Below are positions 1 to 64,000 of a DNA stretch of 64,000 nucleotides, one piece after another; position 1 is the first letter of the stretch; each line of letters begins with the position of its first letter. Source of the DNA: Butyrivibrio fibrisolvens. GTDB lineage: Bacteria; Bacillota; Clostridia; Lachnospirales; Lachnospiraceae. Under the pieces are notes generated by a model, which worked only from the letters and a program-made list of their open reading frames with translations, was not told where the DNA came from and did no database searches. The position numbers were made by a program, and so were the translations under genes. The stretch covers positions 2,294,001 to 2,358,000 of the forward strand of contig NZ_CP065800.1 of NCBI RefSeq assembly GCF_023206215.1, in the 5' to 3' direction.

Positions 1-2
1 TG

Positions 3-1298
3 GCAGTGCCTGTAATGATCAATAGTTTTATTCAGTCTCTTTATAATCTGACAGATACATACTGGCTGGGAGTTCTGGGAACAGAGTACCAGTCTGCGAT
101 CACGCTTGTATCGCCTTTTCAGTCTATATTACAGAATTTTGGATCCGGTATCACCGTGGCAGGTTCTATACTTATAGCTCAGTACCTTGGTGCGCACAAT
201 GACAGGGAAGCTTCGAATATGGCGGATCATGTCTGCATCTCGACACTTATTTTCTCTGTAATATGCGCGATATTATGTTTTATCATATCTCCGCCTCTTG
301 TGGGGTGGCTTGGTGCTACAGGACTTCAGTATGACTATTCACTTATTTATATCAGGATCGTCATTCTGGATATGCCTCTTTTGTACATGATCAATATCTA
401 TTCGTCGGTGCATCAGGCCCAGGGCGATTCTGTGCGCCCTATGCTTTTGAATCTCATAGGAGCGGTGGTCAATCTTATAATGGATCCGCTTCTTATGGTA
501 GTACTTCATTTTGGAATAGCAGGAGCAGCTTTTGCCACATTGTTTGCAAAGCTTCCGGGAGCACTTATAGCTCTATATACTCTTACAAGAGAAGGTCAGG
601 TCATAACTCTTCATTTCAAGGGATTTAGATTCCAAAAAGAAAAGCTCCTTAGCATAGTAAGAATAGGTCTTCCTACAGCGATAGGCCACAGTACTATGCA
701 GTTTGGCTTCCTTCTTATGAGTAGAAGTGTACAGGCTTATGGCATGATCGCAACGACGGCTTATGGTATAGGCAATAAGATCAACTCCATCATAACTCTT
801 CCTAATAACGGAATAGGCTCAGCTATCAGTACCATAGTAGGTCTCAATATAGGAGCAGGTGACAAAAAGAGGGCTGACAGAGGCTTTAGGATAGCTCTTA
901 AGATGGCTTTTGTATATCTGCTTATTGCAGGACTTATCCTGTCAAGACGCCCTATAGCTGAGTTTATGGTCAGAACTCTTACATCAGATGATCAGGTTGT
1001 AGCTCTTGCTACAGACTTTTTGTGTCTGATGGCTTTCTGGTGTTTTACCAATGCTTTTTATAATGTGACTATGGGACTTTTCCAGGGAAGTGGTCATACT
1101 CTTGTGACTATGATAGTAGATGCATCAAGGTTGTGGATATTTAGATTTGCAACACTTTTCATCTGTCAACATGTGTTTGACATGGGCGTTGAGTCTGTAT
1201 GGTACTCTGTAGTTGTATCCAATGCAAGCTCGGCAGTTATCCTCTTTGTCCTATATCTGACAGGACTTTGGAAAAAAGACGTTATCAAGGCCAAATAA
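3..1298 (+). CDS. MATE family multidrug/Na+ antiporter, 5' end outside window
   Basis: Membrane exporter of the MATE family, which expels cationic compounds in exchange for Na+ or H+. The reading frame is already open at the window edge, so the first residues are missing. The opening residues match the usual MATE beginning (VMINSFIQSLYNLTDTYWLG), and hydrophobic segments run along the whole 430 residues. A second family member lies at 33309-34685 on the other strand; the two are not close duplicates. No substrate can be read from the sequence. Confidence 0.9.
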   Translation, partial: AVPVMINSFIQSLYNLTDTYWLGVLGTEYQSAITLVSPFQSILQNFGSGITVAGSILIAQYLGAHNDREASNMADHVCISTLIFSVICAILCFIISPPLVGWLGATGLQYDYSLIYIRIVILDMPLLYMINIYSSVHQAQGDSVRPMLLNLIGAVVNLIMDPLLMVVLHFGIAGAAFATLFAKLPGALIALYTLTREGQVITLHFKGFRFQKEKLLSIVRIGLPTAIGHSTMQFGFLLMSRSVQAYGMIATTAYGIGNKINSIITLPNNGIGSAISTIVGLNIGAGDKKRADRGFRIALKMAFVYLLIAGLILSRRPIAEFMVRTLTSDDQVVALATDFLCLMAFWCFTNAFYNVTMGLFQGSGHTLVTMIVDASRLWIFRFATLFICQHVFDMGVESVWYSVVVSNASSAVILFVLYLTGLWKKDVIKAK

Positions 1299-1334
1299 AC
1301 TGATATAATGATATAAAGCGTAAAAATAAATGAC

Positions 1335-1632
1335 TCAAACTTCGCACTTGCCAAACATACGCCACCCTCTGAGGCAGAGCCAATGCAGCCCGTTTATAAT
1401 ACATTTTCGTATCTTGAATGTGTTATAATTCAGGGCAAGATATCTGGATCTTTATATTCTAGGGTCCAAACTCGCTTCGCTCAGACAGGTGGACCCTAAG
1501 AAGAATATAAAGATCCAGATATCTTGCTCCTGAATTTAATAACACCTTCAAAAGATACGAAAATGTATTATAAACGGGCTGCATTGTCTCTGCCTCAGAG
1601 GGTGGTGTATGTTTGGCAAGTGCGAAGTTTGA
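1335..1632. repeat. Long palindrome family 1, copy 1 (about 298 bp)
   Basis: The left arm from TCAAACTTCGCACTTG pairs with the right arm ending CAAGTGCGAAGTTTGA, and the pairing continues inward with few interruptions to the inner stem GGGTCCA/TGGACCC at about 1462-1496. The loop region holds AAACTCGCTTCGCTCAGAC. The core and termini recur in other copies (32055, 48143, 51405), but the middle of the arms here has a different sequence. No coding potential is seen. Confidence 0.85.
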
Positions 1633-1864
1633 ATAAATGAAATAAAAGGTAAAATAATTTCGAAGAAGATCTCGAAAAAAGATCTCGAAAAAAAGATGTG
1701 ACGTGTGCTTCTAATGATCCGTCTTATAGTTTAGAAGGGCAAAAAGCCGGAATAACATATTCGCAGTTTGCTGACGTTTTAATGATCTGTTATGAATGCG
1801 TCAGTAGTGCAGGCGATGAAACAAAAAAGTACAATTCCCCAACATGGGGGTGAGGAGGATTATT

Positions 1865-2929
1865 ATGAGGAAAATAAGAACAGGTTTTTTAGGAGCACTA
1901 ATTTTATCTTTTTCTATGATTCTATCAGGATGTGGAGGTACATCAGACAGCTCGTCCTATAATGCAAAGTCCGCAGGGGGCGATGCCAACTATGCGATGG
2001 AGAATGCTAATGATGAAGTTGCAATGTCAGAAGACTATGCTGAAGGCGATGTAGAAACGGAGACTGATGTAGAAGTAGATGAGTCATCGCAGGCTACTGA
2101 CAGGAAGCTTATCACTACAGTCAATATCAATTCTGAGACATTAAGCTTTGATGAGACTATATCCTGGATAGAAGCAAGGACTCTGGAGCTTGGTGGATAC
2201 GTTGAGAGCAGCAGTATATCTGTAAGTGGCAGTTATTACTATAGTGACAGATATGTGGATCTTCATACTGCAGACTATGTAATCCGTATACCTGAGCAGA
2301 AGCTTGAAGGATTCCTAACAGATGTTGATTCTAAGACCAATATCACATATAAGAGCAAGAACGTAGAAGATGTAACTCTTACATATACTGATATCGTAGC
2401 TCATCAGGATGCTCTTGAGGCAGAAAAAGAAGCTCTTGAAAAGCTTATGGAGAAGGCTGAGAACATGGAAGATATCATCACTATCCAGACTGAGCTAACA
2501 GATGTTCAGTACCAGATTGATTCCATCAAATCACAGCTTCGCGTATATGATAACAAGATCGATTACAGCACTATCAATATAAGCATTAAAGAAGTTGAGC
2601 CTGATAATCTCACTATTACTGAGAAGAAGACTGTATTCCAGAGGATAGGCGATGGATTTATGTCAAGCCTTAAGGGGACAGGTAACTTCCTTGTTGAGCT
2701 GTTCATAATCATCGTTGTCAACATCCCACAGCTTATACTTCTTGCAGCTATAATCATTGTTATAGTACTTATCGCTAAAAAAAGTATGAAGTCATCAGAA
2801 GAGAATAAGTCCAAGAAGAGATCGGGAGTTTTTAGTCGCAAAGATATAATCGATCCTATTGACGCGGTTAATAGTCAGGAAGGTGACAATTACCAGAATG
2901 ACAGCGATGGTCAGAAGGATAAGAAATAA
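1865..2929 (+). CDS. DUF4349 domain lipoprotein
   Basis: Predicted surface lipoprotein of 354 residues. The start at 1865 is chosen because GAGGAGG lies 6 nt upstream; an ATG 7 codons earlier has no such site. A signal peptide ends in a lipobox (ILSGC). After a Ser/Glu-rich linker, the DUF4349 region (residues about 75-270) includes a coiled-coil stretch, followed by one strong membrane helix near residues 276-306 and a Lys/Glu-rich cytoplasmic tail. An anchor at both ends is typical of the family. Function unknown. It stands alone between a long palindrome and a GntR regulator. Confidence 0.8.
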   Translation: MRKIRTGFLGALILSFSMILSGCGGTSDSSSYNAKSAGGDANYAMENANDEVAMSEDYAEGDVETETDVEVDESSQATDRKLITTVNINSETLSFDETISWIEARTLELGGYVESSSISVSGSYYYSDRYVDLHTADYVIRIPEQKLEGFLTDVDSKTNITYKSKNVEDVTLTYTDIVAHQDALEAEKEALEKLMEKAENMEDIITIQTELTDVQYQIDSIKSQLRVYDNKIDYSTINISIKEVEPDNLTITEKKTVFQRIGDGFMSSLKGTGNFLVELFIIIVVNIPQLILLAAIIIVIVLIAKKSMKSSEENKSKKRSGVFSRKDIIDPIDAVNSQEGDNYQNDSDGQKDKK

Positions 2930-3013
2930 AGATAAGAATAAGCGATTTAGTTGTTCTTAGTAGAAAGATATTCATGATTTGGAATGCAGATTGATACAGA
3001 GGAAAGGCGACAG

Positions 3014-3709
3014 ATGGAAGAGAAAAGATCGTCCCGTGACATTGTTACAGCTCGCATTACCGAAATGATATTAACAGGCCAGCTCAAGCCTGATGACCAG
3101 CTCCCTCCGGAAAGGGAGCTGGCTCAAAGTATGGGCATCAGTAGAAAGCTTTGTTCGGATATAATAAAAGAACTTGAAAGAAGAGGACTTCTTGTCGTAG
3201 TGCCGCGGCAGGGAGTCTTTGTCAATGATTTTAGACATAATGGCAATATCTATACCCTTGAGGCTCTTATGAATGTGCAGCTCGAACTTCAGCCCCAAGA
3301 GATCCGATCGCTTCTTGAATTCAGATGGGCTATGGAACTACTTGCCTGTAAGCGTGTCATCGAGACTGCCAGTGACCAAGAGATAGCAGACCTTGGCCAT
3401 ATGCTTGATAAAGTGCTGGATTCAGGTTCTGCAGAGGAAGCGGCTTTATGTACCTACGAGTATTATCACAAGCTGGCAGTTCTAAGCGGCAATTCAATAA
3501 TCCCCATGACTACACTTGGTTTTAAAACATCTACGATTAAGCTTTGGCAAAGGTATGTTAATAATTTTGGCATATCACAGCTTTATAAGAGCCTTGCCCA
3601 GGTCTATTTTCATATCAGACAAAGGGATTTTGAGGGAGTCTTTAAACAGCTATCAAAATCCACAACTGAGACTATTAGCGGAGATTACAGTATCTATAAA
3701 GATCTGTGA
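3014..3709 (+). CDS. GntR family transcriptional regulator, FCD (FadR-like) type
   Basis: A winged helix-turn-helix domain (residues about 5-75, with the family's LPPERELAQSMGISRK signature) is followed by an all-helical FCD ligand-binding domain. The start at 3014 is preferred to 2984 because AGGAAAGG sits 6 nt upstream. FCD regulators usually sense small organic acids, and many act on a neighbouring catabolic operon. No such operon adjoins here, so the target is unknown. It is 231 residues long, normal for the family. Confidence 0.85.
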   Translation: MEEKRSSRDIVTARITEMILTGQLKPDDQLPPERELAQSMGISRKLCSDIIKELERRGLLVVVPRQGVFVNDFRHNGNIYTLEALMNVQLELQPQEIRSLLEFRWAMELLACKRVIETASDQEIADLGHMLDKVLDSGSAEEAALCTYEYYHKLAVLSGNSIIPMTTLGFKTSTIKLWQRYVNNFGISQLYKSLAQVYFHIRQRDFEGVFKQLSKSTTETISGDYSIYKDL

Positions 3710-3740
3710 CGATCATGCATAAAGTGACGTAAAAAAGTAC

Positions 3741-3770
3741 TTGAAATGCCTTTTATTTTAGCGTTAAAAT
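3741..3770 (+). promoter_or_regulatory. Putative sigma-A promoter for the DUF1846 gene
   Basis: TTGAAA at 3741, an 18-nt spacer and TAAAAT at 3765, about 120 nt before the start codon of the DUF1846 gene. Confidence 0.55.
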
Positions 3771-3888
3771 GTGTTCTTGTATTGCATAGTTATGTAATAG
3801 CTGACTTCTTTTTTTCATAACACATCATATGTGTATAAAAAGTTATTCCGTAGGTATTGGTACAACTAAACAGGTAGGAGATTCTTAT

Positions 3889-5373
3889 ATGAACAAGATA
3901 GGTTTTGACAATGACAAGTATCTTAAAATGCAGAGTGAGCAGATTCGCAAGCGTATAAGCGAGTTTGGCGGCAAGCTTTATATGGAATTTGGTGGTAAGC
4001 TTTTTGATGATTTCCACGCTTCCAGAGTACTTCCCGGCTTCCATCCTGACAGTAAGATCACTATGTTAAAAGAACTTAAGGATCAGGCTGAGATCGTTAT
4101 TGCTATCAACGCTGCAGATATCGAGAAGAACAAAGTAAGAGGCGATCTTGGTATCACTTATGATATGGACCTTTTAAGACTTGCTGATGCATTCCGCGAG
4201 GAAGGTCTGTATGTTGGATCTGTTGTTCTTACAAGATTTGCAGAGCAGCCTTCTGCCATAGCTTATGAGAAAAAACTCAAAGCACTTGGTCTTAAAGTAT
4301 ACAGACACTATCCTATTGAGAATTATCCTTCTGATATATCACTTATCGTTAGTGACGAAGGTTTTGGTAGAAACGATTATATCGAAACAACTCATCCACT
4401 TGTTGTCATCACAGCTCCGGGACCAGGAAGCGGCAAGATGGCTACATGCCTGTCACAGCTCTATCATGAGAATAAGAGAGGTGTGAAGGCCGGATATGCC
4501 AAGTTCGAGACATTCCCTATCTGGAACCTTGCTCTTAATCACCCTGTAAACCTTGCATATGAGGCAGCAACAGCTGACCTTGATGATGTTAACATGATAG
4601 ATCCTTTCCATCTTGAAGCTTATGGTGAGACTACAGTTAACTACAATCGTGACATAGAGGTATTCCCTGTACTTAATGCTATGTTTGAGAAGATCTCCGG
4701 AAGCTCACCATACAAGTCTCCTACAGACATGGGAGTTAACATGGCCGGCAATTGCATCTTTGATGATGAGGCTGTATCAGCAGCTGCTAATCAGGAGATC
4801 ATCAGAAGATACTATCAGGCTCTTTGCGAATATCGTAAAGGTAATGCCGGAATGGAACCTGTCCGCATCATAGAGCTTCTTATGAATAAGGCAGGAATCT
4901 CACCTGCTGACAGACCTGTTGTTGCAGCAGCTAATCTTAAAGCAGAGCAGACCGGCGGCCCGGCAGCAGCTATGGAACTTCCTGATGGCAAGATCCTTAC
5001 AGGTAAGACATCTGTTCTACTTGGAGCATCTTCAGCTCTTCTTATCAATGCACTTAAAGAGCTGGCAGGAATAGAAGACAGTGTAGAACTGATCCCTCCG
5101 GATTTCATCGAGCCTATCATGAAGCTCAAGAGTGACTGCCTTGGAGATCATTCTTCACTTCTTCACCTTAATGAGATCCTTATCGCGCTGTCAGTGACAG
5201 CTGTTAATAATGAGAATGCAAGAAAAGCTCTTGAGCATATCCCGGATCTTAAGGGATGCGAAGCACACAGCTCAGTTATCCTGTCACAGGTTGATGAGAC
5301 TGTATTCAAGAAGCTTGGTGTGAACCTTACATGCGAAGCGCATTACGAGAGCCAGAAGCTCTATCATAAATAA
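3889..5373 (+). CDS. DUF1846 domain-containing protein
   Basis: A 494-residue soluble protein matching DUF1846 along its whole length (KIGFDNDKYL start, GFGRNDYIETT). The start at 3889 has AGGTAGGAG upstream and gives the family's normal length; an in-frame ATG at 3829 has no binding site. A glycine-rich loop at about residue 178 (TAPGPGSGKMATCL) resembles a P-loop. Structures are known for this family, but its reaction is not, to my knowledge. It has its own promoter, and a strong hairpin follows at 5396. Confidence 0.85.
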   Translation: MNKIGFDNDKYLKMQSEQIRKRISEFGGKLYMEFGGKLFDDFHASRVLPGFHPDSKITMLKELKDQAEIVIAINAADIEKNKVRGDLGITYDMDLLRLADAFREEGLYVGSVVLTRFAEQPSAIAYEKKLKALGLKVYRHYPIENYPSDISLIVSDEGFGRNDYIETTHPLVVITAPGPGSGKMATCLSQLYHENKRGVKAGYAKFETFPIWNLALNHPVNLAYEAATADLDDVNMIDPFHLEAYGETTVNYNRDIEVFPVLNAMFEKISGSSPYKSPTDMGVNMAGNCIFDDEAVSAAANQEIIRRYYQALCEYRKGNAGMEPVRIIELLMNKAGISPADRPVVAAANLKAEQTGGPAAAMELPDGKILTGKTSVLLGASSALLINALKELAGIEDSVELIPPDFIEPIMKLKSDCLGDHSSLLHLNEILIALSVTAVNNENARKALEHIPDLKGCEAHSSVILSQVDETVFKKLGVNLTCEAHYESQKLYHK

Positions 5374-5395
5374 ATGAAATAGCTAGTCTTGGGGG

Positions 5396-5437
5396 ATTCC
5401 TGGGACTGGCAGTTTATAAACTGCCAGCCCCAGGAAT
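5396..5437 (+). terminator. Strong palindrome after DUF1846 gene, probable terminator
   Basis: An almost unbroken 42-nt palindrome: ATTCCTGGG, one unpaired base, CTGGCAGTTTA, then the complement back to CAGGAAT. Only three T follow, so it may also be a transcript-end or processing hairpin. Confidence 0.5.
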
Positions 5438-5469
5438 TTGCATGATTTAGATTTAGTTGAGGTTGGAAT

Positions 5470-5889
5470 ATGCTGGTACATAATGAAGAAGATTTTAAGT
5501 ATATAATGCAGGATTTTGAAAAATATTATATTGGAGCTAGATATAGCTATGATGAGCTTATGTCTTCGAATTTTGTGCCATTTAAGCTTAAAACCATCAT
5601 TGAAAAGTATATAGCTAAGGATATTGATAAGAGTGCTACGCTTGAAAGCCATTTTTATTTTATGACAGATGAAGGCTTTGATTATAGAGTATGCAGACAG
5701 CTTCGACTAAGACTTCGCTGCTCAGTTCTTGCAAGCCCTCATGTGGACGGCGTAGAAGATAAGTATACTGAAAAAATATATCCTATAGATAAGCTTGTGA
5801 AGTTATCTTCACAGGATAAGATGGATAAGGGGCTGGTGATAAGAGAACTTATAATTGGTAAGCTGTCCCTTTTGATGTTCCAGGTGTAA
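5470..5889 (+). CDS. Hypothetical protein, possibly 3' frameshifted
   Basis: A 139-residue protein I do not recognise, rich in Tyr, Asp and Lys, with no signal peptide or membrane segment. Another frame takes over near the end: if one A were added at GGTAAGC (about 5860), the text would read on as ...IGKAVPFDVPGVKLL and stop near 5923. That continuation looks more protein-like than the present last residues (SLLMFQV). So the 3' end may have lost one base. No neighbour suggests a function. Confidence 0.5.
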   Translation: MLVHNEEDFKYIMQDFEKYYIGARYSYDELMSSNFVPFKLKTIIEKYIAKDIDKSATLESHFYFMTDEGFDYRVCRQLRLRLRCSVLASPHVDGVEDKYTEKIYPIDKLVKLSSQDKMDKGLVIRELIIGKLSLLMFQV

Positions 5890-6016
5890 AGCTTTTGCAA
5901 TATTATAAACTGGTGATAGTAATAGGATAATGAAACTTTGTTTGATGTAGTGGAAGCTATGTCGGATGAAGTTTCTTTTTGATTAAGATATGCTAAAACT
6001 TATACAGCTAATCCAA

Positions 6017-6045
6017 TTGACAGGTGTACTGCAAAATGCTATATT
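6017..6045 (+). promoter_or_regulatory. Promoter of hicAB
   Basis: TTGACA at 6017, 17-nt spacer, TATATT at 6040: a near-consensus sigma-A promoter placed just ahead of the toxin-antitoxin pair. Confidence 0.75.
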
Positions 6046-6047
6046 GT

Positions 6048-6062
6048 AACTATAAAATAGTT
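6048..6062. promoter_or_regulatory. Palindromic operator candidate for HicB
   Basis: AACTAT-AAA-ATAGTT lies directly after the -10 box, where bound antitoxin would block transcription. HicB has a ribbon-helix-helix-like C-terminus, and self-repression through such palindromes is usual for the family. The assignment is by inference. Confidence 0.55.
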
Positions 6063-6107
6063 GCAAGAGGAATTGCTGTGCCAAAAAAATCCTAATTACT
6101 AGAAAAA

Positions 6108-6338
6108 TTGTTATCAAAACCTGCACCAACAAGTTTTACAATCAGGGAACTTGATACACTCATGAAACAGTGCGGTTGTGAAAAGTTTGAGGGTGGAAGA
6201 GGATCTGGAATAGGTTACTATCATATTGAAACCAAACGCATCATTCAATTTGATGGACCACACCCAGGCAATGAGCTATACAGGTATCATGTAAAGATGA
6301 TTATAGCGTTTTTAAAGGAAGTAGGTGAGATTGGATGA
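6108..6338 (+). CDS. hicA: HicA-family toxin, natural start region interrupted
   Basis: HicA toxins are small mRNA-cleaving proteins with a double-stranded RNA-binding-like fold and a key His. Seen here: the GRGSGIGYYH segment with that His, and the QFDGPHPGNELYRYHV tail. The frame can start at TTG 6108, but the better start is GTG 6078, which has AGAGG 7 nt upstream; between them is one in-frame TAA at 6093 (the text reads MPKKS-stop-LLEKLLSKP). A single G to T change from GAA would explain it. The toxin is therefore either silenced or translated weakly from TTG. The stop overlaps hicB by 4 nt. Confidence 0.7.
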   Translation: MLSKPAPTSFTIRELDTLMKQCGCEKFEGGRGSGIGYYHIETKRIIQFDGPHPGNELYRYHVKMIIAFLKEVGEIG

Positions 6339-6682
6339 TAAGTTCGTTGATGGAATATAATGGATATCACGCAAAGGTAGAATTTGATCAGGAAGATCAG
6401 ATTTTTATTGGACACGTTCTTGGAATAAATGACTCTTTAAATTTTCATGGAGAGTCAGTAAAAGAGCTTACTCAGTCCATGCATGACTGTATAGATAATT
6501 ATCTTGATTACTGTCAAAAGATTGGAAAAGAACCTGAACGTGAATATAAAGGGACTTTCAATGTAAGAATTAAACCAGAGCAGCATAAGAAAATTGCATT
6601 GTATGCTGCTAATGAAGGAATCACTATAAATCAGTTTGTTTCAAGAGCTATTGATGATGAGCTGAAAGTTCTTGAAGGCTAA
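6335..6682 (+). CDS. hicB: HicB-family antitoxin
   Basis: 115 residues. The N-terminal HicB fold (YHAKVEFDQEDQIFIGHV, then the FHGESVKELTQSMHDCIDNY helix) binds the toxin, and the C-terminal half (about residues 75-112) reads as a ribbon-helix-helix DNA-binding domain. It overlaps hicA in an ATGA arrangement, so the pair is translated together. The antitoxin is intact while the toxin start is damaged, the pattern expected when a toxin-antitoxin locus decays safely. Confidence 0.85.
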   Translation: MISSLMEYNGYHAKVEFDQEDQIFIGHVLGINDSLNFHGESVKELTQSMHDCIDNYLDYCQKIGKEPEREYKGTFNVRIKPEQHKKIALYAANEGITINQFVSRAIDDELKVLEG

Positions 6683-6736
6683 ACGATTTGGCGATGTTAT
6701 AATAAAACATCAAAAGTATGATGATTAATATAAATA

Positions 6737-6785
6737 AAAGCGGCAATCAGATAGCGCAAAAACGATATTTGATTGCCGCTTTTTA
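6737..6785 (+). terminator. Rho-independent terminator after hicAB
   Basis: AAAGCGGCAATCA pairs with TGATTGCCGCTTT and is followed by T's. The loop is about 20 nt. Confidence 0.8.
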
Positions 6786-6914
6786 GAAGTTGCAAACAAG
6801 TCTCTTTCATGCTAACATTTTAATGTTCTTAAAGTTCTGAAAATATCTGAGGCATATCTGCCAGACATTTCAGCATTTAAGATTAAAAATCTAGCATAAG
6901 AAATGCTAAAATTA

Positions 6915-6943
6915 TTGACAACCGGCAGGATATACCCTAAAAT
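6915..6943 (+). promoter_or_regulatory. Probable recA promoter
   Basis: TTGACA at 6915, 17-nt spacer, TAAAAT at 6938. It lies about 235 nt before recA, giving a long leader with a terminator-like hairpin. I saw no clear GAAC-N4-GTTC type LexA box around it. Confidence 0.65.
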
Positions 6944-7050
6944 AAATCATGTGATCAATGTGGCAGGAGATGATTTTATCGCATTATCACTGGATTTCAT
7001 TAGTTATATCATTAGTACATAGAATTACAGTCATGCAATTCTAAATATGT

Positions 7051-7100
7051 ATAGGATGCGTTTTTTGATCCTGTACATAGAAGTACATCCTATATTTTTT
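7051..7100 (+). promoter_or_regulatory. Terminator-like hairpin in the recA leader
   Basis: ATAGGATG at 7051 pairs with CATCCTAT at about 7086-7093 and is followed by six T's. It sits between the promoter at 6915 and recA, so it could act as an attenuator, or mark the end of a small leader transcript. Confidence 0.5.
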
Positions 7101-7179
7101 CAAAATATTAAAATATCTGCCGGAGAGGAGAGATCTCTTTTTACGAGGGGTCGTGCGCATCTGCGCAGGAAAGGAAAAC

Positions 7180-8268
7180 ATGGAAAGAGAAGAAAAACAA
7201 AAAGCACTTGAGGCTGCCCTTGGACAGATTGAAAAGCAATATGGTAAAGGCGCAGTTATGAAACTGGGTGACCCTACTAATCAGATGAGTGTTGAGACAA
7301 CACCTACAGGTTCCCTTAGTCTTGATATTGCACTTGGACTTGGAGGAATTCCTAAAGGACGTATCGTTGAGATATACGGACCGGAATCTTCAGGTAAGAC
7401 AACAGTTACACTTCATATGATCGCAGAGATTCAGAAGAGAGGCGGTATTGCAGGCTTCATCGATGCCGAGCACGCTCTTGATCCTGTATATGCAAGGAAT
7501 ATCGGAGTAGATATAGACAATCTTTATATCTCTCAGCCTGACAGTGGTGAGCAGGCTCTTGAGATCACAGAGACTATGGTTCGTTCCGGAGCTATTGATA
7601 TTGTAGTAGTTGACTCTGTTGCAGCACTTGTACCTAAGGCGGAGATTGACGGTGAGATGGGTGATTCGCATGTAGGTCTTCAGGCAAGGCTTATGTCTCA
7701 GGCTCTTCGTAAGCTTACAGCTGTTATCAGCAAGTCTAACTGTACAGTAGTATTCATCAACCAGCTTCGTGAGAAGGTTGGTATCATGTTTGGTAATCCT
7801 GAGACTACTACAGGTGGTAGAGCTCTTAAGTTCTATTCATCAGTACGTCTTGATGTACGCCGTACAGATTCTATCAAAGTTGGCGGTGAAGTTGTAGGTA
7901 ACCACACTAAGGTCAAGGTCGTTAAGAACAAGATCGCTCCGCCATTCAAGACAGCTGAGTTCGATATCATGTTTGGTAAGGGAATATCTCAGTCCGGTGA
8001 TATCCTTGATCTTGCTGCTAATATCGATATTGTCAACAAGTCAGGTGCATGGTATCAGTACAATGGCGAGAAGATAGGTCAGGGCCGTGAGAATGCCAAG
8101 GCTTACCTTGAAGAGCATCCTGAGATCATGGCTGAGATCGAAGGCAGGGTTCGCGAGTTCTATAACCTTCCTTTAGATGAGTTCTCTAAGGCACAGGCTG
8201 CTAAGGCTACAGAAGCTGAAGCTGATGAGACTGCCAAGAAGAGTTCTAAGAAGAAGGCAGAAGCTTAA
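7180..8268 (+). CDS. recA: Recombinase RecA
   Basis: The DNA strand-exchange and SOS co-protease protein, 362 residues. Visible are Walker A (GPESSGKTT, about residue 67), the [11 protein letters not shown] segment, Walker B ([12 protein letters not shown]) and the loop with [10 protein letters not shown]. The start at 7180 is chosen for the AGGAAAGG upstream; the ATG 9 codons earlier would add a non-homologous tail. The C-terminus is rich in Lys, Ala and Glu as usual. recX follows 80 nt downstream. Confidence 0.98.
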
Positions 8269-8289
8269 ACAGAGTATTCAAAATTTACA

Positions 8290-8327
8290 GTGGCGGTCCG
8301 TGACATAGATCCGGGTCGCTACTTTTA
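8290..8327 (+). terminator. Hairpin between recA and recX, probable partial terminator
   Basis: GTGGCGGTCC (8290) pairs with GGGTCGCTAC (8313) through a 10-bp stem with wobbles, followed by TTTT. It would lower recX relative to recA, a known feature of recA-recX operons. Confidence 0.55.
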
Positions 8328-8348
8328 AATTCGAGGCATGAGGTTATT

Positions 8349-8957
8349 ATGATCATCACTTCTATCAAAGAATATGACAAGAAAAGAAGCCAGATATATA
8401 TAGACGGAGAGAAAGCCTTTCTCCTGTATAAAGGAGAAATCCGTAAGTATAAGCTTGAGCAGGATAAGGAGATAGACCAGATAACTTATGACGTTATTGT
8501 AAGGGAAGTCCTTGGAAAAAGGGCAATCCTTAGAGCTATGAATCTTTTGCAAAAGCGCGACTATACTGAATATAAGCTAAGAGAGAAACTGGGTGACGGA
8601 GGCTATCCACAAAGCTGTATTGATGATGCGATAGACTATGTCAAGAGCTACAAGTATCTGGATGATAGAAGATATGCCTCTGACTATGCAAGATATTATA
8701 AGGAATCCCGAAGCCGTAAACGTATAGAGCAGGATCTTATTCAAAAAGGTATAAATAAAGATCTGATAACAGAAGTAATGGAAGAAGAATACGAATCGGA
8801 TGATGAAGATATAGAACTTGACCAGATCCGCCATCTTCTTACCAAGAAGCACTATTCTCCTTCGATGGATTACAAAGACAAACAAAAGATCATGGCTTTC
8901 TTGTACCGCAAAGGATACAGCACAGAACTGATATATAAAGCCATGGATATGGATTAA
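8349..8957 (+). CDS. recX: Regulatory protein RecX
   Basis: A 202-residue, almost entirely helical protein that caps or dissociates RecA filaments. Three-helix repeats are visible (AILRAMNLLQKRDYTEYKL, YVKSYKYLDDRRYASDYAR, KIMAFLYRKGYSTELI). The start has the GAGGTTATT motif seen before many genes in this window. Position directly behind recA supports the call. Confidence 0.92.
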   Translation: MIITSIKEYDKKRSQIYIDGEKAFLLYKGEIRKYKLEQDKEIDQITYDVIVREVLGKRAILRAMNLLQKRDYTEYKLREKLGDGGYPQSCIDDAIDYVKSYKYLDDRRYASDYARYYKESRSRKRIEQDLIQKGINKDLITEVMEEEYESDDEDIELDQIRHLLTKKHYSPSMDYKDKQKIMAFLYRKGYSTELIYKAMDMD

Positions 8958-8999
8958 GATAGATATGTAAACTTATCACTTGCAAATAATTTTTTGCAA

Positions 9000-9032
9000 A
9001 GAGCCTCTTGGCATCAAGCCAAGGGGCTTTTT
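9000..9032 (+). terminator. Rho-independent terminator of recA-recX
   Basis: AGCCTCTTGGC / GCCAAGGGGCT with loop ATCAA and a T run. Confidence 0.85.
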
Positions 9033-9185
9033 GCAATCTTGTGCTGGTGCAGGTAATGTAAACATCCCGCTTTGATGATGCTGTACCGCTATGGTGAATA
9101 GCTGATTAATAATTATTGTTTAAGATTTGATTTAAGTTCGATTTAGGAAAGGTCTATATAATCGTGTTCAAAGGAGAGCGAGTAT

Positions 9186-9860
9186 ATGCAAGGTAGACAT
9201 GAAATCAAACACAGTATCAGCTTGACTGATTACTACGTCCTAAGGCAAAGACTCAGAGCCGTTTTAAAACAGGACAAACATGTAGGGCCTACGGGCTGCT
9301 ATATGATAAGGAGTCTGTACTTTGACTCATATGATGACAGAGCTTTGAAAGAGAAGCTCGATGGCGTTAGAGACAGAGATAAATATCGTATCCGTTTCTA
9401 CAATAACAATACATCAGTCATTCATCTTGAGAAAAAAAGCAAACGCGTAGATATCGGATTTAAGCAATCGGCATCACTTACTTCCAATGAATGCCAAAGG
9501 ATTGTCAATAACGATTTTGAATGGATGAAAGATCATGATCATCCGCTTGTAAGAGAACTATATCGCGGTATGAAAAATGACGGATTAAGACCCAAGACAA
9601 TAGTTGATTATACAAGAGATCCATTCACATATCCGGCAGGTAACGTTCGGGTGACACTTGATCATCATATTAGGAGCGGCCTTCGCTGTACGGATTTTCT
9701 AAATCCGGATTGTGTGACAATCCCTGTTGCACCTGATGTGATAATACTGGAAGTAAAATGGGACAATTTTCTTCCTGACATAGTAAGGCAGATAGTTCAG
9801 GTTGAAGATACAAGAGCTACAGCATTTTCAAAATATGCTATATGCAGGATTTTTGAATAA
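9186..9860 (+). CDS. VTC domain protein (polyphosphate polymerase-like)
   Basis: A 224-residue VTC-domain (CYTH-like tunnel fold) protein; in yeast this fold makes polyphosphate from ATP. Basic and acidic residues expected in the tunnel are visible: RHEIKH at the start, RSLYFDS, KYRIRFY, HLEKK, DYTRDPF and ILEVKWD. AAGGAGAG precedes the ATG. It leads a three-gene set with DUF4956 and a surface beta-helix protein, a grouping known from Clostridia, often with CotH. Whether bacterial members make polyphosphate here is not shown. Confidence 0.88.
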   Translation: MQGRHEIKHSISLTDYYVLRQRLRAVLKQDKHVGPTGCYMIRSLYFDSYDDRALKEKLDGVRDRDKYRIRFYNNNTSVIHLEKKSKRVDIGFKQSASLTSNECQRIVNNDFEWMKDHDHPLVRELYRGMKNDGLRPKTIVDYTRDPFTYPAGNVRVTLDHHIRSGLRCTDFLNPDCVTIPVAPDVIILEVKWDNFLPDIVRQIVQVEDTRATAFSKYAICRIFE

Positions 9861-9940
9861 TGCAGCTTGAAAGTCTGAAAGTATATTTTTTGTAGTGTGT
9901 AATAACATCGAATAATTCATGAATCAAAGGAGATAGTAAA

Positions 9941-10609
9941 ATGACATTCAGTGATATCTTTAAATCAAGCTTTTTGGAAAATGTAACATCGGTTAGTATC
10001 TTGGACATGGTAATTGCCCTGGTTCTGGCATTTGGAATTGGCGTATTTATCTTTTTTATCTACAAAAAGACATTCCAGGGAGTTATGTACTCTCCAAGCT
10101 TTGGCGTAACTCTTATAGCACTTACAATGATCTCGACACTTGTAATTCTGGCAGTAACATCTAATGTAGTTCTTTCACTAGGTATGGTCGGTGCGTTATC
10201 TATCGTTCGTTTCAGGACTGCGATCAAGGATCCGCTTGATATAGCATTTTTGTTCTGGTCTATAGCAGTAGGTATCGTACTTGCAGCAGGAATGATCCCG
10301 CTTGCAGTATTCGGAAGTCTTATCATCGGTCTTATCCTTGTACTTTTTGTAAATCGTAAGACTTATGTAAAACCTTATATCATAGTGGTTACTCTTGATG
10401 ATGCTATCGCCGAAAAAAATGTTATGGAATATATCAAGTCTAATGCAGATAAGCTTATCTTAAAGGGTAAGACAGCTCGTAAAGGCAATATCGAACTTAC
10501 ATATGAGGTAAGGCTCAATTCTGAGGATACAGCTTTTGTAACAGCTCTTAGCGATAAGCCTCATGTAGAAAGCGCAGTACTTGTAAGCTATAACGGCGAG
10601 TATCAGTAA
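9941..10609 (+). CDS. DUF4956 membrane protein
   Basis: 222 residues with an N-terminal half of about four membrane helices (MVIALVLAFGIGVFIFFIY; LIALTMISTLVILAVTSNVV; FLFWSIAVGIVLAAGMIPLAV) and a soluble C-terminal domain with an alpha/beta look. DUF4956 proteins almost always accompany VTC-domain proteins, as here 80 nt upstream. The pair is likely a membrane complex, with DUF4956 perhaps the channel or anchor (inference). The conserved SLGMVGALSIVRFRTAIKDP motif is present. Confidence 0.88.
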   Translation: MTFSDIFKSSFLENVTSVSILDMVIALVLAFGIGVFIFFIYKKTFQGVMYSPSFGVTLIALTMISTLVILAVTSNVVLSLGMVGALSIVRFRTAIKDPLDIAFLFWSIAVGIVLAAGMIPLAVFGSLIIGLILVLFVNRKTYVKPYIIVVTLDDAIAEKNVMEYIKSNADKLILKGKTARKGNIELTYEVRLNSEDTAFVTALSDKPHVESAVLVSYNGEYQ

Positions 10610-10620
10610 TAAAAAATCAA

Positions 10621-10678
10621 AATATAGCGGCAATAGAGTTGTTATATCCGATTTAGAGATGCCTCTATTGCCGATATT
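10621..10678. other. Intergenic inverted repeat in VTC operon
   Basis: CGGCAATAGAG (10628) and CTCTATTGCCG (10663) form an 11-bp stem, extended by AATAT/ATATT. No T run follows, so it may be an RNA-stability or processing hairpin between operon genes rather than a terminator. Confidence 0.5.
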
Positions 10679-10725
10679 AATTGAAACATAAGTTTAGAAT
10701 CAAAACAGATAGGAGCTGGAAAATT

Positions 10726-13329
10726 ATGTCTTTTAGTAAACATACAAATTTGATTTGTATCATAATTACTATCCTGACTGTTCTTCTGACTGCCTTATTT
10801 ATGAATGCCGAGAGACTGGGCGTAAGTGTAGTTACTTCTGATGTGTCGGCAGATGAAGAGGGTATTTTTTCAGATAGAGATCTTGATCCGTCCTATACGG
10901 AAGCGACAGCTGTATATATAGATCTTAGTGATATTGATGGATATACAAGTGGCGGTGCATATGAGCTTGATGGAGATCTGTATATAGTTACAGCTGGTAC
11001 CTATGTACTTAGCGGAGAACTTGAGAATCAGCAGGTGATCGTAAATGCATCAGATGCCAAGGTTCAGATCGTTCTTGACGGCGCTACTATAACCAATGAG
11101 TCTCTTCCTGGAATATACGTAGCGGCAGCTGACAAGGTATTCATAACACTTGAAGAAGGATCAGATAATGTAGTGTCATCGTATGATCTTAGCTCAGAAG
11201 CTGCAATAGCAGCGGACGTTGATGCGGCGATATTCGCTTCTTGTGATCTTACAATAAATGGATCAGGTTCTCTTACTGTAGCAGCAGAAGGCGGACATGG
11301 TATAAAGAGTAAGGATGATCTGGTAATAACAGGAGGATCGATCACTGTTACAGCAGATGACAATGCACTTCTTGGCAAAGACTCGGTTCGTATATGTGAT
11401 GGTACCTTCAATCTGACATCGGGTAATGATGGCATTAAAGCCAATAACACTTCGGATGAAGACAAGGGATATGTGACTATAACAGGCGGCGATTTCACGA
11501 TAGTAGCTGATCATGACGGAATATCTGCAGTTACGGATGTTAATATATCTGGTGGAAGCTTCGATATCACAACAGGTGGTGGATATGAAAATGGGGCTTC
11601 GCATACTGATGAGATGGCTATGGGCGGCATGAGAGGCCAGATGCAAGGTATGGGCAGTACAGATGGGCAGATGCCGGATGCCGGAAGTTGGTCATCTGAT
11701 GAAGATACTGAAGATGCAGATAGTGAAGTAACAGAAGACGAGATGCCACAGGAAGGCGGAGAAACACCTGATATGAGCGGTGAGATGCCGCAGGCAGGCG
11801 GAGAAGCGCCTGATATGAGCGGTGAGATGCCGCAGGCAGGCGGAGAAGCACCTGATATGAGCGGTGAAATGCCGCAGGCAGGTAGTGATACACTTGATAT
11901 GAGTGGTGAAGATGCCGCAGGAGAAGGCGATGGATCATCTGGCGCAGATGCGGCGATTGAACCAGGTACCTCGGAAGTGGCAGATACAGCAGGTACAGAT
12001 ACAAATTCAGCAGATATAGAAACAGCGGATACAGAAACAACAGATTCAGATACTACAGGTGATGATACAACAGAAGAATCAGATAGCTATAAAGGTATCA
12101 AAGCCGGTAATAGCATCACTATATCCGGTGGAACCTTTAATATTAACAGTAGTGATGATGCAATCCACAGTGATGGAGATGTTCTTATATCCGATGGTGA
12201 TATTACTATATCCACCGGTGATGATGGCATACATGCAGAGAATCAGGTAGATATTGAAAACGGTACTATAGTAATAGAGACAAGCTATGAAGGCATAGAA
12301 GGTTATTATATCTATATCTACGACGGTGATGTAAGTGTAACAGCTACTGATGATGGTATGAACGCCGGAGGCGGCTCTGATACATCGACTATGATGATGG
12401 GCGGCGCAGGCATGGGCGGCATGGGTGGCCGTGGCATGAACGCAGGTTCCGGTGCTCAGATGGCTCCTAATACAGATGGAACAACTATGCAGAACGGGTC
12501 TCAGAACACAGATGTTACAACAGATCAGAATGTATCGCAGGATGCAGATACTTCAACAGAACAGGATGCAGATGGTGCAACTGACCAGAATGCATCACAG
12601 GGTGCAGATGCTACAACTGACCAGAATGCATCACAGGGTACAGATGCTGCAACTGATCAGAATATGCCAGAAGGTGCAATGCCTAGTGGAAATACTGAAG
12701 AAGCAGCTAGTAGCAGTGACTCTGATACTGATAATACTACAACAACTACTACACAGATCCAGTGTCTGGCGATCTATGGTGGCAATATATATGTCAATGC
12801 AGCAGGCGATGGTCTTGATTCCAACGGAGACCTTATCATCTATGGCGGCAACGTGATCGTAGACGGACCTGAGAATGGCGGCAATGCAGCACTTGATTCC
12901 GGAACTGAGAGCGGCGGCGAACTGATCGTCAATGGCGGAACAGTTATAGCTCTTGGAAGTACTGGAATGATAGAAGCATTCTCAGATAACTCTGAGCAGA
13001 ATTCATTTATAGTTACTATCGAAAGCGGCTATGAATCAGGAGATACTATAACGATAACAGATGCAGAAGGCGCTGTGATCTACGAATACACAGCTGCAAA
13101 GAGCGGTAATGCAGTGATATTCAGTAGTGAACAGCTTACCATTGGAGAGACCTATACTGTTACGGTTAATGAAGAAACACAAGAGATAACACTTGACTCA
13201 GTATGCTCTGGGGATGCATCTTCTACAGGATCATCCATGGGTGCTCCCATGGGAGGTGGAATGGGCTCTCGAAACGGCGGACAGATGGGAACTCAGCAAA
13301 GCTCCGGTGAATCTCAAAGCGATAATTAA
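10726..13329 (+). CDS. Secreted beta-helix carbohydrate-binding protein (Cthe_2159/DUF4353 family)
   Basis: An 867-residue exported protein. The ATG at 10726 (AGGAG upstream) gives a clean signal/anchor helix; the alternative TTG at 10681 would add a hydrophilic tail. Repeating short turns with TISGG, GSLTV and HSDGDV-like steps mark a right-handed parallel beta-helix, a fold known in a pectin-binding Clostridium protein. It is interrupted by two low-complexity inserts: one with three near-identical 17-residue repeats (GEMPQAGGEAPDMS type), one rich in Thr/Asp/Gln with ATTDQNASQG units. The tail is Gly/Met/Ser-rich. Third gene of the VTC operon. Confidence 0.82.
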   Translation: MSFSKHTNLICIIITILTVLLTALFMNAERLGVSVVTSDVSADEEGIFSDRDLDPSYTEATAVYIDLSDIDGYTSGGAYELDGDLYIVTAGTYVLSGELENQQVIVNASDAKVQIVLDGATITNESLPGIYVAAADKVFITLEEGSDNVVSSYDLSSEAAIAADVDAAIFASCDLTINGSGSLTVAAEGGHGIKSKDDLVITGGSITVTADDNALLGKDSVRICDGTFNLTSGNDGIKANNTSDEDKGYVTITGGDFTIVADHDGISAVTDVNISGGSFDITTGGGYENGASHTDEMAMGGMRGQMQGMGSTDGQMPDAGSWSSDEDTEDADSEVTEDEMPQEGGETPDMSGEMPQAGGEAPDMSGEMPQAGGEAPDMSGEMPQAGSDTLDMSGEDAAGEGDGSSGADAAIEPGTSEVADTAGTDTNSADIETADTETTDSDTTGDDTTEESDSYKGIKAGNSITISGGTFNINSSDDAIHSDGDVLISDGDITISTGDDGIHAENQVDIENGTIVIETSYEGIEGYYIYIYDGDVSVTATDDGMNAGGGSDTSTMMMGGAGMGGMGGRGMNAGSGAQMAPNTDGTTMQNGSQNTDVTTDQNVSQDADTSTEQDADGATDQNASQGADATTDQNASQGTDAATDQNMPEGAMPSGNTEEAASSSDSDTDNTTTTTTQIQCLAIYGGNIYVNAAGDGLDSNGDLIIYGGNVIVDGPENGGNAALDSGTESGGELIVNGGTVIALGSTGMIEAFSDNSEQNSFIVTIESGYESGDTITITDAEGAVIYEYTAAKSGNAVIFSSEQLTIGETYTVTVNEETQEITLDSVCSGDASSTGSSMGAPMGGGMGSRNGGQMGTQQSSGESQSDN

Positions 13330-13368
13330 GGCTTTTTATAAATGACTTTCGCAAAATAAGTAAAGGCA

Positions 13369-13411
13369 AAAGAGCTGTATTTTGTAAAAACCAGAATACA
13401 GCTCTTTTTAT
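13369..13411 (+). terminator. Rho-independent terminator of the VTC operon
   Basis: AAAAGAGCTGTATT pairs with AATACAGCTCTTTTT across an 11-14 nt loop. Confidence 0.88.
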
Positions 13412-13435
13412 AGCCTTGGAAGTATCATGGTAGCC

Positions 13436-13464
13436 TTGACAGAGAGCCTTTACAGGGGTAAACT
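13436..13464 (+). promoter_or_regulatory. Probable rny promoter
   Basis: TTGACA at 13436, 17-nt spacer, TAAACT at 13459. A second candidate ends in TACAAT just before 13540. The ribosome site AAGGAGG overlaps the small palindrome AGGAG-GTG-CTCCT, which could hide it. Confidence 0.55.
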
Positions 13465-13558
13465 AAAAGTGTTGTAAAATTGTATAAACAAATGCTGATT
13501 TTGGGCATGATATACAAAATATTGTACAATGAAAACTGAATAAGGAGGTGCTCCTGTA

Positions 13559-15112
13559 ATGAGTATTACTATGGCTGTAATTATAGCAGTAGTAGTAGCT
13601 GCACTTTCTGTCATCATTACCGTTAATGTTAACAATGCCCGTCATAAGAAAAATGATGCGGCCAAGATCGGCAGTGCTGAAGAAAGAGCAAGAAAGATCA
13701 TTGACGATGCCCTCAAATCTGCAGAAGATACGAAACGTGAAAAACTCCTTGAGGTAAAGGAAGAGTCTCTGAAGACTAAGAATGACCTGGAAAAAGAAGT
13801 TCGTGACCGCAGAGCCGAAATTCAGCGCTCTGAGAGACGTATACAGCAGAAAGAGGAAAATGTCGAGAAGAGATCTGAGGCGATTGAAAGAAGAGAGCAG
13901 AGCCTGAGTGCCCGTGAGGAAAATCTTAACAAGAAGACCGCGGAGATTCAGAAGCTTGATGAGGAGAGACGTAAGGAACTTGAGAAGATCTCAGGACTTA
14001 CAGCTGATCAGGCTAAAGAGTACTTGCTCAAGATCGTTGAAGATGATGTCAAGCATGAATCGGCAGTCATGATCAAGAACATCGAAGCCGAGGCTAAGGA
14101 AGAAGCTGATAAGAGGGCTAAGGAGATTGTGATAGGAGCTATCCAAAGATGCGCTGCAGATCATGTCTCTGAATCTACTATTTCAGTTGTTCAGCTTCCT
14201 AGTGACGAGATGAAAGGACGTATTATCGGACGTGAGGGTCGTAACATACGTACACTCGAGACAATGACAGGTGTAGATCTTATCATAGATGATACACCGG
14301 AAGCTGTAGTTATATCCGGCTTTGATCCGATCCGTCGTGAAGTTGCGAGAGTTGCTCTTGAGAAGCTCATCGTAGACGGTCGTATCCACCCTGCAAGAAT
14401 TGAGGAGATGGTTGAGAAGGCTAAGAAGGAAGTTGCCACTCAGATCAAAGAAGAAGGTGAAGCAGCATCTATGGAAGCTGGAGTTCACGGACTTCATCCT
14501 GAGATCATCAAGCTTCTCGGAAGACTCAAATTCCGTACAAGTTATGGCCAGAATGTTCTTAAACACTCGATTGAAGTATCTCAGCTTTGCGGACTGATGG
14601 CAGGCGAGCTTGGTCTTGACATCCGTATCGCTAAGAGAGCCGGACTTCTTCATGATATCGGTAAAGCCGTTGACCATGAGATGGAAGGTTCACATGTACA
14701 GCTGGGTGCAGATATCTGTCGCAAGTACAAGGAGTCAGCTCTGATCACCAATGCTGTAGAGGCACATCATGGTGATGTTGAACCTCAGTCTCTGATCGCA
14801 GTTCTGGTACAGGCAGCAGATGCTATATCAGCAGCTCGTCCAGGTGCAAGAAGAGAGACGCTGGAGACATATACAACAAGACTTAAACAGCTTGAAGATA
14901 TCACTAACAGCTTCAAGGGCGTTGAAAGCTCTTATGCTATTCAGGCCGGACGTGAAGTTCGTGTTATGGTTGTTCCGGATCAGGTTACAGATGCCGATAT
15001 GGTTATTCTGGCACATGATATATCTCAGAAGATTGAAGCTGAGATGGAATATCCCGGACAGATCAAAGTTAATGTCATCCGCGAGAGCAGAGCAACAGAT
15101 TTCGCAAAATAA
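13559..15112 (+). CDS. rny: Ribonuclease Y
   Basis: Membrane-anchored endoribonuclease that starts mRNA decay in Firmicutes; 517 residues, the usual length. Order of parts: one N-terminal membrane helix, a long charged coiled coil (about 30-200), the KH RNA-binding domain ([12 protein letters not shown]) and the HD phosphohydrolase domain ([10 protein letters not shown], about residue 364), then a conserved C-terminal domain. Placement near recA is common in Clostridia. Confidence 0.97.
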
Positions 15113-15153
15113 TACTTGCGAAGTTGCATTAAAACCAAATATTGAAAACTATA

Positions 15154-15185
15154 AAAGAGTCGAAGTTACTTCGGCTCTTTTTGAA
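15154..15185 (+). terminator. Rho-independent terminator after rny
   Basis: AAAGAGTCGAAG / CTTCGGCTCTTT with loop TTA and five T's. Confidence 0.85.
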
Positions 15186-15392
15186 TTAATCAATAAAAAG
15201 GATACTTTATGAGCTTGATAAAATGGTTGGAAGAATGGTATAAATTTTGTTTTTTCTTTTATTTTTATTGCACTGTGTTTATAAATGTTTTACAATTAGA
15301 AAACTGCTATGCTCTTGTGAAGTTCGTTAGTATATGCTAACATATTTTTGTTGATTAATTCACTTATTTTAAAAGACAGGAGGCTTTACCCT

Positions 15393-15761
15393 ATGCACGA
15401 ATCAGGTGAAGATTATCTTGAAACCATTTATATTCTCAGGAAGAGAAATGGTAGTGTGCGTTCTGTAGATGTTGCCAATGAGCTTAACTTTTCCAGACCC
15501 AGTGTATCCAGAGCTGTCGGTATTTTGAAAGAAGATGGATATATTACTGTGGAAGAGGATGGCGAGCTTGTACTTACGAAGCTTGGACTTGAAAAGGCCA
15601 AGAGCGTATATGACAGACATACCAATCTTACAAAGTTTCTGATGCTTACAGCCGGAGTTGATGAGCAGACGGCAGAGACAGATGCTTGCAGGATTGAACA
15701 TATTATTAGTGTCAGCACTTTTGCCGGCATTAAGAAGTACCTTAAGGAGAATAGTAAATAA
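15393..15761 (+). CDS. DtxR/MntR-type metal-dependent regulator
   Basis: 122 residues; the ATG at 15393 follows ACAGGAGG, and an upstream in-frame ATG lacks a site. The N-terminal winged helix is typical (MHESGEDYLETIYILRKRNG, then SRPSVSRAVGILKEDGYI). The C-terminal dimerisation helix keeps the metal-site pattern E-x-x-A-C-R-I-E-H (ETDACRIEHIIS). It has no SH3-like domain and is somewhat shorter than MntR. Mn or Fe cannot be told apart. The neighbouring rny and methyltransferase are unlikely targets. Confidence 0.85.
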   Translation: MHESGEDYLETIYILRKRNGSVRSVDVANELNFSRPSVSRAVGILKEDGYITVEEDGELVLTKLGLEKAKSVYDRHTNLTKFLMLTAGVDEQTAETDACRIEHIISVSTFAGIKKYLKENSK

Positions 15762-15793
15762 GCGCAATAACGGCTTATTGCGGAAGGAAATAA

Positions 15794-17683
15794 ATGCTCC
15801 CAAGTAAGTTCACAAACAGAATGAAATTTATGCTTGGCCAGGAATGCGATGCGTTTCTGGTCTCTTTTGAGTGTGTAAGAAGTAAGGCTCTTCGCATTAA
15901 CCCTTGTAAACTTCAGGGTGGAAGAGAGGATGCGTATTCAAAGCTTCCCTTTGAGACCAAAAAGATTTTGTGGGAAGAGAATGGCTTTGTATATAAGGAT
16001 GAAGATGAACCCGGCAAACATCCACTTCATATGGCGGGACTTTATTATATACAGGAACCAAGTGCAATGTCGCCTGTAGCTTATCTTGATCCCAAGCCTG
16101 GCCAGAGGGTATTGGATCTGTGCGCTGCACCAGGTGGTAAGAGTACCCAGATAGCAGGCAGGATGCAGGGAAGAGGTATCCTTGTTTCTAATGAGATCAA
16201 TGCAGGCAGAGCCAAGATCCTATCTGAGAATATCGAAAGAATGGGCATAGGCAATGCCATGGTCCTTAATGAGACTCCTCAGAATCTTTCAGCCAGATTT
16301 GAAGGCTGGTTTGACAGGATCCTCATCGATGCACCATGTTCAGGCGAGGGTATGTTCAGGAAAAACGAGGATGCAGTAACTAATTGGTCTCCTGAGAATG
16401 TAAGACTCTGCGCTGACAGGCAGGATGAGATTCTGGATAATGCAGCATCCATGCTGGCTCCATCAGGAAGGCTGGTATATTCTACCTGTACATTTGCTCC
16501 GGATGAAGATGAGGGTACTATATACAGATTCCTGCTGCGTCACCCTGAATTTAGAGTTGTAGAGGTTCCATTATACGAAGGAATGGATCATGGCAATCCG
16601 TCATGGGCGCTTATTGACACTAGTGATGAAAGCACCTGGACTGTGCCGGACCTTCAATATAATGCCGCTTCCACACAGGATGATCAAGATTATGGTCTTG
16701 AAGGATGCCTTGATGAAGTTAAAACTAATAAAGAAAAGCTGAATAAAGAAGTTGCAGACCAGCTTGCAAACTGTATAAGGCTCTGGCCGCATCATCTTAA
16801 GGGTGAAGGACACTTCCTTGCGGTGCTTGAAAGGGTTAATGAAAATTCAGATGTTGACGTTAAAATAAATAGTGCCAAGGAAGCTGGTGAGCTGCATGGT
16901 AATGATATGGGCCAGGAGGCTGACGAGTCTGTTAATGATATAAGTCAGGAAAATGGTGAGCAGTCTGTTAGTGATATAGACCAGAAAGCTCCTACAATAA
17001 CCTACTGTCCCGGCGGTTTCCAAAGAGGAATAAGGATAGAGCAAAGAAATCCTCTTGATAGTTCCTGCTTGGGAGAAGACATAGACGATTTCGATAGTAA
17101 AGGTGCTAATGCTTCTGGCGGCGCAGAAAAGATAGACTCAGATTCTGCTGATAAGAAGTCCAAGAAGAAACTAAAAGCCAAAGACAGAAGACTTATGGAT
17201 AAAAATGCCGGAAGAGCGCAAAATAAGGCTCTTAAAGGCGGCAGCGATCTTGAACTTGCCAAGAAGCTTTGGGAAGAATTCGCTGGGGAAGTACTTAGCG
17301 AATCCGGCATGGACAGACTTTACGGAACTCTTTTTACTTTCGGAGAGAATGTATATCTGGCGCCTTTCCTTATGCCGTCGACCGACAGACTTAAAGTCAT
17401 GCGCCCCGGGCTTCATCTTGGAACTATGAAGAAGGGCAGATTTGAACCATCGCATTCACTGGCTCTTTTCCTAAGAAAAGAGGATGTGAAAAATAGCCAT
17501 GACTATCCAAGTGACAGTAAGGAGATAAAGGACTTCACGTCTGGACTATCTCTTACGGCTTCTCTTGACAATGGATGGTATCTTATCCTGACAGATGGAT
17601 GCAGCCTTGGCTGGGCCAAGAGTGATGGAAGAAGACTTAAAAATCACTATCCTAAGGGGCTTAGGATCAATTATGCAGATTGA
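15794..17683 (+). CDS. RsmF/RsmB-type rRNA (cytosine-C5) methyltransferase with large insert
   Basis: SAM-dependent 16S rRNA m5C methyltransferase of the NOL1/NOP2/Sun family. Visible: SAM motif DLCAAPGGKSTQ (about residue 108), the DAPCSGEGMFRK catalytic loop (about 178) and the second catalytic Cys in YSTCTF (about 229). The C-terminal RsmF-type RNA-binding domain reads TLFTFGENVYLAPF ... GRRLKNHYPKG. At 629 residues it is well over the usual 450-480: an acidic, Lys/Asp/Asn-rich insert fills roughly residues 350-480 between the two parts. A perfect 8-bp hairpin (CGCAATAA/TTATTGCG) sits just before its ribosome site. Confidence 0.9.
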   Translation: MLPSKFTNRMKFMLGQECDAFLVSFECVRSKALRINPCKLQGGREDAYSKLPFETKKILWEENGFVYKDEDEPGKHPLHMAGLYYIQEPSAMSPVAYLDPKPGQRVLDLCAAPGGKSTQIAGRMQGRGILVSNEINAGRAKILSENIERMGIGNAMVLNETPQNLSARFEGWFDRILIDAPCSGEGMFRKNEDAVTNWSPENVRLCADRQDEILDNAASMLAPSGRLVYSTCTFAPDEDEGTIYRFLLRHPEFRVVEVPLYEGMDHGNPSWALIDTSDESTWTVPDLQYNAASTQDDQDYGLEGCLDEVKTNKEKLNKEVADQLANCIRLWPHHLKGEGHFLAVLERVNENSDVDVKINSAKEAGELHGNDMGQEADESVNDISQENGEQSVSDIDQKAPTITYCPGGFQRGIRIEQRNPLDSSCLGEDIDDFDSKGANASGGAEKIDSDSADKKSKKKLKAKDRRLMDKNAGRAQNKALKGGSDLELAKKLWEEFAGEVLSESGMDRLYGTLFTFGENVYLAPFLMPSTDRLKVMRPGLHLGTMKKGRFEPSHSLALFLRKEDVKNSHDYPSDSKEIKDFTSGLSLTASLDNGWYLILTDGCSLGWAKSDGRRLKNHYPKGLRINYAD

Positions 17684-17758
17684 TGCACTGCTTTGATAGC
17701 GATATCTATTCAAGAATATAGGTGTTTTAATCTGGATGTTTTATGTGCTATTGTTGAA

Positions 17759-17789
17759 GTTGTATAAAAACTAATAATTTTTATACGAC
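17759..17789. other. Intergenic inverted repeat upstream of the pyrophosphatase
   Basis: GTTGTATAAAAA / TTTTTATACGAC, 12 bp with one wobble and a 7-nt loop. It lies before a TATAAT box near 17820 that probably serves the next gene; could be an operator or a weak terminator of the upstream gene. Confidence 0.4.
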
Positions 17790-17892
17790 TATTTCTAGTC
17801 TGTACTATTAAGCGTTATGATATAATATTTTTGGAAAATTGACGAAAAGAATTGAATGTATTTGTGCAGATTTAAATTTATGAGGTTATTAT

Positions 17893-19536
17893 ATGAAAGA
17901 AGAACGTCCTGTATTTGTAGTTGGACATAAGAATCCTGATACTGATAGCGTCTGTGCTGCTATTGCCTATGCAAGGCTTAAGACTATCATAACAGGAAAA
18001 GCATACGAACCAAGAAGAGCAGGTCATCTTAATGAGGAGACCAGCTATGTTCTTGATAGATTTGAAGTAGAAAAGCCTTTGATGCTGACTGATGTAAGAA
18101 CTCAGGTCAAGGATCTGGAGATAAGGGACCTTGCAGGCGCAGCAGGCGATACATCTTTGAAAGATGCGTGGGAGATCATGCGTAATGCCGGAGTTGTAAC
18201 TGTGTGCGTTACCAAGGATGACCAGCTTCAGGGTATCATCACTACCAATGATATCGTTACATCCTACATGGATGTATATGATTCAGATATACTCGCAAGT
18301 GCCAGAACTTCATACAAGAACATAGTCAAGACTCTTGATGGCAAGATGATAGTAGGAAGTGAAGAAGGCAATGTCGAAAAGGGTAAAGTCGTAGTTGCTG
18401 CAGCCAGCCCTGAAGTTATGGAGAATATCATCGATTCCGGAGATGTTGTTATCCTTGGCAATCGTTATGAGACTCAGCTGTGCGCTCTTGAAATGGATGC
18501 GGACTGTATCATAGTCTGCGACGGCGCAGAAGTTGCACAGACTATACAGAAGCAGGCAGTTGCTCACAACTGTCGTATCATCACTACTCCTCATGATACA
18601 TTTACGGCATCAAGACTTGTTAACAGTAGTATGCCTATAGATCACTTCATGAAGAGTGAGGGACTTGTATCCTTCCATATGGATGATTATATTGAGGACA
18701 TTCAGGAAGTTATGGCTCAGGAGCGTCATAGATATTTCCCTGTCCTTGATGAGTACGACAGATATGTGGGAATGATATCACGTCGTAATTTCCTGGGTGC
18801 AAGGAAGAAACAGCTCATACTTGTAGACCATAATGAGAAGAATCAGGCAGTACAAGGCATAGAATCTGCTGAGCTTTTAGAGATCATAGATCACCACAGG
18901 CTTGGTACTATTTCTACGTCTTCACCTGTTTTCTTTAGAAATCAGCCTCTGGGATCAACTTCTACTATTGTATACTTAATGTATAAAGAGAATCATGTTG
19001 ATATAGATCCTCAGACGGCCGGTCTTCTTATGGCTGCCATTTTATCTGATACACTTATGTACAGAAGCCCTACATGCACTCAGATTGACAAGAATGCCGG
19101 TGCAGAGCTTTCGATGATCGCCGGTGTTAATGCAGAAGAGTTTGCTATGGAGATGTTCCATGCAGGTAGTAATCTTGGCTCTAAAACAGGTCCTGAGATC
19201 ATACATCAGGATTTCAAGAAGTTCACGGTTGACAATAAGACTATCGGTATAGGACAGATCAACTCCATGAGCGCAGAAGAGCTTGCCGACATCAAGAAGA
19301 AAGTTGTATCTGAACTTGATAAGACACTTGCAGCAGACGGAATAGACATGATATTCTTCCTGCTTACAAATATATTAAAAGAATCATCTGACGTCGTATT
19401 CGCAGGAAACGGTGCAGAGAGTATTATAGAAAATGGATTTTCAGTTGAAACTAGAAATAACGGAGCATATCTGCAAGGCGTTGTGTCACGTAAGAAACAG
19501 TTCCTGCCTACAATCGTAGACACCTTAGAAGGTTGA
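17893..19536 (+). CDS. ppaC: Manganese-dependent inorganic pyrophosphatase with CBS-DRTGG insert
   Basis: Family II pyrophosphatase that hydrolyses PPi to phosphate. The DHH-type metal motifs are present: GHKNPDTDSV near the start, VDHNE at about residue 312 and DHHRLG at about 333; the C-terminal DHHA2 domain follows. Between residues about 75 and 300 are two CBS domains split by a DRTGG domain, the regulatory form controlled by adenine nucleotides in related enzymes. The 547-residue length fits this form exactly. GAGGTTATT precedes the ATG. Confidence 0.93.
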   Translation: MKEERPVFVVGHKNPDTDSVCAAIAYARLKTIITGKAYEPRRAGHLNEETSYVLDRFEVEKPLMLTDVRTQVKDLEIRDLAGAAGDTSLKDAWEIMRNAGVVTVCVTKDDQLQGIITTNDIVTSYMDVYDSDILASARTSYKNIVKTLDGKMIVGSEEGNVEKGKVVVAAASPEVMENIIDSGDVVILGNRYETQLCALEMDADCIIVCDGAEVAQTIQKQAVAHNCRIITTPHDTFTASRLVNSSMPIDHFMKSEGLVSFHMDDYIEDIQEVMAQERHRYFPVLDEYDRYVGMISRRNFLGARKKQLILVDHNEKNQAVQGIESAELLEIIDHHRLGTISTSSPVFFRNQPLGSTSTIVYLMYKENHVDIDPQTAGLLMAAILSDTLMYRSPTCTQIDKNAGAELSMIAGVNAEEFAMEMFHAGSNLGSKTGPEIIHQDFKKFTVDNKTIGIGQINSMSAEELADIKKKVVSELDKTLAADGIDMIFFLLTNILKESSDVVFAGNGAESIIENGFSVETRNNGAYLQGVVSRKKQFLPTIVDTLEG

Positions 19537-19567
19537 TCATCTGAAATCTTATTGGGAAAGGACTATA

Positions 19568-21274
19568 GTGAACGAGGTATTAAAAAGCAAAACACTTAGG
19601 GAGTTTTCAGAGATCTTGTTGAAGGATGATAATTCCATCAAGATATCTCAGGAAGCATTTGAGGCAGTATCAAAGTGGTTGCCATTGGGGAAGGTTGTTT
19701 TAGAAGTATCATTTACACCAAATGATACTAACATTATTATTGATAAAAAAAGAGTCTCCCGTCCCTTGTTTGTAAAAGATAAGGGACTGGAGCTGTCAGA
19801 ATATCAGGAGATATTTTCTTTTGGCCCTGCCGACAGGAATATCTGTTTTTTGTGTACTTCAACTTGTGAAGATGGACATTTTACAGAAGAAGAGAAAGAG
19901 ATACTTAGAACATTTCTTTCTGAAATGTATATTCATGTCGAAAGGATGTATCTGAAGAAGGGACTTAAAAAAGCCTACGTAACCCAGAAAGTATCCGGGC
20001 TTCCCAATCAGGTGGGATATATGGCAAAAGTTCTTGAATGTGTGAAGAAGAACTCTTATGATGCCTACACTGCTTTCTATTTCAACTTGCGTGGTTTCGG
20101 ACTTCTTAATTATGAGTTCGATGAAAAGGAAGTTGATGTCATTTTAAAACGCTACGGCAGAGAATTAAAGAAAAGACTCACCGAAGATGAAGAAGTAGGT
20201 CATCTTGGAGGAGATAATTTTGTTGCTTTTATCAAGAAGGACAGATCAGAGTATTTCTTAAACCAGATCAAGTCCATTCAGACTTATGGAATGTATAAGG
20301 GTAAGAGAATACCTGTAACTATTAAATCAACTATTGGAATCTATGATCTTGAAAGCGGCAACATCCACCATCCAGGCGAAGTTATAGGTCAGCCCGGAGC
20401 TGCGCTCAACTATGCAAGAAGGAAGCGCAGAAATGTTGTATGGATGACATCTGAGATCAAGAATGAGATCGATTATGACAAGCAGATCTATGACGGGCTT
20501 ACAAGTGCTATCAATAACGGGAATATCACAACCTATTATCAACCCAAAGTCAATCTTGAGACAGGAGAAGTAATAGGTGCAGAGGCTCTTGTAAGATGGA
20601 ACTATAAAGGAACGATGCTCTCTCCTGATGGATTTGTTCCGATTCTTGAGAAATCTACCAGAATTAGTGAGCTTGATTTCTTTATTTTAAGACAGGTATG
20701 CCGTATGATCGCTGAGAGGAAGAGAGCCGGAAAGGCTGTAGTGCCGATATCTGTTAACTTCTCAAAAAGGGATCTGGAGATACCCGATATTTCTTCGATC
20801 ATAACTAATATAATGGACAAATACGGTGTTGATAAGGATGAGATCATTATAGAAGTTACGGAGACAGCTTATTCAGATGAGCAGGAGAGACTTTTATCAT
20901 TCCTTAGACAGATGAGAGATAATGATATATCTACATCTATTGATGACTTTGGTACAGGCTATTCATCATTGTCTGTAATACGTGAGTTTCCTGTAAGTGA
21001 GATCAAGATCGATAAATCTTTTATCGACAAAGAGGTCCTGACAAGAGAGGATGAAGCTATAGTTGGATCTGTCATTGCTATGGCCCGCCTTTTAAGACTT
21101 CAGGTCATAACAGAGGGCGTAGACAACTGTGATCAGGTTGACTTTTTGCTAAGACTTGGATGCAGCAGTGCACAGGGATTTCTTTTTGATAAGCCGCTTA
21201 ACTACAATGACTTTAGCAAGATCCTTGACAGAGGACGTTATGAAGTTACGTGGGCCAAGAAGAAAAAGCAGTAA
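19568..21274 (+). CDS. EAL-domain c-di-GMP phosphodiesterase with degenerate GGDEF
   Basis: 568 residues, GTG start with GGAAAGGA upstream, 31 nt after the pyrophosphatase. The N-terminal 130 residues look GAF-like. The central GGDEF domain is degenerate (GGDNF at about residue 218), so likely not a cyclase. The EAL domain keeps catalytic and metal residues: GAEALVRW, the E in EVTET, DDFGTGYSSL, EGVD and QGFLFDKP. It should therefore cleave c-di-GMP. No membrane segment. It lies 123 nt before the type VII-like locus, possibly in the same transcription direction and control. Confidence 0.9.
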   Translation: MNEVLKSKTLREFSEILLKDDNSIKISQEAFEAVSKWLPLGKVVLEVSFTPNDTNIIIDKKRVSRPLFVKDKGLELSEYQEIFSFGPADRNICFLCTSTCEDGHFTEEEKEILRTFLSEMYIHVERMYLKKGLKKAYVTQKVSGLPNQVGYMAKVLECVKKNSYDAYTAFYFNLRGFGLLNYEFDEKEVDVILKRYGRELKKRLTEDEEVGHLGGDNFVAFIKKDRSEYFLNQIKSIQTYGMYKGKRIPVTIKSTIGIYDLESGNIHHPGEVIGQPGAALNYARRKRRNVVWMTSEIKNEIDYDKQIYDGLTSAINNGNITTYYQPKVNLETGEVIGAEALVRWNYKGTMLSPDGFVPILEKSTRISELDFFILRQVCRMIAERKRAGKAVVPISVNFSKRDLEIPDISSIITNIMDKYGVDKDEIIIEVTETAYSDEQERLLSFLRQMRDNDISTSIDDFGTGYSSLSVIREFPVSEIKIDKSFIDKEVLTREDEAIVGSVIAMARLLRLQVITEGVDNCDQVDFLLRLGCSSAQGFLFDKPLNYNDFSKILDRGRYEVTWAKKKKQ

Positions 21275-21397
21275 AAAAGCAGTAAAAGAAAAGCAGTAAA
21301 AAGAAATACAGCAAAAGAATTATATTTAAAGAAATATATTTAAATAAATACAAGAAAAGATAAAAAACTATAATTAGTATATAGTGCAGGAACTGAC

Positions 21398-24300
21398 ATG
21401 AGTATAGCTATTACGATATATTCCGAAAGCGCCTTTAAGGAATTTGTTCTTCCGGCGGGAGTTAACAGAAGGCTTGCTCTTCGTATAGAGAGCAGAAAGT
21501 TCCGTATCGAAGAAGATGTTGCGGTTCTTTTGGAAAATATAGGCGGAAAATGGAGATTTCTATCATCTGATGAAATAAACTCTGTAAAACTTCCACTTTG
21601 CAAGATTGAGAATGCCGGCTACGACCTCAAAGAGGGCGATAGCCTTTCTTTGCGTACAAGATACGGTGAACGTCTTGCGGTCATGGTAAGGGAAAAAGAA
21701 CAACCCTTTATTGCATACAAGAAGTATGATCTTAGTAATATAGTAAAACTTTCTATAGGAAGCGCTGATGATAGTGATGTAAAGTATTCTTTTCATATAT
21801 CTGACAGAGAGGTTATCTCATCCCTTCATGCCGTGATGGAAGCTGACACTAAAGAAGGCGGATGGATACTGACAGATAAGAGTACTAACGGAACATTTAT
21901 TAATGATATTGCTATACATGGTTCCAGAAAGCTGATTTTTGGCGACAGGATCAATATCTGGGGACTATATATGGTCTATGCAGGTGATGTGCTTGCTATA
22001 GATCAGACTTCGCATATGACTCTGTCAGATAAGCTCGTGCGGATAGATAATAAGCTGCAGGGTAGCGTAGATACCGGCAGAGATGAAAAGGCACCTGATT
22101 ATGCGGTGATGCCTGACAATTATAAGGTTATCTATCACAGACCTCCTCGTAATATGGACAGGCTCTGTTCAGATGAGATAATCCTAAAGCATCTTCCTGC
22201 AAGTGCCCATATGATCGCCAATGATTCTCTTTTGCCATATACAAGGGTGTCCAAAGAGATAAATCGTATAAGAGAGGACTATTCTGAGTATCTTGATGTG
22301 ATGGAAGAGAAGATCTCATCAAGCTGTGAAAGAAACAAGAAGATCTTAAACGACAGATATAAGAGCGCTGAAGAGGCTTGCGATTTTAAAAAGGGACTTC
22401 CGGATAATCTCTGGAGCAGAAATACTACCCACAAGGATTTTCTGTATCACAGAGTCGGCAAGGGCAGTATACCTTTTCAGATGAAGGTGGAACTGCCTGA
22501 AGGTGACAATGTTTTCTATGATGATGAGCTTGATAAAAGGTGCCTTGATATATCCAAAAAATACAAGATGCTTGAAGATGTACCTGTATGTGTGGACCTC
22601 TCCGGAGAGAATCTTATTGGTATAGTCGGTGGTAACGGTAAAAGGGGCTCATACCAGATAGTTTATGATCTTATAGCCCAGATCACAACTCAGAACTGCT
22701 ATACGGATGTAAAGCTTGCTTTCATTACAGCAAGTGATATATCAGGCAATAATGAATCCTGGTCCTTTGCCCTTTGGTTTCCTCATGTATGGTCTGAAGA
22801 CAGGAAGAGGAGATATATAGCTTTTGAACAGGAAGAGGTAAGTGATGTATGTTATGACCTTACTTCTGTGTTCAGGGAATATGTCAAGAATCCTGAAAAA
22901 GAGCATCCGCACTATGTGATCATAGTAGAGGATCAGTCTCTTCTTGAAGGAGAGCTCATAACCAAGTATCTTTCAGATCACGAGAATGCTCCTTTTGTTA
23001 CAACACTTCTTATGGCTGAGGATGTGGCTGATCTTCCAAATGCCTGCAACCTTGTTATAGAAAATGATAATAACTATAAAGGTATGTATTACATCCGCGA
23101 AGGCAGAGGCAGCGGAAGAGAGATAGAATTTGACAATATAAGTGCTGAGATCTTGTATGAGCTTTCAGGTACTTTGTCAACTGTTGTAGTTGATAATGAA
23201 GGCGGAGGCGGTGAGATTCCGGATGAAGTCAGCTTCTTTGATATGTATGGTGTATCAAGCCCGGAAGATCTGCATATTAAGGACAGATGGCGCAGAAACC
23301 GCACCTATGAAGGAATAAGAGGACGTATCGGCCAGATAGCCGGTGGGCGTCCTTGCATTCTTGACCTTCATGAGAAGTATCACGGTCCTCATGGACTTAT
23401 AGCAGGTACTACAGGTAGTGGTAAGTCTGAACTTCTGCAGACATTTATTTTGTCGCTTGCTGTGGAATACAGCCCTGAAGATATTGCCTTTTTCCTTATC
23501 GATTATAAGGGAGGCGGAATGGGCAATGCATTTGCAAAGCTTCCACACGTGGCCGGCCAGATATCTAACCTGTCCGGAGCGCTTGTTCGCCGCGCAATGG
23601 TTGCAATAAAAAGTGAGAACAGACGCAGGCAGCGCCTTTTTATAGAAAGCGGTGTTAATAATATTGATGCATATACAAGGCTTTATAAAAACGGTGAGAC
23701 TAAAGTTGCGCTTCCGCATCTTTTGGTAATAATAGATGAATTTGCACAGCTTAAGGCTGAAGAGCCTGATTTTATGCGCGAGCTTATAAGTGTTGCGCAG
23801 ATAGGTCGAAGCCTTGGAGTACATCTGATACTTGCTACTCAAAAGCCCTCAGGAACTGTGGATGATAATATCTGGAGTAACTCAAAGTTCAGAATCTGTC
23901 TGCGTGTACAGGACCAGAAGGATAGTATTGAGATGCTCCACAAAAGCGACGCAGCATTTTTGTCAACTACAGGTAGAGCTATCCTGCAGGTAGGAAGTGA
24001 TGAGCTTTATAAAGAGTTTCAGTCAGGTTATACAGGTCAGGCCTATGATAAGGATGGATCAGGTCACAAGATAACAGCAAGACTTCTCACTAACACAGGT
24101 CGTGAAGGACTTATTGGTAACTATCTTGAAAGCCGCCGCAAAGCTGCTCTTCGTCATGAATTCATCCTTGATCTTGTCAAAAATGAAGCTTCGCTTGTAG
24201 GTACAGCTTATGAAGATATGCTCTATCTTAATTTTGTAAGATTAAGAGATGAGATACTTGCGGCAGAACCTGAGCTTGACAAGGATCATGATGCTCTTGC

Positions 24301-26140
24301 AGACAGGATCATAGAGCGCTCTGAGACGGAGAATATAAGACTGCCTCAAAGACGTGAAAAAACTGAGCTTGAAAGTGTAATTGAATATATAATCGAATGT
24401 TCGAATGAACTTGAGCTCTACAATAATAGTCCGTTATGGCTTCCTGAACTGCCCAAAAAACTATCACTGGACTTGCTCGATGGTTACAAGAAGGCATCCT
24501 ATAACAGCGGCCGATGGCCACATATTATGGGCGGCGCTGATATCAAGGCTTATGCAGGTCTTATAGACGATCCTGTTAACCAGTATCAGATGCCTCTTAT
24601 TATCAATTTTTCAAGAGGTGGCAATACAGCTGTATGTGGTATGACACTTAGTGGTAAGAGTACGTTCTTGCAGACGGTTGTCTTTTCACTATATCAAAGC
24701 TATGACCCTTCTATGCTGAACGCTTATATCATTGATTTTGGCGGAAGAGCGTTTGAAGCTTTTGAAGATGATGCCCATACAGGCGGAATAGTATATGATA
24801 CAGATATCCAGAAAGTTCCCAATCTTATCTGTATGATACAGGATGAGATCATAAGGCGAAGAAAAGAGTATGCGGGAGCAGGATTTGACGGACTTCGTGC
24901 AGAAAAAGGCTTTAAGGATCCCGTGATCATTGTTGTGATCGATGACATGGCTTCACTGCGTGAGAAGACGGAAGGAGCATATGATGATGCCATCATTCAG
25001 ATTGCAAGGGAATGTGCATCTGTTGGTATATATCTTCTTATCTCCGGAAGCGGATTTGGAATGAGGGATATCCCCGGTAGAATGTCTGAGAGTATACGTA
25101 ACATATTCTGCTTGCAGATGGCTGATAAAGTCGGCTACATGGATGTACTTCGTACATCGCAGATAGAGATAATGCCTCAGGAATCCATAGCAGGAAGGGG
25201 CCTTATAATATCATCCGGTCATACGCTTGAGTTCCAGACAGCGCTTAGTGTGTGCGAAGATGATCTGACAAGGACTGAAAGTATCAAAGATATACTTTCT
25301 AAAGAGACTATGAGCTATCATGGGCCTAAAGCTATGGCTATACCGTATATTCCTGATAAGCCGTCATGGTCATTGTTTAAGGATTCTTTAACAAATATTG
25401 ATGCAGGATTGCTTCCTTTCGGTTATAATATTACAAGTGCACGTATCGAGAGTATTGATCTTGATATGACATATCTGTATCTGATAAGTGGAAGACCCAG
25501 AAGCGGTAAGACCAATCTTATCCGTATACTTTCCAGAACCTGCCGCTTTATCGGCGCCAGGGAAGTGACTGTATTTGAAACAAGCGGCAGAAAAGAGCTT
25601 AAAAACGATGCTTCAAATATGGGCTTTGGATATGTTTCGGAAGTAGACGGCGTGGTTGGATGGCTTAAAAATATAATTCCTGTTTTTAAAGAAAGATATG
25701 CTCTTAAGTCCAAACTTAAAGATGAGGGCGTAAGTGATGAAGATATCCTTCGTGAGATCAGAAAAGAAGGTCATCCGTATTTTATTTTCATAGATGATCT
25801 TGTGAGCTTTACTTTGATGATGCATAGTCCGGAAGGCGCAAGTCATAATCTTGCGGGTGCAATTACCAATCTGTTTGAGAAAGGCAGCCTGCTTGATATA
25901 TATTTCTTTGCAGCCTATGACGACGAAAAGAGAATGGATGCTGCAGGACTTTCGGTATACGAAAGCTTTACATCTTATAAAAATGGTATACATCTCGGCG
26001 GTATGGCTGATTCACAGAGTATACTCAGATTTGATGGTGTTCCGTATAGGAAGCTGACTGCTGCAGGAAAGCCCGGATCCGGTATCACATCATCATATAA
26101 TGATAAGGGCTCGGTACAGGTAGTGATTCCGCTTGCATAA
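21398..26140 (+). CDS. essC: EssC-type FtsK/SpoIIIE secretion ATPase
   Basis: The motor of type VII secretion in Firmicutes; 1580 residues, close to usual EssC length. N-terminal part: an EssC-type FHA-like domain, then a second FHA domain (SIGSADDSDV ... DKSTNGTFIND, about 125-200). A hydrophobic anchor of the usual kind is not evident to me around residues 200-300. Three ATPase domains follow: Walker A GTTGSGKSE (about 668) with Walker B VIIDEFAQL; GMTLSGKST (about 1081) with VVIDDMASL; and GRPRSGKTN (about 1365) with FIDDLVSF. All three Walker A lysines are kept, although the later domains are often degenerate. First gene of the secretion-like locus. Confidence 0.92.
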   Translation: MSIAITIYSESAFKEFVLPAGVNRRLALRIESRKFRIEEDVAVLLENIGGKWRFLSSDEINSVKLPLCKIENAGYDLKEGDSLSLRTRYGERLAVMVREKEQPFIAYKKYDLSNIVKLSIGSADDSDVKYSFHISDREVISSLHAVMEADTKEGGWILTDKSTNGTFINDIAIHGSRKLIFGDRINIWGLYMVYAGDVLAIDQTSHMTLSDKLVRIDNKLQGSVDTGRDEKAPDYAVMPDNYKVIYHRPPRNMDRLCSDEIILKHLPASAHMIANDSLLPYTRVSKEINRIREDYSEYLDVMEEKISSSCERNKKILNDRYKSAEEACDFKKGLPDNLWSRNTTHKDFLYHRVGKGSIPFQMKVELPEGDNVFYDDELDKRCLDISKKYKMLEDVPVCVDLSGENLIGIVGGNGKRGSYQIVYDLIAQITTQNCYTDVKLAFITASDISGNNESWSFALWFPHVWSEDRKRRYIAFEQEEVSDVCYDLTSVFREYVKNPEKEHPHYVIIVEDQSLLEGELITKYLSDHENAPFVTTLLMAEDVADLPNACNLVIENDNNYKGMYYIREGRGSGREIEFDNISAEILYELSGTLSTVVVDNEGGGGEIPDEVSFFDMYGVSSPEDLHIKDRWRRNRTYEGIRGRIGQIAGGRPCILDLHEKYHGPHGLIAGTTGSGKSELLQTFILSLAVEYSPEDIAFFLIDYKGGGMGNAFAKLPHVAGQISNLSGALVRRAMVAIKSENRRRQRLFIESGVNNIDAYTRLYKNGETKVALPHLLVIIDEFAQLKAEEPDFMRELISVAQIGRSLGVHLILATQKPSGTVDDNIWSNSKFRICLRVQDQKDSIEMLHKSDAAFLSTTGRAILQVGSDELYKEFQSGYTGQAYDKDGSGHKITARLLTNTGREGLIGNYLESRRKAALRHEFILDLVKNEASLVGTAYEDMLYLNFVRLRDEILAAEPELDKDHDALADRIIERSETENIRLPQRREKTELESVIEYIIECSNELELYNNSPLWLPELPKKLSLDLLDGYKKASYNSGRWPHIMGGADIKAYAGLIDDPVNQYQMPLIINFSRGGNTAVCGMTLSGKSTFLQTVVFSLYQSYDPSMLNAYIIDFGGRAFEAFEDDAHTGGIVYDTDIQKVPNLICMIQDEIIRRRKEYAGAGFDGLRAEKGFKDPVIIVVIDDMASLREKTEGAYDDAIIQIARECASVGIYLLISGSGFGMRDIPGRMSESIRNIFCLQMADKVGYMDVLRTSQIEIMPQESIAGRGLIISSGHTLEFQTALSVCEDDLTRTESIKDILSKETMSYHGPKAMAIPYIPDKPSWSLFKDSLTNIDAGLLPFGYNITSARIESIDLDMTYLYLISGRPRSGKTNLIRILSRTCRFIGAREVTVFETSGRKELKNDASNMGFGYVSEVDGVVGWLKNIIPVFKERYALKSKLKDEGVSDEDILREIRKEGHPYFIFIDDLVSFTLMMHSPEGASHNLAGAITNLFEKGSLLDIYFFAAYDDEKRMDAAGLSVYESFTSYKNGIHLGGMADSQSILRFDGVPYRKLTAAGKPGSGITSSYNDKGSVQVVIPLA

Positions 26141-26181
26141 GGCGCTTATGATTCAAACAATTTATAACACATGAGGTTAAT

Positions 26182-26904
26182 ATGGTTTATTATCTTTCAC
26201 TAGTGGACAGTATGCTTGAAACTCGCATGTTGAAAGAACTCGTTCCGGATTATGCGGCCAAGTATACTGATGATTATTGGGATTTTTGTTATACAGAAGA
26301 TTTCTATGAGGCAATGGCGAGGCTCCAAGAAGTCAGGAAACACGATATTTTAGTATGGGATACTACGGTCAGAGGAGCGGGCAATAAGCTTCTTTCATTA
26401 AGAAAAGACAACCCGACAGCCTTTTTGTTCCTCTTTGCTTCCAGCAGGACCAATCCCATGCTCTATGTAAGAGCCGGAATAGCACCGGATGCGCTTCTTT
26501 TAAAGCCTTTCGATATTGTTGCTCTTGATAAAGTATTAGAGGAGTCTTTTGATCTTATCCGTGACAGGCTCTCCAAGAGCAGAGGTCAGCTTATAAGTGT
26601 CTATACAGGTCATGCACAGAAATATCTCCAGCTTGACCTTATCGATTTTCTTGAAGCCAGAGATAAGAAGGTATTTGTCAGGATCAAGAATCAGGAGTAC
26701 GGATTGTATGAGACACTTGATGATCTTGAAAAGAAACTTCCGGATCATTTTAGAAGATGTCACAGAAGTTTTATAGTCAATATGCTTCATGCAGACAGCA
26801 TTATCATTTCGGAGAACGTTATCATCATGAAGAATGGTGACGTAGTACCTGTATCTAGAACATATAAGAAGGAAATCAAAGAGTATGGAATTGAAAATGA
26901 ATAA
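26182..26904 (+). CDS. LytTR-type DNA-binding regulator with receiver-like domain
   Basis: 240 residues. The C-terminal LytTR domain (about 140-235: YLQLDLIDFLEARDKKVFVRI ... RRCHRSFIVN) binds promoter DNA. The N-terminal 120 residues resemble a response-regulator receiver in fold (DILVWDTT, LFLFASS, LLLKPFD), but the phospho-acceptor neighbourhood is not canonical: an Asp is present in VWDTT, while the usual acidic pair near the start is not obvious. No histidine kinase adjoins. It sits 41 nt behind essC and probably controls this locus. Confidence 0.85.
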   Translation: MVYYLSLVDSMLETRMLKELVPDYAAKYTDDYWDFCYTEDFYEAMARLQEVRKHDILVWDTTVRGAGNKLLSLRKDNPTAFLFLFASSRTNPMLYVRAGIAPDALLLKPFDIVALDKVLEESFDLIRDRLSKSRGQLISVYTGHAQKYLQLDLIDFLEARDKKVFVRIKNQEYGLYETLDDLEKKLPDHFRRCHRSFIVNMLHADSIIISENVIIMKNGDVVPVSRTYKKEIKEYGIENE

Positions 26905-27682
26905 CGGTTATATAATGAGCAGACTTGATCTTTCAGTCCTTCTTTTATCTGCTAAAAAGGACAGAATCTGTTCACTGGCTCTGCCAAAGGCAAACGAAAT
27001 TGACGATCTTCAGATGCTTTCAAGCGCATTCAGACTTGCAAGAGACGGTCTGCTTGAAGTTCCTGTAAATGAGGATGTGCTTGATGAAAGTAAAAGGGAT
27101 TCTGCCATGAGAGCAGATGATATCCATCCTTCTAAAGAGGCTATGGATTTTATGGAGCCTTTACTTTCTGCTCAGAAAGTGATAATGCTGGTTCCTTATG
27201 ACAAGGAGATGGATCAGAAATTCATCTATATCAGCGATAAAGGAGTTACTTTAGTTGAAGCTGACAGCCATAGACAAGACAGAATAATCGTCACAGCTAT
27301 TGATAAAGAGGATTTTGAAGACTGGCTCAGACAATCTTTTGATCTTGAAGAGAATATTCCAGGATCAGAGGATGCCAGCAATGAATTCATAAAGGCTATA
27401 GATCCTGAAGATATTGAACGAGAGAATCTCAAAGCAGTCAGGAAGATGGATGTTATGGATCTTGAAACATGGATGGATGAAGCTTCTAAAAGTTCAGGAC
27501 TTACTCCTGTCTTTGCGATGTCATTCATGCGAGGAAGTGACGGTGTTGTGACCAAGTACAGAATGATGCTTCGTGGCAGATTTTCAGAATGGTGCATAGA
27601 GTGTCCGGCAGGAGATATTCTTTCAGAGGATGAAGGAATGGAAGTATGGCCGGCTTATGAGAAGATGTGGGCGAATATATGA
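26885..27682 (+). CDS. Type VII locus protein of unknown function (EspG/DUF5081-like position)
   Basis: 265 residues, soluble, acidic. I do not recognise a family with certainty. Its place between essC and the WXG-type genes, its size and the mixed alpha/beta pattern (short hydrophobic starts, then strands around MLVPYDKE and FIYISDKGVTLVEAD) recall the EspG-like chaperones of type VII systems, which bind substrates before export. The start overlaps the LytTR gene by 20 nt; ATG 26897 is an alternative. It overlaps the next gene's start as well, so translation is coupled. Confidence 0.5.
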   Translation: MELKMNNGYIMSRLDLSVLLLSAKKDRICSLALPKANEIDDLQMLSSAFRLARDGLLEVPVNEDVLDESKRDSAMRADDIHPSKEAMDFMEPLLSAQKVIMLVPYDKEMDQKFIYISDKGVTLVEADSHRQDRIIVTAIDKEDFEDWLRQSFDLEENIPGSEDASNEFIKAIDPEDIERENLKAVRKMDVMDLETWMDEASKSSGLTPVFAMSFMRGSDGVVTKYRMMLRGRFSEWCIECPAGDILSEDEGMEVWPAYEKMWANI

Positions 27683-27927
27683 TACTTGTTGATTTGCAGG
27701 TTGTATCTCTTGACAGGCATTATCAGTTCAGTCTGGATGAGTCCAAGACTGTCTTTGAACTTATAACAGAGATCAAAGATATCCTGTGCCAGAAAGAACA
27801 GTGTGAGATGATGGGAGACGATGATGATCTTATGCTATGTTCAGTCTCACAAAACAGGATCTTGGAAAAAGGTAAAACGCTTTCTCAGCAGGGGGTACGT
27901 AGCGCAGAGCGCTTGCTATTGTTTTAG
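27679..27927 (+). CDS. esaB: EsaB/YukD-like ubiquitin-fold protein
   Basis: 82 residues with a beta-grasp pattern: MILVDLQVVSL, QFSLDESKTVFELITEIKDIL helix, then LCSVSQNRILEKGKTLSQQG and a final RLLLF strand. This is the EsaB/YukD family, small cytoplasmic regulators of type VII secretion. The ATG at 27679 overlaps the preceding stop (ATGA); a GTG 4 codons earlier is less likely. Confidence 0.8.
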   Translation: MILVDLQVVSLDRHYQFSLDESKTVFELITEIKDILCQKEQCEMMGDDDDLMLCSVSQNRILEKGKTLSQQGVRSAERLLLF

Positions 27928-27939
27928 TAGAGGTTGATT

Positions 27940-28332
27940 ATGAGAGTTGATACAGATATTTTAAAAGAGGCAGCTGACAGCAGAGTTAAAATCTGTAAGA
28001 GGCTGGAAGACAGATCGCTTGAACTTCAAAGGCTTATCAAAGAACTGGAGTCTTATGAGGGTTTTGATGATATATGTAGTCAGGCTAGGGATATCAATGC
28101 AGGTCTTATTAAGGATATCCTTAGAATAAGACAGATGGGTATAGCTCTTCACAGCATATCCAGAATTTATGAAGATGGAGAGAAGCTTATCGCTGATCAT
28201 TCTGATGGAACAGGCTTTATTATCAAGGGACGAGAGCTCGGAATCCTCAATGATCTTGAACCACTGCGAGCTTCCTATGAACGTGTTGTAAGTGGCGATA
28301 GTCTAAGGAACATAGGAGGTGAAGAAAGTTGA
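27940..28332 (+). CDS. Small helical protein of the type VII locus
   Basis: 130 residues, almost wholly helical, with heptad-like spacing (LKEAADSRVKICKRLEDRSLELQRLIKEL). GAGGTTGATT precedes ATG 27940. It overlaps the next gene by 4 nt. Size, position and helicity recall the small partner proteins encoded beside WXG/LXG substrates in Bacillus-type loci (DUF5082-like), but there is no clear WXG turn. Could be a secreted partner or a chaperone. Confidence 0.55.
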   Translation: MRVDTDILKEAADSRVKICKRLEDRSLELQRLIKELESYEGFDDICSQARDINAGLIKDILRIRQMGIALHSISRIYEDGEKLIADHSDGTGFIIKGRELGILNDLEPLRASYERVVSGDSLRNIGGEES

Positions 28333-28562
28333 GCAGGATAATGGTGGATATAGATCAGCTTGTAAGAGATTCCCAGTCAGTTTCAGAGCACCTTACAAGG
28401 ATCAGAAACTTAAGACAGGACGAGCCCAAGGAGCTTAAAGAGCAGGGGGATAACGTAGAAAGCGGTATAGAAGAGTATAGCCGTTGTATACGTTTTGCAG
28501 CTGATAATTATAATAGAATGAGAAGCGAAGTTCGTGATGTTATCTCTTCAATCAGTATATAA
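28329..28562 (+). CDS. Small helical protein of the type VII locus
   Basis: 77 residues with TTG start 6 nt after GGAGGTG, overlapping the previous stop (TTGA). A helical hairpin is likely: SQSVSEHLTRIRNLR, a short loop and VESGIEEYSRCIRFAADNYNRMRSEV. No Trp, so no WXG motif. Similar in size and place to DUF5344-type partner proteins (inference). Confidence 0.5.
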   Translation: MSRIMVDIDQLVRDSQSVSEHLTRIRNLRQDEPKELKEQGDNVESGIEEYSRCIRFAADNYNRMRSEVRDVISSISI

Positions 28563-28621
28563 GGATCAGTTTCTTATTTGATCACATGCACGAGATTACG
28601 GTCTTTACAAGAGGTTGTATT

Positions 28622-28825
28622 ATGAATAATATGAAAAAAGAAATAGAGCAGCTAAGCAATACCGTCAGAAATATGAGCGGTTATTGGAAAAGTGAAAGCA
28701 GTGAGGTGCATCAGGATATTTTTGCAGATATCATTGATGATGCTATGGATTATGCGGATCACTTCCCGGAAGATACGAAGACAAGCACTAAGACAGATGT
28801 ATTTGATTCTGATCTGTTGAATTGA
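28622..28825 (+). CDS. Small WXG-like protein of the type VII locus
   Basis: 67 residues; ATG 28622 has the GAGGTTGTATT site, while ATG 28586 has none. It contains a helix, then SGYWKSESSEVHQD, which places a Trp in a turn as in WXG proteins, then an acidic helix. Shorter than the canonical 95-100 residues. Seen as a likely substrate or partner in this cluster. Confidence 0.5.
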   Translation: MNNMKKEIEQLSNTVRNMSGYWKSESSEVHQDIFADIIDDAMDYADHFPEDTKTSTKTDVFDSDLLN

Positions 28826-28840
28826 TTATAGAGGTGTTTT

Positions 28841-29107
28841 ATGGCAGATAAAAATACGATAACTCCTGAACTTTTGAAAGACAGGGTACTTAAGATAGAA
28901 GAGCTTGCAGATGCCCTTAAGAAAGATGTACTTAATGTCATAGTTGAGAGTGATGAAAAGACATTTGATTCATGGAAAGGCGAAGAGGCAGACATGTTCC
29001 GAACCAAAGAAGATGCTGTAACAGATGCCTTGAAAGAAGATCTTGATAAAACAGTAAAGCTTGCAGAACAGATGAGATATCTGTTATCTAAAAGTGAAAG
29101 GGCATGA
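28841..29107 (+). CDS. WXG100-family (ESAT-6-like) protein
   Basis: 88 residues forming a helix, a W-K-G turn (SWKGEEADMFR, about residue 47) and a second helix. This is the WXG100 layout of small type VII substrates that dimerise and dock onto the last ATPase domain of EssC. The usual C-terminal export signal (Y-x-x-x-D/E after the second helix) is not clear: the tail reads QMRYLLSKSERA. Lies in tandem with the other small genes. Confidence 0.75.
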   Translation: MADKNTITPELLKDRVLKIEELADALKKDVLNVIVESDEKTFDSWKGEEADMFRTKEDAVTDALKEDLDKTVKLAEQMRYLLSKSERA

Positions 29108-29113
29108 TAAGTA

Positions 29114-29209
29114 ATGGAAATATTACAAAAATACTGGTATATTCTGGTGGCTATTATTGTATTGCTGATAGCTTTCATAATAGTCCTTCTTGTATATATA
29201 AAAAAATAA
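29114..29209 (+). CDS. 31-residue single-pass membrane peptide, 5' half of a split FHA gene
   Basis: MEILQKYWYILV begins a single strongly hydrophobic helix ending LVYIKK-stop. It stops in a run of seven A (29200-29206). With six A the frame would run on through a Lys/Ala/Asn-rich linker into the FHA gene at 29382-29699, giving one membrane-anchored FHA protein of about 194 residues. I take this as the membrane anchor of that protein. It lies 6 nt after the WXG gene. Confidence 0.6.
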   Translation: MEILQKYWYILVAIIVLLIAFIIVLLVYIKK

Positions 29210-29381
29210 TGCAGAATATAATAGACAGAACGAGGCTGCAAAAAAAGCTGCAAACAAAACTGCAAACAAAGCATTAAAGAATGTTGCAGGTAAAGGCGGT
29301 AGTGTTAAAAAAGCAGCTGAAAGTGATAATGTACATCGTACTAAGTTTGTAGATCTTGGAGACAGAGATTCGGGAGATACA

Positions 29382-29699
29382 ATGCTTTTGTTTGATTCTC
29401 CCGGCAAAATCTGGATAAATGATATAGACAGACCTGATAAGATATTTGAACTTCCTTTGTCTGAGTCAGGTGTATATATAGGCTATGATAAGAGCAATCA
29501 GGTATGCCTTGATTATGATGATACAGTTTCAGGCGTACATTGTCGTATCTATTGTGCCGGAAGTAAGACATATATCGAGAACAAGAGTAAGACTAATCCG
29601 CTCATTGTGAATGGGCAGAAGATTGAAGAAAGCGCTGCTATATACTCAGGAACAGAGATTGTAGTGGGCAAGATCAGGCTCAGTATCAAATTCGCTTGA
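29382..29699 (+). CDS. FHA domain protein (3' half of the split gene)
   Basis: 105 residues with a phosphothreonine-binding FHA domain: VYIGYDKSN in place of the usual G-R strand, VSGVHCRIY (S-x-x-H), ENKSKTNPLIVNGQ and a final strand. The frame is open back to 29202 through an Ala/Lys/Asn-rich linker and lies one base out of frame with the membrane peptide at 29114. GGGAG 6 nt before ATG 29382 means a free cytoplasmic form may also be made. Likely partner: the Ser/Thr kinase 35 nt downstream. Confidence 0.75.
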   Translation: MLLFDSPGKIWINDIDRPDKIFELPLSESGVYIGYDKSNQVCLDYDDTVSGVHCRIYCAGSKTYIENKSKTNPLIVNGQKIEESAAIYSGTEIVVGKIRLSIKFA

Positions 29700-29734
29700 T
29701 CATATTTTGGGGCAGCTGTCGGAGGAAGGCATAA

Positions 29735-31753
29735 TTGGGGATTATCAGATGTCCGCATTGTCAGGAGATGATTCCTGATGATTTTACACATTGCGGCTTT
29801 TGCGGAAAAGATGTAAAAGTCAAAAACGAAAAATATATGCTGCAGATAGGAACAGTTCTGCAGGATAGATATTATATCGGAGCAGCTATAGGTCAGGGTG
29901 GATTCGGAATAACTTATAGCTGCTGTGATCTGCGCCTTGATATGAAGGTTGCGATCAAAGAGTATTATCCGGATCGTCTTGTTCAAAGAGATACAGAGGT
30001 ATCCGATAATGTCGTCTTAATAAATCCTTCTAAAAAGTCAGTCTATGATCATGAAATGAACAAGTGCCTTCTGGAGGCACGAACACTTGGTGATTTTGCA
30101 GATGAACCGGGTGTTGTCAGGGTCAGTGACATATTCAATCAGAACGAAACAGTATATATAGTTATGGAATATCTTGAGGGCATGACCCTTGAGCAGTTCC
30201 GTAAGAGGAATCCTGATGTAACATTTGACTTCTGTTATAAAATGTTAAGTCCGGTTATCAAAGTCCTTGAACGTATACACGAAAGAGGGCTTATTCATCG
30301 TGATATAAGTCCTTCCAATATCATGGTTCTTCCGGATGGACGTGCCAAGCTCCTTGATTTTGGATCTGCAAGTCGTTTTGATAAGCCGGATGATAGTGAT
30401 GAGATCCTGGTTCTTAGGTCAGGCTACTCCCCTATAGAACAATACCAAAAGAACATATCTTTGGGACCATGGACTGATGTCTATGCTTTTTGTGCTACTT
30501 TCTATTATATGCTGACGGGAGTTAATCCTGTGAGCGCAGATGAAAGAGTAGGAGGGGACACATTGTTAAGACCATCTAAGATGGGAGCTGAGATTCTGGG
30601 CGGACAGGAAGATGCACTTATGCACGGACTTGCAATTACTCCTGAACTAAGAACCAGATCCATGAAACAGCTCACAGATGAGATGGAGCTTAAGGTTCCG
30701 GTTATCAAACCTGAGCAGATAATCAATGCCAGGAATGAGATGAAATCCCATGTGATAGATGAAATATCCGGAATGGTTACTTTAACTCCGGATAGTAAGA
30801 ATGCTTTGCAGGATACTAAAAAGATACATCAAAAGATAAGCAAAAAGAAGCTGATAGTATCTCTTGCCGTTGCTGTTATCTGTATTCTTGCAGGAACTTT
30901 TACATTGAAGAGAGTCTTTTATAAAGAAGAAATTGTGAACGAAGTAACTGCGTATAGTCTTATCAATGAGAGCGCTTATGGCCTTGATTCTTATGAAAAT
31001 ATAAAACTTAAGATCAAGACAACGATTGATTGTAAGAAAAGTACAAGCTATAAGTCTGAAAGCAGTAGGATAGAAGAAGTTACAGAGGTATGGAAAGGGC
31101 AAGGCGACAGCTTGTATGTAAAAGATACCAGTTCTGTCGGTGATGGTAATATCGCTTATATCATATTGGATCATTTAAATGGTGATACATATAGACTTAG
31201 CAGGCACGAAGCAAATAGTTATTCAATTGATGATTCATATAATTCATATATCATAACGGCTCTTTTAAATGCGTCATACCTTAATGGAAGCTTGAAACTG
31301 GCAGAAGATAAGGCTAAGATAAACGACAGATACTATTATAAAGTAACTGGTGAGCTAAATCCTAATGCCATTGTAAAAACAATAGATGAATTAAATATTT
31401 ATGAGGATATTCCAAAGAGTTATATAAAGACTTATGGGCTTGTTCCTAACGCTGATATAACTGCTTATTTTGATAGTGAAGATCATAGGCTTAAGAGAAT
31501 CACTATTACTATGAAGGACTTTGATTGTGATGCGATCAATGAGAAGATAAAAGAATTTAATGAAATCTTTATGTATTCTTATGACAAGATAGGTATCACA
31601 ATGACTGTTGATTATGCTTATGGTGAGAACGCAGTTATAGACTCGGCAGAAGAGAAGCGCTTTACTGACACTAAAGCCAAGATCGAGGAAGACAGCGATG
31701 TAAGCTGGGAGTATGGCTGGGGCTATATATGGGGGCTTGACCTCTTTGAGTGA
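29735..31753 (+). CDS. Membrane Ser/Thr protein kinase with zinc ribbon
   Basis: 672 residues. TTG start with GGAGGAAGG upstream. A zinc ribbon (CPHC ... CGFC) opens the protein. The kinase domain follows (about 40-330): GQGGFGITY loop, VAIKEYY lysine, HRDISPSNI catalytic loop (Ser in the usual Lys place, common in this bacterial subgroup) and DFGSA. A membrane helix at about 370-390 (LIVSLAVAVICILAGTFTL) leads to an outside domain of about 280 residues with no PASTA repeats, probably the sensor. It ends the secretion-like locus and likely phosphorylates proteins read by the FHA domains of EssC and the neighbouring gene. Confidence 0.9.
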   Translation: MGIIRCPHCQEMIPDDFTHCGFCGKDVKVKNEKYMLQIGTVLQDRYYIGAAIGQGGFGITYSCCDLRLDMKVAIKEYYPDRLVQRDTEVSDNVVLINPSKKSVYDHEMNKCLLEARTLGDFADEPGVVRVSDIFNQNETVYIVMEYLEGMTLEQFRKRNPDVTFDFCYKMLSPVIKVLERIHERGLIHRDISPSNIMVLPDGRAKLLDFGSASRFDKPDDSDEILVLRSGYSPIEQYQKNISLGPWTDVYAFCATFYYMLTGVNPVSADERVGGDTLLRPSKMGAEILGGQEDALMHGLAITPELRTRSMKQLTDEMELKVPVIKPEQIINARNEMKSHVIDEISGMVTLTPDSKNALQDTKKIHQKISKKKLIVSLAVAVICILAGTFTLKRVFYKEEIVNEVTAYSLINESAYGLDSYENIKLKIKTTIDCKKSTSYKSESSRIEEVTEVWKGQGDSLYVKDTSSVGDGNIAYIILDHLNGDTYRLSRHEANSYSIDDSYNSYIITALLNASYLNGSLKLAEDKAKINDRYYYKVTGELNPNAIVKTIDELNIYEDIPKSYIKTYGLVPNADITAYFDSEDHRLKRITITMKDFDCDAINEKIKEFNEIFMYSYDKIGITMTVDYAYGENAVIDSAEEKRFTDTKAKIEEDSDVSWEYGWGYIWGLDLFE

Positions 31754-31797
31754 GGGATGATTGCTTTATAATTTCATGGAATGATAACTGGAATTAC

Positions 31798-31850
31798 TTA
31801 TGCCCCGGGTCTATACCTACTGTGCTAAGACATGTGGATCCGGGGCATAA
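31798..31850. terminator. Hairpin after the kinase gene
   Basis: TTATGCCCCGG / CCGGGGCATAA, perfect 11 bp with a 30-nt loop, 45 nt after the kinase stop. No T run follows on the + strand, so termination is uncertain. Confidence 0.4.
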
Positions 31851-31852
31851 TA

Positions 31853-31890
31853 AAAAAGGAATTCATAGCCTAAACTATAAATTCCTTCAT
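31853..31890 (-). terminator. Terminator of tRNA-Leu (minus strand)
   Basis: Read on the minus strand: AAGGAATTTATAG, loop, CTATGAATTCC and six T's, directly after the tRNA. Confidence 0.8.
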
Positions 31891-31895
31891 ACAAA

Positions 31896-31979
31896 TGCCG
31901 GTGGCGGGACTTGAACCCGCACTGAGTTGCCCCAAACAGATTTTGAGTCTGCCTCGTCTGCCAATTCCGACACACCGGC
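31896..31979 (-). tRNA. tRNA-Leu(CAA)
   Basis: The minus strand reads GCCGGTG ... CACCGGC plus discriminator A. Anticodon loop CTCAAAA gives anticodon CAA (codon UUG). The T-loop GGTTCAAGTCC and a long variable arm typical of class II leucine tRNA are present. About 84 nt; 3' CCA not encoded. Confidence 0.95.
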
Positions 31980-32054
31980 GTTTGCAACTTCATAATAATA
32001 GCATATTAGCGCGATTGGTGCAAGAAGTAATCGCACATTATTTTAAATAAATAA

Positions 32055-32351
32055 TTCAAACTTCCCACTTGGACGATACAGCATCTCCAAAGGATTTGCA
32101 GGGACGTGCTGTATATAGATCATTGCCATGCGGTTAATCGTTTTATACTTCATGGCACGATAGCCGGATCTTTTCATTCTGGGGTCCAAACTCGCTGCGC
32201 TCAGACAGGTGGACCCCTTGCAGAATGAAAATCTCCATCTATCATGCTCATGAAGTTAATAAAACGATTAAAAAGCATGGCAATGATCTATATACAGCCC
32301 GTCCCTGCAAATCCTTTGAAGACGTTGTATCGTCCAAGTGGGAAGTTTGAA
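32055..32351. repeat. Long palindrome family 1, copy 2 (about 297 bp)
   Basis: Ends TTCAAACTTCCCACTTG and CAAGTGGGAAGTTTGAA pair, the arms pair inward nearly throughout, and the core is GGGGTCC-AAACTCGCTGCGCTCAGAC-...-GGACCCC. Here the loop has CTGCG for the usual CTTCG. It lies between the tRNA-Leu and a truncated permease gene. Confidence 0.85.
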
Positions 32352-32389
32352 AAAGCAACATCCAAATAGAGATAAAGGAGAAAAAGAAA

Positions 32390-32533
32390 ATGAAAGTTGA
32401 TCCAAAAATGATTGAGATGGCGGATATATATCATCTGTCATTTATGACAAGAATTAAGTATATATATCTTCCGGCTCTTTTTCCAAATATGTATAAGAAC
32501 CGGCTTAATAAGGGAAGCAAAGTAGAAGAATGA
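32390..32533 (+). pseudogene. Remnant of an ABC transporter permease
   Basis: A 47-codon frame with a good site (AAAGGAG). Its text (VDPKMIEMADIYHLS, TRIKYIYLPALFPN) matches the conserved cytoplasmic loop of SsuC/TauC/ThiX-type permeases, the region that contacts the ATPase. All membrane helices are missing. It lies just behind long palindrome copy 2 and 60 nt before the matching ATPase gene, so it is the leftover of a permease gene in a decayed importer operon. Confidence 0.75.
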
Positions 32534-32593
32534 ATATAAAATAAGAAGTGAATTAATAAAACTAGAAAATGCATAAGCTTGCAAGAGGTTAAT

Positions 32594-33175
32594 ATGACAA
32601 TTGAGGCAAAGAATATAACTGTAAATTTGGATGGCAAGAAAGTTCTTGATAACGTGACATTTGAGATAAGTTCAGACGATACATGGGCTGTTACAGGCCC
32701 TGAAGGAAGCGGCAAGTCTACTCTTGTAGATGTAGTACTGGGGCTTAGAAAGCCGGATAAGGGCTACGTATCACTGCTTGGAGACTATAAATATGACAGG
32801 GTCAATGCAGGAGTAGTATTTCAGGAAGACAGACTTTGTGAGTATTTTTCTGCAGAAGAAAATATTGTTTTGGTAAATAACAGATATTCCGAAAGACGGG
32901 CAGCCCAGGAACTCGAGATGCTCATTGACACAAAATATCTGGGAAGACCTGTCTGTGAACTTCCGGAGGATGTAAGAAGATGTATATGTATAGTCAGAGC
33001 CTGCTGCATTCCGTCGGATGTTCTGATAATGGATGAACCTTTTAGGGGACTTACTCCTGAAAAGAGGAAAGCTGCTATAGATTTTATCAAGGAAGCTGCA
33101 GGACATAAGGGAATTGTATATGTCCAAAGGACTACTGAGGGGCTGGAAGCATATAAGAACTTCAGACTGGCATAA
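32594..33175 (+). CDS. ABC transporter ATP-binding protein, degenerate
   Basis: 193 residues from ATG 32594 (AAGAGGTTAAT upstream). Walker A GPEGSGKST, Q-loop VVFQEDRLCEYFSAEENI and Walker B VLIMDEPF are present, and match the nitrate/sulfonate/thiamine-precursor importer group. The signature is badly altered: LPEDVRR stands where LSGGQ(R/K)QR is expected, and the H-loop His is replaced (YVQRTTEG). At under 200 residues it is also short for the group. ATP hydrolysis is doubtful. The permease is only a fragment and no binding protein is near. Confidence 0.75.
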   Translation: MTIEAKNITVNLDGKKVLDNVTFEISSDDTWAVTGPEGSGKSTLVDVVLGLRKPDKGYVSLLGDYKYDRVNAGVVFQEDRLCEYFSAEENIVLVNNRYSERRAAQELEMLIDTKYLGRPVCELPEDVRRCICIVRACCIPSDVLIMDEPFRGLTPEKRKAAIDFIKEAAGHKGIVYVQRTTEGLEAYKNFRLA

Positions 33176-33255
33176 GATGCCAAAAAGAACTTTTGACACC
33201 TACCTCATAGATATATGCTTTGATTAATACTTTCAGTATACATGATCAGATAATC

Positions 33256-33290
33256 AAAAAGACCGTGAATAATCCTCACGGTCTTTATTG
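33256..33290. terminator. Bidirectional terminator
   Basis: AAAGACCGTGA / TCACGGTCTTT with A run before and T run after; serves the ABC ATPase on + and the MATE gene on -. Confidence 0.8.
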
Positions 33291-33308
33291 CTGCATTATA
33301 TGGCGTTT

Positions 33309-34685
33309 TCAATTATCGGAAGCCTTTGAATACTGTGGCTTTGTTATCTCCTTAAGTCCTACGATGCTGCATACACTTGCAGCGATAAGATCTGTCATTG
33401 CTCCTGCATAGAGGATTCCGCTTATTCCGAAGAACCTTGGAAGCAGCAGAAGAAGAGGAAGGAAAAATATTACCTGTCTTGTAAGCGATAGGAAGATTCC
33501 CTTGATAGGTTTGCCGATAGCTGAGAAGAAGTTTGAAACTATTGGCTGTATGAAATAAGTAAACAGGAATAGATAATAGATTCTTATGTATCTGACTCCG
33601 AATTCGAAGTATTCTTCAGAACCCTGGCCGAACATCTCGATAACCTGATGAGGGAATACCTGGAAGATGATAAAACCTAAGAAACTTATCACAGCGCCTG
33701 TTTTTAAGGCTCCAAACAAGGCTTCTTTAACCCTTGCATATTGTTTTGCTCCATAGTTGAAGCTTGCGATAGGCTGAAGTCCTTGTGACAGACCGATCAC
33801 AAAGGCCATCATTATCTGCATGCATTTAAGAGATACACCGGATACTGCAAGAGGGATATCTGTACCATAGTGTGACAGTCCGCCATAGTAATTAAGACTT
33901 TTGTTGAGTACGATAGCCAGAACCATCATTGCCAGTTGGTTGAAACAGTTGGCTGCACCCAGTGAAGCGATACTGATAACAACTGATAATCTGGGGATAA
34001 AAGATGCTATATCTAGTCTGACTGTCTTGTATCTTGTAAGGTATACAGCTCCCATTACAGCTGAGATGATCTGACCTATTATTGTTGCAAATCCTGCTCC
34101 GAACATCCCCCATCCGAATATGAAGATAAATATATAGTCAAGTATGATATTGGTAATAGCACCTGTGAGATTCATCTTCATAGAATATTTGGGGCTTCCG
34201 TCTGCTCTTATGATATGTGTGGCGCAGGAAGAGAAGATAAGGAAGGGAAAGCCTACGGCTGTGATCCTTAAATAGCTTTCTGCCAGAGGATATACATTAG
34301 AGGATGCACCAAAAAATACCAGCATGTCATTACATGCTATCTCTGAGAATATGGCAATTATAGATCCGATCAGAAATGCCATGGATGCAGCGTTACCTAT
34401 ATAATACTTGGCTCCGTCTTTTTCGCCTCTTCCCATTGCAAGGTTGAAGTTGGACGCTCCTCCTATTCCGAATAAAAGAGCACTTGCAATGCAGGCAGGT
34501 ACTAAAGGATATACAACATTGGTTGCAGCATTGCCGAGTTCTCCAATATTCTGTCCGATAAAAAGCTGATCGACAACATTGTAAAGAGAGCCAACAAGCA
34601 TGGCTATGATACTGGGGATCGCGAACTCTTTTAATAGAGTTGATATTTTCTTACTTCCTAAAGGGTTTTTAGATTTGTTTTCCAT
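33309..34685 (-). CDS. MATE family efflux transporter
   Basis: 458 residues with about 12 membrane helices. The MATE-type start (LLKEFAIPSIIAMLVGSLYNVVDQLFIGQ), the QGLQPIASFNYGA motif in the second half and the pseudo-symmetry of two six-helix bundles are visible. AGGA lies upstream of the ATG on the minus strand. Closest in appearance to the clostridial MepA-type branch. It is the only long gene on the minus strand between tRNA-Leu and 50.9 kb. Confidence 0.93.
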   Translation of the reverse strand: MENKSKNPLGSKKISTLLKEFAIPSIIAMLVGSLYNVVDQLFIGQNIGELGNAATNVVYPLVPACIASALLFGIGGASNFNLAMGRGEKDGAKYYIGNAASMAFLIGSIIAIFSEIACNDMLVFFGASSNVYPLAESYLRITAVGFPFLIFSSCATHIIRADGSPKYSMKMNLTGAITNIILDYIFIFIFGWGMFGAGFATIIGQIISAVMGAVYLTRYKTVRLDIASFIPRLSVVISIASLGAANCFNQLAMMVLAIVLNKSLNYYGGLSHYGTDIPLAVSGVSLKCMQIMMAFVIGLSQGLQPIASFNYGAKQYARVKEALFGALKTGAVISFLGFIIFQVFPHQVIEMFGQGSEEYFEFGVRYIRIYYLFLFTYFIQPIVSNFFSAIGKPIKGIFLSLTRQVIFFLPLLLLLPRFFGISGILYAGAMTDLIAASVCSIVGLKEITKPQYSKASDN

Positions 34686-34782
34686 AATGATCTATCCTGA
34701 TTTAAAAAATTTAACCAAATTTGGCCGCTACTATTATAATTTCTATAGACTCAAAATATCAAGAAGATATTTTGACCTGATC

Positions 34783-34882
34783 ATTAACCTTATGTCGCGA
34801 GCAAAGAGAGCAGCTAAATTGTTTGAATTGGTAGAGCTCGCGACACCAATTTGGGTTTGAAAGTGGAACACTTTCAAACTTT
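34783..34882 (+). repeat. Short repeat family 2, copy a
   Basis: About 100 bp: TTAACCTTATGTCGCGAG, a variable middle, AGCTCGCGACACCAATTTGG, then the perfect hairpin GTTTGAAAGTG-GAA-CACTTTCAAAC and a T-rich tail. Copy b at 41057 is over 75% alike by eye. GTCGCGAG and CTCGCGAC form a second stem. Confidence 0.75.
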
Positions 34883-34978
34883 ATCTTAAAAAAATAGCAT
34901 CGTTTATTCTAGCGTAAAAACTAAATTAGATGGTTTATATCCTTGTAATTTATTAATGAAATATTAATATGTCTTTGA

Positions 34979-34984
34979 TATAAT
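34979..34984 (+). promoter_or_regulatory. Putative -10 box for the SPFH/zinc-ribbon gene
   Basis: TATAAT about 65 nt before the start codon; no good -35 box is seen at 17 nt. The surrounding 100 nt are AT-rich. Confidence 0.35.
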
Positions 34985-35048
34985 GTTATACAGATGCGGC
35001 ACATTATCAATTGTATAGCTATCATGGAATTATAAGGAGGATATTCTA

Positions 35049-36410
35049 ATGGGTCTTATTAAAGCTATAGCAGGGGCAGCAGGTGGCGTTCTTGCTGATT
35101 CATGGAAAGAGTATTTCTATTGTGAGTCTATTCCGAACGATGTTCTTGTAACCAAAGGAAGCAAGAGAGTTTCAGGTCGTTCATCTAATACAAAGGGAAG
35201 TGACAATATCATTACTACAGGTTCTGTTATTGCAGTAGCAGACGGACAGTGTATGATAATCGTAGATCAGGGCAAGGTCGTTGAGCTTTGTGCAGAACCT
35301 GGTGAATTCACATATGACGCTTCTACAGAGGCATCAATCTTCTCAGGAAGCCTTGGAGAAGGCATTGGAGCAACATTCGCAAGCATTGGTAAGAGATTTA
35401 CATTTGGCGGCGAAGCTCCTAAGGATCAGAGAGTATATTATTTTAATACAAAAGAAATTATGGGTAACAAATATGGTACAGCTAATGCTGTTCCATTCAG
35501 AGTAGTAGACCAGAACGTTGGTCTTGATGTTGATATCTCTATCAAGTGCTTTGGTGAGTACAGCTACAAGATCATCGATCCTATTCTTTTCTACACTAAT
35601 GTATGTGGTAACGTTTCTGCTGATTACAACAGATCACAGATCGATTCACAGCTTAAGTCAGAGCTTCTTACAGCTCTTCAGCCTGCATTTGCTAAGATTT
35701 CAGGCATGGGCGTAAGATATTCTGCAATACCTGGACACACAGCAGAAATTGCTCAGGCTCTTAACGAGGAGCTTTCATCCAAGTGGAGAAATCAGCGCGG
35801 TATCGAGATCGCATCATTCGGTGTATCTTCTGTAAAGGCTTCTGAAGAAGATGAGAAGATGATCAAGGATATCCAGAAATCTGCAGTTAATAGAGATCCT
35901 GGTATGGCACAGGCTACTATGGTTGGTGCTACAGCAGATGCTATGAGAGATGCTGCTAAGAACACTAACGGTGCTATGATGGGCTTCATGGGCATGAACA
36001 TGGCTCAGAATGCAGGCATGGGCGCTATGAACAATTTCCAGGGTAATTATGGACAGGCACCTGCTAATAATTACAACACAGCAGCAGATGGCGGTTTTGG
36101 TGCAGCTACAATGCAGCCTAAAAATGCTAACACATGGAAATGTGCTAAGTGCGGAACTGAGAACGTTGGTAAGTTCTGTCAGAACTGTGGTGAGAAGAAG
36201 CCGGAGGAAGTTCAGCTTGGATGGAACTGCCCTAAGTGCGGCAAACTCAATCAGGGCAAGTTCTGTCAGGAATGCGGCGAGAAGAAACCTGAAGGAGCTC
36301 TTGTATATAAGTGCGATAAGTGCGGATGGGAGCCTGAAGATCCTTCCAATCCTCCTAAGTTCTGTCCTGAATGCGGAGATCCATTTGGCGATGAAGACAT
36401 CGTAAGATGA
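35049..36410 (+). CDS. SPFH-domain protein with C-terminal zinc ribbons (YdjI-like)
   Basis: 453 residues; AAGGAGG upstream. The N-terminal 290 residues are an SPFH/band-7-like domain of the kind sometimes annotated as virion core protein (GLIKAIAGAAGGVLADSWKEY start, then SVIAVADGQCMIIVDQGKVV). A Gly/Met/Asn-rich linker follows, then three treble-clef zinc ribbons with CxxC pairs (CAKCGTEN, CPKCGKLN, CDKCGWE). In Bacillus YdjI is linked to membrane-stress proteins. No phage genes are near, so the virion label is a naming relic. Confidence 0.85.
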   Translation: MGLIKAIAGAAGGVLADSWKEYFYCESIPNDVLVTKGSKRVSGRSSNTKGSDNIITTGSVIAVADGQCMIIVDQGKVVELCAEPGEFTYDASTEASIFSGSLGEGIGATFASIGKRFTFGGEAPKDQRVYYFNTKEIMGNKYGTANAVPFRVVDQNVGLDVDISIKCFGEYSYKIIDPILFYTNVCGNVSADYNRSQIDSQLKSELLTALQPAFAKISGMGVRYSAIPGHTAEIAQALNEELSSKWRNQRGIEIASFGVSSVKASEEDEKMIKDIQKSAVNRDPGMAQATMVGATADAMRDAAKNTNGAMMGFMGMNMAQNAGMGAMNNFQGNYGQAPANNYNTAADGGFGAATMQPKNANTWKCAKCGTENVGKFCQNCGEKKPEEVQLGWNCPKCGKLNQGKFCQECGEKKPEGALVYKCDKCGWEPEDPSNPPKFCPECGDPFGDEDIVR

Positions 36411-36441
36411 TCAACTGAATATATTTATTATAAATACTAAA

Positions 36442-36487
36442 ATCCCACACCGGATTCTGAGCAGATGACGGTGTGGGATTTTTTTGG
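36442..36487 (+). terminator. Rho-independent terminator after the SPFH gene
   Basis: AAATCCCACACCG / CGGTGTGGGATTT with seven T's. Confidence 0.9.
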
Positions 36488-36709
36488 ACTTATGAGAATA
36501 AGGCGAAGTTAATAATTCAATGAAATTAACCGATAAACTTACGGGGAATGATCATATTTTTTTACATGATCATAAATATAAACATAAATCCGTTCTTCAT
36601 AAGGAACATAGGCACCGCCTATGCCTGCCTTGCATAAATGATCTACCTTATCACGACTGGCTGAACTATGTTATTTGGAATAAGGTGATTACGTAGAGAA
36701 GGGGTTAAT

Positions 36710-36985
36710 ATGCAGCTCACAAATTATATGGAAAAAATAGTTGTAGATAAGCTTGATAATGTGCTCACAATGTTTCCCAATGTGTGCACCTGTGATGAAT
36801 GCAAACAGGATATAGCCAATCTTGCGCTTAATCATCTGCCGCCAAGATATACATCTTCTGAAAAGGGTGCGATCTTTCTAAATGTCGAAGCTCAGAACAA
36901 TCAATATGATGCCATGGTGGTTCAAGAGATTATAAGATCTATCGGAATCATATCTCAAAATCCAAGACATCCTAAACAGCAATAA
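36710..36985 (+). CDS. ComFB-domain protein
   Basis: 91 residues of the late competence ComFB family: LTNYMEKIVVDKLDNVL helix, the Cys motif CTCDECKQDIANLALNHLPPRY and the SSEKGAIFLNVE strand. In cyanobacteria ComFB-fold proteins have been reported as c-di-nucleotide receptors. Here it sits 16 nt before a GGDEF-EAL gene, which supports a role as c-di-GMP effector rather than in competence. AGGGGTTAAT precedes the ATG. Confidence 0.85.
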   Translation: MQLTNYMEKIVVDKLDNVLTMFPNVCTCDECKQDIANLALNHLPPRYTSSEKGAIFLNVEAQNNQYDAMVVQEIIRSIGIISQNPRHPKQQ

Positions 36986-37001
36986 TAACCGGGTGGTTTT
37001 T

Positions 37002-39308
37002 ATGATTAATTATGCGGCAATTATATGCCTTTTTCTGATCTTAATAGTTAATGCCATATCTATATATGTTGTTAACAGGCTTGGCAAGCTCTATAGCATC
37101 TATTCAGTATGGGCGCTTGGGGCATCTATGCTGTCGATAACAGCAAATATAGTCATTGCATGCACTACATACAGTGGTGTTGTGATGGCGTGCGAGTCGA
37201 TGTACTATATCTTCATCGCATATGAATTCTTTATGTTCTATAAGCTTTTTACCAGCTATATATACCCATCTAATGAAACTAAAACCGTAGAGTATATCCT
37301 AAGAGGCCTTTTGGTTGTAGATACGGCTTTACTTATATTCAACATGTTTACAGGATTTGTATTTTCTGTACATGTAATTGATGGCAAGCCGGTCAGATTC
37401 CTCGATCTTGGAATTTTTGTAGAAAATCATGAACCGGCATATTTTCATTATGTAGTGTGCCTTATTATATCGCTTACATTTATGGTGCCATCGATAATAA
37501 GGATCGTTACTTCCAAGGGAATCTATAAGATAAGATATATAGCGATAGTTGCTTTGTTTGGAGGCCTTGAAGCTATACTTGGAGTTAATTTTTATTTGGA
37601 TTTTCCGGTTCCTGTAGTTCTTTTTCTAAATACTCTTATGATAATACTTAACTATTACATCATGAGTTACTATGTACCGGAGAAGATCAAGGTCGGAACC
37701 ATGGAAGAGTCTCTTAAGAGGCAAAGCAGCGGACTTGTGGCTTATGATAATGATGGCAATCTTGCACTTGTCAATGAGATAACTTTTGAACTTCTCAATA
37801 TTCCTGCAGATGATCTGGATGCGCTGAAGGCCAAAATAGATGAACTCCTTGAAAAAAGAGATGGCCGTAATAAGATATACGACAGATGGATCGAAGAAAT
37901 AAAAGGCAAAGATCTTGGCACAAAGTATATTCAGATAGATGGAGGCGTTCTTAGGGATAGAAGAGGAAATAAGATCGGCGGATTCTATAGTATGTCTGAT
38001 CATACTGCTGAGCAGAACGCCATTATATCCGAGCATTATAAATTGACCCACGATGAGCTTACAGGTCTTTATAACAAGGAAGGTTTCTATGAGGCTGTCA
38101 AAGAGACTTTAAAAAAAGAACCCAGATCTGATTACATGCTTATCTGCACTAACGTACGAGATTTTAAGATAATAAATGATCTGTTTGGATTTGACAAAGG
38201 TAATGAGATAATCCAGAAGATCGCGGCTTTGATCAATACAGGTACGTATCAAAAAGATGTCACAGCAAGAATAGTTGCGGATCAGTTCGCTATTCTGACC
38301 GCCAAAGACAGGTACGATGCTGCTGACATGAGTAAGCAGCTTGCAGAGGTGTCTAAACTGATAGCAAGCTCTTATTACAGCATGACTATCCATTGCGGAA
38401 TCTATAATATAACCAATCCTGAGATGGAAGTATCTCTCATGTGTGATAGAGCCAATATGGCTATCAGCACCATCTGCGATGAGCCCGGCAATACTATAGT
38501 TACTTATGATGACAAAATGATGTCGGATATCCTCCATGACAGGCAGGTTGCTAATCAATTAGAGCAGGCTATAGACAAGAATCAGTTTGTTATATTCCTT
38601 CAGCCACAAGTTACTTCTCTTGGCGAAGTGATAGGGGCTGAAGCCCTTGTAAGATGGGATGATCCGAAGCGCGGAATACTAACTCCCGGAGTGTTTATAG
38701 ATATTCTGGAGAAAACAGGATGTCTGTACAAGCTTGATCTTCATGTATGGGAGCTTGCGGCGAGGCAGCTGGCAGCATGGAAGGGCACACCTTTTGAAAG
38801 GCTTAATATATCCGTTAATATATCGCCCAAAGATTTCTACTATTTGGATGTATTTAAGGAATTCACAGGACTTGTGAATAAGTATGATATATCACCTTCC
38901 AAGCTCAAACTTGAGATTACAGAGACTGCACTTATGATAGAACCTACAAGGCAGCTGACTCTTATAGGCAAGCTCAACAATTTTGGCTTTGATTTTGAGA
39001 TTGATGATTTTGGTACAGGTTATTCATCTCTTAGTCTGTTAAAAGATATGCCTGCAGAGATACTAAAGATCGATATGGAATTCCTTCATGAGACAGAAAA
39101 TGAGCAAAGGAGTAAGAAAATCCTTGAATCCATAATAAGCCTTGCTCATGAACTTAAAATGAAGGTTATTACAGAAGGTGTGGAATATGAACATCAGGTC
39201 AAGTCATTGCGTGAACTTGGATGCGATATATTCCAGGGATACTACTATTCCAAGCCGCTTCCTGTTAGTGAATTCGAAGAAAAATATCGAGATCACGTTA
39301 ATAAATAG
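37002..39308 (+). CDS. Membrane GGDEF-EAL protein
   Basis: 768 residues. ATG 37002 has GGGTGG upstream; a GTG 3 codons earlier is possible. Seven hydrophobic helices fill residues 1-225, then a short PAS-like segment (SSGLVAYDNDGNLALVNE). The GGDEF domain is degenerate at its signature (VADQF), so probably inactive or regulatory. The EAL domain looks active: GAEALVRWDDPK, EITETAL, DDFGTGYSSLSLL, TEGVE and QGYYYSKP. Likely a c-di-GMP phosphodiesterase driven by a membrane sensor and paired with the ComFB gene just upstream. Confidence 0.9.
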   Translation: MINYAAIICLFLILIVNAISIYVVNRLGKLYSIYSVWALGASMLSITANIVIACTTYSGVVMACESMYYIFIAYEFFMFYKLFTSYIYPSNETKTVEYILRGLLVVDTALLIFNMFTGFVFSVHVIDGKPVRFLDLGIFVENHEPAYFHYVVCLIISLTFMVPSIIRIVTSKGIYKIRYIAIVALFGGLEAILGVNFYLDFPVPVVLFLNTLMIILNYYIMSYYVPEKIKVGTMEESLKRQSSGLVAYDNDGNLALVNEITFELLNIPADDLDALKAKIDELLEKRDGRNKIYDRWIEEIKGKDLGTKYIQIDGGVLRDRRGNKIGGFYSMSDHTAEQNAIISEHYKLTHDELTGLYNKEGFYEAVKETLKKEPRSDYMLICTNVRDFKIINDLFGFDKGNEIIQKIAALINTGTYQKDVTARIVADQFAILTAKDRYDAADMSKQLAEVSKLIASSYYSMTIHCGIYNITNPEMEVSLMCDRANMAISTICDEPGNTIVTYDDKMMSDILHDRQVANQLEQAIDKNQFVIFLQPQVTSLGEVIGAEALVRWDDPKRGILTPGVFIDILEKTGCLYKLDLHVWELAARQLAAWKGTPFERLNISVNISPKDFYYLDVFKEFTGLVNKYDISPSKLKLEITETALMIEPTRQLTLIGKLNNFGFDFEIDDFGTGYSSLSLLKDMPAEILKIDMEFLHETENEQRSKKILESIISLAHELKMKVITEGVEYEHQVKSLRELGCDIFQGYYYSKPLPVSEFEEKYRDHVNK

Positions 39309-39422
39309 CGGGGAAATAATTAAGATTAAATATTTTTGCAAAAATCAAAAAAATGGGGATACATTTGGCCGGAATTGTGTTATTATCGAATAGCTGAAAC
39401 ACGATTTCGGCCTTTCAAAGTT

Positions 39423-39447
39423 GAAGCACATTCTGCTTCTGACTTTT
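39423..39447 (+). terminator. Weak terminator-like hairpin before mgtE leader
   Basis: GAAGCA-CATTC-TGCTTC then TGACTTTTTAA. Short stem. It could end the GGDEF-EAL transcript. Confidence 0.4.
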
Positions 39448-39556
39448 TAATCCCAGGATCAGATTCATGCTATATTACATGAGGATACCCGAGTTTGATT
39501 CATAGGTCCGCTATGCGGATTTTGTAGGATAATCCATGGTAAAGGAGGTGGTTTTA

Positions 39557-39670
39557 ATGAAGGAAAGTCATAAATCAAGTAACGACAACCCTGCGCCCCG
39601 ATTATGCACAGCATTAAAACCAAAGGAGAATAGCCATGGAAGAAAAGAACTATCAGGAGATCGTTCGTAA
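39557..39670 (+). CDS. Leader reading frame overlapping mgtE start (37 codons)
   Basis: ATG 39557 has a near-perfect site (AAAGGAGG, 8 nt upstream), stronger than most genes here. The frame reads MKESHKSSNDNPAPRLC ... and ends at TAA 39668, inside mgtE, in another frame, overlapping its first 35 nt. The segment S-N-D-N-P-A-P-R mixes Asp and Pro as in E. coli MgtL, whose leader peptide destabilises ribosomes at low Mg2+ and switches on a Mg2+ transporter. A regulatory leader peptide is therefore likely (inference). Confidence 0.5.
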   Translation: MKESHKSSNDNPAPRLCTALKPKENSHGRKELSGDRS

Positions 39671-40988
39671 TCTCCTCGAAACCAGGCAGTATACCAAACT
39701 CCGTGAGCTCATCGCTGACATGCAGGAAGTCGATGTTGCTCTTGTGATGGGAGAAATGAAGGATGAAGATTCACTCAAACTTTTCCGACTTCTTCCCAAG
39801 GATATGGCTGCTGAAGTATTTGCTAATCTTGAGTCTGACGACCAACAGTACATTATACGATTCCTGTCAGACAGAGAAACTTCAAACATTGTAAACAACC
39901 TGTATGCTGATGACGCTGCGGATTTCTTAGAGGAGATGCCTGCCAACGTCGTTAAGAGGATTCTTGCGCATGCCAATCCTGAAACGCGCAAGGATATCAA
40001 TCAGCTGCTTCAATATCCGGATGATTCGGCCGGCTCTATCATGACGGTGGAGTATGTCGATCTTAAAAAGGATATGACTATAGGACAGGCAATAGAGAGA
40101 ATCCGCAGAATAGGTCTTGATTCGGAGACAGTTAATATCTGCTACGTTCTGGATGCAAGACGTGTTTTGGTTGGAACCGTTGACCTTAGATATCTTCTGA
40201 TACTTAGCGAAGATTCTATCATCGGTGACATCATGAATGACAACGTCATCTCTATAGGAACAATGGATGACCAGGAAGAGGCGGCTCGTAAGATACAGAA
40301 GTACGACTTTACAGCCATGCCTGTAGTTGATAACGAAAATCGTATGGTCGGCATCATAACTGTCGATGACGTAGTGGATATCCTGGAGCAGGAGGCTACA
40401 GAGGATATCGAGAAGATGGCAGCTATCGTGCCATCTGATAAGCCATACCTCAAGACAGGTATATTTGCTACTTACAAAAAGAGGATGCCATGGCTGCTTC
40501 TGCTCATGATAAGTGCTACATTTACAGGAGCTATCATCACAAGCTTTGAAAATGCGCTTGCCAAGTATGTTGTACTTACAGCTTATATACCAATGCTGAT
40601 GGATACAGGCGGTAATGCCGGTTCACAGGCTAGTGTATCGATCATTCGTGGACTGTCACTTGATGAGATTGAATTCAAGGATCTTTTCAAAACTGTCTGG
40701 AAAGAGATAAGAGTTGCTGCTATGTGCGGTGCCACACTTGCTCTTACCAATTTTGCCAAGCTGCTGCTTTTTGATAAGATAGGTCTTTCGATTGCTTTGA
40801 TCGTATGCATGACATTGTTCCTTGTTGTTATCATAGCTAAGTGTGTAGGCTGCATACTTCCTATGCTTTCAGAGAAGATCGGCCTTGATCCTGCTGTAAT
40901 GGCAAGCCCTATGATCACAACTATCGTAGATGCAATATCGCTTCTTGCATATTTTACGATCGCAACACACCTATTGGATTTTTCATGA
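39636..40988 (+). CDS. mgtE: Magnesium transporter MgtE
   Basis: 450 residues, the normal length. N domain (helical, LLETRQYTKLRELIADM ... DDAADFLEEMPANVV), a tandem CBS pair (about 135-255), a plug helix and five membrane helices in the C-terminal 180 residues with the pore motif PMLMDTGGNAGSQAS. MgtE is a Mg2+ channel closed when Mg2+ fills the cytoplasmic domains. AAAGGAG precedes the ATG, and an upstream frame overlaps it. No M-box consensus was recognised in the leader. Confidence 0.96.
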   Translation: MEEKNYQEIVRNLLETRQYTKLRELIADMQEVDVALVMGEMKDEDSLKLFRLLPKDMAAEVFANLESDDQQYIIRFLSDRETSNIVNNLYADDAADFLEEMPANVVKRILAHANPETRKDINQLLQYPDDSAGSIMTVEYVDLKKDMTIGQAIERIRRIGLDSETVNICYVLDARRVLVGTVDLRYLLILSEDSIIGDIMNDNVISIGTMDDQEEAARKIQKYDFTAMPVVDNENRMVGIITVDDVVDILEQEATEDIEKMAAIVPSDKPYLKTGIFATYKKRMPWLLLLMISATFTGAIITSFENALAKYVVLTAYIPMLMDTGGNAGSQASVSIIRGLSLDEIEFKDLFKTVWKEIRVAAMCGATLALTNFAKLLLFDKIGLSIALIVCMTLFLVVIIAKCVGCILPMLSEKIGLDPAVMASPMITTIVDAISLLAYFTIATHLLDFS

Positions 40989-41056
40989 TCAGTTTTGTAT
41001 AGTCAGCTTATATAAGTTATTTTCTCTAAAATAGATAAAACGCAGAAGATTCATTT

Positions 41057-41156
41057 TTAACCTCATGTCACGAGCTAAGCGAGTGGCTAATGGTTCAAAT
41101 TGATGGAGCTCGCGCCATCAATTTGGGTTTGAAAGTGGAACACTTTCAAACTTTTC
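41057..41156 (+). repeat. Short repeat family 2, copy b
   Basis: TTAACCTCATGTCACGAGC ... GAGCTCGCGCCATCAATTTGG, then the same perfect GTTTGAAAGTG-GAA-CACTTTCAAAC hairpin as copy a, and a T-rich tail. Placed between mgtE and the next promoter region. Confidence 0.75.
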
Positions 41157-41358
41157 TTTGCAAAAAGGATATGATGAAGACTTCTGCGTTTTTTGTATAA
41201 AATATCAATAATATATTCTACCAAAAACAAACGATATTGTGATAAAATATTTATGTGATCATTATACAGTCGGTATATAAGAGGCTGTCATATTTGTATT
41301 AACTTTGGTATCCATCAACATGTCTATGGGAGTTAGTTGCTCCCGGAACGGAGAAGTG

Positions 41359-42003
41359 ATGTTAGAGTATACAAAGATCTATTCCAAGAAGTACCCGGAT
41401 ATCGCACTTAAGGTTATTCCAGGTCATTTCGTAACACCCAATTCTCATATCAATTACTATATGGATATGACTACCATGAAAACAAGGCAGTCAGAAGCAA
41501 GAGCTGTAGCTATGGCTATGAGTCAGAGTTATATGGCTACAACAGTAATTGATACCATTATCTGCATGGATGGAACTGAGGTGATCGGAGCATATCTTGC
41601 AGATGAACTCTCCAAAGCCGGAATTCTGTCTATGAACAGGCATAAGACTATCTATGTTGTGACTCCTGAGTATGATCAGTCCGGCCAGCTTATATTCCGT
41701 GACAATATGCTTATGATGGTCAATGAGAAGCATGTACTTCTGCTCCTTGCATCTATGACTACAGGTACGACTGTAACAAGAGCTATTGAGGGTATCAAGT
41801 ATTACGGCGGACATGTGAGCGGCGTATCTACAATATTCTCAGCCGGGACATCAGTTGCCGGATATGAGATCAACACTCTCTTTAATAAATCCGACATTCC
41901 TGACTATGTCTCTTATAGTCATGACAATTGTAAGATGTGTCAGGATGGAACCAGAATCACAGCTATATGCAATGGTTTTGGCTATTCTGAAGTCAGACAT
42001 TAG
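41359..42003 (+). CDS. Type I phosphoribosyltransferase-like protein
   Basis: 214 residues from ATG 41359, 5 nt after GGAG. The fold pattern is that of orotate-type PRTases: VIDTIICMDGTEVIGAYLADEL, then the PRPP-loop region LLLLASMTTGTTVTRAIEGIKYYGG. The loop has M-T-T-G-T-T where active enzymes usually have D-x-x-x-T-G/T with two acids before it; the acidic pair is missing (LLLLAS). So it may bind nucleotides without catalysis. C-terminal Cys pair (NCKMCQDG) might bind metal. Confidence 0.7.
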   Translation: MLEYTKIYSKKYPDIALKVIPGHFVTPNSHINYYMDMTTMKTRQSEARAVAMAMSQSYMATTVIDTIICMDGTEVIGAYLADELSKAGILSMNRHKTIYVVTPEYDQSGQLIFRDNMLMMVNEKHVLLLLASMTTGTTVTRAIEGIKYYGGHVSGVSTIFSAGTSVAGYEINTLFNKSDIPDYVSYSHDNCKMCQDGTRITAICNGFGYSEVRH

Positions 42004-42168
42004 TGGAAAGCGGATGAAAACTTGCTGTCATATATCCTTTTTCTATAACAAGTAGTAGCGGCGCGGCTTGACAAGATTAACAAAAAAGCGTAAATTTTTC
42101 TTTGTAAGCATAGAAGAAAAAATATGGCCTGAGTACTTTTAACAGGCTTCCTATGAGGAGGAAAAGTT

Positions 42169-42441
42169 ATGGCACAGGTTAAGAAGGCTGCTGAGAAGCC
42201 GGCTGCAAAGAAGACAGTTACAAAGAAAGCTACTGCTTCAGTCAAAACAAAGATTGAACTTCAGTATGCTGAAAAGAACATCTCTTACGATGATATCGTA
42301 AAGAATGCCAAAGAGTTCTGGACTTTAGAACTTGGCAAGAAGGCTGAGGATCTTAAGAGTCTTGATCTTTATGTTAAACCGGAAGAGAACAGAGTTTATT
42401 ATGTTGCCAATGGCAAGGAAACAGGTTCATTTGAACTTTAA
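42169..42441 (+). CDS. DUF6465 family protein
   Basis: 90 residues; GAGGAGG upstream. A Lys/Ala-rich tail of 28 residues (KKAAEKPAAKKTVTKKA) recalls nucleic-acid-binding tails, followed by a compact domain (KIELQYAEKNISYDDIVKNA ... LDLYVKPEENRVYYVANG). Widely found in Lachnospiraceae; function unknown. Monocistronic, with a terminator at 42457. Confidence 0.8.
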   Translation: MAQVKKAAEKPAAKKTVTKKATASVKTKIELQYAEKNISYDDIVKNAKEFWTLELGKKAEDLKSLDLYVKPEENRVYYVANGKETGSFEL

Positions 42442-42456
42442 AAAAGAAATGGTATA

Positions 42457-42488
42457 AAAGGCTGGAGAGTGATCTCCGGCTTTTTTTT
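42457..42488 (+). terminator. Rho-independent terminator
   Basis: AAGGCTGGAGA / TCTCCGGCTTT, loop GTGA, eight T's. Confidence 0.9.
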
Positions 42489-42582
42489 ATAGTAAAAAGT
42501 ACAAGATGCCCAAAATTGATCTCTACTATATCTGCTGGAAAAGTGCACAATTTGTGGAAACGAAATTCGTCATTTTGGTTTC

Positions 42583-42611
42583 TTGTTAATTTAGCAGCAT
42601 ATTAGTACAAT
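42583..42611 (+). promoter_or_regulatory. Promoter of the GH2 sugar operon
   Basis: TTGTTA at 42583, 17-nt spacer, TACAAT at 42606. Confidence 0.65.
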
Positions 42612-42620
42612 AAGTATATA

Positions 42621-42647
42621 GAAACGGCAATGTAATAAAAGCGTTTC
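42621..42647. promoter_or_regulatory. Operator-like inverted repeat at the GH2 promoter
   Basis: GAAACG (42621) and CGTTTC (42642) flank 15 nt directly after the -10 box. A similar GAAAC ... GTTTC pair lies just upstream of the -35 box (about 42557-42582). Two such sites around one promoter suggest a LacI- or AraC-type sugar regulator; none is encoded in the window. Confidence 0.5.
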
Positions 42648-42678
42648 CATCAGATTGACGTTTATGAAAGAGGCTGAT

Positions 42679-45189
42679 TTGAGACAATATATCCCATTTA
42701 ATGACAATTGGAAATTCACAGATAATTACAGCGAAGAGATCCACACAGATTTTTTTGATGACAAGGATCTTGAAGTTGTGCGTATTCCGCATACAGCTAA
42801 GGTTACAGGCTTTCACTATTTTGATGAGTCTGTATATCAGAAAGTATGCGGTTATCGTAAGTGCTTTAAGGCAGATCCTTCCTGGAAGGGGTCGAGGATC
42901 ATCATACATTTTGAAGCAGTGGCTCATGTATCAGATGTGTATATTAATAATATATATATTTGCAGTCATGGTAGCGGTTATACAGCTTTTGAAGCAGATA
43001 TCACCGATCATATCAGATATGATAAGGACAATGTTCTGTCTCTAAGAGTGTCGGGAACTGAGAAGGATAATGTACCACCATTTGGACATGTTGTTGATTA
43101 CATGACTTATACAGGGATATACAGACCTGTTTCATTGCAGATCGTGCCTGATAACTATATAAAAGATATATTTGTAAGAGGCATTATCCCAGGTGGATAT
43201 GTTTATAACGATAGAGAACCTTCTGCTAATAAAACAGAAGCAAAGATCAAGGCTTCCATAACTCTTTTACAGGAAGATAAGAGTCTTAATGTAAGACTTA
43301 GGCTTAGGAGGTTTACAGAAGCAGGCCTTGCCGGGGATTCTAATATTCCTGCAGGTGCAAGAAGTGCTTTTGACATAGAATCAGATAATCTTAAGACGGA
43401 TATGTACCGCGAGGAGACCTTGCTTGGGACAGCGCAGATGGATGACGTGGTCAAGGCTATAAGTCATAGGACACTTCCTGTGTCGCTGTGGGATAGTCTG
43501 TATCCGGCAATGTATGTGCTGAGAGTAGAACTTATAAGAGGCACTGAAGTTATAGATGAGAAGGAAGTCAGATTTGGATTTAGGAAGATGCTATTCAAAC
43601 ATGACGGATTCTATCTTAACGGCAGGAAGTTTAGGATACGAGGCCTTAACAGGCATCAAAGCTATGCTTATGCAGGATATGCAATGCCAAGATCCATGCA
43701 GGTCATGGATGCTAATATACTCCGTAATGAGCTATCTCTAGGTGCTGTAAGAACATCTCATTATCCTCAGTCACATGATTTTATTGGAAGATGTGATGAG
43801 CTGGGACTTCTGGTATTTATGGAATTCCCCGGATGGCAGCATATCGGAGACAGTCAGTGGAAGGATCAGGCGCTTATAAATCTTAAAGAGATGATCACAC
43901 AGTATAGAAATCATACGAGCATCATGCTGTGGGGCGTCAGGATCAATGAATCTGTCGATGATGATGACTTTTACAAAAAGACCAATGAGGTTGCACACAA
44001 CCTTGATGACAGCAGGCAGACTGGCGGCGTAAGAGCCAAGGATCACAGCCACCTTTTTGAGGATGTATATACATATAATGACTTCTCACATGATGGTAAG
44101 AGACCGGGATGTGCGCCCAGAAAAAGGATCACGGATGATGACAAGCACGCATATCTTATAACCGAATATAACGGGCATATGTTCCCTACCAAGAGCTTTG
44201 ATACGGAAAAAAGGCGTGCAGAGCATGCAATAAGACATGCCAATGTTATTGATAAGGTAGCATCTTATAGTGATATTGCAGGTTCTTTTGGTTGGTGTAT
44301 GTTTGATTACAACACCCACAAGGATTTTGGCTCAGGCGACAGGATATGCTATCACGGAGTTATGGATATGTTCAGAAATCCAAAGCTTGCAGCAGCTGTA
44401 TATGAAAGCCAGTCAGATGAACATCCGGTCCTTGAAATATCATCATCAATGGATATAGGTGAACATGATGAGTGCATCAGAGGTGATGTATGGATGATCA
44501 CCAATGCTGATAGTGTGAGATTTTATAAAAACGATATATTCATTCATGAATACAAAAAAGCTGATTCGCCGTACAAGAATATGCTTCATGGTCCGCTGCT
44601 TATAGATGACTATATAGGAGATCAGATAAGAGAAAATGAGTCATTACCAAAAAGGCAGTGTGATGATATCAAATATCTTATGAACAGGGCAGCAAGATTT
44701 GGAATGGGCGGAATAGGCCTTAAGGGAGCGTTGAAAGCTGGAAAGCTTGTGACTATCAAGCATATGACATTTGAAGATGCCACCAAACTATATAATAAAT
44801 ATATAGGTGACTGGGGCGGTAAATCCACTGAGTTCAAATTTGAAGCAGTTAAAGATGGAAAGGTTGTCAAAACGGTGATCAAGTCACCGTCTAAGGAACT
44901 TCGCCTTGATATAAAGATCGATCATACAGATCTCAAAGAGGCGGAGACTTATGATGTAGCGGCTGTAAGGATAAAAGCAGTAGACCAAAATGGTAACGTA
45001 GCACCTTTTGCATGTGAACCTGTGATGTTCAAGACCTGTGGACCTATAGAAATATATGGACCGTCACTTGCGTCGCTTCAGGGCGGAATGGGAGGCTGCT
45101 ATATAAAAACTACCGGCAAAAATGGCAAGGCAAGTCTTACTATTCAGACGGAGTTTGAAACAAGGACTGTAGAGTTCAATTGCCAATAA
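42679..45189 (+). CDS. Glycoside hydrolase family 2 (beta-galactosidase-like)
   Basis: About 836 residues. TTG 42679 follows AAAGAGG by 5 nt and gives the usual short GH2 start (RQYIPFNDNWKF); ATG 42664 is the alternative. Parts in order: sugar-binding jelly roll (about 1-170), Ig-like domain, TIM barrel with the acid/base Glu in LWGVRINES (about 423) and the nucleophile Glu in ITEYNGH (about 495), then a C-terminal DUF4982-like domain. No signal peptide, so it acts on sugar brought in by the GPH transporter at the operon's end. Confidence 0.9.
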   Translation: MRQYIPFNDNWKFTDNYSEEIHTDFFDDKDLEVVRIPHTAKVTGFHYFDESVYQKVCGYRKCFKADPSWKGSRIIIHFEAVAHVSDVYINNIYICSHGSGYTAFEADITDHIRYDKDNVLSLRVSGTEKDNVPPFGHVVDYMTYTGIYRPVSLQIVPDNYIKDIFVRGIIPGGYVYNDREPSANKTEAKIKASITLLQEDKSLNVRLRLRRFTEAGLAGDSNIPAGARSAFDIESDNLKTDMYREETLLGTAQMDDVVKAISHRTLPVSLWDSLYPAMYVLRVELIRGTEVIDEKEVRFGFRKMLFKHDGFYLNGRKFRIRGLNRHQSYAYAGYAMPRSMQVMDANILRNELSLGAVRTSHYPQSHDFIGRCDELGLLVFMEFPGWQHIGDSQWKDQALINLKEMITQYRNHTSIMLWGVRINESVDDDDFYKKTNEVAHNLDDSRQTGGVRAKDHSHLFEDVYTYNDFSHDGKRPGCAPRKRITDDDKHAYLITEYNGHMFPTKSFDTEKRRAEHAIRHANVIDKVASYSDIAGSFGWCMFDYNTHKDFGSGDRICYHGVMDMFRNPKLAAAVYESQSDEHPVLEISSSMDIGEHDECIRGDVWMITNADSVRFYKNDIFIHEYKKADSPYKNMLHGPLLIDDYIGDQIRENESLPKRQCDDIKYLMNRAARFGMGGIGLKGALKAGKLVTIKHMTFEDATKLYNKYIGDWGGKSTEFKFEAVKDGKVVKTVIKSPSKELRLDIKIDHTDLKEAETYDVAAVRIKAVDQNGNVAPFACEPVMFKTCGPIEIYGPSLASLQGGMGGCYIKTTGKNGKASLTIQTEFETRTVEFNCQ

Positions 45190-45216
45190 TAATAGAAATG
45201 CAAAAAGGGGAATGAT

Positions 45217-46689
45217 ATGACGGATAGAGCAAAAGTGATCTTTGGTAACGAAATGCCGGAGAGGACTTACAAAAGTGCTGTAAAGTCTAAGATAAAAAAT
45301 GCCGCTAAATACGGCGATGATTCAAATGCCTCATATGATGTGAAGATAGTAGACAATCCATATATAGGCCCGTCTCTTGGAGTATCGGATATAAGAGTTA
45401 ATGAAGGTAGCGGCGATACTTCTTTTGACCTTGAAAAAGGAATCATCGTAGGCAACATAAGAATGGGATTTGGCCATTACAGAATCTCTATGGCGATGGC
45501 TTCAGCGGCCAAGGCTCTTGGATACAAGCCTTACTGGCTGGATCTTAATTCTTTTCCTGCAACAACTTGTACCAAGCTTATAGGAGGCCAGAACGAGCTG
45601 TATTCACTTGGATCAAGGCTTTCTAAGAATCCGGTGTTCAATAAGCTTGTATGGGAACCTGTCAACTATGAGCTGTTCAGAAGACTGTCCTATAACTGCT
45701 CAGATCAAAAGAACGCTGAGCTTATGGCGCCGGTTTACAAGAATATACCAAAAGAAATACCTGTTATAGGAACCCATGTATGGCCTGCTCAGGCGGCTAT
45801 ACATGCAGGAATGAAGTATGTTGTCAATGCAATACCGGATAACTGGCCTATGGCACTTCACTTATCTGAAGGCAGCGTACATACGATCCAGACTCATAAT
45901 TCATACCAGGGCTACAGGATCCTTAATGGAATGAATGGCAAGAAGACCTGTAATCCGATGCCGGATCAGGCACTTGTCTATACTGGACATTATATTGATC
46001 ATGAGCTTGTCTCTAATATAGAAAAAGACTGCCAGGCCAGAATCGATAGAAAAAAGAACGGAAAACCTGTAAGATTCCTTCTTACAATTGGAGGAGCAGG
46101 CGCTCAGAAAGAAATCTTTGCAGGTATCATAAAGCATCTGCTTCCTGCTATTGAGAAAGGCAGGGCTGCCTTATACGTCAATGTTGGCGATTACAGGAAT
46201 GTGTGGGATGAACTTTTAAATGAGATCCCGGGAATGAGAGCATGTGTATCAGAGCATATGAATAACTGGGAAGACACAGAGGATTTTGCTGCTAAGGCGC
46301 TTGATCCTGCAAACGATATAACAGGTATTCATGGATTCTATCATGAGAACATATTTGAAGCTGTATATGCGACCAACCTCCTTATGAGAAGTTGTGACGT
46401 GCTTGTTACCAAGCCTTCAGAGCTGGCGTTCTATCCAGTTCCAAAGCTCTTTATCAGAAGAGTAGGCAAGCATGAGATGTGGGGAGCTATCCACTCTGCT
46501 GAAGTAGGCGATGGAACACTTGAGTGCCGTGATATGGGACATACGGTGCAGATGCTGGATATGTTCCTTTGGGACGAACACTTCCTTGAAAATATGTGCA
46601 TGAATATCGTAAGTAATAAGAAAGCCGGTCTTTATGACGGTGCTTATAATGTAGTCAAAATAGCCATGGGGCTTAAAAGAGAGGATTAA
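45217..46689 (+). CDS. GT-B fold protein, putative glycosyltransferase (DUF6938-like)
   Basis: 490 residues, soluble. GIIVGNIRMGFGHYRISMAMASAAKALGY has the GxGH start of MGDG-synthase/MurG-type GT-B enzymes, and the second half has RFLLTIGGAGAQKEIFAGI and the donor-like segment CDVLVTKPSELAFYPVPKL. AAAAGGGG precedes the ATG. The gene is fixed between a GH2 and a GPH transporter, so it may be a phosphorylase or transferase acting on the same glycan. The actual substrate is unknown. Confidence 0.65.
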   Translation: MTDRAKVIFGNEMPERTYKSAVKSKIKNAAKYGDDSNASYDVKIVDNPYIGPSLGVSDIRVNEGSGDTSFDLEKGIIVGNIRMGFGHYRISMAMASAAKALGYKPYWLDLNSFPATTCTKLIGGQNELYSLGSRLSKNPVFNKLVWEPVNYELFRRLSYNCSDQKNAELMAPVYKNIPKEIPVIGTHVWPAQAAIHAGMKYVVNAIPDNWPMALHLSEGSVHTIQTHNSYQGYRILNGMNGKKTCNPMPDQALVYTGHYIDHELVSNIEKDCQARIDRKKNGKPVRFLLTIGGAGAQKEIFAGIIKHLLPAIEKGRAALYVNVGDYRNVWDELLNEIPGMRACVSEHMNNWEDTEDFAAKALDPANDITGIHGFYHENIFEAVYATNLLMRSCDVLVTKPSELAFYPVPKLFIRRVGKHEMWGAIHSAEVGDGTLECRDMGHTVQMLDMFLWDEHFLENMCMNIVSNKKAGLYDGAYNVVKIAMGLKRED

Positions 46690-48116
46690 TGATTATGGAT
46701 AACAAAAAACTAAGTGCGGTTGAAAAAGCCGGTTATGGACTGGGGGCAGTCGGTAAAGATATGGTATATATGCTTTCTGCCAGCTATGTACTGTATTATT
46801 TCCAGGATGTTATAGGTGTTAATGCTTTTGCAATGGGAATTATACTTCTTGTAGCCAGAGTATTTGATGCTTTTAACGATCCTATCATGGGTGTTATCGT
46901 TGCTAAGACCAAGACCAAATGGGGAAAGTTTCGCCCATGGCTTCTTATCGGTACACTTACTAATGCAGTAGTTCTTTTCCTGATGTTCGCTTGTCCGCCT
47001 AAACTTGATGCTGCAGGTCTTACGGCATGGGCAGCAGTGTTCTATATCCTGTGGGGCGTTACCTATACCATGATGGATATCCCTTACTGGTCAATGATCC
47101 CTGCGTTTACAGAAGGTGGCAAAGAGCGTGAAGGCCTTACTACACTTGCCAGAAGCTGCGCAGGTGTTGGATCTGCTATTACAACGATCTTCACAATGCA
47201 GCTGGTACAAAAGCTTGGATCACAATTTTCAGCAAGTCAGTCAGCCAAGGATATTGAGAGAATTGGTTTCATGATCCTTGCAGGTGTTGTAGGTGTTTTA
47301 TTTGTATTATTCATCGTAATTACCTGTGTTACTATTAAGGAAAAATCTACTGTTGATATGAAAACAGCTTCTGTTGGCGAGATGTTCTCAGCTCTTCTTA
47401 AGAACGATCAGGCAATGGCAGCAGTAATCACCATAGTACTTGTGAACTCGGCACTTTATATCACATCTAACCTTGTTATATATTTCTATAAATATGACCT
47501 TGGCGGTGTGACCTGGTATGATGACTATACTCTGTTCAATATGGTGGGCGGAGGATCACAGATCCTTGCTATGATGTTCCTGTTCCCATTCCTTAGAAAA
47601 TTCATGACAAGTATCAAGATATTCTATGTAAGTATTGGAATGTCTCTTGTAGGATATATTGTGATCCTTGCAGTAGCTATGTCAGGCGCTGGAGTTGCTC
47701 CTATATACCTTATCCCTGGTGTACTTGTTATGGCAGCAAGTGGTGTTAACAACGTACTTATCACGATCTTCCTTGCCAATACTGTAGACTACGGCCTTGT
47801 TAAGCTTGGCAGAAGCGATGAGAGTGTTATCTTCTCTATGCAGACCTTTGTAGTTAAACTTGCAAGCGGTATCGCTGCGTTTGTAGCTTCAGTTGCACTT
47901 GGAATCTTTAATTTAAGTGATGCTGCTACAACGGAAGAAGAGCACAATATCGACTTCTCACTGGCAGTTCCGGAAAGCGCTAAGATGGGCCTTCGTATGA
48001 TAATGACTCTTATTCCTATAGCACTTCTTGTAGTCGCTTTCTTCTGGTTCCGTAAGAAATATATACTTACTGATGAGAAGATGGAAGAGCTTGCTCAGCA
48101 GAAAAAGAATCTGTAA
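46689..48116 (+). CDS. GPH (glycoside-pentoside-hexuronide) family sugar transporter
   Basis: 475 residues, 12 membrane helices, MFS fold. The GPH marks are present: GAVGKDMVYMLSASYVLYYFQDV at the start, RVFDAFNDPIMGVI, then KWGKFRPWLLIG. The start overlaps the previous stop by one base, so the genes are coupled. MelB-type cation symport of a glycoside is likely. There is no IIA-like tail. Confidence 0.92.
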   Translation: MIMDNKKLSAVEKAGYGLGAVGKDMVYMLSASYVLYYFQDVIGVNAFAMGIILLVARVFDAFNDPIMGVIVAKTKTKWGKFRPWLLIGTLTNAVVLFLMFACPPKLDAAGLTAWAAVFYILWGVTYTMMDIPYWSMIPAFTEGGKEREGLTTLARSCAGVGSAITTIFTMQLVQKLGSQFSASQSAKDIERIGFMILAGVVGVLFVLFIVITCVTIKEKSTVDMKTASVGEMFSALLKNDQAMAAVITIVLVNSALYITSNLVIYFYKYDLGGVTWYDDYTLFNMVGGGSQILAMMFLFPFLRKFMTSIKIFYVSIGMSLVGYIVILAVAMSGAGVAPIYLIPGVLVMAASGVNNVLITIFLANTVDYGLVKLGRSDESVIFSMQTFVVKLASGIAAFVASVALGIFNLSDAATTEEEHNIDFSLAVPESAKMGLRMIMTLIPIALLVVAFFWFRKKYILTDEKMEELAQQKKNL

Positions 48117-48142
48117 CACAAAAACTAAATTATAGTTTGATG

Positions 48143-48424
48143 GCACAACGTCCTCGAAGACATCGTGGGGGTATGTACCCTCAAGCATACAGAATACAAC
48201 TTATTGCCACGCTTTAATCATTTTATAAATTCATGGCATGCTATCTGGATATTTTTATTCTGGGGTATGAAACTCGCTTCGCTCAGACATGCAGACCCCG
48301 GGCAGAATAAAAATCTCCATCTAGCATGCTCATGAATTTTATAAAATGATAAAAAGCGTGGCAATAATTTGTATTCTGTATGTTTGAGGGTACATGCCCT
48401 ACGATGTTTTCGGGGACGTTGCAC
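48143..48424. repeat. Long palindrome family 1, copy 3 (about 280 bp)
   Basis: Outer pairing AACGTCC / GGACGTT, then arms with GCATACAGAATACAA / TTGTATTCTGTATG and TAATCATTTTAT / ATAAAATGATAA, inward to TTTTTATTCTGGGGT ... CCCCGGGCAGAATAAAAA. The core AAACTCGCTTCGCTCAGACA is kept; the inner stem is GGGGT/ACCCC here. Confidence 0.85.
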
Positions 48425-48681
48425 TGGTTATGTGGGGGCTTTTTTGGGGGTATGGATATACCTTGAATGTTACAATGAAACTATAAATAATATGACTAAA
48501 TAAAAAGTCAAAATACTATATAACGCGCATTTATATATTATATAAAGTGAAATGTGGTATAATGATATAGGCGTCACATATAATTCTGTAACTTGCCGGA
48601 TTGCCTTGCTTATAATCCGGTGATGGCGCTAAAGTGATGGTGTTGTTAATCTATTCAAAAACTATTTCGGAGGGTATTAGA

Positions 48682-49644
48682 ATGTTTTGTGGAAATTGTG
48701 GAGCACAGGTTCCGGACGGATCTGGCGTATGCCCTAATTGCGGAGCACAGATGGCGCCAAAATCTCGGACTCAGGATCCCGTACAGAGTGCGCAGTATCA
48801 GAATAATCAGTATCAGAATCCTCAGGGAGTATCAACAAGCCAGACAGGTGCAGAAGACGGCTCCTCCAAGAAGATAAGTGGTAAGCTTATAGGTATTATA
48901 TGCGCCTGCGTAGCTGTTGCAGTACTTGCTATTGTTTTAGTGTTTGTTCTTGGTGGTAGTGGCGGACCTAAGGGAGCTTATACGAACGGAGAGTTTATTG
49001 CTGTCTTTGAGAAAGGTCGTATGAGCTATACTTTTTCCGGTATGGAGATGTCTTTTAAGTACACCCAGAAGAAAGACCAGATAATCGTTGATCCTGAATC
49101 AATGGAGCTTTCAGATAATTTCTGGGAAGTTGTAGCTGATTCTTTAGATATCGATGAGGATGAACTCGAAGACTCTCTTGAAGAAATGGCAGAATACAGT
49201 GAGTATGGCGAGGCTTTGTATGATGCATACAAAGATGACGATATGGATGCACTTATAGAGATGTTACTCGAAGAAATGGATGTTGATGAAGATGAGTTTA
49301 TCTATGTCTATGACAAGAAAGCCAATACTCTGAAGAATAAAGAGACAAAAGAAAAGTTGTTCTATGCACAGCAGTACAAGGAAGGCCCAAGTGGCAAGTA
49401 TACAAACAAAGATGATGATGACATCACCATGACCTTCAAGAATGGCACTGTTACATATGACAATGATGGTGATGACGAAGAGTTTAGTTACTATGTATAT
49501 GTCGATAAAAAAGATGTATATGTTCTGTTCTACGGACAGGAATTTGATGAGTCTGATTTCTATGAAGAAACTTATGTGAGCAGTTTTTCATTTAATGCCA
49601 AGAAAGATAAGTTTACTATTGGCAGTACAGATTATAAGAAGTGA
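48682..49644 (+). CDS. Zinc-ribbon single-pass membrane protein (paralogue 1)
   Basis: 320 residues from ATG 48682 (CGGAGGG upstream). Zinc ribbon CGNC ... CPNC, a Gln/Asn-rich linker, one membrane helix (about 89-112, IGIICACVAVAVLAIVLVF), then an outside acidic beta-rich domain. That part holds two copies of a motif like GAYTNGEFIAVFEKG / GKYTNKDDDDITMTFKNG, so it is a tandem of two lipocalin-like repeats. Function unknown; 36% or so like its neighbour by eye. Confidence 0.75.
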   Translation: MFCGNCGAQVPDGSGVCPNCGAQMAPKSRTQDPVQSAQYQNNQYQNPQGVSTSQTGAEDGSSKKISGKLIGIICACVAVAVLAIVLVFVLGGSGGPKGAYTNGEFIAVFEKGRMSYTFSGMEMSFKYTQKKDQIIVDPESMELSDNFWEVVADSLDIDEDELEDSLEEMAEYSEYGEALYDAYKDDDMDALIEMLLEEMDVDEDEFIYVYDKKANTLKNKETKEKLFYAQQYKEGPSGKYTNKDDDDITMTFKNGTVTYDNDGDDEEFSYYVYVDKKDVYVLFYGQEFDESDFYEETYVSSFSFNAKKDKFTIGSTDYKK

Positions 49645-49674
49645 TCATGTTTATATCTGAATAGTTATAATGTG

Positions 49675-49717
49675 CGGTATAAAGGCATTTAGACTCTGGT
49701 GCCTTTATACCGTTTTT
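49675..49717 (+). terminator. Rho-independent terminator
   Basis: CGGTATAAAGGCA / TGCCTTTATACCG with six T's: a perfect 13-bp stem. Confidence 0.93.
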
Positions 49718-49814
49718 TGTGGTTATTATGTAGCGTCGCAGTTGCCTTTGTATGTGATATATGGTAAAGTATGAAAGATTGAAAAAAAGTATTACTCAAA
49801 TGGAGGAGAAAAGC

Positions 49815-50666
49815 ATGTTTTGTGGAAATTGTGGAACACAGGTACCTGAAGGAGCATCTACATGTCCTAACTGCGGAGCAGCAATGGCACCAAAGTCTCA
49901 GGCTCAGCAGATGAATCAGGCACTTCAGAATGCAGGTCAGAGCCTGAATGCAGCAGGAACTAAGGCTAAGGATGTTGTCAAGAAACTTGACAACAAGCAG
50001 CTTGGCATGATCGGCGCAGGTATTGTTGCTGTTATCGTAGTTATCTTTATCTTAAAGGCAATCTTTGGAGGAAGTGGATTAAAGGGCACTTACACTAATG
50101 GTTATACAACTATGACTTTTGAAGGCAGCAAGATAACATTTAACATGATGGGCGTAGAGTTTACTGCCAAGTACAAGGTTAAAAAGGACAAGATCGTATT
50201 AGATTCAAAGTCTATTGCATTTACACAAGAAGCTCTTGATTATTTTGAAGATGAGCTTGATATGGATGAGGATGATATCCAGGATGAGCTTGACGATCTT
50301 GTAGATGATATGGAAGATGATCCATCTGCAAGCTACAAGTATGACAAGAAGAAAAAGGTCCTTACTATGGACGGAATAGAATATTACTATGCAGAGAACT
50401 ATAAGGTAGGACCAAACGGAACATATGTTTCTGATGACGCAGAAGATGTAACACTTACATTCAAGAATGGCGAACTTACATATGATAATGATGGTGATGA
50501 TGAGACATTATCCTATTATTGCTATGATGATGGCCATGATGTATATGTTGTATTCTATGGCTTAGAGTTCGAAGATTCCGAATTCTATCACACATATTAC
50601 ACATCAAGATTTGAGTTTGATGATGATGAAATTGAGATTAATGATATCACTTTCGAGAAAGAGTGA
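49815..50666 (+). CDS. Zinc-ribbon single-pass membrane protein (paralogue 2)
   Basis: 283 residues from ATG 49815 (GGAGGAG upstream). It has the same plan as its neighbour: MFCGNCGTQVPEG zinc ribbon, linker, one helix (MIGAGIVAVIVVIFILKAIF) and two outside repeats starting LKGTYTNGYTTMTFEG and GPNGTYVSDDAEDVTLTFKNG. The pair arose by tandem duplication, each with its own terminator. The fold recalls DUF5640-like domains. Confidence 0.75.
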   Translation: MFCGNCGTQVPEGASTCPNCGAAMAPKSQAQQMNQALQNAGQSLNAAGTKAKDVVKKLDNKQLGMIGAGIVAVIVVIFILKAIFGGSGLKGTYTNGYTTMTFEGSKITFNMMGVEFTAKYKVKKDKIVLDSKSIAFTQEALDYFEDELDMDEDDIQDELDDLVDDMEDDPSASYKYDKKKKVLTMDGIEYYYAENYKVGPNGTYVSDDAEDVTLTFKNGELTYDNDGDDETLSYYCYDDGHDVYVVFYGLEFEDSEFYHTYYTSRFEFDDDEIEINDITFEKE

Positions 50667-50686
50667 TCTATATTTTAGGAAATGAA

Positions 50687-50722
50687 AGTTTGAAAGTGTT
50701 CCACTTTCAAACCCAAATATAC
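50687..50722 (-). repeat. Short repeat family 2, copy c (hairpin end only)
   Basis: AAGTTTGAAAGTG-TTC-CACTTTCAAAC-CCAAAT is the exact reverse complement of the 3' end of copies a and b. Confidence 0.75.
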
Positions 50723-50736
50723 TCTTAAGACATGAT

Positions 50737-50784
50737 AAAAGGATGCCGCTATTGCAAAAAAGCAATCAAGTGGCATCCTTTTTT
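50737..50784 (+). terminator. Rho-independent terminator of paralogue 2
   Basis: AAAAGGATGCC / GGCATCCTTTTTT with an inner ATTGC/GCAAT stem. Confidence 0.85.
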
Positions 50785-50935
50785 GTGTGCTTTAGATGCA
50801 AATGTTCATTGTAAATGTCATAGCAGCATTACTTGACGAAAGCGCAAAAGCATTGAGCCAGGCAGGAAGTGCATTTTTGAAAAAAGTGGCTGGATTAGTT
50901 TTGGCGATGAATACTTAAATTGGTAGTGAATTTTC

Positions 50936-51268
50936 TTAAACCAGAATGTCGATGTTTTGTCCAATTGTATTGTAGGAGTTTCCTGTTCCTTTGGATCCGT
51001 ACCCAGTTATGCTGCCATTAAAAGACTTGGCAACTTCATTGAACATAGCACTGGCTTTGGTGGGATCTAGTTTCTTGGTGATCTTCTGAGCATTGGGATA
51101 TCCGACAGGACTTACAGGGTCAATAGTACCAGATACTTCTGATGGTTTTTGTACAGACTGTGCATATGCAGATGATACCTCGGAATTATTGGTAAGGGCA
51201 TAATTAAGAGGCTGAGTAAAAGAAACACTGCTATATGCACGCATTGCTTTTATAGCTCCAACTGCCAT
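50936..51268 (-). CDS. Hypothetical small protein
   Basis: 110 residues with AAAGGA upstream of the ATG on the minus strand and a plausible TTGCTT-16-TATTAT promoter behind it. Ser/Asn/Thr-rich, no signal peptide, no Cys. The middle (SVQKPSEVSGTIDPVSPVGYPNAQKI) is Pro-rich and unstructured; the end (FNEVAKSFNGSITGYGSKGTG) is glycine-rich. I do not recognise a family. It stands alone between repeats. Confidence 0.6.
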   Translation of the reverse strand: MAVGAIKAMRAYSSVSFTQPLNYALTNNSEVSSAYAQSVQKPSEVSGTIDPVSPVGYPNAQKITKKLDPTKASAMFNEVAKSFNGSITGYGSKGTGNSYNTIGQNIDILV

Positions 51269-51404
51269 ATTCCTAGTCCTTTCATTTTGAAAAAAGAAAC
51301 GATATGACGACTATTTCTATAATAACATAACGACAGCAAAAAGCAAGTAGGCATACCTATGACCAGTCAAACTTCGACTGGTGAGTTGGCTTGATCATTG
51401 AGTC

Positions 51405-51656
51405 GCGGTATACTCGAAGACTTTGCCGAGGCTGGCGGAATATAAAACATTGCCGCGCTGTTAATTGTTTTATAAATTCATGGCATGATATCTGAAGCTT
51501 TTTATTCTGGGGTCCAAACTCGCTTCGCTCAGACATGTGGACCCCTGGCAGAATAAAAAGCTCCATCTATCACGCTCATGAATTTTATAAAACAATTAAA
51601 TAGCGCGGCAATGTTTTATATTCCGTCAGTCTCGGCAAAGTTTTCGAGTATACCGC
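51405..51656. repeat. Long palindrome family 1, copy 4 (about 252 bp)
   Basis: GCGGTATACTCGAA pairs with TTCGAGTATACCGC, GGCGGAATATAAAACATTGC with its complement, TTAATTGTTTTAT with ATAAAACAATTAA, and the core GGGGTCC-AAACTCGCTTCGCTCAGACA-TGTGGACCCC is kept. A small separate palindrome, GACCAGTCAAACTTCGACTGGT, lies just outside at 51361. Confidence 0.85.
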
Positions 51657-51770
51657 TGCGGCCAAGAGTAAAGCTGAGAACATCCCTTCGACTCTGAAAT
51701 AACGCGGGTTCAATAAAGAAAGATTAGTGATGGATGATAAGATTGAAAATGATCCGTTTTTAAATTCGGC

Positions 51771-51911
51771 TTGATGTAGCGAGATTCATTAAGCTTAACT
51801 GTTAGTTGTTTGCTTGGCTAGCGGCATTAGATTAAAGGCTGAAGTTTGAAAGTTTTCCACTTTCAAACCCGAATTGATGTAGCGAGATTCCTTAAGCTTA
51901 ACTGTTAGTTG
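51771..51911 (-). repeat. Direct repeat pair and repeat family 2, copy d
   Basis: TTGATGTAGCGAGATTC-(A/C)-TTAAGCTTAACTGTTAGTTG occurs at 51771 and again at 51874, 103 bp apart. Between them at 51843-51870 is the family 2 hairpin GTTTGAAAGTTTTCCACTTTCAAAC in minus orientation, its stem spoiled by one change. Confidence 0.65.
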
Positions 51912-52331
51912 CTTGGTCTGTGACATGGGGTAAAAATGCATGATTAAGGTGTATTTGGTGCATAAAAATGCATGGATGCAAGCTGTTAGAGAATGCGGGA
52001 ATGTGCCAAATATCGGTATAAAAAGAATAAGGGTATTGTAAAACGTAAATATAGATTATGATAGAGTGAATTTAATCTGTGTTTTCAAAAGAAAAAATGA
52101 AAAAAAATATTGAAAAAATCCTCAAAAATTTGATAGATGCATTGAAAAATATTTGAAAAATTGGTCCCAAAAATAGGCTGATGAGGGGCTGAGATAAATA
52201 TGTTAAATTGCTGGAAAGTTAGTAACAACAACAAAAACAGGAATTTTCACAGAATAAAATAACAAGTGATAATTTAAGACGAATGTGCAAAATTAATTTT
52301 TTAAAAATCAAAATAAATTAATTTTGTGATA
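51912..52331. other. AT-rich gene-free stretch before serC
   Basis: I see no gene, tRNA or long repeat here. From 52040 it is strongly AT-rich with many A runs. No T-box marks (AGGGTGG-type antiterminator) or other known riboswitch core was recognised ahead of serC. Confidence 0.5.
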
Positions 52332-52359
52332 TTGACATTTTCAGACTAAAGACTAGAAT
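52332..52359 (+). promoter_or_regulatory. Promoter of serC
   Basis: TTGACA at 52332, 16-nt spacer, TAGAAT at 52354; about 75 nt before serC. Confidence 0.65.
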
Positions 52360-52432
52360 ATATTTAACATTTAAATTTTCGCAGATTAAAGCGGCGGAGT
52401 GAAAAATAATATATATTCAGGTGGAGGTTGAA

Positions 52433-53515
52433 ATGTCTAGAGTTTACAATTTTTCAGCTGGTCCGGCAGTTCTTCCGGAAGAGGTTCTTTTAGAAGCACA
52501 GAGAGAAATGCTTGATTATCATGGATGTGGCATGTCAGTTAATGAGATGAGCCATCGTTCCAAAACTTTTGATTCTATTATCCAGACAGCTGAACAGGAC
52601 TTGAGAGATCTGTACAACATCCCTGATAACTATAAAGTTCTTTTCCTTCAGGGAGGAGCAAGTCAGCAGTTCGCAGCAATCCCTATGAATCTTATGAAGA
52701 ATAAGAAGGCAGGTTACATTATCACAGGTCAGTGGGCTAAGAAGGCATGTCAGGAAGCTTCTATCTATGGTGAAGCTGTGCAGCTTGCTTCCAGCGCTGA
52801 TAAGACATTCTCATATCTTCCGGATTGTTCTGATCTTCCTATCACAGATGATATGGACTATGTATACATCTGCAAGAACAATACGATCTATGGAACACAC
52901 TTTAACACACTTCCTAATACTAAGGGTAAAGACCTTGTAGCAGACGTATCTTCCTGCTTCCTTTCAGAGCCTGAAGATATCTCCAAGTACGGAATTATCT
53001 ACGGCGGTGTTCAGAAGAATGTAGGACCTGCAGGTCTTGTTATCTCTATCATCCGTGAGGATCTTATCCGTGATGATGTACTTCCGTTCACACCTACAAT
53101 GCTCAAGTTTAAGACTCAGGCAGACAATGGTTCTCTTTACAACACACCTAACTGCTGGTCTATCTACATCTGCGGCCTTGTATTCAAATGGCTCAAGGCT
53201 CAGGGCGGTCTCGTAGAGATGCAGAAGAGGAATGAAGAGAAGGCCAAGATCCTCTATGACTATCTTGATCAGTCCAAGATGTTCAAGGGAACAGTTCGTG
53301 CAGAAGACAGATCTCTTATGAACGTTCCATTTGTAACAGATTCTGAAGAGCTCAATGCCAAGTTTATCAAAGAGGCTACTGCTGAGGGGCTTGTATCACT
53401 TAAGGGACACAGAACAGTTGGCGGTATGAGAGCTTCTATCTACAATGCAATGCCTAAGGAAGGTGTTGAGAAGCTTGTTGCATTCATGAATCAGTTCGAG
53501 AAGGCTAATGGCTGA
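52433..53515 (+). CDS. serC: Phosphoserine aminotransferase
   Basis: PLP enzyme turning 3-phosphohydroxypyruvate and glutamate into phosphoserine; 360 residues. Starts RVYNFSAGPAVLPEEVL, the family signature. The phosphate site FLQGGASQQFAAIP and the PLP lysine in YGGVQKNVGPAG are visible, and HRTVGGMRASIYNAMP closes it. ATG 52433 follows GTGGAGG; a GTG 4 codons earlier is in the site itself. serA is next. Confidence 0.97.
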   Translation: MSRVYNFSAGPAVLPEEVLLEAQREMLDYHGCGMSVNEMSHRSKTFDSIIQTAEQDLRDLYNIPDNYKVLFLQGGASQQFAAIPMNLMKNKKAGYIITGQWAKKACQEASIYGEAVQLASSADKTFSYLPDCSDLPITDDMDYVYICKNNTIYGTHFNTLPNTKGKDLVADVSSCFLSEPEDISKYGIIYGGVQKNVGPAGLVISIIREDLIRDDVLPFTPTMLKFKTQADNGSLYNTPNCWSIYICGLVFKWLKAQGGLVEMQKRNEEKAKILYDYLDQSKMFKGTVRAEDRSLMNVPFVTDSEELNAKFIKEATAEGLVSLKGHRTVGGMRASIYNAMPKEGVEKLVAFMNQFEKANG

Positions 53516-53529
53516 TTTTTTATAAAACA

Positions 53530-53590
53530 CAGTGAATGATAAGGCATGGTCTGAATTGTTCGAAAGGCCTTATTGCTTTCCGATTCACTG
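53530..53590. other. Two-part hairpin between serC and serA
   Basis: CAGTGAAT pairs with ATTCACTG and, within it, ATAAGGC with GCCTTAT. No T run, so probably an mRNA-processing or stability element. Confidence 0.5.
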
Positions 53591-53686
53591 AATCACGAAA
53601 CATGCAAAAATACATTTTTTGATATATACGGTCAATAAGTCGTTAGATCATATACTTGATGCATTCAGGCATCAGAAAGAGGAGCT

Positions 53687-54856
53687 ATGTACAAATATAA
53701 ATGTTTAAATCCGATTGCCAAGATCGGTCTTAATAACTTTACAGAGAATTTTGAAGCAACTGATAATGTAGACGATGCAGATGGTATTCTTGTAAGAAGT
53801 GCTGTAATGCATGATATGGAGTTCTCAGACAATCTTCTTTGCATTGCAAGAGCAGGTGCAGGCGTTAACAATATCCCACTTGAGAAGTGTGCTGAGAAGG
53901 GTATCGTAGTATTTAATACACCAGGAGCTAATGCCAACGGTGTTAAGGAGATGGTAATAGCTGCTATGCTCCTTGCATCACGTGATATCATCGGCGGCGT
54001 AGAATGGGTTAAGGCTAATGCCGGAGATCCTGAGATCGCCAAGGTTACAGAGAAAGCTAAGAAGAAATTTGCAGGTAATGAGATCATGGGCAAAAAGCTC
54101 GGTATCATCGGACTTGGTGCTATCGGCGTAAGAGTTGCCAATGCTGCTAAGCTTCTTGGAATGGATGTATATGGTTATGATCCATACCTTTCTGTTAATG
54201 CTGCATGGAACATGTCTTCAGATGTTCACCATGTAACTAATGTAGATGATATATACTCAAAGTGTGATATTATTACTATTCATGTACCTCTTCTTGAATC
54301 TACCAAGGGCATGATCGGTGCAGAAGCTATTGCTAAGATGAAAAAGGGTGTCATCCTTCTTAATCTTGCAAGAGATATTCTGTGCGATGAAGCTGCAGTA
54401 TTGTCAGGAATCAATTCCGGCAAGATCCGCAAGTATGTAACTGACTTCCCGAATACAACTACCGCAGGTCATGACAACTGTATCGTAATCCCACACCTTG
54501 GTGCATCTACAGAAGAGTCTGAAGATAACTGCGCTATCAAGGCTGTTATGGAGATGATGGAGTATCTTGAGAATGGTAACATCTCCAACTCAGTTAACTA
54601 TCCTGATGTAAACCTTGGTGTATGTGTAAGACCTCGTATTGTAATCTTCCATAAGAATGTTGCTAACATGATCACCAAGTTCACAAGAGAGTTTGGTAAT
54701 GAAGGCATCAACATCACAGATATGGCTAATAAGTCCAAGGGTGAATATGCATATACGATCATGGATTTCGAAGATGCCATTAAGGATGAAACTGTTAAGA
54801 AGCTTCAGGAGATCGAAGGCGTATTCCGCGTAAGAGTAGTTCGTAAGGATCTGTGA
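53687..54856 (+). CDS. serA: D-3-phosphoglycerate dehydrogenase
   Basis: First step of serine synthesis; NAD-dependent, 389 residues. The NAD loop GIIGLGAIGVRVANA, the catalytic Arg region LLNLARDILCDEAAV, Glu and HLGAST with the catalytic His are visible. The C-terminal about 70 residues are an ACT domain (VVNMITKFT-like helix, then GINITDMANKSKG), the serine feedback site. It lacks the larger ASB insert, so it is the short ACT type. Forms a serine operon with serC. Confidence 0.97.
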   Translation: MYKYKCLNPIAKIGLNNFTENFEATDNVDDADGILVRSAVMHDMEFSDNLLCIARAGAGVNNIPLEKCAEKGIVVFNTPGANANGVKEMVIAAMLLASRDIIGGVEWVKANAGDPEIAKVTEKAKKKFAGNEIMGKKLGIIGLGAIGVRVANAAKLLGMDVYGYDPYLSVNAAWNMSSDVHHVTNVDDIYSKCDIITIHVPLLESTKGMIGAEAIAKMKKGVILLNLARDILCDEAAVLSGINSGKIRKYVTDFPNTTTAGHDNCIVIPHLGASTEESEDNCAIKAVMEMMEYLENGNISNSVNYPDVNLGVCVRPRIVIFHKNVANMITKFTREFGNEGINITDMANKSKGEYAYTIMDFEDAIKDETVKKLQEIEGVFRVRVVRKDL

Positions 54857-54896
54857 TATTATATTGCAGACTTTTTCGATAAGCCCTTTGAGGGCT

Positions 54897-55055
54897 GGAG
54901 ATAGGTTGATCTATATAGCAATTTATCTCCAACAGACCTAGATTTTAGGTCCGGAGATAACTTAATTTATTGAGTTATCTCCTACAGGCCTGGATTTTAG
55001 GCCCAGAGATAACTCGATTTATTGAGTTATCTCTTACAGACCCGGATTTTGGGTC
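54897..55055 (+). repeat. Three tandem double-hairpin units after serA
   Basis: Each unit of about 55-60 bp holds GGAGATAA(CT) ... (AG)TTATCTCC, then ACAG and a small stem such as GGCCTGGATTTTAGGCC or GACCCGGATTTTGGGTC. Paired changes in the small stem between units keep the pairing. Confidence 0.8.
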
Positions 55056-55109
55056 CTTTAACCAACACTGCGATGTACAGGTAATAGCATAGTCCTTAGC
55101 ATCGGATAG

Positions 55110-55143
55110 AGGATGTCGCGTTTTGGGCGTGGCATCCTTTTTG
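55110..55143 (+). terminator. Rho-independent terminator of the serine operon
   Basis: AGGATGTCGCG / CGTGGCATCCT (two G-U pairs) and five T's. Confidence 0.75.
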
Positions 55144-55275
55144 TTGCACAAGACCTACAAATTCATTTGCCGGTCGTAAGAACATGGAGCACTAAGTGCG
55201 GAATGTTCGTGTGCGAAATCGAGTAGGAGTCAGCCTACTCGATCAGCCGGGGCAGTATTACCAATGGATATGCCG

Positions 55276-55437
55276 GGACAATCTGTTTATAGATCATTGT
55301 TATGTTGTAAAAGAAAATATTAACATACCAAAAAACACATAAAAAATGCCAAATGATACTCAAAATTTGATATCATTGTATATGTGTTTGTTCTTTTAGA
55401 TTCATATATTCAAACTTCACTGTCCAAGAGGAAAGTT
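55276..55437. repeat. Decayed long palindrome family 1 fragment
   Basis: GGGACAATCTGTTTATAGATCATTG matches the left arm of copy 2 (GGGACGTGCTGTATATAGATCATTG) with a few changes, and further on ATTCAAACTTCACTGTCCAAG ... GAAAGTTTGAG looks like both family ends joined with the middle deleted. Between them is AT-rich DNA. Confidence 0.5.
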
Positions 55438-55558
55438 TGAGTCATATATTTTTTCAGTAACAGATCTGAATAAGATATATTTTTAATCATTCAATAACAA
55501 GGTGTAGCAGCCGTTTTTTGAAATAGTACACCGGCTACAAAGAGAAGATGAGGTAAAT

Positions 55559-56805
55559 ATGGCAACGATAAGACCTTTTAAAGCATTTAGACCTGAAGTA
55601 TCACTTGCTGCAAGATGCGCAGCACTTCCCTATGATGTATATAATTCCACAGAAGCCAGAAAAGAAGTGGACAAGGAGCCGCTTTCATTTCTTGCGATAG
55701 ACCGCCCTGAAACTCAGTTTGAAGAGGGGCACGACATGTATGCAGACGATGTGTATCAGAAGGCTCATGATCTTCTATGGCAGCGTATAGGTGATGGGAC
55801 TTATGTTCAGGACTCTGTTCCATGCTTTTATGTATACGAACAGACTATGAATGGCAGGACACAGACAGGCCTTGTAGGATGTGCAAGTGTTGATGATTAT
55901 ATAAATAATGTGATCAAAAAGCATGAAAATACTCTTGAGAAAAAGAACAGGATCGTATCCGCCATGTCGATAGCTGTAATGCTCAGACGGGGCCTATTTT
56001 CCTGGGATATAGGAATAACAAAGAGATAGATAAAACTGTAGAGAAGATAAAGTATACGCAAAGACCTGTTTATGAGTTCACATCAGGTGACGGGACACTT
56101 AACAGAGTCTGGGTCTGTGCTGATGAGGATGATGTCGAGAAGATTAGCGATACTTTTGAAACTATAGATTCGATATATATTGCAGATGGTCATCACCGCT
56201 GCGCGTCAGCTGTTAAGGTCGCACTAAAAAGGCGCGGGGAGGATCCAAATCCTACGGGTGACAAGGAATATGATTTTTTCCTATCAGTTCTTTTCCCGGA
56301 AAATGAGCTCATGATAATGGACTATAACCGTGTGGTTAAGGACTTGAATGGTCTTACAGATCAGGAATTCATGGACAAAATTACGGAAAAGTATGATGTG
56401 GAAGAAGCAGGGAGTGATGCTGTTAAGCCTTCCGGCAAATACTATGTATCAATGTACATGAATGATAAGTGGTACAAACTTGTTGCCAAAGAATCCGTGC
56501 GCACAGATGATGCGGTGGAGGGACTTGATGTATCAATACTTCAAAATGAGATACTGGGACCTGTTCTTGGAATTAAAGATCCTAAGAATGACTCGAGGAT
56601 TGACTTTGTAGGTGGAATAAGGGGACTTAAGGAGCTTGAAAGAAGATGCCATGAGGATATGAAGGTGGCATTTGCAATGTATCCTACAGCTATTAGTGAG
56701 CTGTTCGCAGTCGCTGATGCAGGAAGACTCATGCCGCCTAAGTCTACATGGTTTGAACCAAAGCTCCTTAGCGGACTGTTCATACATGCATTTGAGGATA
56801 ATTAA
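55559..56805 (+). pseudogene. DUF1015 family protein, one-base frameshift
   Basis: The first part runs 55559-56029 (TIRPFKAFRPEVSLAARCAALPYDVY, the DUF1015 start), but the true text leaves that frame at about 55944: the shifted frame reads EQDRIRHVDSCNAQTGPIFLG and stays open to 56805, with the conserved IADGHHRCASAVK at 56185. A loss of one G in AAGGAA would explain it. With the base restored the protein is about 415 residues, normal for DUF1015. The family often lies beside serC/serA in Clostridia; function unknown. GAGGTAAAT precedes the ATG. Confidence 0.85.
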
Positions 56806-56876
56806 GCGTTTTTAAAGGTTAAGATGTTAGTATAGTAATGAATGGGATAAAAAATACATAAAACAGGGAGAGTTTT

Positions 56877-58361
56877 TTGAAAAGAAGATCACTACTAATA
56901 GTTAGCGTTTTAACATTATCGGTATATATGACTTTTGCAAGCGGATGCGTGCATAAAGACCCTGATATAGGATCGGAAGCTATCGCTATAAATCCGGATG
57001 GTTCGCCAAAAGATGTAAGTGATGCTGCAGGCAGTGCATCAACACTAGAAGAACCCTTGCAGGATCCTTATGAGTATCTGGATCCTGCGCTGGAGATTCT
57101 TAGCTGGAGATGCGTCAACGATGTGGCTGCAGGCAAAGCTATCGAGTATATCGATAAGGCGATAGAGATAGATGATGGCCTTACAGATGCTTATAAGGCC
57201 AGAGGCAGTGCCTATCTGTGTCTTGGAGATAGCATAGAGCATTTTGACAGCGCAGAAGCTGATTTTATCAAGTTGCAGGAATTAGATCCTGATAATCCGG
57301 ATGGCTATCTGGGCCAGGCAGAGGTTCTTATTAGAAAAGGGCATAAGGATGAAGCAATAGAGCTTCTTAATAAGGCCAATGAACTGCTTAAAGCCCAGAA
57401 ACAAAGTAATGCTGGTGCAACAGGCGCGGGTTCAGCGACTGGAGGAAGCTTGGCTGCAACATCAAATGATTCATCTGAGAATTCATCGGGAGAGGATAGT
57501 TCCGGCTTGGAAGGGGCATCTGATGAAAAAACTTCTGATGAAGAACTTTCTATGCAAGAATCAGGTGACGTATCGGAATCTGCTGCCAAAGATGGCGCAG
57601 CAGGCAATGGAGATGGTGAAACTGGTAATTCTGAAGATACCGTGGAATCATCTGATGATGCAGAAGAGGAAGACTATGATTCGGATTTAGATGATGAATC
57701 TGGTGACAGCCATTCTGCAGATAATGATGAAGACTCATCTTCAGAAACTGATAATAGTGAATATGCTGATAATAAAGCGGCGCGTTATAATTCAGGAATA
57801 GCTGAGATCTTCATGACAAGCGAAGATGACATACAAAGAAGAATAGATGAACTTATGTCTGATACATACTCGGACAGCACAGGAAGAGTCAGATATAAAA
57901 CTGTATACGGTCAGGACGGCGCAGTAGCATCAGCTTTGTTTTATGCCTGTTATCAGTATGGCGAGTATGAACCGGATATCATAGTGTCCTACAACGCAGA
58001 GGGAACTATGGTGGCTTGCGCTTTTAACTTCTATGAAGGAACAAAACAGTATGTATACGGAATGTATACCAGCTCTGACACGTGGAATGTATGTATCCCT
58101 ATGTGGTCCGAAGATGGCACCATGACCGGAATAGAAACTATTTATGGCGGAAGCGTCATAGCATATGACATGTATCTGTATGATGCAGAAGGCAACATGG
58201 CAGGATGTGAGCAGTACAATTCTTCCAAGAATCTTGAAAGCACAGTATATTTTGACGGATACTCTGCAGAAAGCGTAGAAGGCGGCGGAGAAGGAGTCAC
58301 TGGAACTGCGGCGTATACTATAGAGGAAGTATATGATCTGCTGGCGCAGTTTGTAGAGTAA
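56877..58361 (+). CDS. TPR-containing lipoprotein
   Basis: 494 residues, TTG start after GGGAGAG. Signal peptide with lipobox FASGC. Two TPR units follow (AAGKAIEYIDKAIEIDDGLTDAYKARGSAYLCLGD and the FIKLQELDPDNPDGYLGQAEVLIRKG region, cited by position about 85-170). An Asp/Ser/Glu-rich low-complexity spacer fills about 175-300. The C-terminal 190 residues have beta-strand repeats around TVYGQDGAV, VSYNAEGTM and MWSEDGTMTG, like bacterial MORN/YD-like repeats. Outer surface, unknown role. Confidence 0.75.
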   Translation: MKRRSLLIVSVLTLSVYMTFASGCVHKDPDIGSEAIAINPDGSPKDVSDAAGSASTLEEPLQDPYEYLDPALEILSWRCVNDVAAGKAIEYIDKAIEIDDGLTDAYKARGSAYLCLGDSIEHFDSAEADFIKLQELDPDNPDGYLGQAEVLIRKGHKDEAIELLNKANELLKAQKQSNAGATGAGSATGGSLAATSNDSSENSSGEDSSGLEGASDEKTSDEELSMQESGDVSESAAKDGAAGNGDGETGNSEDTVESSDDAEEEDYDSDLDDESGDSHSADNDEDSSSETDNSEYADNKAARYNSGIAEIFMTSEDDIQRRIDELMSDTYSDSTGRVRYKTVYGQDGAVASALFYACYQYGEYEPDIIVSYNAEGTMVACAFNFYEGTKQYVYGMYTSSDTWNVCIPMWSEDGTMTGIETIYGGSVIAYDMYLYDAEGNMAGCEQYNSSKNLESTVYFDGYSAESVEGGGEGVTGTAAYTIEEVYDLLAQFVE

Positions 58362-58429
58362 AAATAGCAATGGATTATAGCTATAATATATAATCTATCA
58401 ATTTCACTTAGTTTTCTTTTATATAAAAT

Positions 58430-58457
58430 GAAACGGTCTGCTTCGGCAGACCGTTTA
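58430..58457 (+). terminator. UUCG hairpin terminator, copy 1
   Basis: AAACGGTCTGC-TTCG-GCAGACCGTTT: perfect 11-bp stem with a C(UUCG)G loop. The same element recurs at 60580 and, with loop ATTG, at 60626. Confidence 0.75.
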
Positions 58458-58464
58458 AAATATA

Positions 58465-58602
58465 TTATCTAAGTAATCTGGATTCTAATTCTTTGATTCT
58501 TAATTGGAGATCAATGGTGGCAGCATCTTTCATAGATATAGCAGCATCTTTCTCGGATATGGCAGCTTTAGCCTCATCAAGCTGTACTTTAGTCCCATCA
58601 AG
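58465..58602 (-). pseudogene. 3' fragment of an Rpn family nuclease gene
   Basis: About 45 codons on the minus strand (AKAAISEKDAAISMKDAA ... KELESRLLR-stop) match the C-terminal coiled coil of the Rpn gene at 60660-61765. It is cut at a hairpin at 58600. Confidence 0.75.
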
Positions 58603-58665
58603 CAGCCTTAAAGCAACCCTGTAGCAACTCCATAGCAGAGTTGATGGGGTTGCTTTAGGGCTGCC
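58600..58665. repeat. GCAGCC/GGCTGC long hairpin, copy 1
   Basis: AGCAGCCTTAAAGCAACCC pairs with GGGTTGCTTTAGGGCTGC, with an inner AACTC/GAGTT stem. It lies just before the AAA gene at 58701; copy 2 at 62546 lies before the broken duplicate of the same gene. Confidence 0.75.
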
Positions 58666-58700
58666 TTTGGATTAAAATAAAAATATGGAGGAACTGCCAT

Positions 58701-60554
58701 ATGTATGAAAACAGACGCGACATAAAGATTGAAAATGCAATAGAAAAATTACCTAAGGGTAATATTACATATAAGACTATTCGAGGCAAGCGCAGGATGT
58801 ATCTTCAATGGTATGAAGATGGCGTTAAGAAGAGTTCTTATGTCAAAAAAGCTGAAGAAGAAGATGTTATATACAAAGTTAAGAGACGTAAAGAATTAGA
58901 GAAAATCCTTAAGAGCACTTTGATAAATGATTATGAGGATACCGAACTAACGTCCCAGATGAATACAGCAAGTACTTTGTATTTAAGCGATATAGAGAAG
59001 GTGAATACAGGTGCTTTTTATGAAATGCGAGTAGTGATGGGAAGTTCACTTGAATCTATGTACAAAGGTGTTGGCAAGTTCGGACATAGAGAATGTTTTG
59101 ACTTATTAGAGAAGTTTATACAAAATGACTTTTATGGTAAGGTTTGCCTTGTATATGGACTAAGACGTACAGGAAAAACTACTCTTGTATTGCAGGCTAT
59201 ATCTAAACTCCCTTTAAATCAAACTGCTTATATCAAAGCGCTTACAACAGATACAATGGCAATGCTCAACAGAGATCTTAGGAAGTTAGAATTATCTGGT
59301 ATCAAATACGTTTTTATAGATGAAGTCACACTTATAAGTGATTTTATTGATTCAGCATCCATATTGTCTGATGTCTATGCAATGACTGGCATGAAGATCA
59401 TTCTCTCCGGAACGGATTCACTGGGACTTCTGCTATCTACAGATGATGAGCTATATGACAGATCTTATACTATTCATACTACGTTTATCCCTTTTAGAGA
59501 GTATTCACAGCTCCTTGGCATAGACGATATAGATGAATACATTAGATACGGAGGCACTTTTAAAGCTGGCGAGACACACTTTGAAGATGATCTTTTGGAC
59601 GAAGAAGCTTCCTTTAGGGATGATGAAACAGCCCGAAGATATATTGATACTGCTATAGCAAGGAATATTCAGCACAGCCTTGCCTGCTATAGATCAGGCG
59701 GACATTTCAGACATCTTCTTGACTTGTATGAATGCGGAGAATTAACAGGCGCTATCAATCGAATAATCGAGGATATGAATCACCGTTTTTTAATAGCTGT
59801 TTTGGAAAAAGATTTTGTATCGCATGATCTTGGCTCTGCCAGACAGATGGATAGGAAGAAAAAAGCCAAGGAAGGTAAAGAAAGTGTTCTGGATTATATT
59901 GATGAGAAGGCGGTTGTTAATAGACTTAGGGAAATACTTGATATTAAAAATAGCGATGAGCGCAGTGTCAAGATCAGCAAAGACCATATAGCGCAGATCA
60001 AAGAATATCTGTTCTTGCTGGATCTGATAATAGATTGTCCAAGTGAATCTATTGAAGGCAGTACGCCTGAAGAGAGAATTCTGTTCACTCAACCAGGTAT
60101 GCGGTATTGTCAGGCTCAGGCACTCGTATTTTCACTTATGAAGGATGAGCTTTTTAATATGCTCCCGGCAAGGGAAAAAGGAGAAGTGTGCAATAAAATA
60201 TTAGAAGATGTCAAAGGACGTATGCTAGAGGAGATAGTCTTGTTGGAAACTATAAAGACACTTCCAAAAGGTAAGAGAGCGTTTAAACTCAGCTTCCCTA
60301 TTGGTGAATTCGATATGGTCGTGATAGATGAAAGAGAATATACTATTAAACTATATGAAATAAAACATTCTGATACGATCGATCCTCATCAGTACAGATA
60401 TCTTATAAATGAAGAGATGTGCAGTAAAGCAGAATTTAAATATGGCACAATAACAGAGAAGGTAGTGCTGTACAGGGGAGAAGAGAAAGAAGTCTGTGGA
60501 ATACATTATTACAATGTTGAAGAATATCTAAAAAGTATAGTGCGAAAATCATGA
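58701..60554 (+). CDS. AAA ATPase with C-terminal nuclease-like domain
   Basis: 617 residues. The N-terminal 75 residues are a small basic domain (LPKGNITYKTIRGKRRMYLQWY). The AAA core follows: Walker A YGLRRTGKTTLVL (about 155), Walker B YVFIDEVTLI (about 212) and the sensor IILSGTDSLGL. The C-terminal part is DUF4143-like and ends in a PD-(D/E)XK pattern (GEFDMVVIDE ... IKLYEIKHSD). This widespread prokaryotic family has no agreed function; its members are often lineage-expanded and mobile. AGGAGG lies upstream. Degraded relatives follow at 61.9-63 kb. Confidence 0.85.
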   Translation: MYENRRDIKIENAIEKLPKGNITYKTIRGKRRMYLQWYEDGVKKSSYVKKAEEEDVIYKVKRRKELEKILKSTLINDYEDTELTSQMNTASTLYLSDIEKVNTGAFYEMRVVMGSSLESMYKGVGKFGHRECFDLLEKFIQNDFYGKVCLVYGLRRTGKTTLVLQAISKLPLNQTAYIKALTTDTMAMLNRDLRKLELSGIKYVFIDEVTLISDFIDSASILSDVYAMTGMKIILSGTDSLGLLLSTDDELYDRSYTIHTTFIPFREYSQLLGIDDIDEYIRYGGTFKAGETHFEDDLLDEEASFRDDETARRYIDTAIARNIQHSLACYRSGGHFRHLLDLYECGELTGAINRIIEDMNHRFLIAVLEKDFVSHDLGSARQMDRKKKAKEGKESVLDYIDEKAVVNRLREILDIKNSDERSVKISKDHIAQIKEYLFLLDLIIDCPSESIEGSTPEERILFTQPGMRYCQAQALVFSLMKDELFNMLPAREKGEVCNKILEDVKGRMLEEIVLLETIKTLPKGKRAFKLSFPIGEFDMVVIDEREYTIKLYEIKHSDTIDPHQYRYLINEEMCSKAEFKYGTITEKVVLYRGEEKEVCGIHYYNVEEYLKSIVRKS

Positions 60555-60579
60555 TAAGAGGTACGATAGGGGTATAAAG

Positions 60580-60607
60580 AAACGGTCTGCTTCGGCAGAC
60601 CGTTTTG
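60580..60607 (+). terminator. UUCG hairpin terminator, copy 2
   Basis: Same stem and UUCG loop as at 58430, right after the AAA gene. Confidence 0.8.
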
Positions 60608-60625
60608 AATAAACTGTATACAATG

Positions 60626-60656
60626 AAACGGTCTGCATTGGCAGACCGTTTTTACT
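60626..60656 (+). terminator. Hairpin terminator, copy 3
   Basis: AAACGGTCTGC-ATTG-GCAGACCGTTTTT; the loop has changed, and a longer T run follows. Confidence 0.75.
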
Positions 60657-60659
60657 TTT

Positions 60660-61765
60660 TTATTTTGATAATCTGGATTCTAATGCCTTGATCTTTAATT
60701 GAAGCTCAGCGATGGTAGCATCTTTCATAGATATAGCAGCATTTTTCTCAGATATGGTAGCGTTAGCCTCATCGAGTTGACCTTTTGTCTCATCGAGTTG
60801 ACCTTTTGTCTCATCGAGTTGATCTTTTGTCTCATCGAGTTGACCTTTTGTCTCATCGAGCTGATCCTGAAGCTCATCAATCATATATATAACTGTATTA
60901 TGATCCAGTTCTTGGAGTTCTTTGGAAAACATCTGCATCACCTCTTCCACATTGAGACATATATCATAAAGGTCCTGATACATTGGCTTGAAATCCGGAT
61001 ACTTCTCTATCAGAGTACTGATATACTCAATATCATCGCACCCAAGAAATGTGAGCCAGGCATCGAAGTCATCTTTTATACCTTCATTATGGAGTCTATC
61101 CTTAAAAATATCAATAGGAATAAAAATACAGTTAGGGGGCTTTTTAGCTCTAAACTGGAATCAGATCTATGCCTGAAGGTGTGCATCAGAACGTTAGGAT
61201 AATTCTTGAAGTCCGATGGACTTGATTCCATGAATATGATGGTATAGACAGGTGGCACGTCTTTATAATTAAATTTCTTGCTGGAATCCTTACACTTCGT
61301 CTTGATGCGTTTGTACTGACGCATCAGAAGATCTGCCATGTAGCAAGAAGCCCTTTCGCCGGCGAATTTGTAGCCGATTTTTTGAACTTCTATATTGGCG
61401 ATTGTCCCATCTTCAAGTTCTACGACTATGTCAGTGATGACAAGAGATGCTTCGTCGCCTAATCTGTTGTTATCATTAGCAAGCTGATGCTTTACAGTTA
61501 CCTTCTGAGACAGAATAACAGAAAGAAGCCATGATAATCTCTCGGGTTTTGTCTCCGGATTCAGGATTTCCTTAAAATAGCTGTCATAGAGCATCTTAAC
61601 CCCCTTGGATCCAGTGCAGATATCAAGAAACAGATCTTGATGTTCGGTAGTCCACGAATCGAAGATAGTACTAAGCTTAGGTGACCTCCTTATCTCCGTA
61701 AGTATCTCTTCACGTGTCCTAATGACAGGAAAATAGTGCTTTAAACTTTGGTATTTACTTTGCAT
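60660..61765 (-). pseudogene. Rpn family recombination-promoting nuclease, frameshifted
   Basis: On the minus strand the first 199 or so codons (from 61765) carry the PD-(D/E)XK core: DIVVELEDGTIANIEVQKIGY with the D ... E-x-Q nuclease triad. At about 61141 an A run (five where six are needed) drops the frame; the other frame reads NCIFIPIDIFKDRLHNEGIKDDF and continues without a break to 60660. Restored length is about 368 residues. The tail has five QLDETKG-type heptads (21-bp repeats at about 60770-60870), a coiled coil. Rpn proteins promote RecA-independent DNA transfer in E. coli. Confidence 0.85.
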
Positions 61766-61876
61766 ACAGTTTCCTTCCTTGTAAAAAATATAGTTCCAGT
61801 TCTACCTAACGGTTAGTGGAATACTGGCGAGAACTCGCCATGACAGCCAAATGACTGTGATAACAGTGCTCTAGAT

Positions 61877-62386
61877 GTGAACACAAAGGATATTTTAGCA
61901 TATATTGGCAGTGATGTACAGAATAAAAAATAAGTATCTTACGCAGAAAATGCTTATCTTCTGTTTAGAAACAGAAATTATGTCTCTAAGTTTGCGGAAA
62001 AAGAGATTACTCCAAGGTTTTATTTTTATGATAATGGTCTCTTGTCATTGTTTCTGGTAGATAAGCCATCTGCATTTTTGGAAAATGCAGTAGCAGTATA
62101 CTTAAAGCGCAGATATGGTGAAGAAGTTTATTATTATAAATCCTCTAAAACAGGAATAGATATTGATTTCTTCCTTCCTGATGAAAACTGTGCTATTCAG
62201 GTTGCATACAGTTTAGAAGCAGCAGAAGATAGAGAAACAAAAAGTCTTACCTCTTTCGCTGAAAAAACTATAGGAGTGCAGCGACTTATAATAGTGACTA
62301 ATGAGGAAGAACGAACAATTACCAAAGATGGTCGTACGATTGAAGTAATACCTGCTTATAAATTTATATTGGGGAAAGCAATCTGA
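61877..62386 (+). pseudogene. 3' remnant of a DUF4143-type AAA ATPase gene
   Basis: The frame reads VNTKDILAYIGSDVQNKK, a TAA near 61931, then SYAENAYLLFRNRNYVSKFAEKEITPRFYFYDNGLL and on to KFILGKAI. This is the C-terminal DUF4143 nuclease-like half (GIDIDFFLPDENCAIQVAYSL). The ATPase half is missing. It differs from the 58701 gene and so comes from another family member. The intact-looking part is 62042-62386. Confidence 0.75.
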
Positions 62387-62545
62387 ACGAGCAAGCATAA
62401 TCTAAGATCTCGTCCAGTCTTCCATCTGCTTTATTAAGAGCAGATTCAGCCAAGCTAGCAGCTTTTTATCATCGACAGCGCCATGCTTTTAACCTCTTTT
62501 TTATTTAGGAAAGATTTCATAAAGATTTCACACAAGAAGTAAAAA

Positions 62546-62626
62546 TAAGCAGCCCTTAAAGCAATCCCAAAGCAACCCTTATGTAAAACATTAGAGTTGC
62601 TTTAGGGTTGCCTTGGGGCTGCTTTT
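62546..62626. repeat. GCAGCC/GGCTGC long hairpin, copy 2
   Basis: AAGCAGCCCTTAAAGCAA ... AAAGCAACCCT pairs with AGTTGCTTTAGGGTTGCC ... GGGGCTGCTT. The arms are longer than at 58600, with an internal repeat of the AAAGCAACCC module. Confidence 0.7.
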
Positions 62627-62631
62627 CCATA

Positions 62632-62968
62632 TTTATAGACGAAGTCACACTTATAAGCGAGTTAATTGATTCGGCATCCATATTGTCGGATGTCTATGCT
62701 ATGACAGGTATGAAGATCATTCTTTCAGGAACGGATTCCCTGGGACTTCTGTTATCAACAGACGACGAGCTATATGACAGATCTTATACTATTCATATTA
62801 TGTTAATACCATTTAGAGACAATGAAACAGTCAGAAGATATATTGATACAGCTATTACAAGGAATATTCAGCATAGGCTTGCATGTTACAGATCAGATAA
62901 ACATTTCAGACATCTTATAGATCTGTATGAAAATGGAGAGTTGACAGGTGCTATCAATAGAATAATTG
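62632..62968 (+). pseudogene. Broken duplicate of the 58701 AAA ATPase
   Basis: FIDEVTLISELIDSASILSDVYAMTGMK ... (about 110 residues) is 85-90% like residues about 213-360 of the AAA gene. The N-terminal half is absent, and about 50 residues between the IPFR and ETVRRYIDTAI segments are deleted. It ends by running into an Rpn fragment in opposite orientation. Confidence 0.8.
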
Positions 62969-63062
62969 AGCAAGAAATGTGAGCCAGTCATCGAAATCGC
63001 TATTTATACTTTCATTATGGAGTCTATTCCTAAAAATATTAATAGGAATAATAATATAAACG
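62969..63062 (-). pseudogene. Internal fragment of an Rpn gene
   Basis: The minus strand is about 80% like the 61040-61132 stretch of the Rpn gene (FRNRLHNES ... DFDDWLTFL), including its A-rich end. The joint with the AAA fragment falls at GAG-CAAGAAATG. Confidence 0.7.
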
Positions 63063-63263
63063 TAAAACTCAGTATAAACAGGTAGCAAGAATTGTATTTT
63101 TGATAAAAAGATATGTGAAGTATCAGAATAATTTGATAAGATATTATAAATATACTATAATTAGTTTAGATATTCACACTATAAGGATAAAGTAAATCTG
63201 TGCTATAAGTGAAATGCAGTAATGCTAGCCTATCTATTTTAGGAAAAGATCTAAGTACCATCT
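63063..63263. other. AT-rich stretch with no recognised feature
   Basis: Nothing coding or repeated was found. It probably holds the promoter of the next gene. Confidence 0.4.
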
Positions 63264-64000
63264 ATGTTCTCAGTTTGGATATATTCCGAAGCATCAGTAA
63301 TTATTTATTTTAGTCCAAGTAATAAAAATGTTATTAAGACACTAATATTTGACAAAGTAGATGTATCAAACATAATATACACTCGTTTTACTATAATCAG
63401 AAAACTCGAGCTTGATAACAATATGAATAATAAAGTAAATGGAGAGCTAGTTAGAATAAAAGAAGGAATATTACGTTTTTCATCCGAGATTTCTCCGGAG
63501 TTAAATACTCAATTAAGATTTCTGGATATGTATGGTCATACTATTGACCTTAAAAATCCGAAATCCTTTTCTGAGAAAATATCCTGGCTTAAGATAAATG
63601 AATATTCAAAAAGCGACTTAGTCGCGAAATGCTCTGATAAATATACAGTTAGGGATTATGTGATAAAGTGCGGTCTTGGTACGTGCCTTAATGAACTAAT
63701 AGGAGCTTATAAAAACGTTACTGATGTTCCGTGGGAAGATTTACCAGATTCGTTTGTTTTGAAATGGAATTTTGGTAGTGGCTATAATTTCATCTGTCCT
63801 GATAAGACTAAAGTAGACCTGTGGCAAAAAGCAGACCTGTTAAATGAATGGGGGAAAAAGAAGTATTGGAGAGTGTACTCTGAATTGCAATACAAAAACA
63901 GATCTAAGTATTTATTGTGTGAGAAGTATCTCCTTCCTGCTCGAGGACATAGTTTACTGGATTATAAAATTTATTGTTTTTCTGGATTACCAAAGGCAAT
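63264..64000 (+). CDS. TupA-like ATP-grasp protein, 3' end outside window
   Basis: The frame is open from ATG 63264 to the window edge (about 245 residues so far). From residue about 95 it matches TupA-like ATP-grasp proteins: DLKNPKSFSEKISWLKINEY, then KCSDKYTVRDYV, FVLKWNFGSGYNFICPDK and LLCEKYL. These occur in cell-surface polysaccharide clusters and are thought to join amino acids or sugars. The first 80 residues are not typical and the ATG has no close ribosome site, so the start may lie later (for instance 63423 area). Surface-glycan genes may continue beyond the edge. Confidence 0.75.
   Translation, partial: MFSVWIYSEASVIIYFSPSNKNVIKTLIFDKVDVSNIIYTRFTIIRKLELDNNMNNKVNGELVRIKEGILRFSSEISPELNTQLRFLDMYGHTIDLKNPKSFSEKISWLKINEYSKSDLVAKCSDKYTVRDYVIKCGLGTCLNELIGAYKNVTDVPWEDLPDSFVLKWNFGSGYNFICPDKTKVDLWQKADLLNEWGKKKYWRVYSELQYKNRSKYLLCEKYLLPARGHSLLDYKIYCFSGLPKA

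Follow-up and report, generated by a model that had tools for sequence, protein, structure and literature searches.

How do the two arms of a palindrome some 300 bp long stay matched, and what kind of element carries them? The question is raised by four long palindromes with a common core in the window, the stretch of 64,000 nucleotides of Butyrivibrio fibrisolvens DNA analyzed here. The four palindromes of the original prediction are borne out, with inverted arms of 47-81 nt that are 88-98% complementary. Copy 1 (1334..1631, plus strand, set by the loop AAACTCGCTTCGCTCAGAC) was delimited from its arms, its flanks and empty syntenic sites, and an inverted-repeat search pairs 1335-1415 with 1552-1632 (81 nt, 98% complementary). 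Copy 2 (32055..32351, plus strand) was placed by its ends, TTCAAACTTCCCACTTGG and CCAAGTGGGAAGTTTGAA, and by empty syntenic sites; the search gives it arms at 32055-32131 and 32275-32351 (77 nt, 95%). Copies 3 (48143..48424) and 4 (51405..51656), also on the plus strand, have decayed ends and were located by inverted-repeat search and core alignment, their arms being 48169-48215/48353-48399 (47 nt, 94%) and 51405-51471/51590-51656 (67 nt, 88%), respectively. Additional inner arms of 26-27 nt were detected by the same search in three of the four copies. The proposed fixed core and stem hold in part: the loop core is exact in copies 1, 3 and 4 (1468..1486, 48270..48288 and 51516..51534, all plus strand), but in copy 2 a mismatch-tolerant scan recovers the variant AAACTCGCTGCGCTCAGAC (32188..32206, plus strand), and the tip stem of copy 3 is imperfect (GGGGTATG / CATGCAGACCCC). 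The window's ORF list holds no frame of 80 aa or more inside the four copies, hence no transposase gene. A probable decayed copy that lacks the core lies at 55253..55453 (minus strand), recognized by the similarity of its outer arm and ends.

These copies belong to a family of about 93 hairpins in the source genome. The core occurs there 55 times exactly and its reversed pattern not at all; with up to three mismatches it is found in 97 places, against 87 for the reversed control, which is not clean because the motif is nearly mirror-symmetric. Clear quasi-palindromes account for 89 of the 94 de-duplicated entries, and the other five comprise two truncated views of copies counted elsewhere, a locus with one arm (L053), a partial one (L086) and one that is not a hairpin (L079). 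Five further places, initially collapsed as identical next to the core, are all hairpins, and two of them, L001 and L082, are one locus read twice at contig ends. In two sister genomes the family numbers about 90 copies per genome, and congener G061 has 91 cores. Seven convergent pairs, with cores 405-535 bp apart, occur in the source genome; nothing was found to support such pairs being the ends of one larger element. Two loci whose end spacing suggested autonomous copies of 1.3-1.4 kb (L087 and L126) enclose frames that, by eye, are not transposase-like.

The hairpins are MITE-like elements, although the original prediction held that no known IS, MITE or riboswitch fits them. Their termini are inverted repeats of the CTCAAACTTCCCACTTG type, beginning CTCAAACTT, and the 18-mer end occurs in 92 places in the source genome, against none for its reversed control. 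Of 89 rows, 11 have AT-rich direct repeats of at least 8 bp that abut both ends at the same offset (0.5 on average and never more than 4 in 1000 shuffles), and among the 36 rows whose ends are well preserved the count is 10; around young copies the repeats are 8-10 bp long. Copy 1 is flanked by AATAAATGA on both sides (1325..1333 and 1632..1640, neither with a strand, from flank comparison). The proposed comparison of syntenic sites with and without the element was settled, among the window copies, for copies 1 and 2, both of which are missing from congeners G061 and G102. Because of these direct repeats, the empty sites and ends equal to the terminal repeats of an IS4-family element, the hairpins are regarded as mobile and, therefore, as MITE-like.

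The IS4-family element in question is found in congeners. In G028 and G007 the same 18-mer forms inverted ends 1.64 kb apart, and the 475-aa protein encoded between them scores 565 bits against NF049925 (IS4 family; cut-off 250), the identity of the hairpin ends with these terminal repeats extending over 17-18 bp. Diverged relatives (45-51% identical) have the ends CTAAAACTTCCCAC and CTTAAACTTCGCAC, and such end variants parallel those among the hairpins; a relative in G067 has TTAATAA on both sides of the element. Of 79 genomes in the genus, 13 contain matches to the transposase; at E 1e-3 there are none in the source genome (G000), nor in G061 despite its 91 cores. Hairpins and IS have only about 17-18 bp in common; the subterminal repeat of the IS was not found, by eye, in the hairpins. 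An IS4-type transposase may nevertheless have moved the hairpins in trans and since been lost from the source genome.

The arms of one copy change together. Matching mid-arm changes, originally noted in the window, extend over 87 copies; left out of this and the arm-identity comparison were L079, L086 and L053, also L009 and L060, each of which carries an insert in an arm, and the two truncated duplicates. Median arm identity is 94% within a copy versus 82% to the best other copy, and the partner arm is the closest in 65 of the 87 copies (in the other 22, identity to it is lower in 19 and equal in 3). The refuting test set for the original prediction was run on three sites shared with a sister genome, one of them matched in one flank only. 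Among 319 homologous pairs there, 15 changes are paired and 35 affect one arm, where independent change would, by our estimate, yield about one paired change. Hand counts within the element in two young subfamilies gave 11 paired cells in 7 columns versus 33 one-arm cells (seven copies) and 8 paired cells in 7 columns versus 24 (eight copies). In L014, a triplet of neighbouring bases, TTG, has become CCC at both ends. Most copies keep two asymmetric features in the inner arm, a 3-4 nt bulge and a TC/TC mismatch.

The reading that we favor, with a probability of roughly 70%, is a non-autonomous mobile element of MITE type, 300 bp long and quasi-palindromic from end to end, transposed in trans by an IS4-type enzyme and subject to arm correction by template switching. 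Replication would switch template between the arms, so that one arm is rewritten from the other. In the accounts available, such switching perfects quasipalindromes in E. coli (PMC7202029) and has been proposed to maintain hairpins (PMC8794818). The same fold may also cause deletions of the tip that leave short mini-palindromes. A tip deletion is seen at an orthologous site, where a full hairpin in the sister genome (L173) corresponds to a 47-bp remnant palindrome in the window (5391..5437, no strand); judging from this alignment, the remnant consists of what were the outer arms of an older hairpin, now fused across its lost centre. Several results count against the favored reading: the related transposase not found in the source genome or in G061, the short sequence shared with the IS, the 22 copies in which the partner arm is not the closest, and wobble counts that vary with zone and species. 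The conserved inner-arm asymmetries count against pure arm-to-arm correction because correction should erase them, and the tip loop may be kept by another factor, perhaps one acting on the DNA hairpin itself.

The tip reaches far beyond this genus. Its 20-nt loop recurs without mismatch in 118 or more stretches, drawn from many phyla, where about one is expected by chance; among 103 distinct tips, 89 are borne on a paired stem (4 on average and 11 at most after shuffling). A search of viral contigs gave six stretches with the loop, and one of plasmids gave a single record (Butyrivibrio fibrisolvens D1). Within score-chosen stems, to which this count is confined, the 118 loci have 786 Watson-Crick, 10 A.C and 2 G.T pairs. 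Some cross-phylum comparisons cover 80 of the 118 loci, and in one row set pairing is overstated, its rows having been selected for pairing at 7 or more of 8 positions. Long arms are not a general feature: some tips in other phyla have a short stem only, and in Arcicella the copies are near-identical with an 8-bp stem (20 of 41 copies compared), which makes the arm test uninformative there. Among 153 hairpins there are 21 loop variants, and 13 of these variants differ only at the N of GCGNAGC. The related GCGAAGC is an unusually stable DNA mini-hairpin, named in papers on such hairpins. No described family for the tip was found in Rfam or the literature as far as our searches reach; papers matching the loop sequence have titles on unrelated subjects, and the matches are probably primers. 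Tentatively, and at less than even odds, the loop AAACTCGCTTCGCTCARACA on its freely varying Watson-Crick stem may be an undescribed, widespread bacterial DNA hairpin tip, carried along by repeats and transposable elements that are otherwise unrelated and dispersed as a repeat through Bacteroidota, Pseudomonadota, Bacillota, deltaproteobacterial groups, candidate phyla and others. The tip might be kept by a DNA-hairpin role common to these bacteria, such as cruciform nucleation with a compact GCGNAGC mini-hairpin or escape from hairpin nucleases, the long arms then growing and staying matched by template switching.

Compensatory change is commonly taken to prove that an RNA is functional. Purifying selection on a transcribed hairpin, acting as a 3' end, stabiliser or regulatory RNA, would account for the conserved loop and inner asymmetries, and of 95 predicted genes directed toward an element, 62 terminate no more than 50 bp from its nominal edge; repeats bcr1-bcr18 of Bacillus cereus are described as frequent in UTRs (PMC3446304, in the part available). 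Element orientation, however, is unbiased with respect to flanking genes (>E> 26, <E< 23, >E< 22, <E> 17, ?E< 2; n = 90). Wobble preference is inconsistent, the sign of the difference between G.T and A.C changing with zone and species. Beyond 75 nt G.T exceeds A.C in G061 (161 versus 66) and G102 (35 versus 14), but the outer arm in the source genome has no such excess (156 versus 165). After de-duplication and with positions 23-25 left out, A.C prevails in the inner zone 0-50 (164 versus 22) and G.T in the outermost zone 100-160 (285 versus 158). G.T is also rare in the cross-phylum stems, and paired changes arise even between copies with very few differences. Rfam gave no family at the gathering threshold for the whole window and 12 foreign loci, nor in E-value mode for one window copy and one foreign locus. 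The sRNA-Xcc1 family is spread over many taxa; it was considered as an identity for the tip, but the Rfam searches gave no match to it in the stretches covered. The large structured RNA of the original prediction is thus not supported, and we regard RNA selection as very unlikely. Between the selection and gene conversion that had been offered for keeping the fold, arm-to-arm conversion is the better option: replication template switching explains the concerted arms better than RNA selection does.

Two further explanations operate on DNA. Ectopic recombination, in which one family member supplants another in full so that both arms change at once, is favored by the high copy number in two genomes and, by eye, by the right outer arm of L135, which looks mosaic and resembles another subfamily, and by L162 and L010, which have different inner stems at one site. 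Against it, a copy's own arms are mostly closer to each other than to any other copy compared, and some paired changes are private to a single copy among near-identical ones; exchange between copies seems to occur as well, and is not separable everywhere from correction, but as the main cause it is unlikely. Selection for a DNA cruciform or single-strand hairpin needed for transposition, such that only well-paired copies spawn progeny, is consistent with mostly Watson-Crick pairing in the source genome (11352 of 12491 aligned cells) and with a little-variable loop, whose minus strand GAGCGAAGCGAG contains GCGNAGC. One-arm mismatches are, however, common, and the core-less mini-palindromes L096 and L104 have the same ends and, by eye, target duplications, so a long hairpin is not needed for insertion; such selection is a rather improbable source of the matched arms.

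The family, with some 90 members in each of two sister genomes, shows abundant compensatory change and signs that a DNA process is behind it. It thus provides a naturally occurring, countable case for testing whether template switching gives rise to covariation. A 20-nt loop kept exactly on otherwise unrelated stems in many phyla indicates a factor, of host or element, that they have in common, unnamed as far as our searches reach.

Among known systems, the IS4-family IS of the NF049925 type shares with the hairpins the 17-18 bp terminal inverted repeats and, in G067, AT-rich 7-bp direct repeats; the hairpins differ from it in having no transposase gene, no shared subterminal repeat seen and an unrelated body. 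Bacterial MITEs such as bcr1-bcr18 and QMITE2 of Coxiella, as far as their available descriptions go, are likewise short, non-coding, intergenic and foldable, with terminal inverted repeats and direct repeats (PMC3446304, PMC10969869), but unlike them the hairpins are one palindrome over the whole 300 bp, with concerted arms and a tip common to several phyla. BRE, a repeat about 90 bp long that is scattered through Betaproteobacteria including Polaromonas and Rhodoferax, is likened here by description; in the account available it is often in tandem, unlike the hairpins (PMC3110155). REP elements of the GTAG and CGTC super-families are, in their available description, also palindromic, present in many copies and several phyla, and often in inverted pairs (PMC3733652). 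As an identity for the hairpins they were rejected: REPs are 20-40 bp with an unpaired terminal GTAG or CGTC, whereas the hairpins end in CTCAAACTT, are about ten times longer (about 300 bp) and conserve the loop rather than the foot. Quasipalindrome correction by template switching, in which imperfect inverted-repeat arms are made more alike by paired changes, is known, in the accounts available, from mutational hotspots and RNA genes (PMC7202029, PMC8794818); here it would extend over a whole element family.

The four palindromes of the original prediction were borne out by a repeat search of the sequence, at 1335-1632, 32055-32351, 48143-48424 and 51405-51656. Each is quasi-palindromic over 250-300 bp; in three copies the outer arms measure 67-81 nt and are 88-98% complementary, and in copy 3 they measure 47 nt (94%). 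Their core, predicted to be fixed, is so in three copies, which carry the loop AAACTCGCTTCGCTCAGAC, and not in copy 2, whose loop has one G. The core occurs exactly 55 times in the whole genome (4.45 Mb in two contigs, C1 and C2), the reversed pattern never, and 97 places have at most three mismatches to the core. Extraction of the core surroundings and de-duplication left 94 entries; 89 of these are clear quasi-palindromes, and most of their arms extend over 120-150 nt or more. The five places collapsed at de-duplication are hairpins as well, two of them being one locus read twice at contig ends, so that the genome holds about 93 copies. The sister genome G061 has a match at C2:101615-101731, and plasmid pNP243 of Butyrivibrio fibrisolvens D1 has one at 101618-101731. 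The same sequence, with 2.8 kb identical, lies near both ends of C1 (hairpins L001 and L082, at 7659 and 4112472), and another is common to both ends of C2 (L105 and L107, at 16648 and 323173); these are probably assembly overlaps of circular replicons.

Seven hairpin pairs on C1 are convergent, with cores 405-535 bp apart (1106769/1107281, 1965437/1965842, 2207124/2207637, 2242761/2243216, 2262544/2263079, 2860921/2861454 and 3151525/3152010). Some hairpins contain a nested foldable insert of about 50 nt (for example TTACAGGATGTAACTGGACATGTATAGAAATACATGGATG...), namely L009, L060 (left arm), L173 (loop) and L169. Another repeat family occurs in the window, AAGTTTGAAAGTGTTCCACTTTCAAACCC and an adjoining AATTGATG...CATCAATT stem (34853-34885, 41125-41157, 50686-50718 and 51842-51874); it has many similar places in G061 and in G102, a further genome of the genus, and is possibly a second kind of small mobile hairpin. 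Tandem repeats lie at 11698-11907 (42-bp unit) and 12465-12668 (36-bp unit), inside the frame 10681-13329.

The hairpin elements are mobile. Their ends read CTCAAACTTCCCACTTGG inward. In 11 of 89 rows both ends are flanked, at equal offset, by a direct repeat of 8 bp or longer; when the right flanks were shuffled among copies 1000 times, the mean was 0.5 and the maximum 4. Among rows with well-kept ends the figure is 10 of 36. These repeats are AT-rich (TTATAAAA, TTAATAAA, TTATTTAC, TATTTAAT, AATAAATGA and others). The syntenic comparison, which resolved two of the four window copies (1 and 2), found the corresponding places in G061 and G102 without the element, at a flank identity of 72-93%. 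Of 63 copies from G061, G102 and a further congener, G034, six have both flanks matched to the compared own-genome loci, and some of these sites are occupied by another subfamily or a short remnant, which indicates high turnover. At three intergenic spots directly past a gene end, the sister genomes carry differing subfamilies (L079 and L214, L072 and L195, L006 and L164), which suggests preferred targets. Of 95 predicted genes facing an element, 62 stop no more than 50 bp from its nominal edge (median 15 bp); for genes facing away this is 25 of 83 (median 141 bp). The 16-nt core, allowing one mismatch, is present in 7 of 79 genomes of the genus, with 94 places in our genome, 91 in G061, 11 in G102, two in G034 and one in each of three further genomes.

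The 18-mer end, with at most two mismatches, occurs at 92 places in the genome (reversed control, none), some of them palindromes of 30-80 bp with the same ends that lack the core; by eye, two such short palindromes (L096 and L104) have target duplications of their own. In two congeners the same 18-mer forms inverted ends 1.64 kb apart that enclose a single 475-aa frame. Its product is an IS4-family transposase (NCBIfam NF049925, 565 bits against a cut-off of 250) with DDE domains in Pfam. Relatives that are 45-51% identical have the ends CTAAAACTTCCCAC and CTTAAACTTCGCAC, variants of the same kinds as those of the hairpins. Because the 18-mer and the end variants are common to hairpins and IS4-family elements, the hairpin ends point to an IS4-type element. 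A related transposase was sought in our genome and in G061 and not found, and present-day mobilisation in our genome is putative.

The predicted co-variation of the arms is confirmed across 87 copies: at 75-125 nt from the loop the positions are each paired in about 85-99%, although all four pair types are common. Left arm against right, there are 11352 Watson-Crick, 185 G.T, 292 A.C and 662 other pairs. An outer arm has a median identity of 94% to its own partner, 82% to the best among other copies and 60% to a typical copy; the partner is closer than the best other copy in 65 of 87 cases, equal in 3 and lower in 19. Two young subfamilies contain changes that one copy shows in both arms and that its sisters, which retain the old pair, lack. 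By a hand count restricted to the element, flank columns left out, the one subfamily (7 copies) has 11 paired cells, in 7 columns, and 33 one-arm cells, and the other (8 copies) has 8, also in 7 columns, and 24; in one copy, L014, three adjacent bases are altered alike at both ends. At three sites shared with G061 (319 pairs; the L078/L201 site was matched by one flank only), 15 pairs are altered in both arms with pairing retained, 35 in one arm, and 3 in both arms with pairing lost. Paired and one-arm changes per site are 6/17, 7/2 and 2/16.

Coupling of this kind calls for a process in which one arm is copied from its partner. We propose template switching during replication, which would rewrite one arm of a quasipalindrome from the other, and which is described at quasipalindromes in two papers (PMC7202029; PMC8794818). 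Exchange between copies may contribute to the arm pattern. Alternatively, the paired arms might be maintained by selection on an RNA. Such selection is expected to favour G-U over A-C, and beyond 75 nt G.T does exceed A.C in G061 (161/66) and G102 (35/14), an excess that falls in the zone of decaying pairing; in the outer arm of our own genome, however, the two are about equal (156 G.T and 165 A.C). By zone in three species, A.C and G.T number 164 and 22 at 0-50 nt, 139 and 93 at 50-100 nt, and 158 and 285 at 100-160 nt, so that the ratio changes sign and there is no consistent wobble preference. Element orientation relative to genes is even in our genome, and no Rfam family matched the hairpin or its tip in the window or in the sampled foreign loci. 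The wobble test is unsupportive of RNA selection, though short of decisive.

The inner 60 nt have fixed asymmetries, recurrent in our genome and G061: a 3-4 nt bulge past the first stem, a TC/TC mismatch and extra right-arm bases. In the subfamily of window copy 1 and its relatives the TC/TC mismatch is lost and the right arm now equals the left. Arm correction by template switching leaves the asymmetries unexplained; to account for them one has to invoke either selection acting on this inner region or the geometry of the switching. At 5391-5437 the window holds a 47-bp palindrome whose orthologous place in G061 is a full hairpin (L173) with the same outer arms. The arms are joined at a TTTATAAA repeat that both contain, which makes tip deletion a possible origin of the mini-palindromes.

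The tip extends beyond the genus. AAACTCGCTTCGCTCARACA was found in at least 118 stretches in a scan of 84,980 species genomes; with uniform composition, chance alone would give about one. Among the matches listed are Parabacteroides, Bacteroides, Sphingobacterium, Flavobacterium, Variovorax, Ralstonia, Noviherbaspirillum, Luteimonas, Sedimenticola, several deltaproteobacterial groups, Selenomonas, many Lachnospiraceae, Gastranaerophilales and candidate-phylum bins. These loci gave 124 instances with enough flank (8 without) and 103 distinct tips, of which 89 have a stem directly flanking the loop (shuffled right sides: mean 4.2, maximum 11). The 89 stems comprise 786 Watson-Crick, 2 G.T, 10 A.C and 32 other pairs. 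In 48 rows selected for pairing, several pair types occur at each stem position. By eye a 3'-side bulge recurs. Tip counts in 21 genomes reach 64, 60, 41, 27 and 25, the reversed control of the second giving 44; in Arcicella the dispersed copies of the tip are nearly identical and their stem is 8 bp long (20 of 41 copies). The tip is not general: in the phylum to which Noviherbaspirillum belongs, 3 of 150 genomes have it, Noviherbaspirillum itself included, and in our own class 9 of 148, our genome included. Gene orientation around 73 foreign instances (E, element) shows only a mild skew (>E> 19, >E< 13, <E< 11, <E> 6, inside a frame 19, rest 5). At least nine pairs of inverted neighbour hairpins lie less than 800 bp apart in other phyla (about 462 bp in Noviherbaspirillum), and the tip hairpin of Bacteroidota and Betaproteobacteria is often preceded by a smaller one whose loop is of the CTTG type, for example GTTACTTTTGGCTTGATCCAAAAGTAACCAAAAA (L319, L309, L299, L333, L389-L408).

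On the minus strand the tip reads GAGCGNAGCGAG. The consensus 12-mer of the loop is present in 132 of 153 hairpins of the genus, and of the remaining 21, 13 depart from it at the N of GCGNAGC alone (8 and 5, with two other bases). GCGAAGC is a sequence named in papers about DNA hairpins of unusual stability. A DNA-level role of the tip is a plausible candidate. A search of the open literature, by sequence and by description, returned no published account of the tip; subscription papers lay outside its scope. The terminal tag of REP elements (PMC3733652) is absent from the hairpins, and the comparison with BRE (PMC3110155) was by description. The original prediction could name no MITE that the palindromes fit; they do show MITE features, and by these the element is a MITE, except that the transposase was not found in its own genome.
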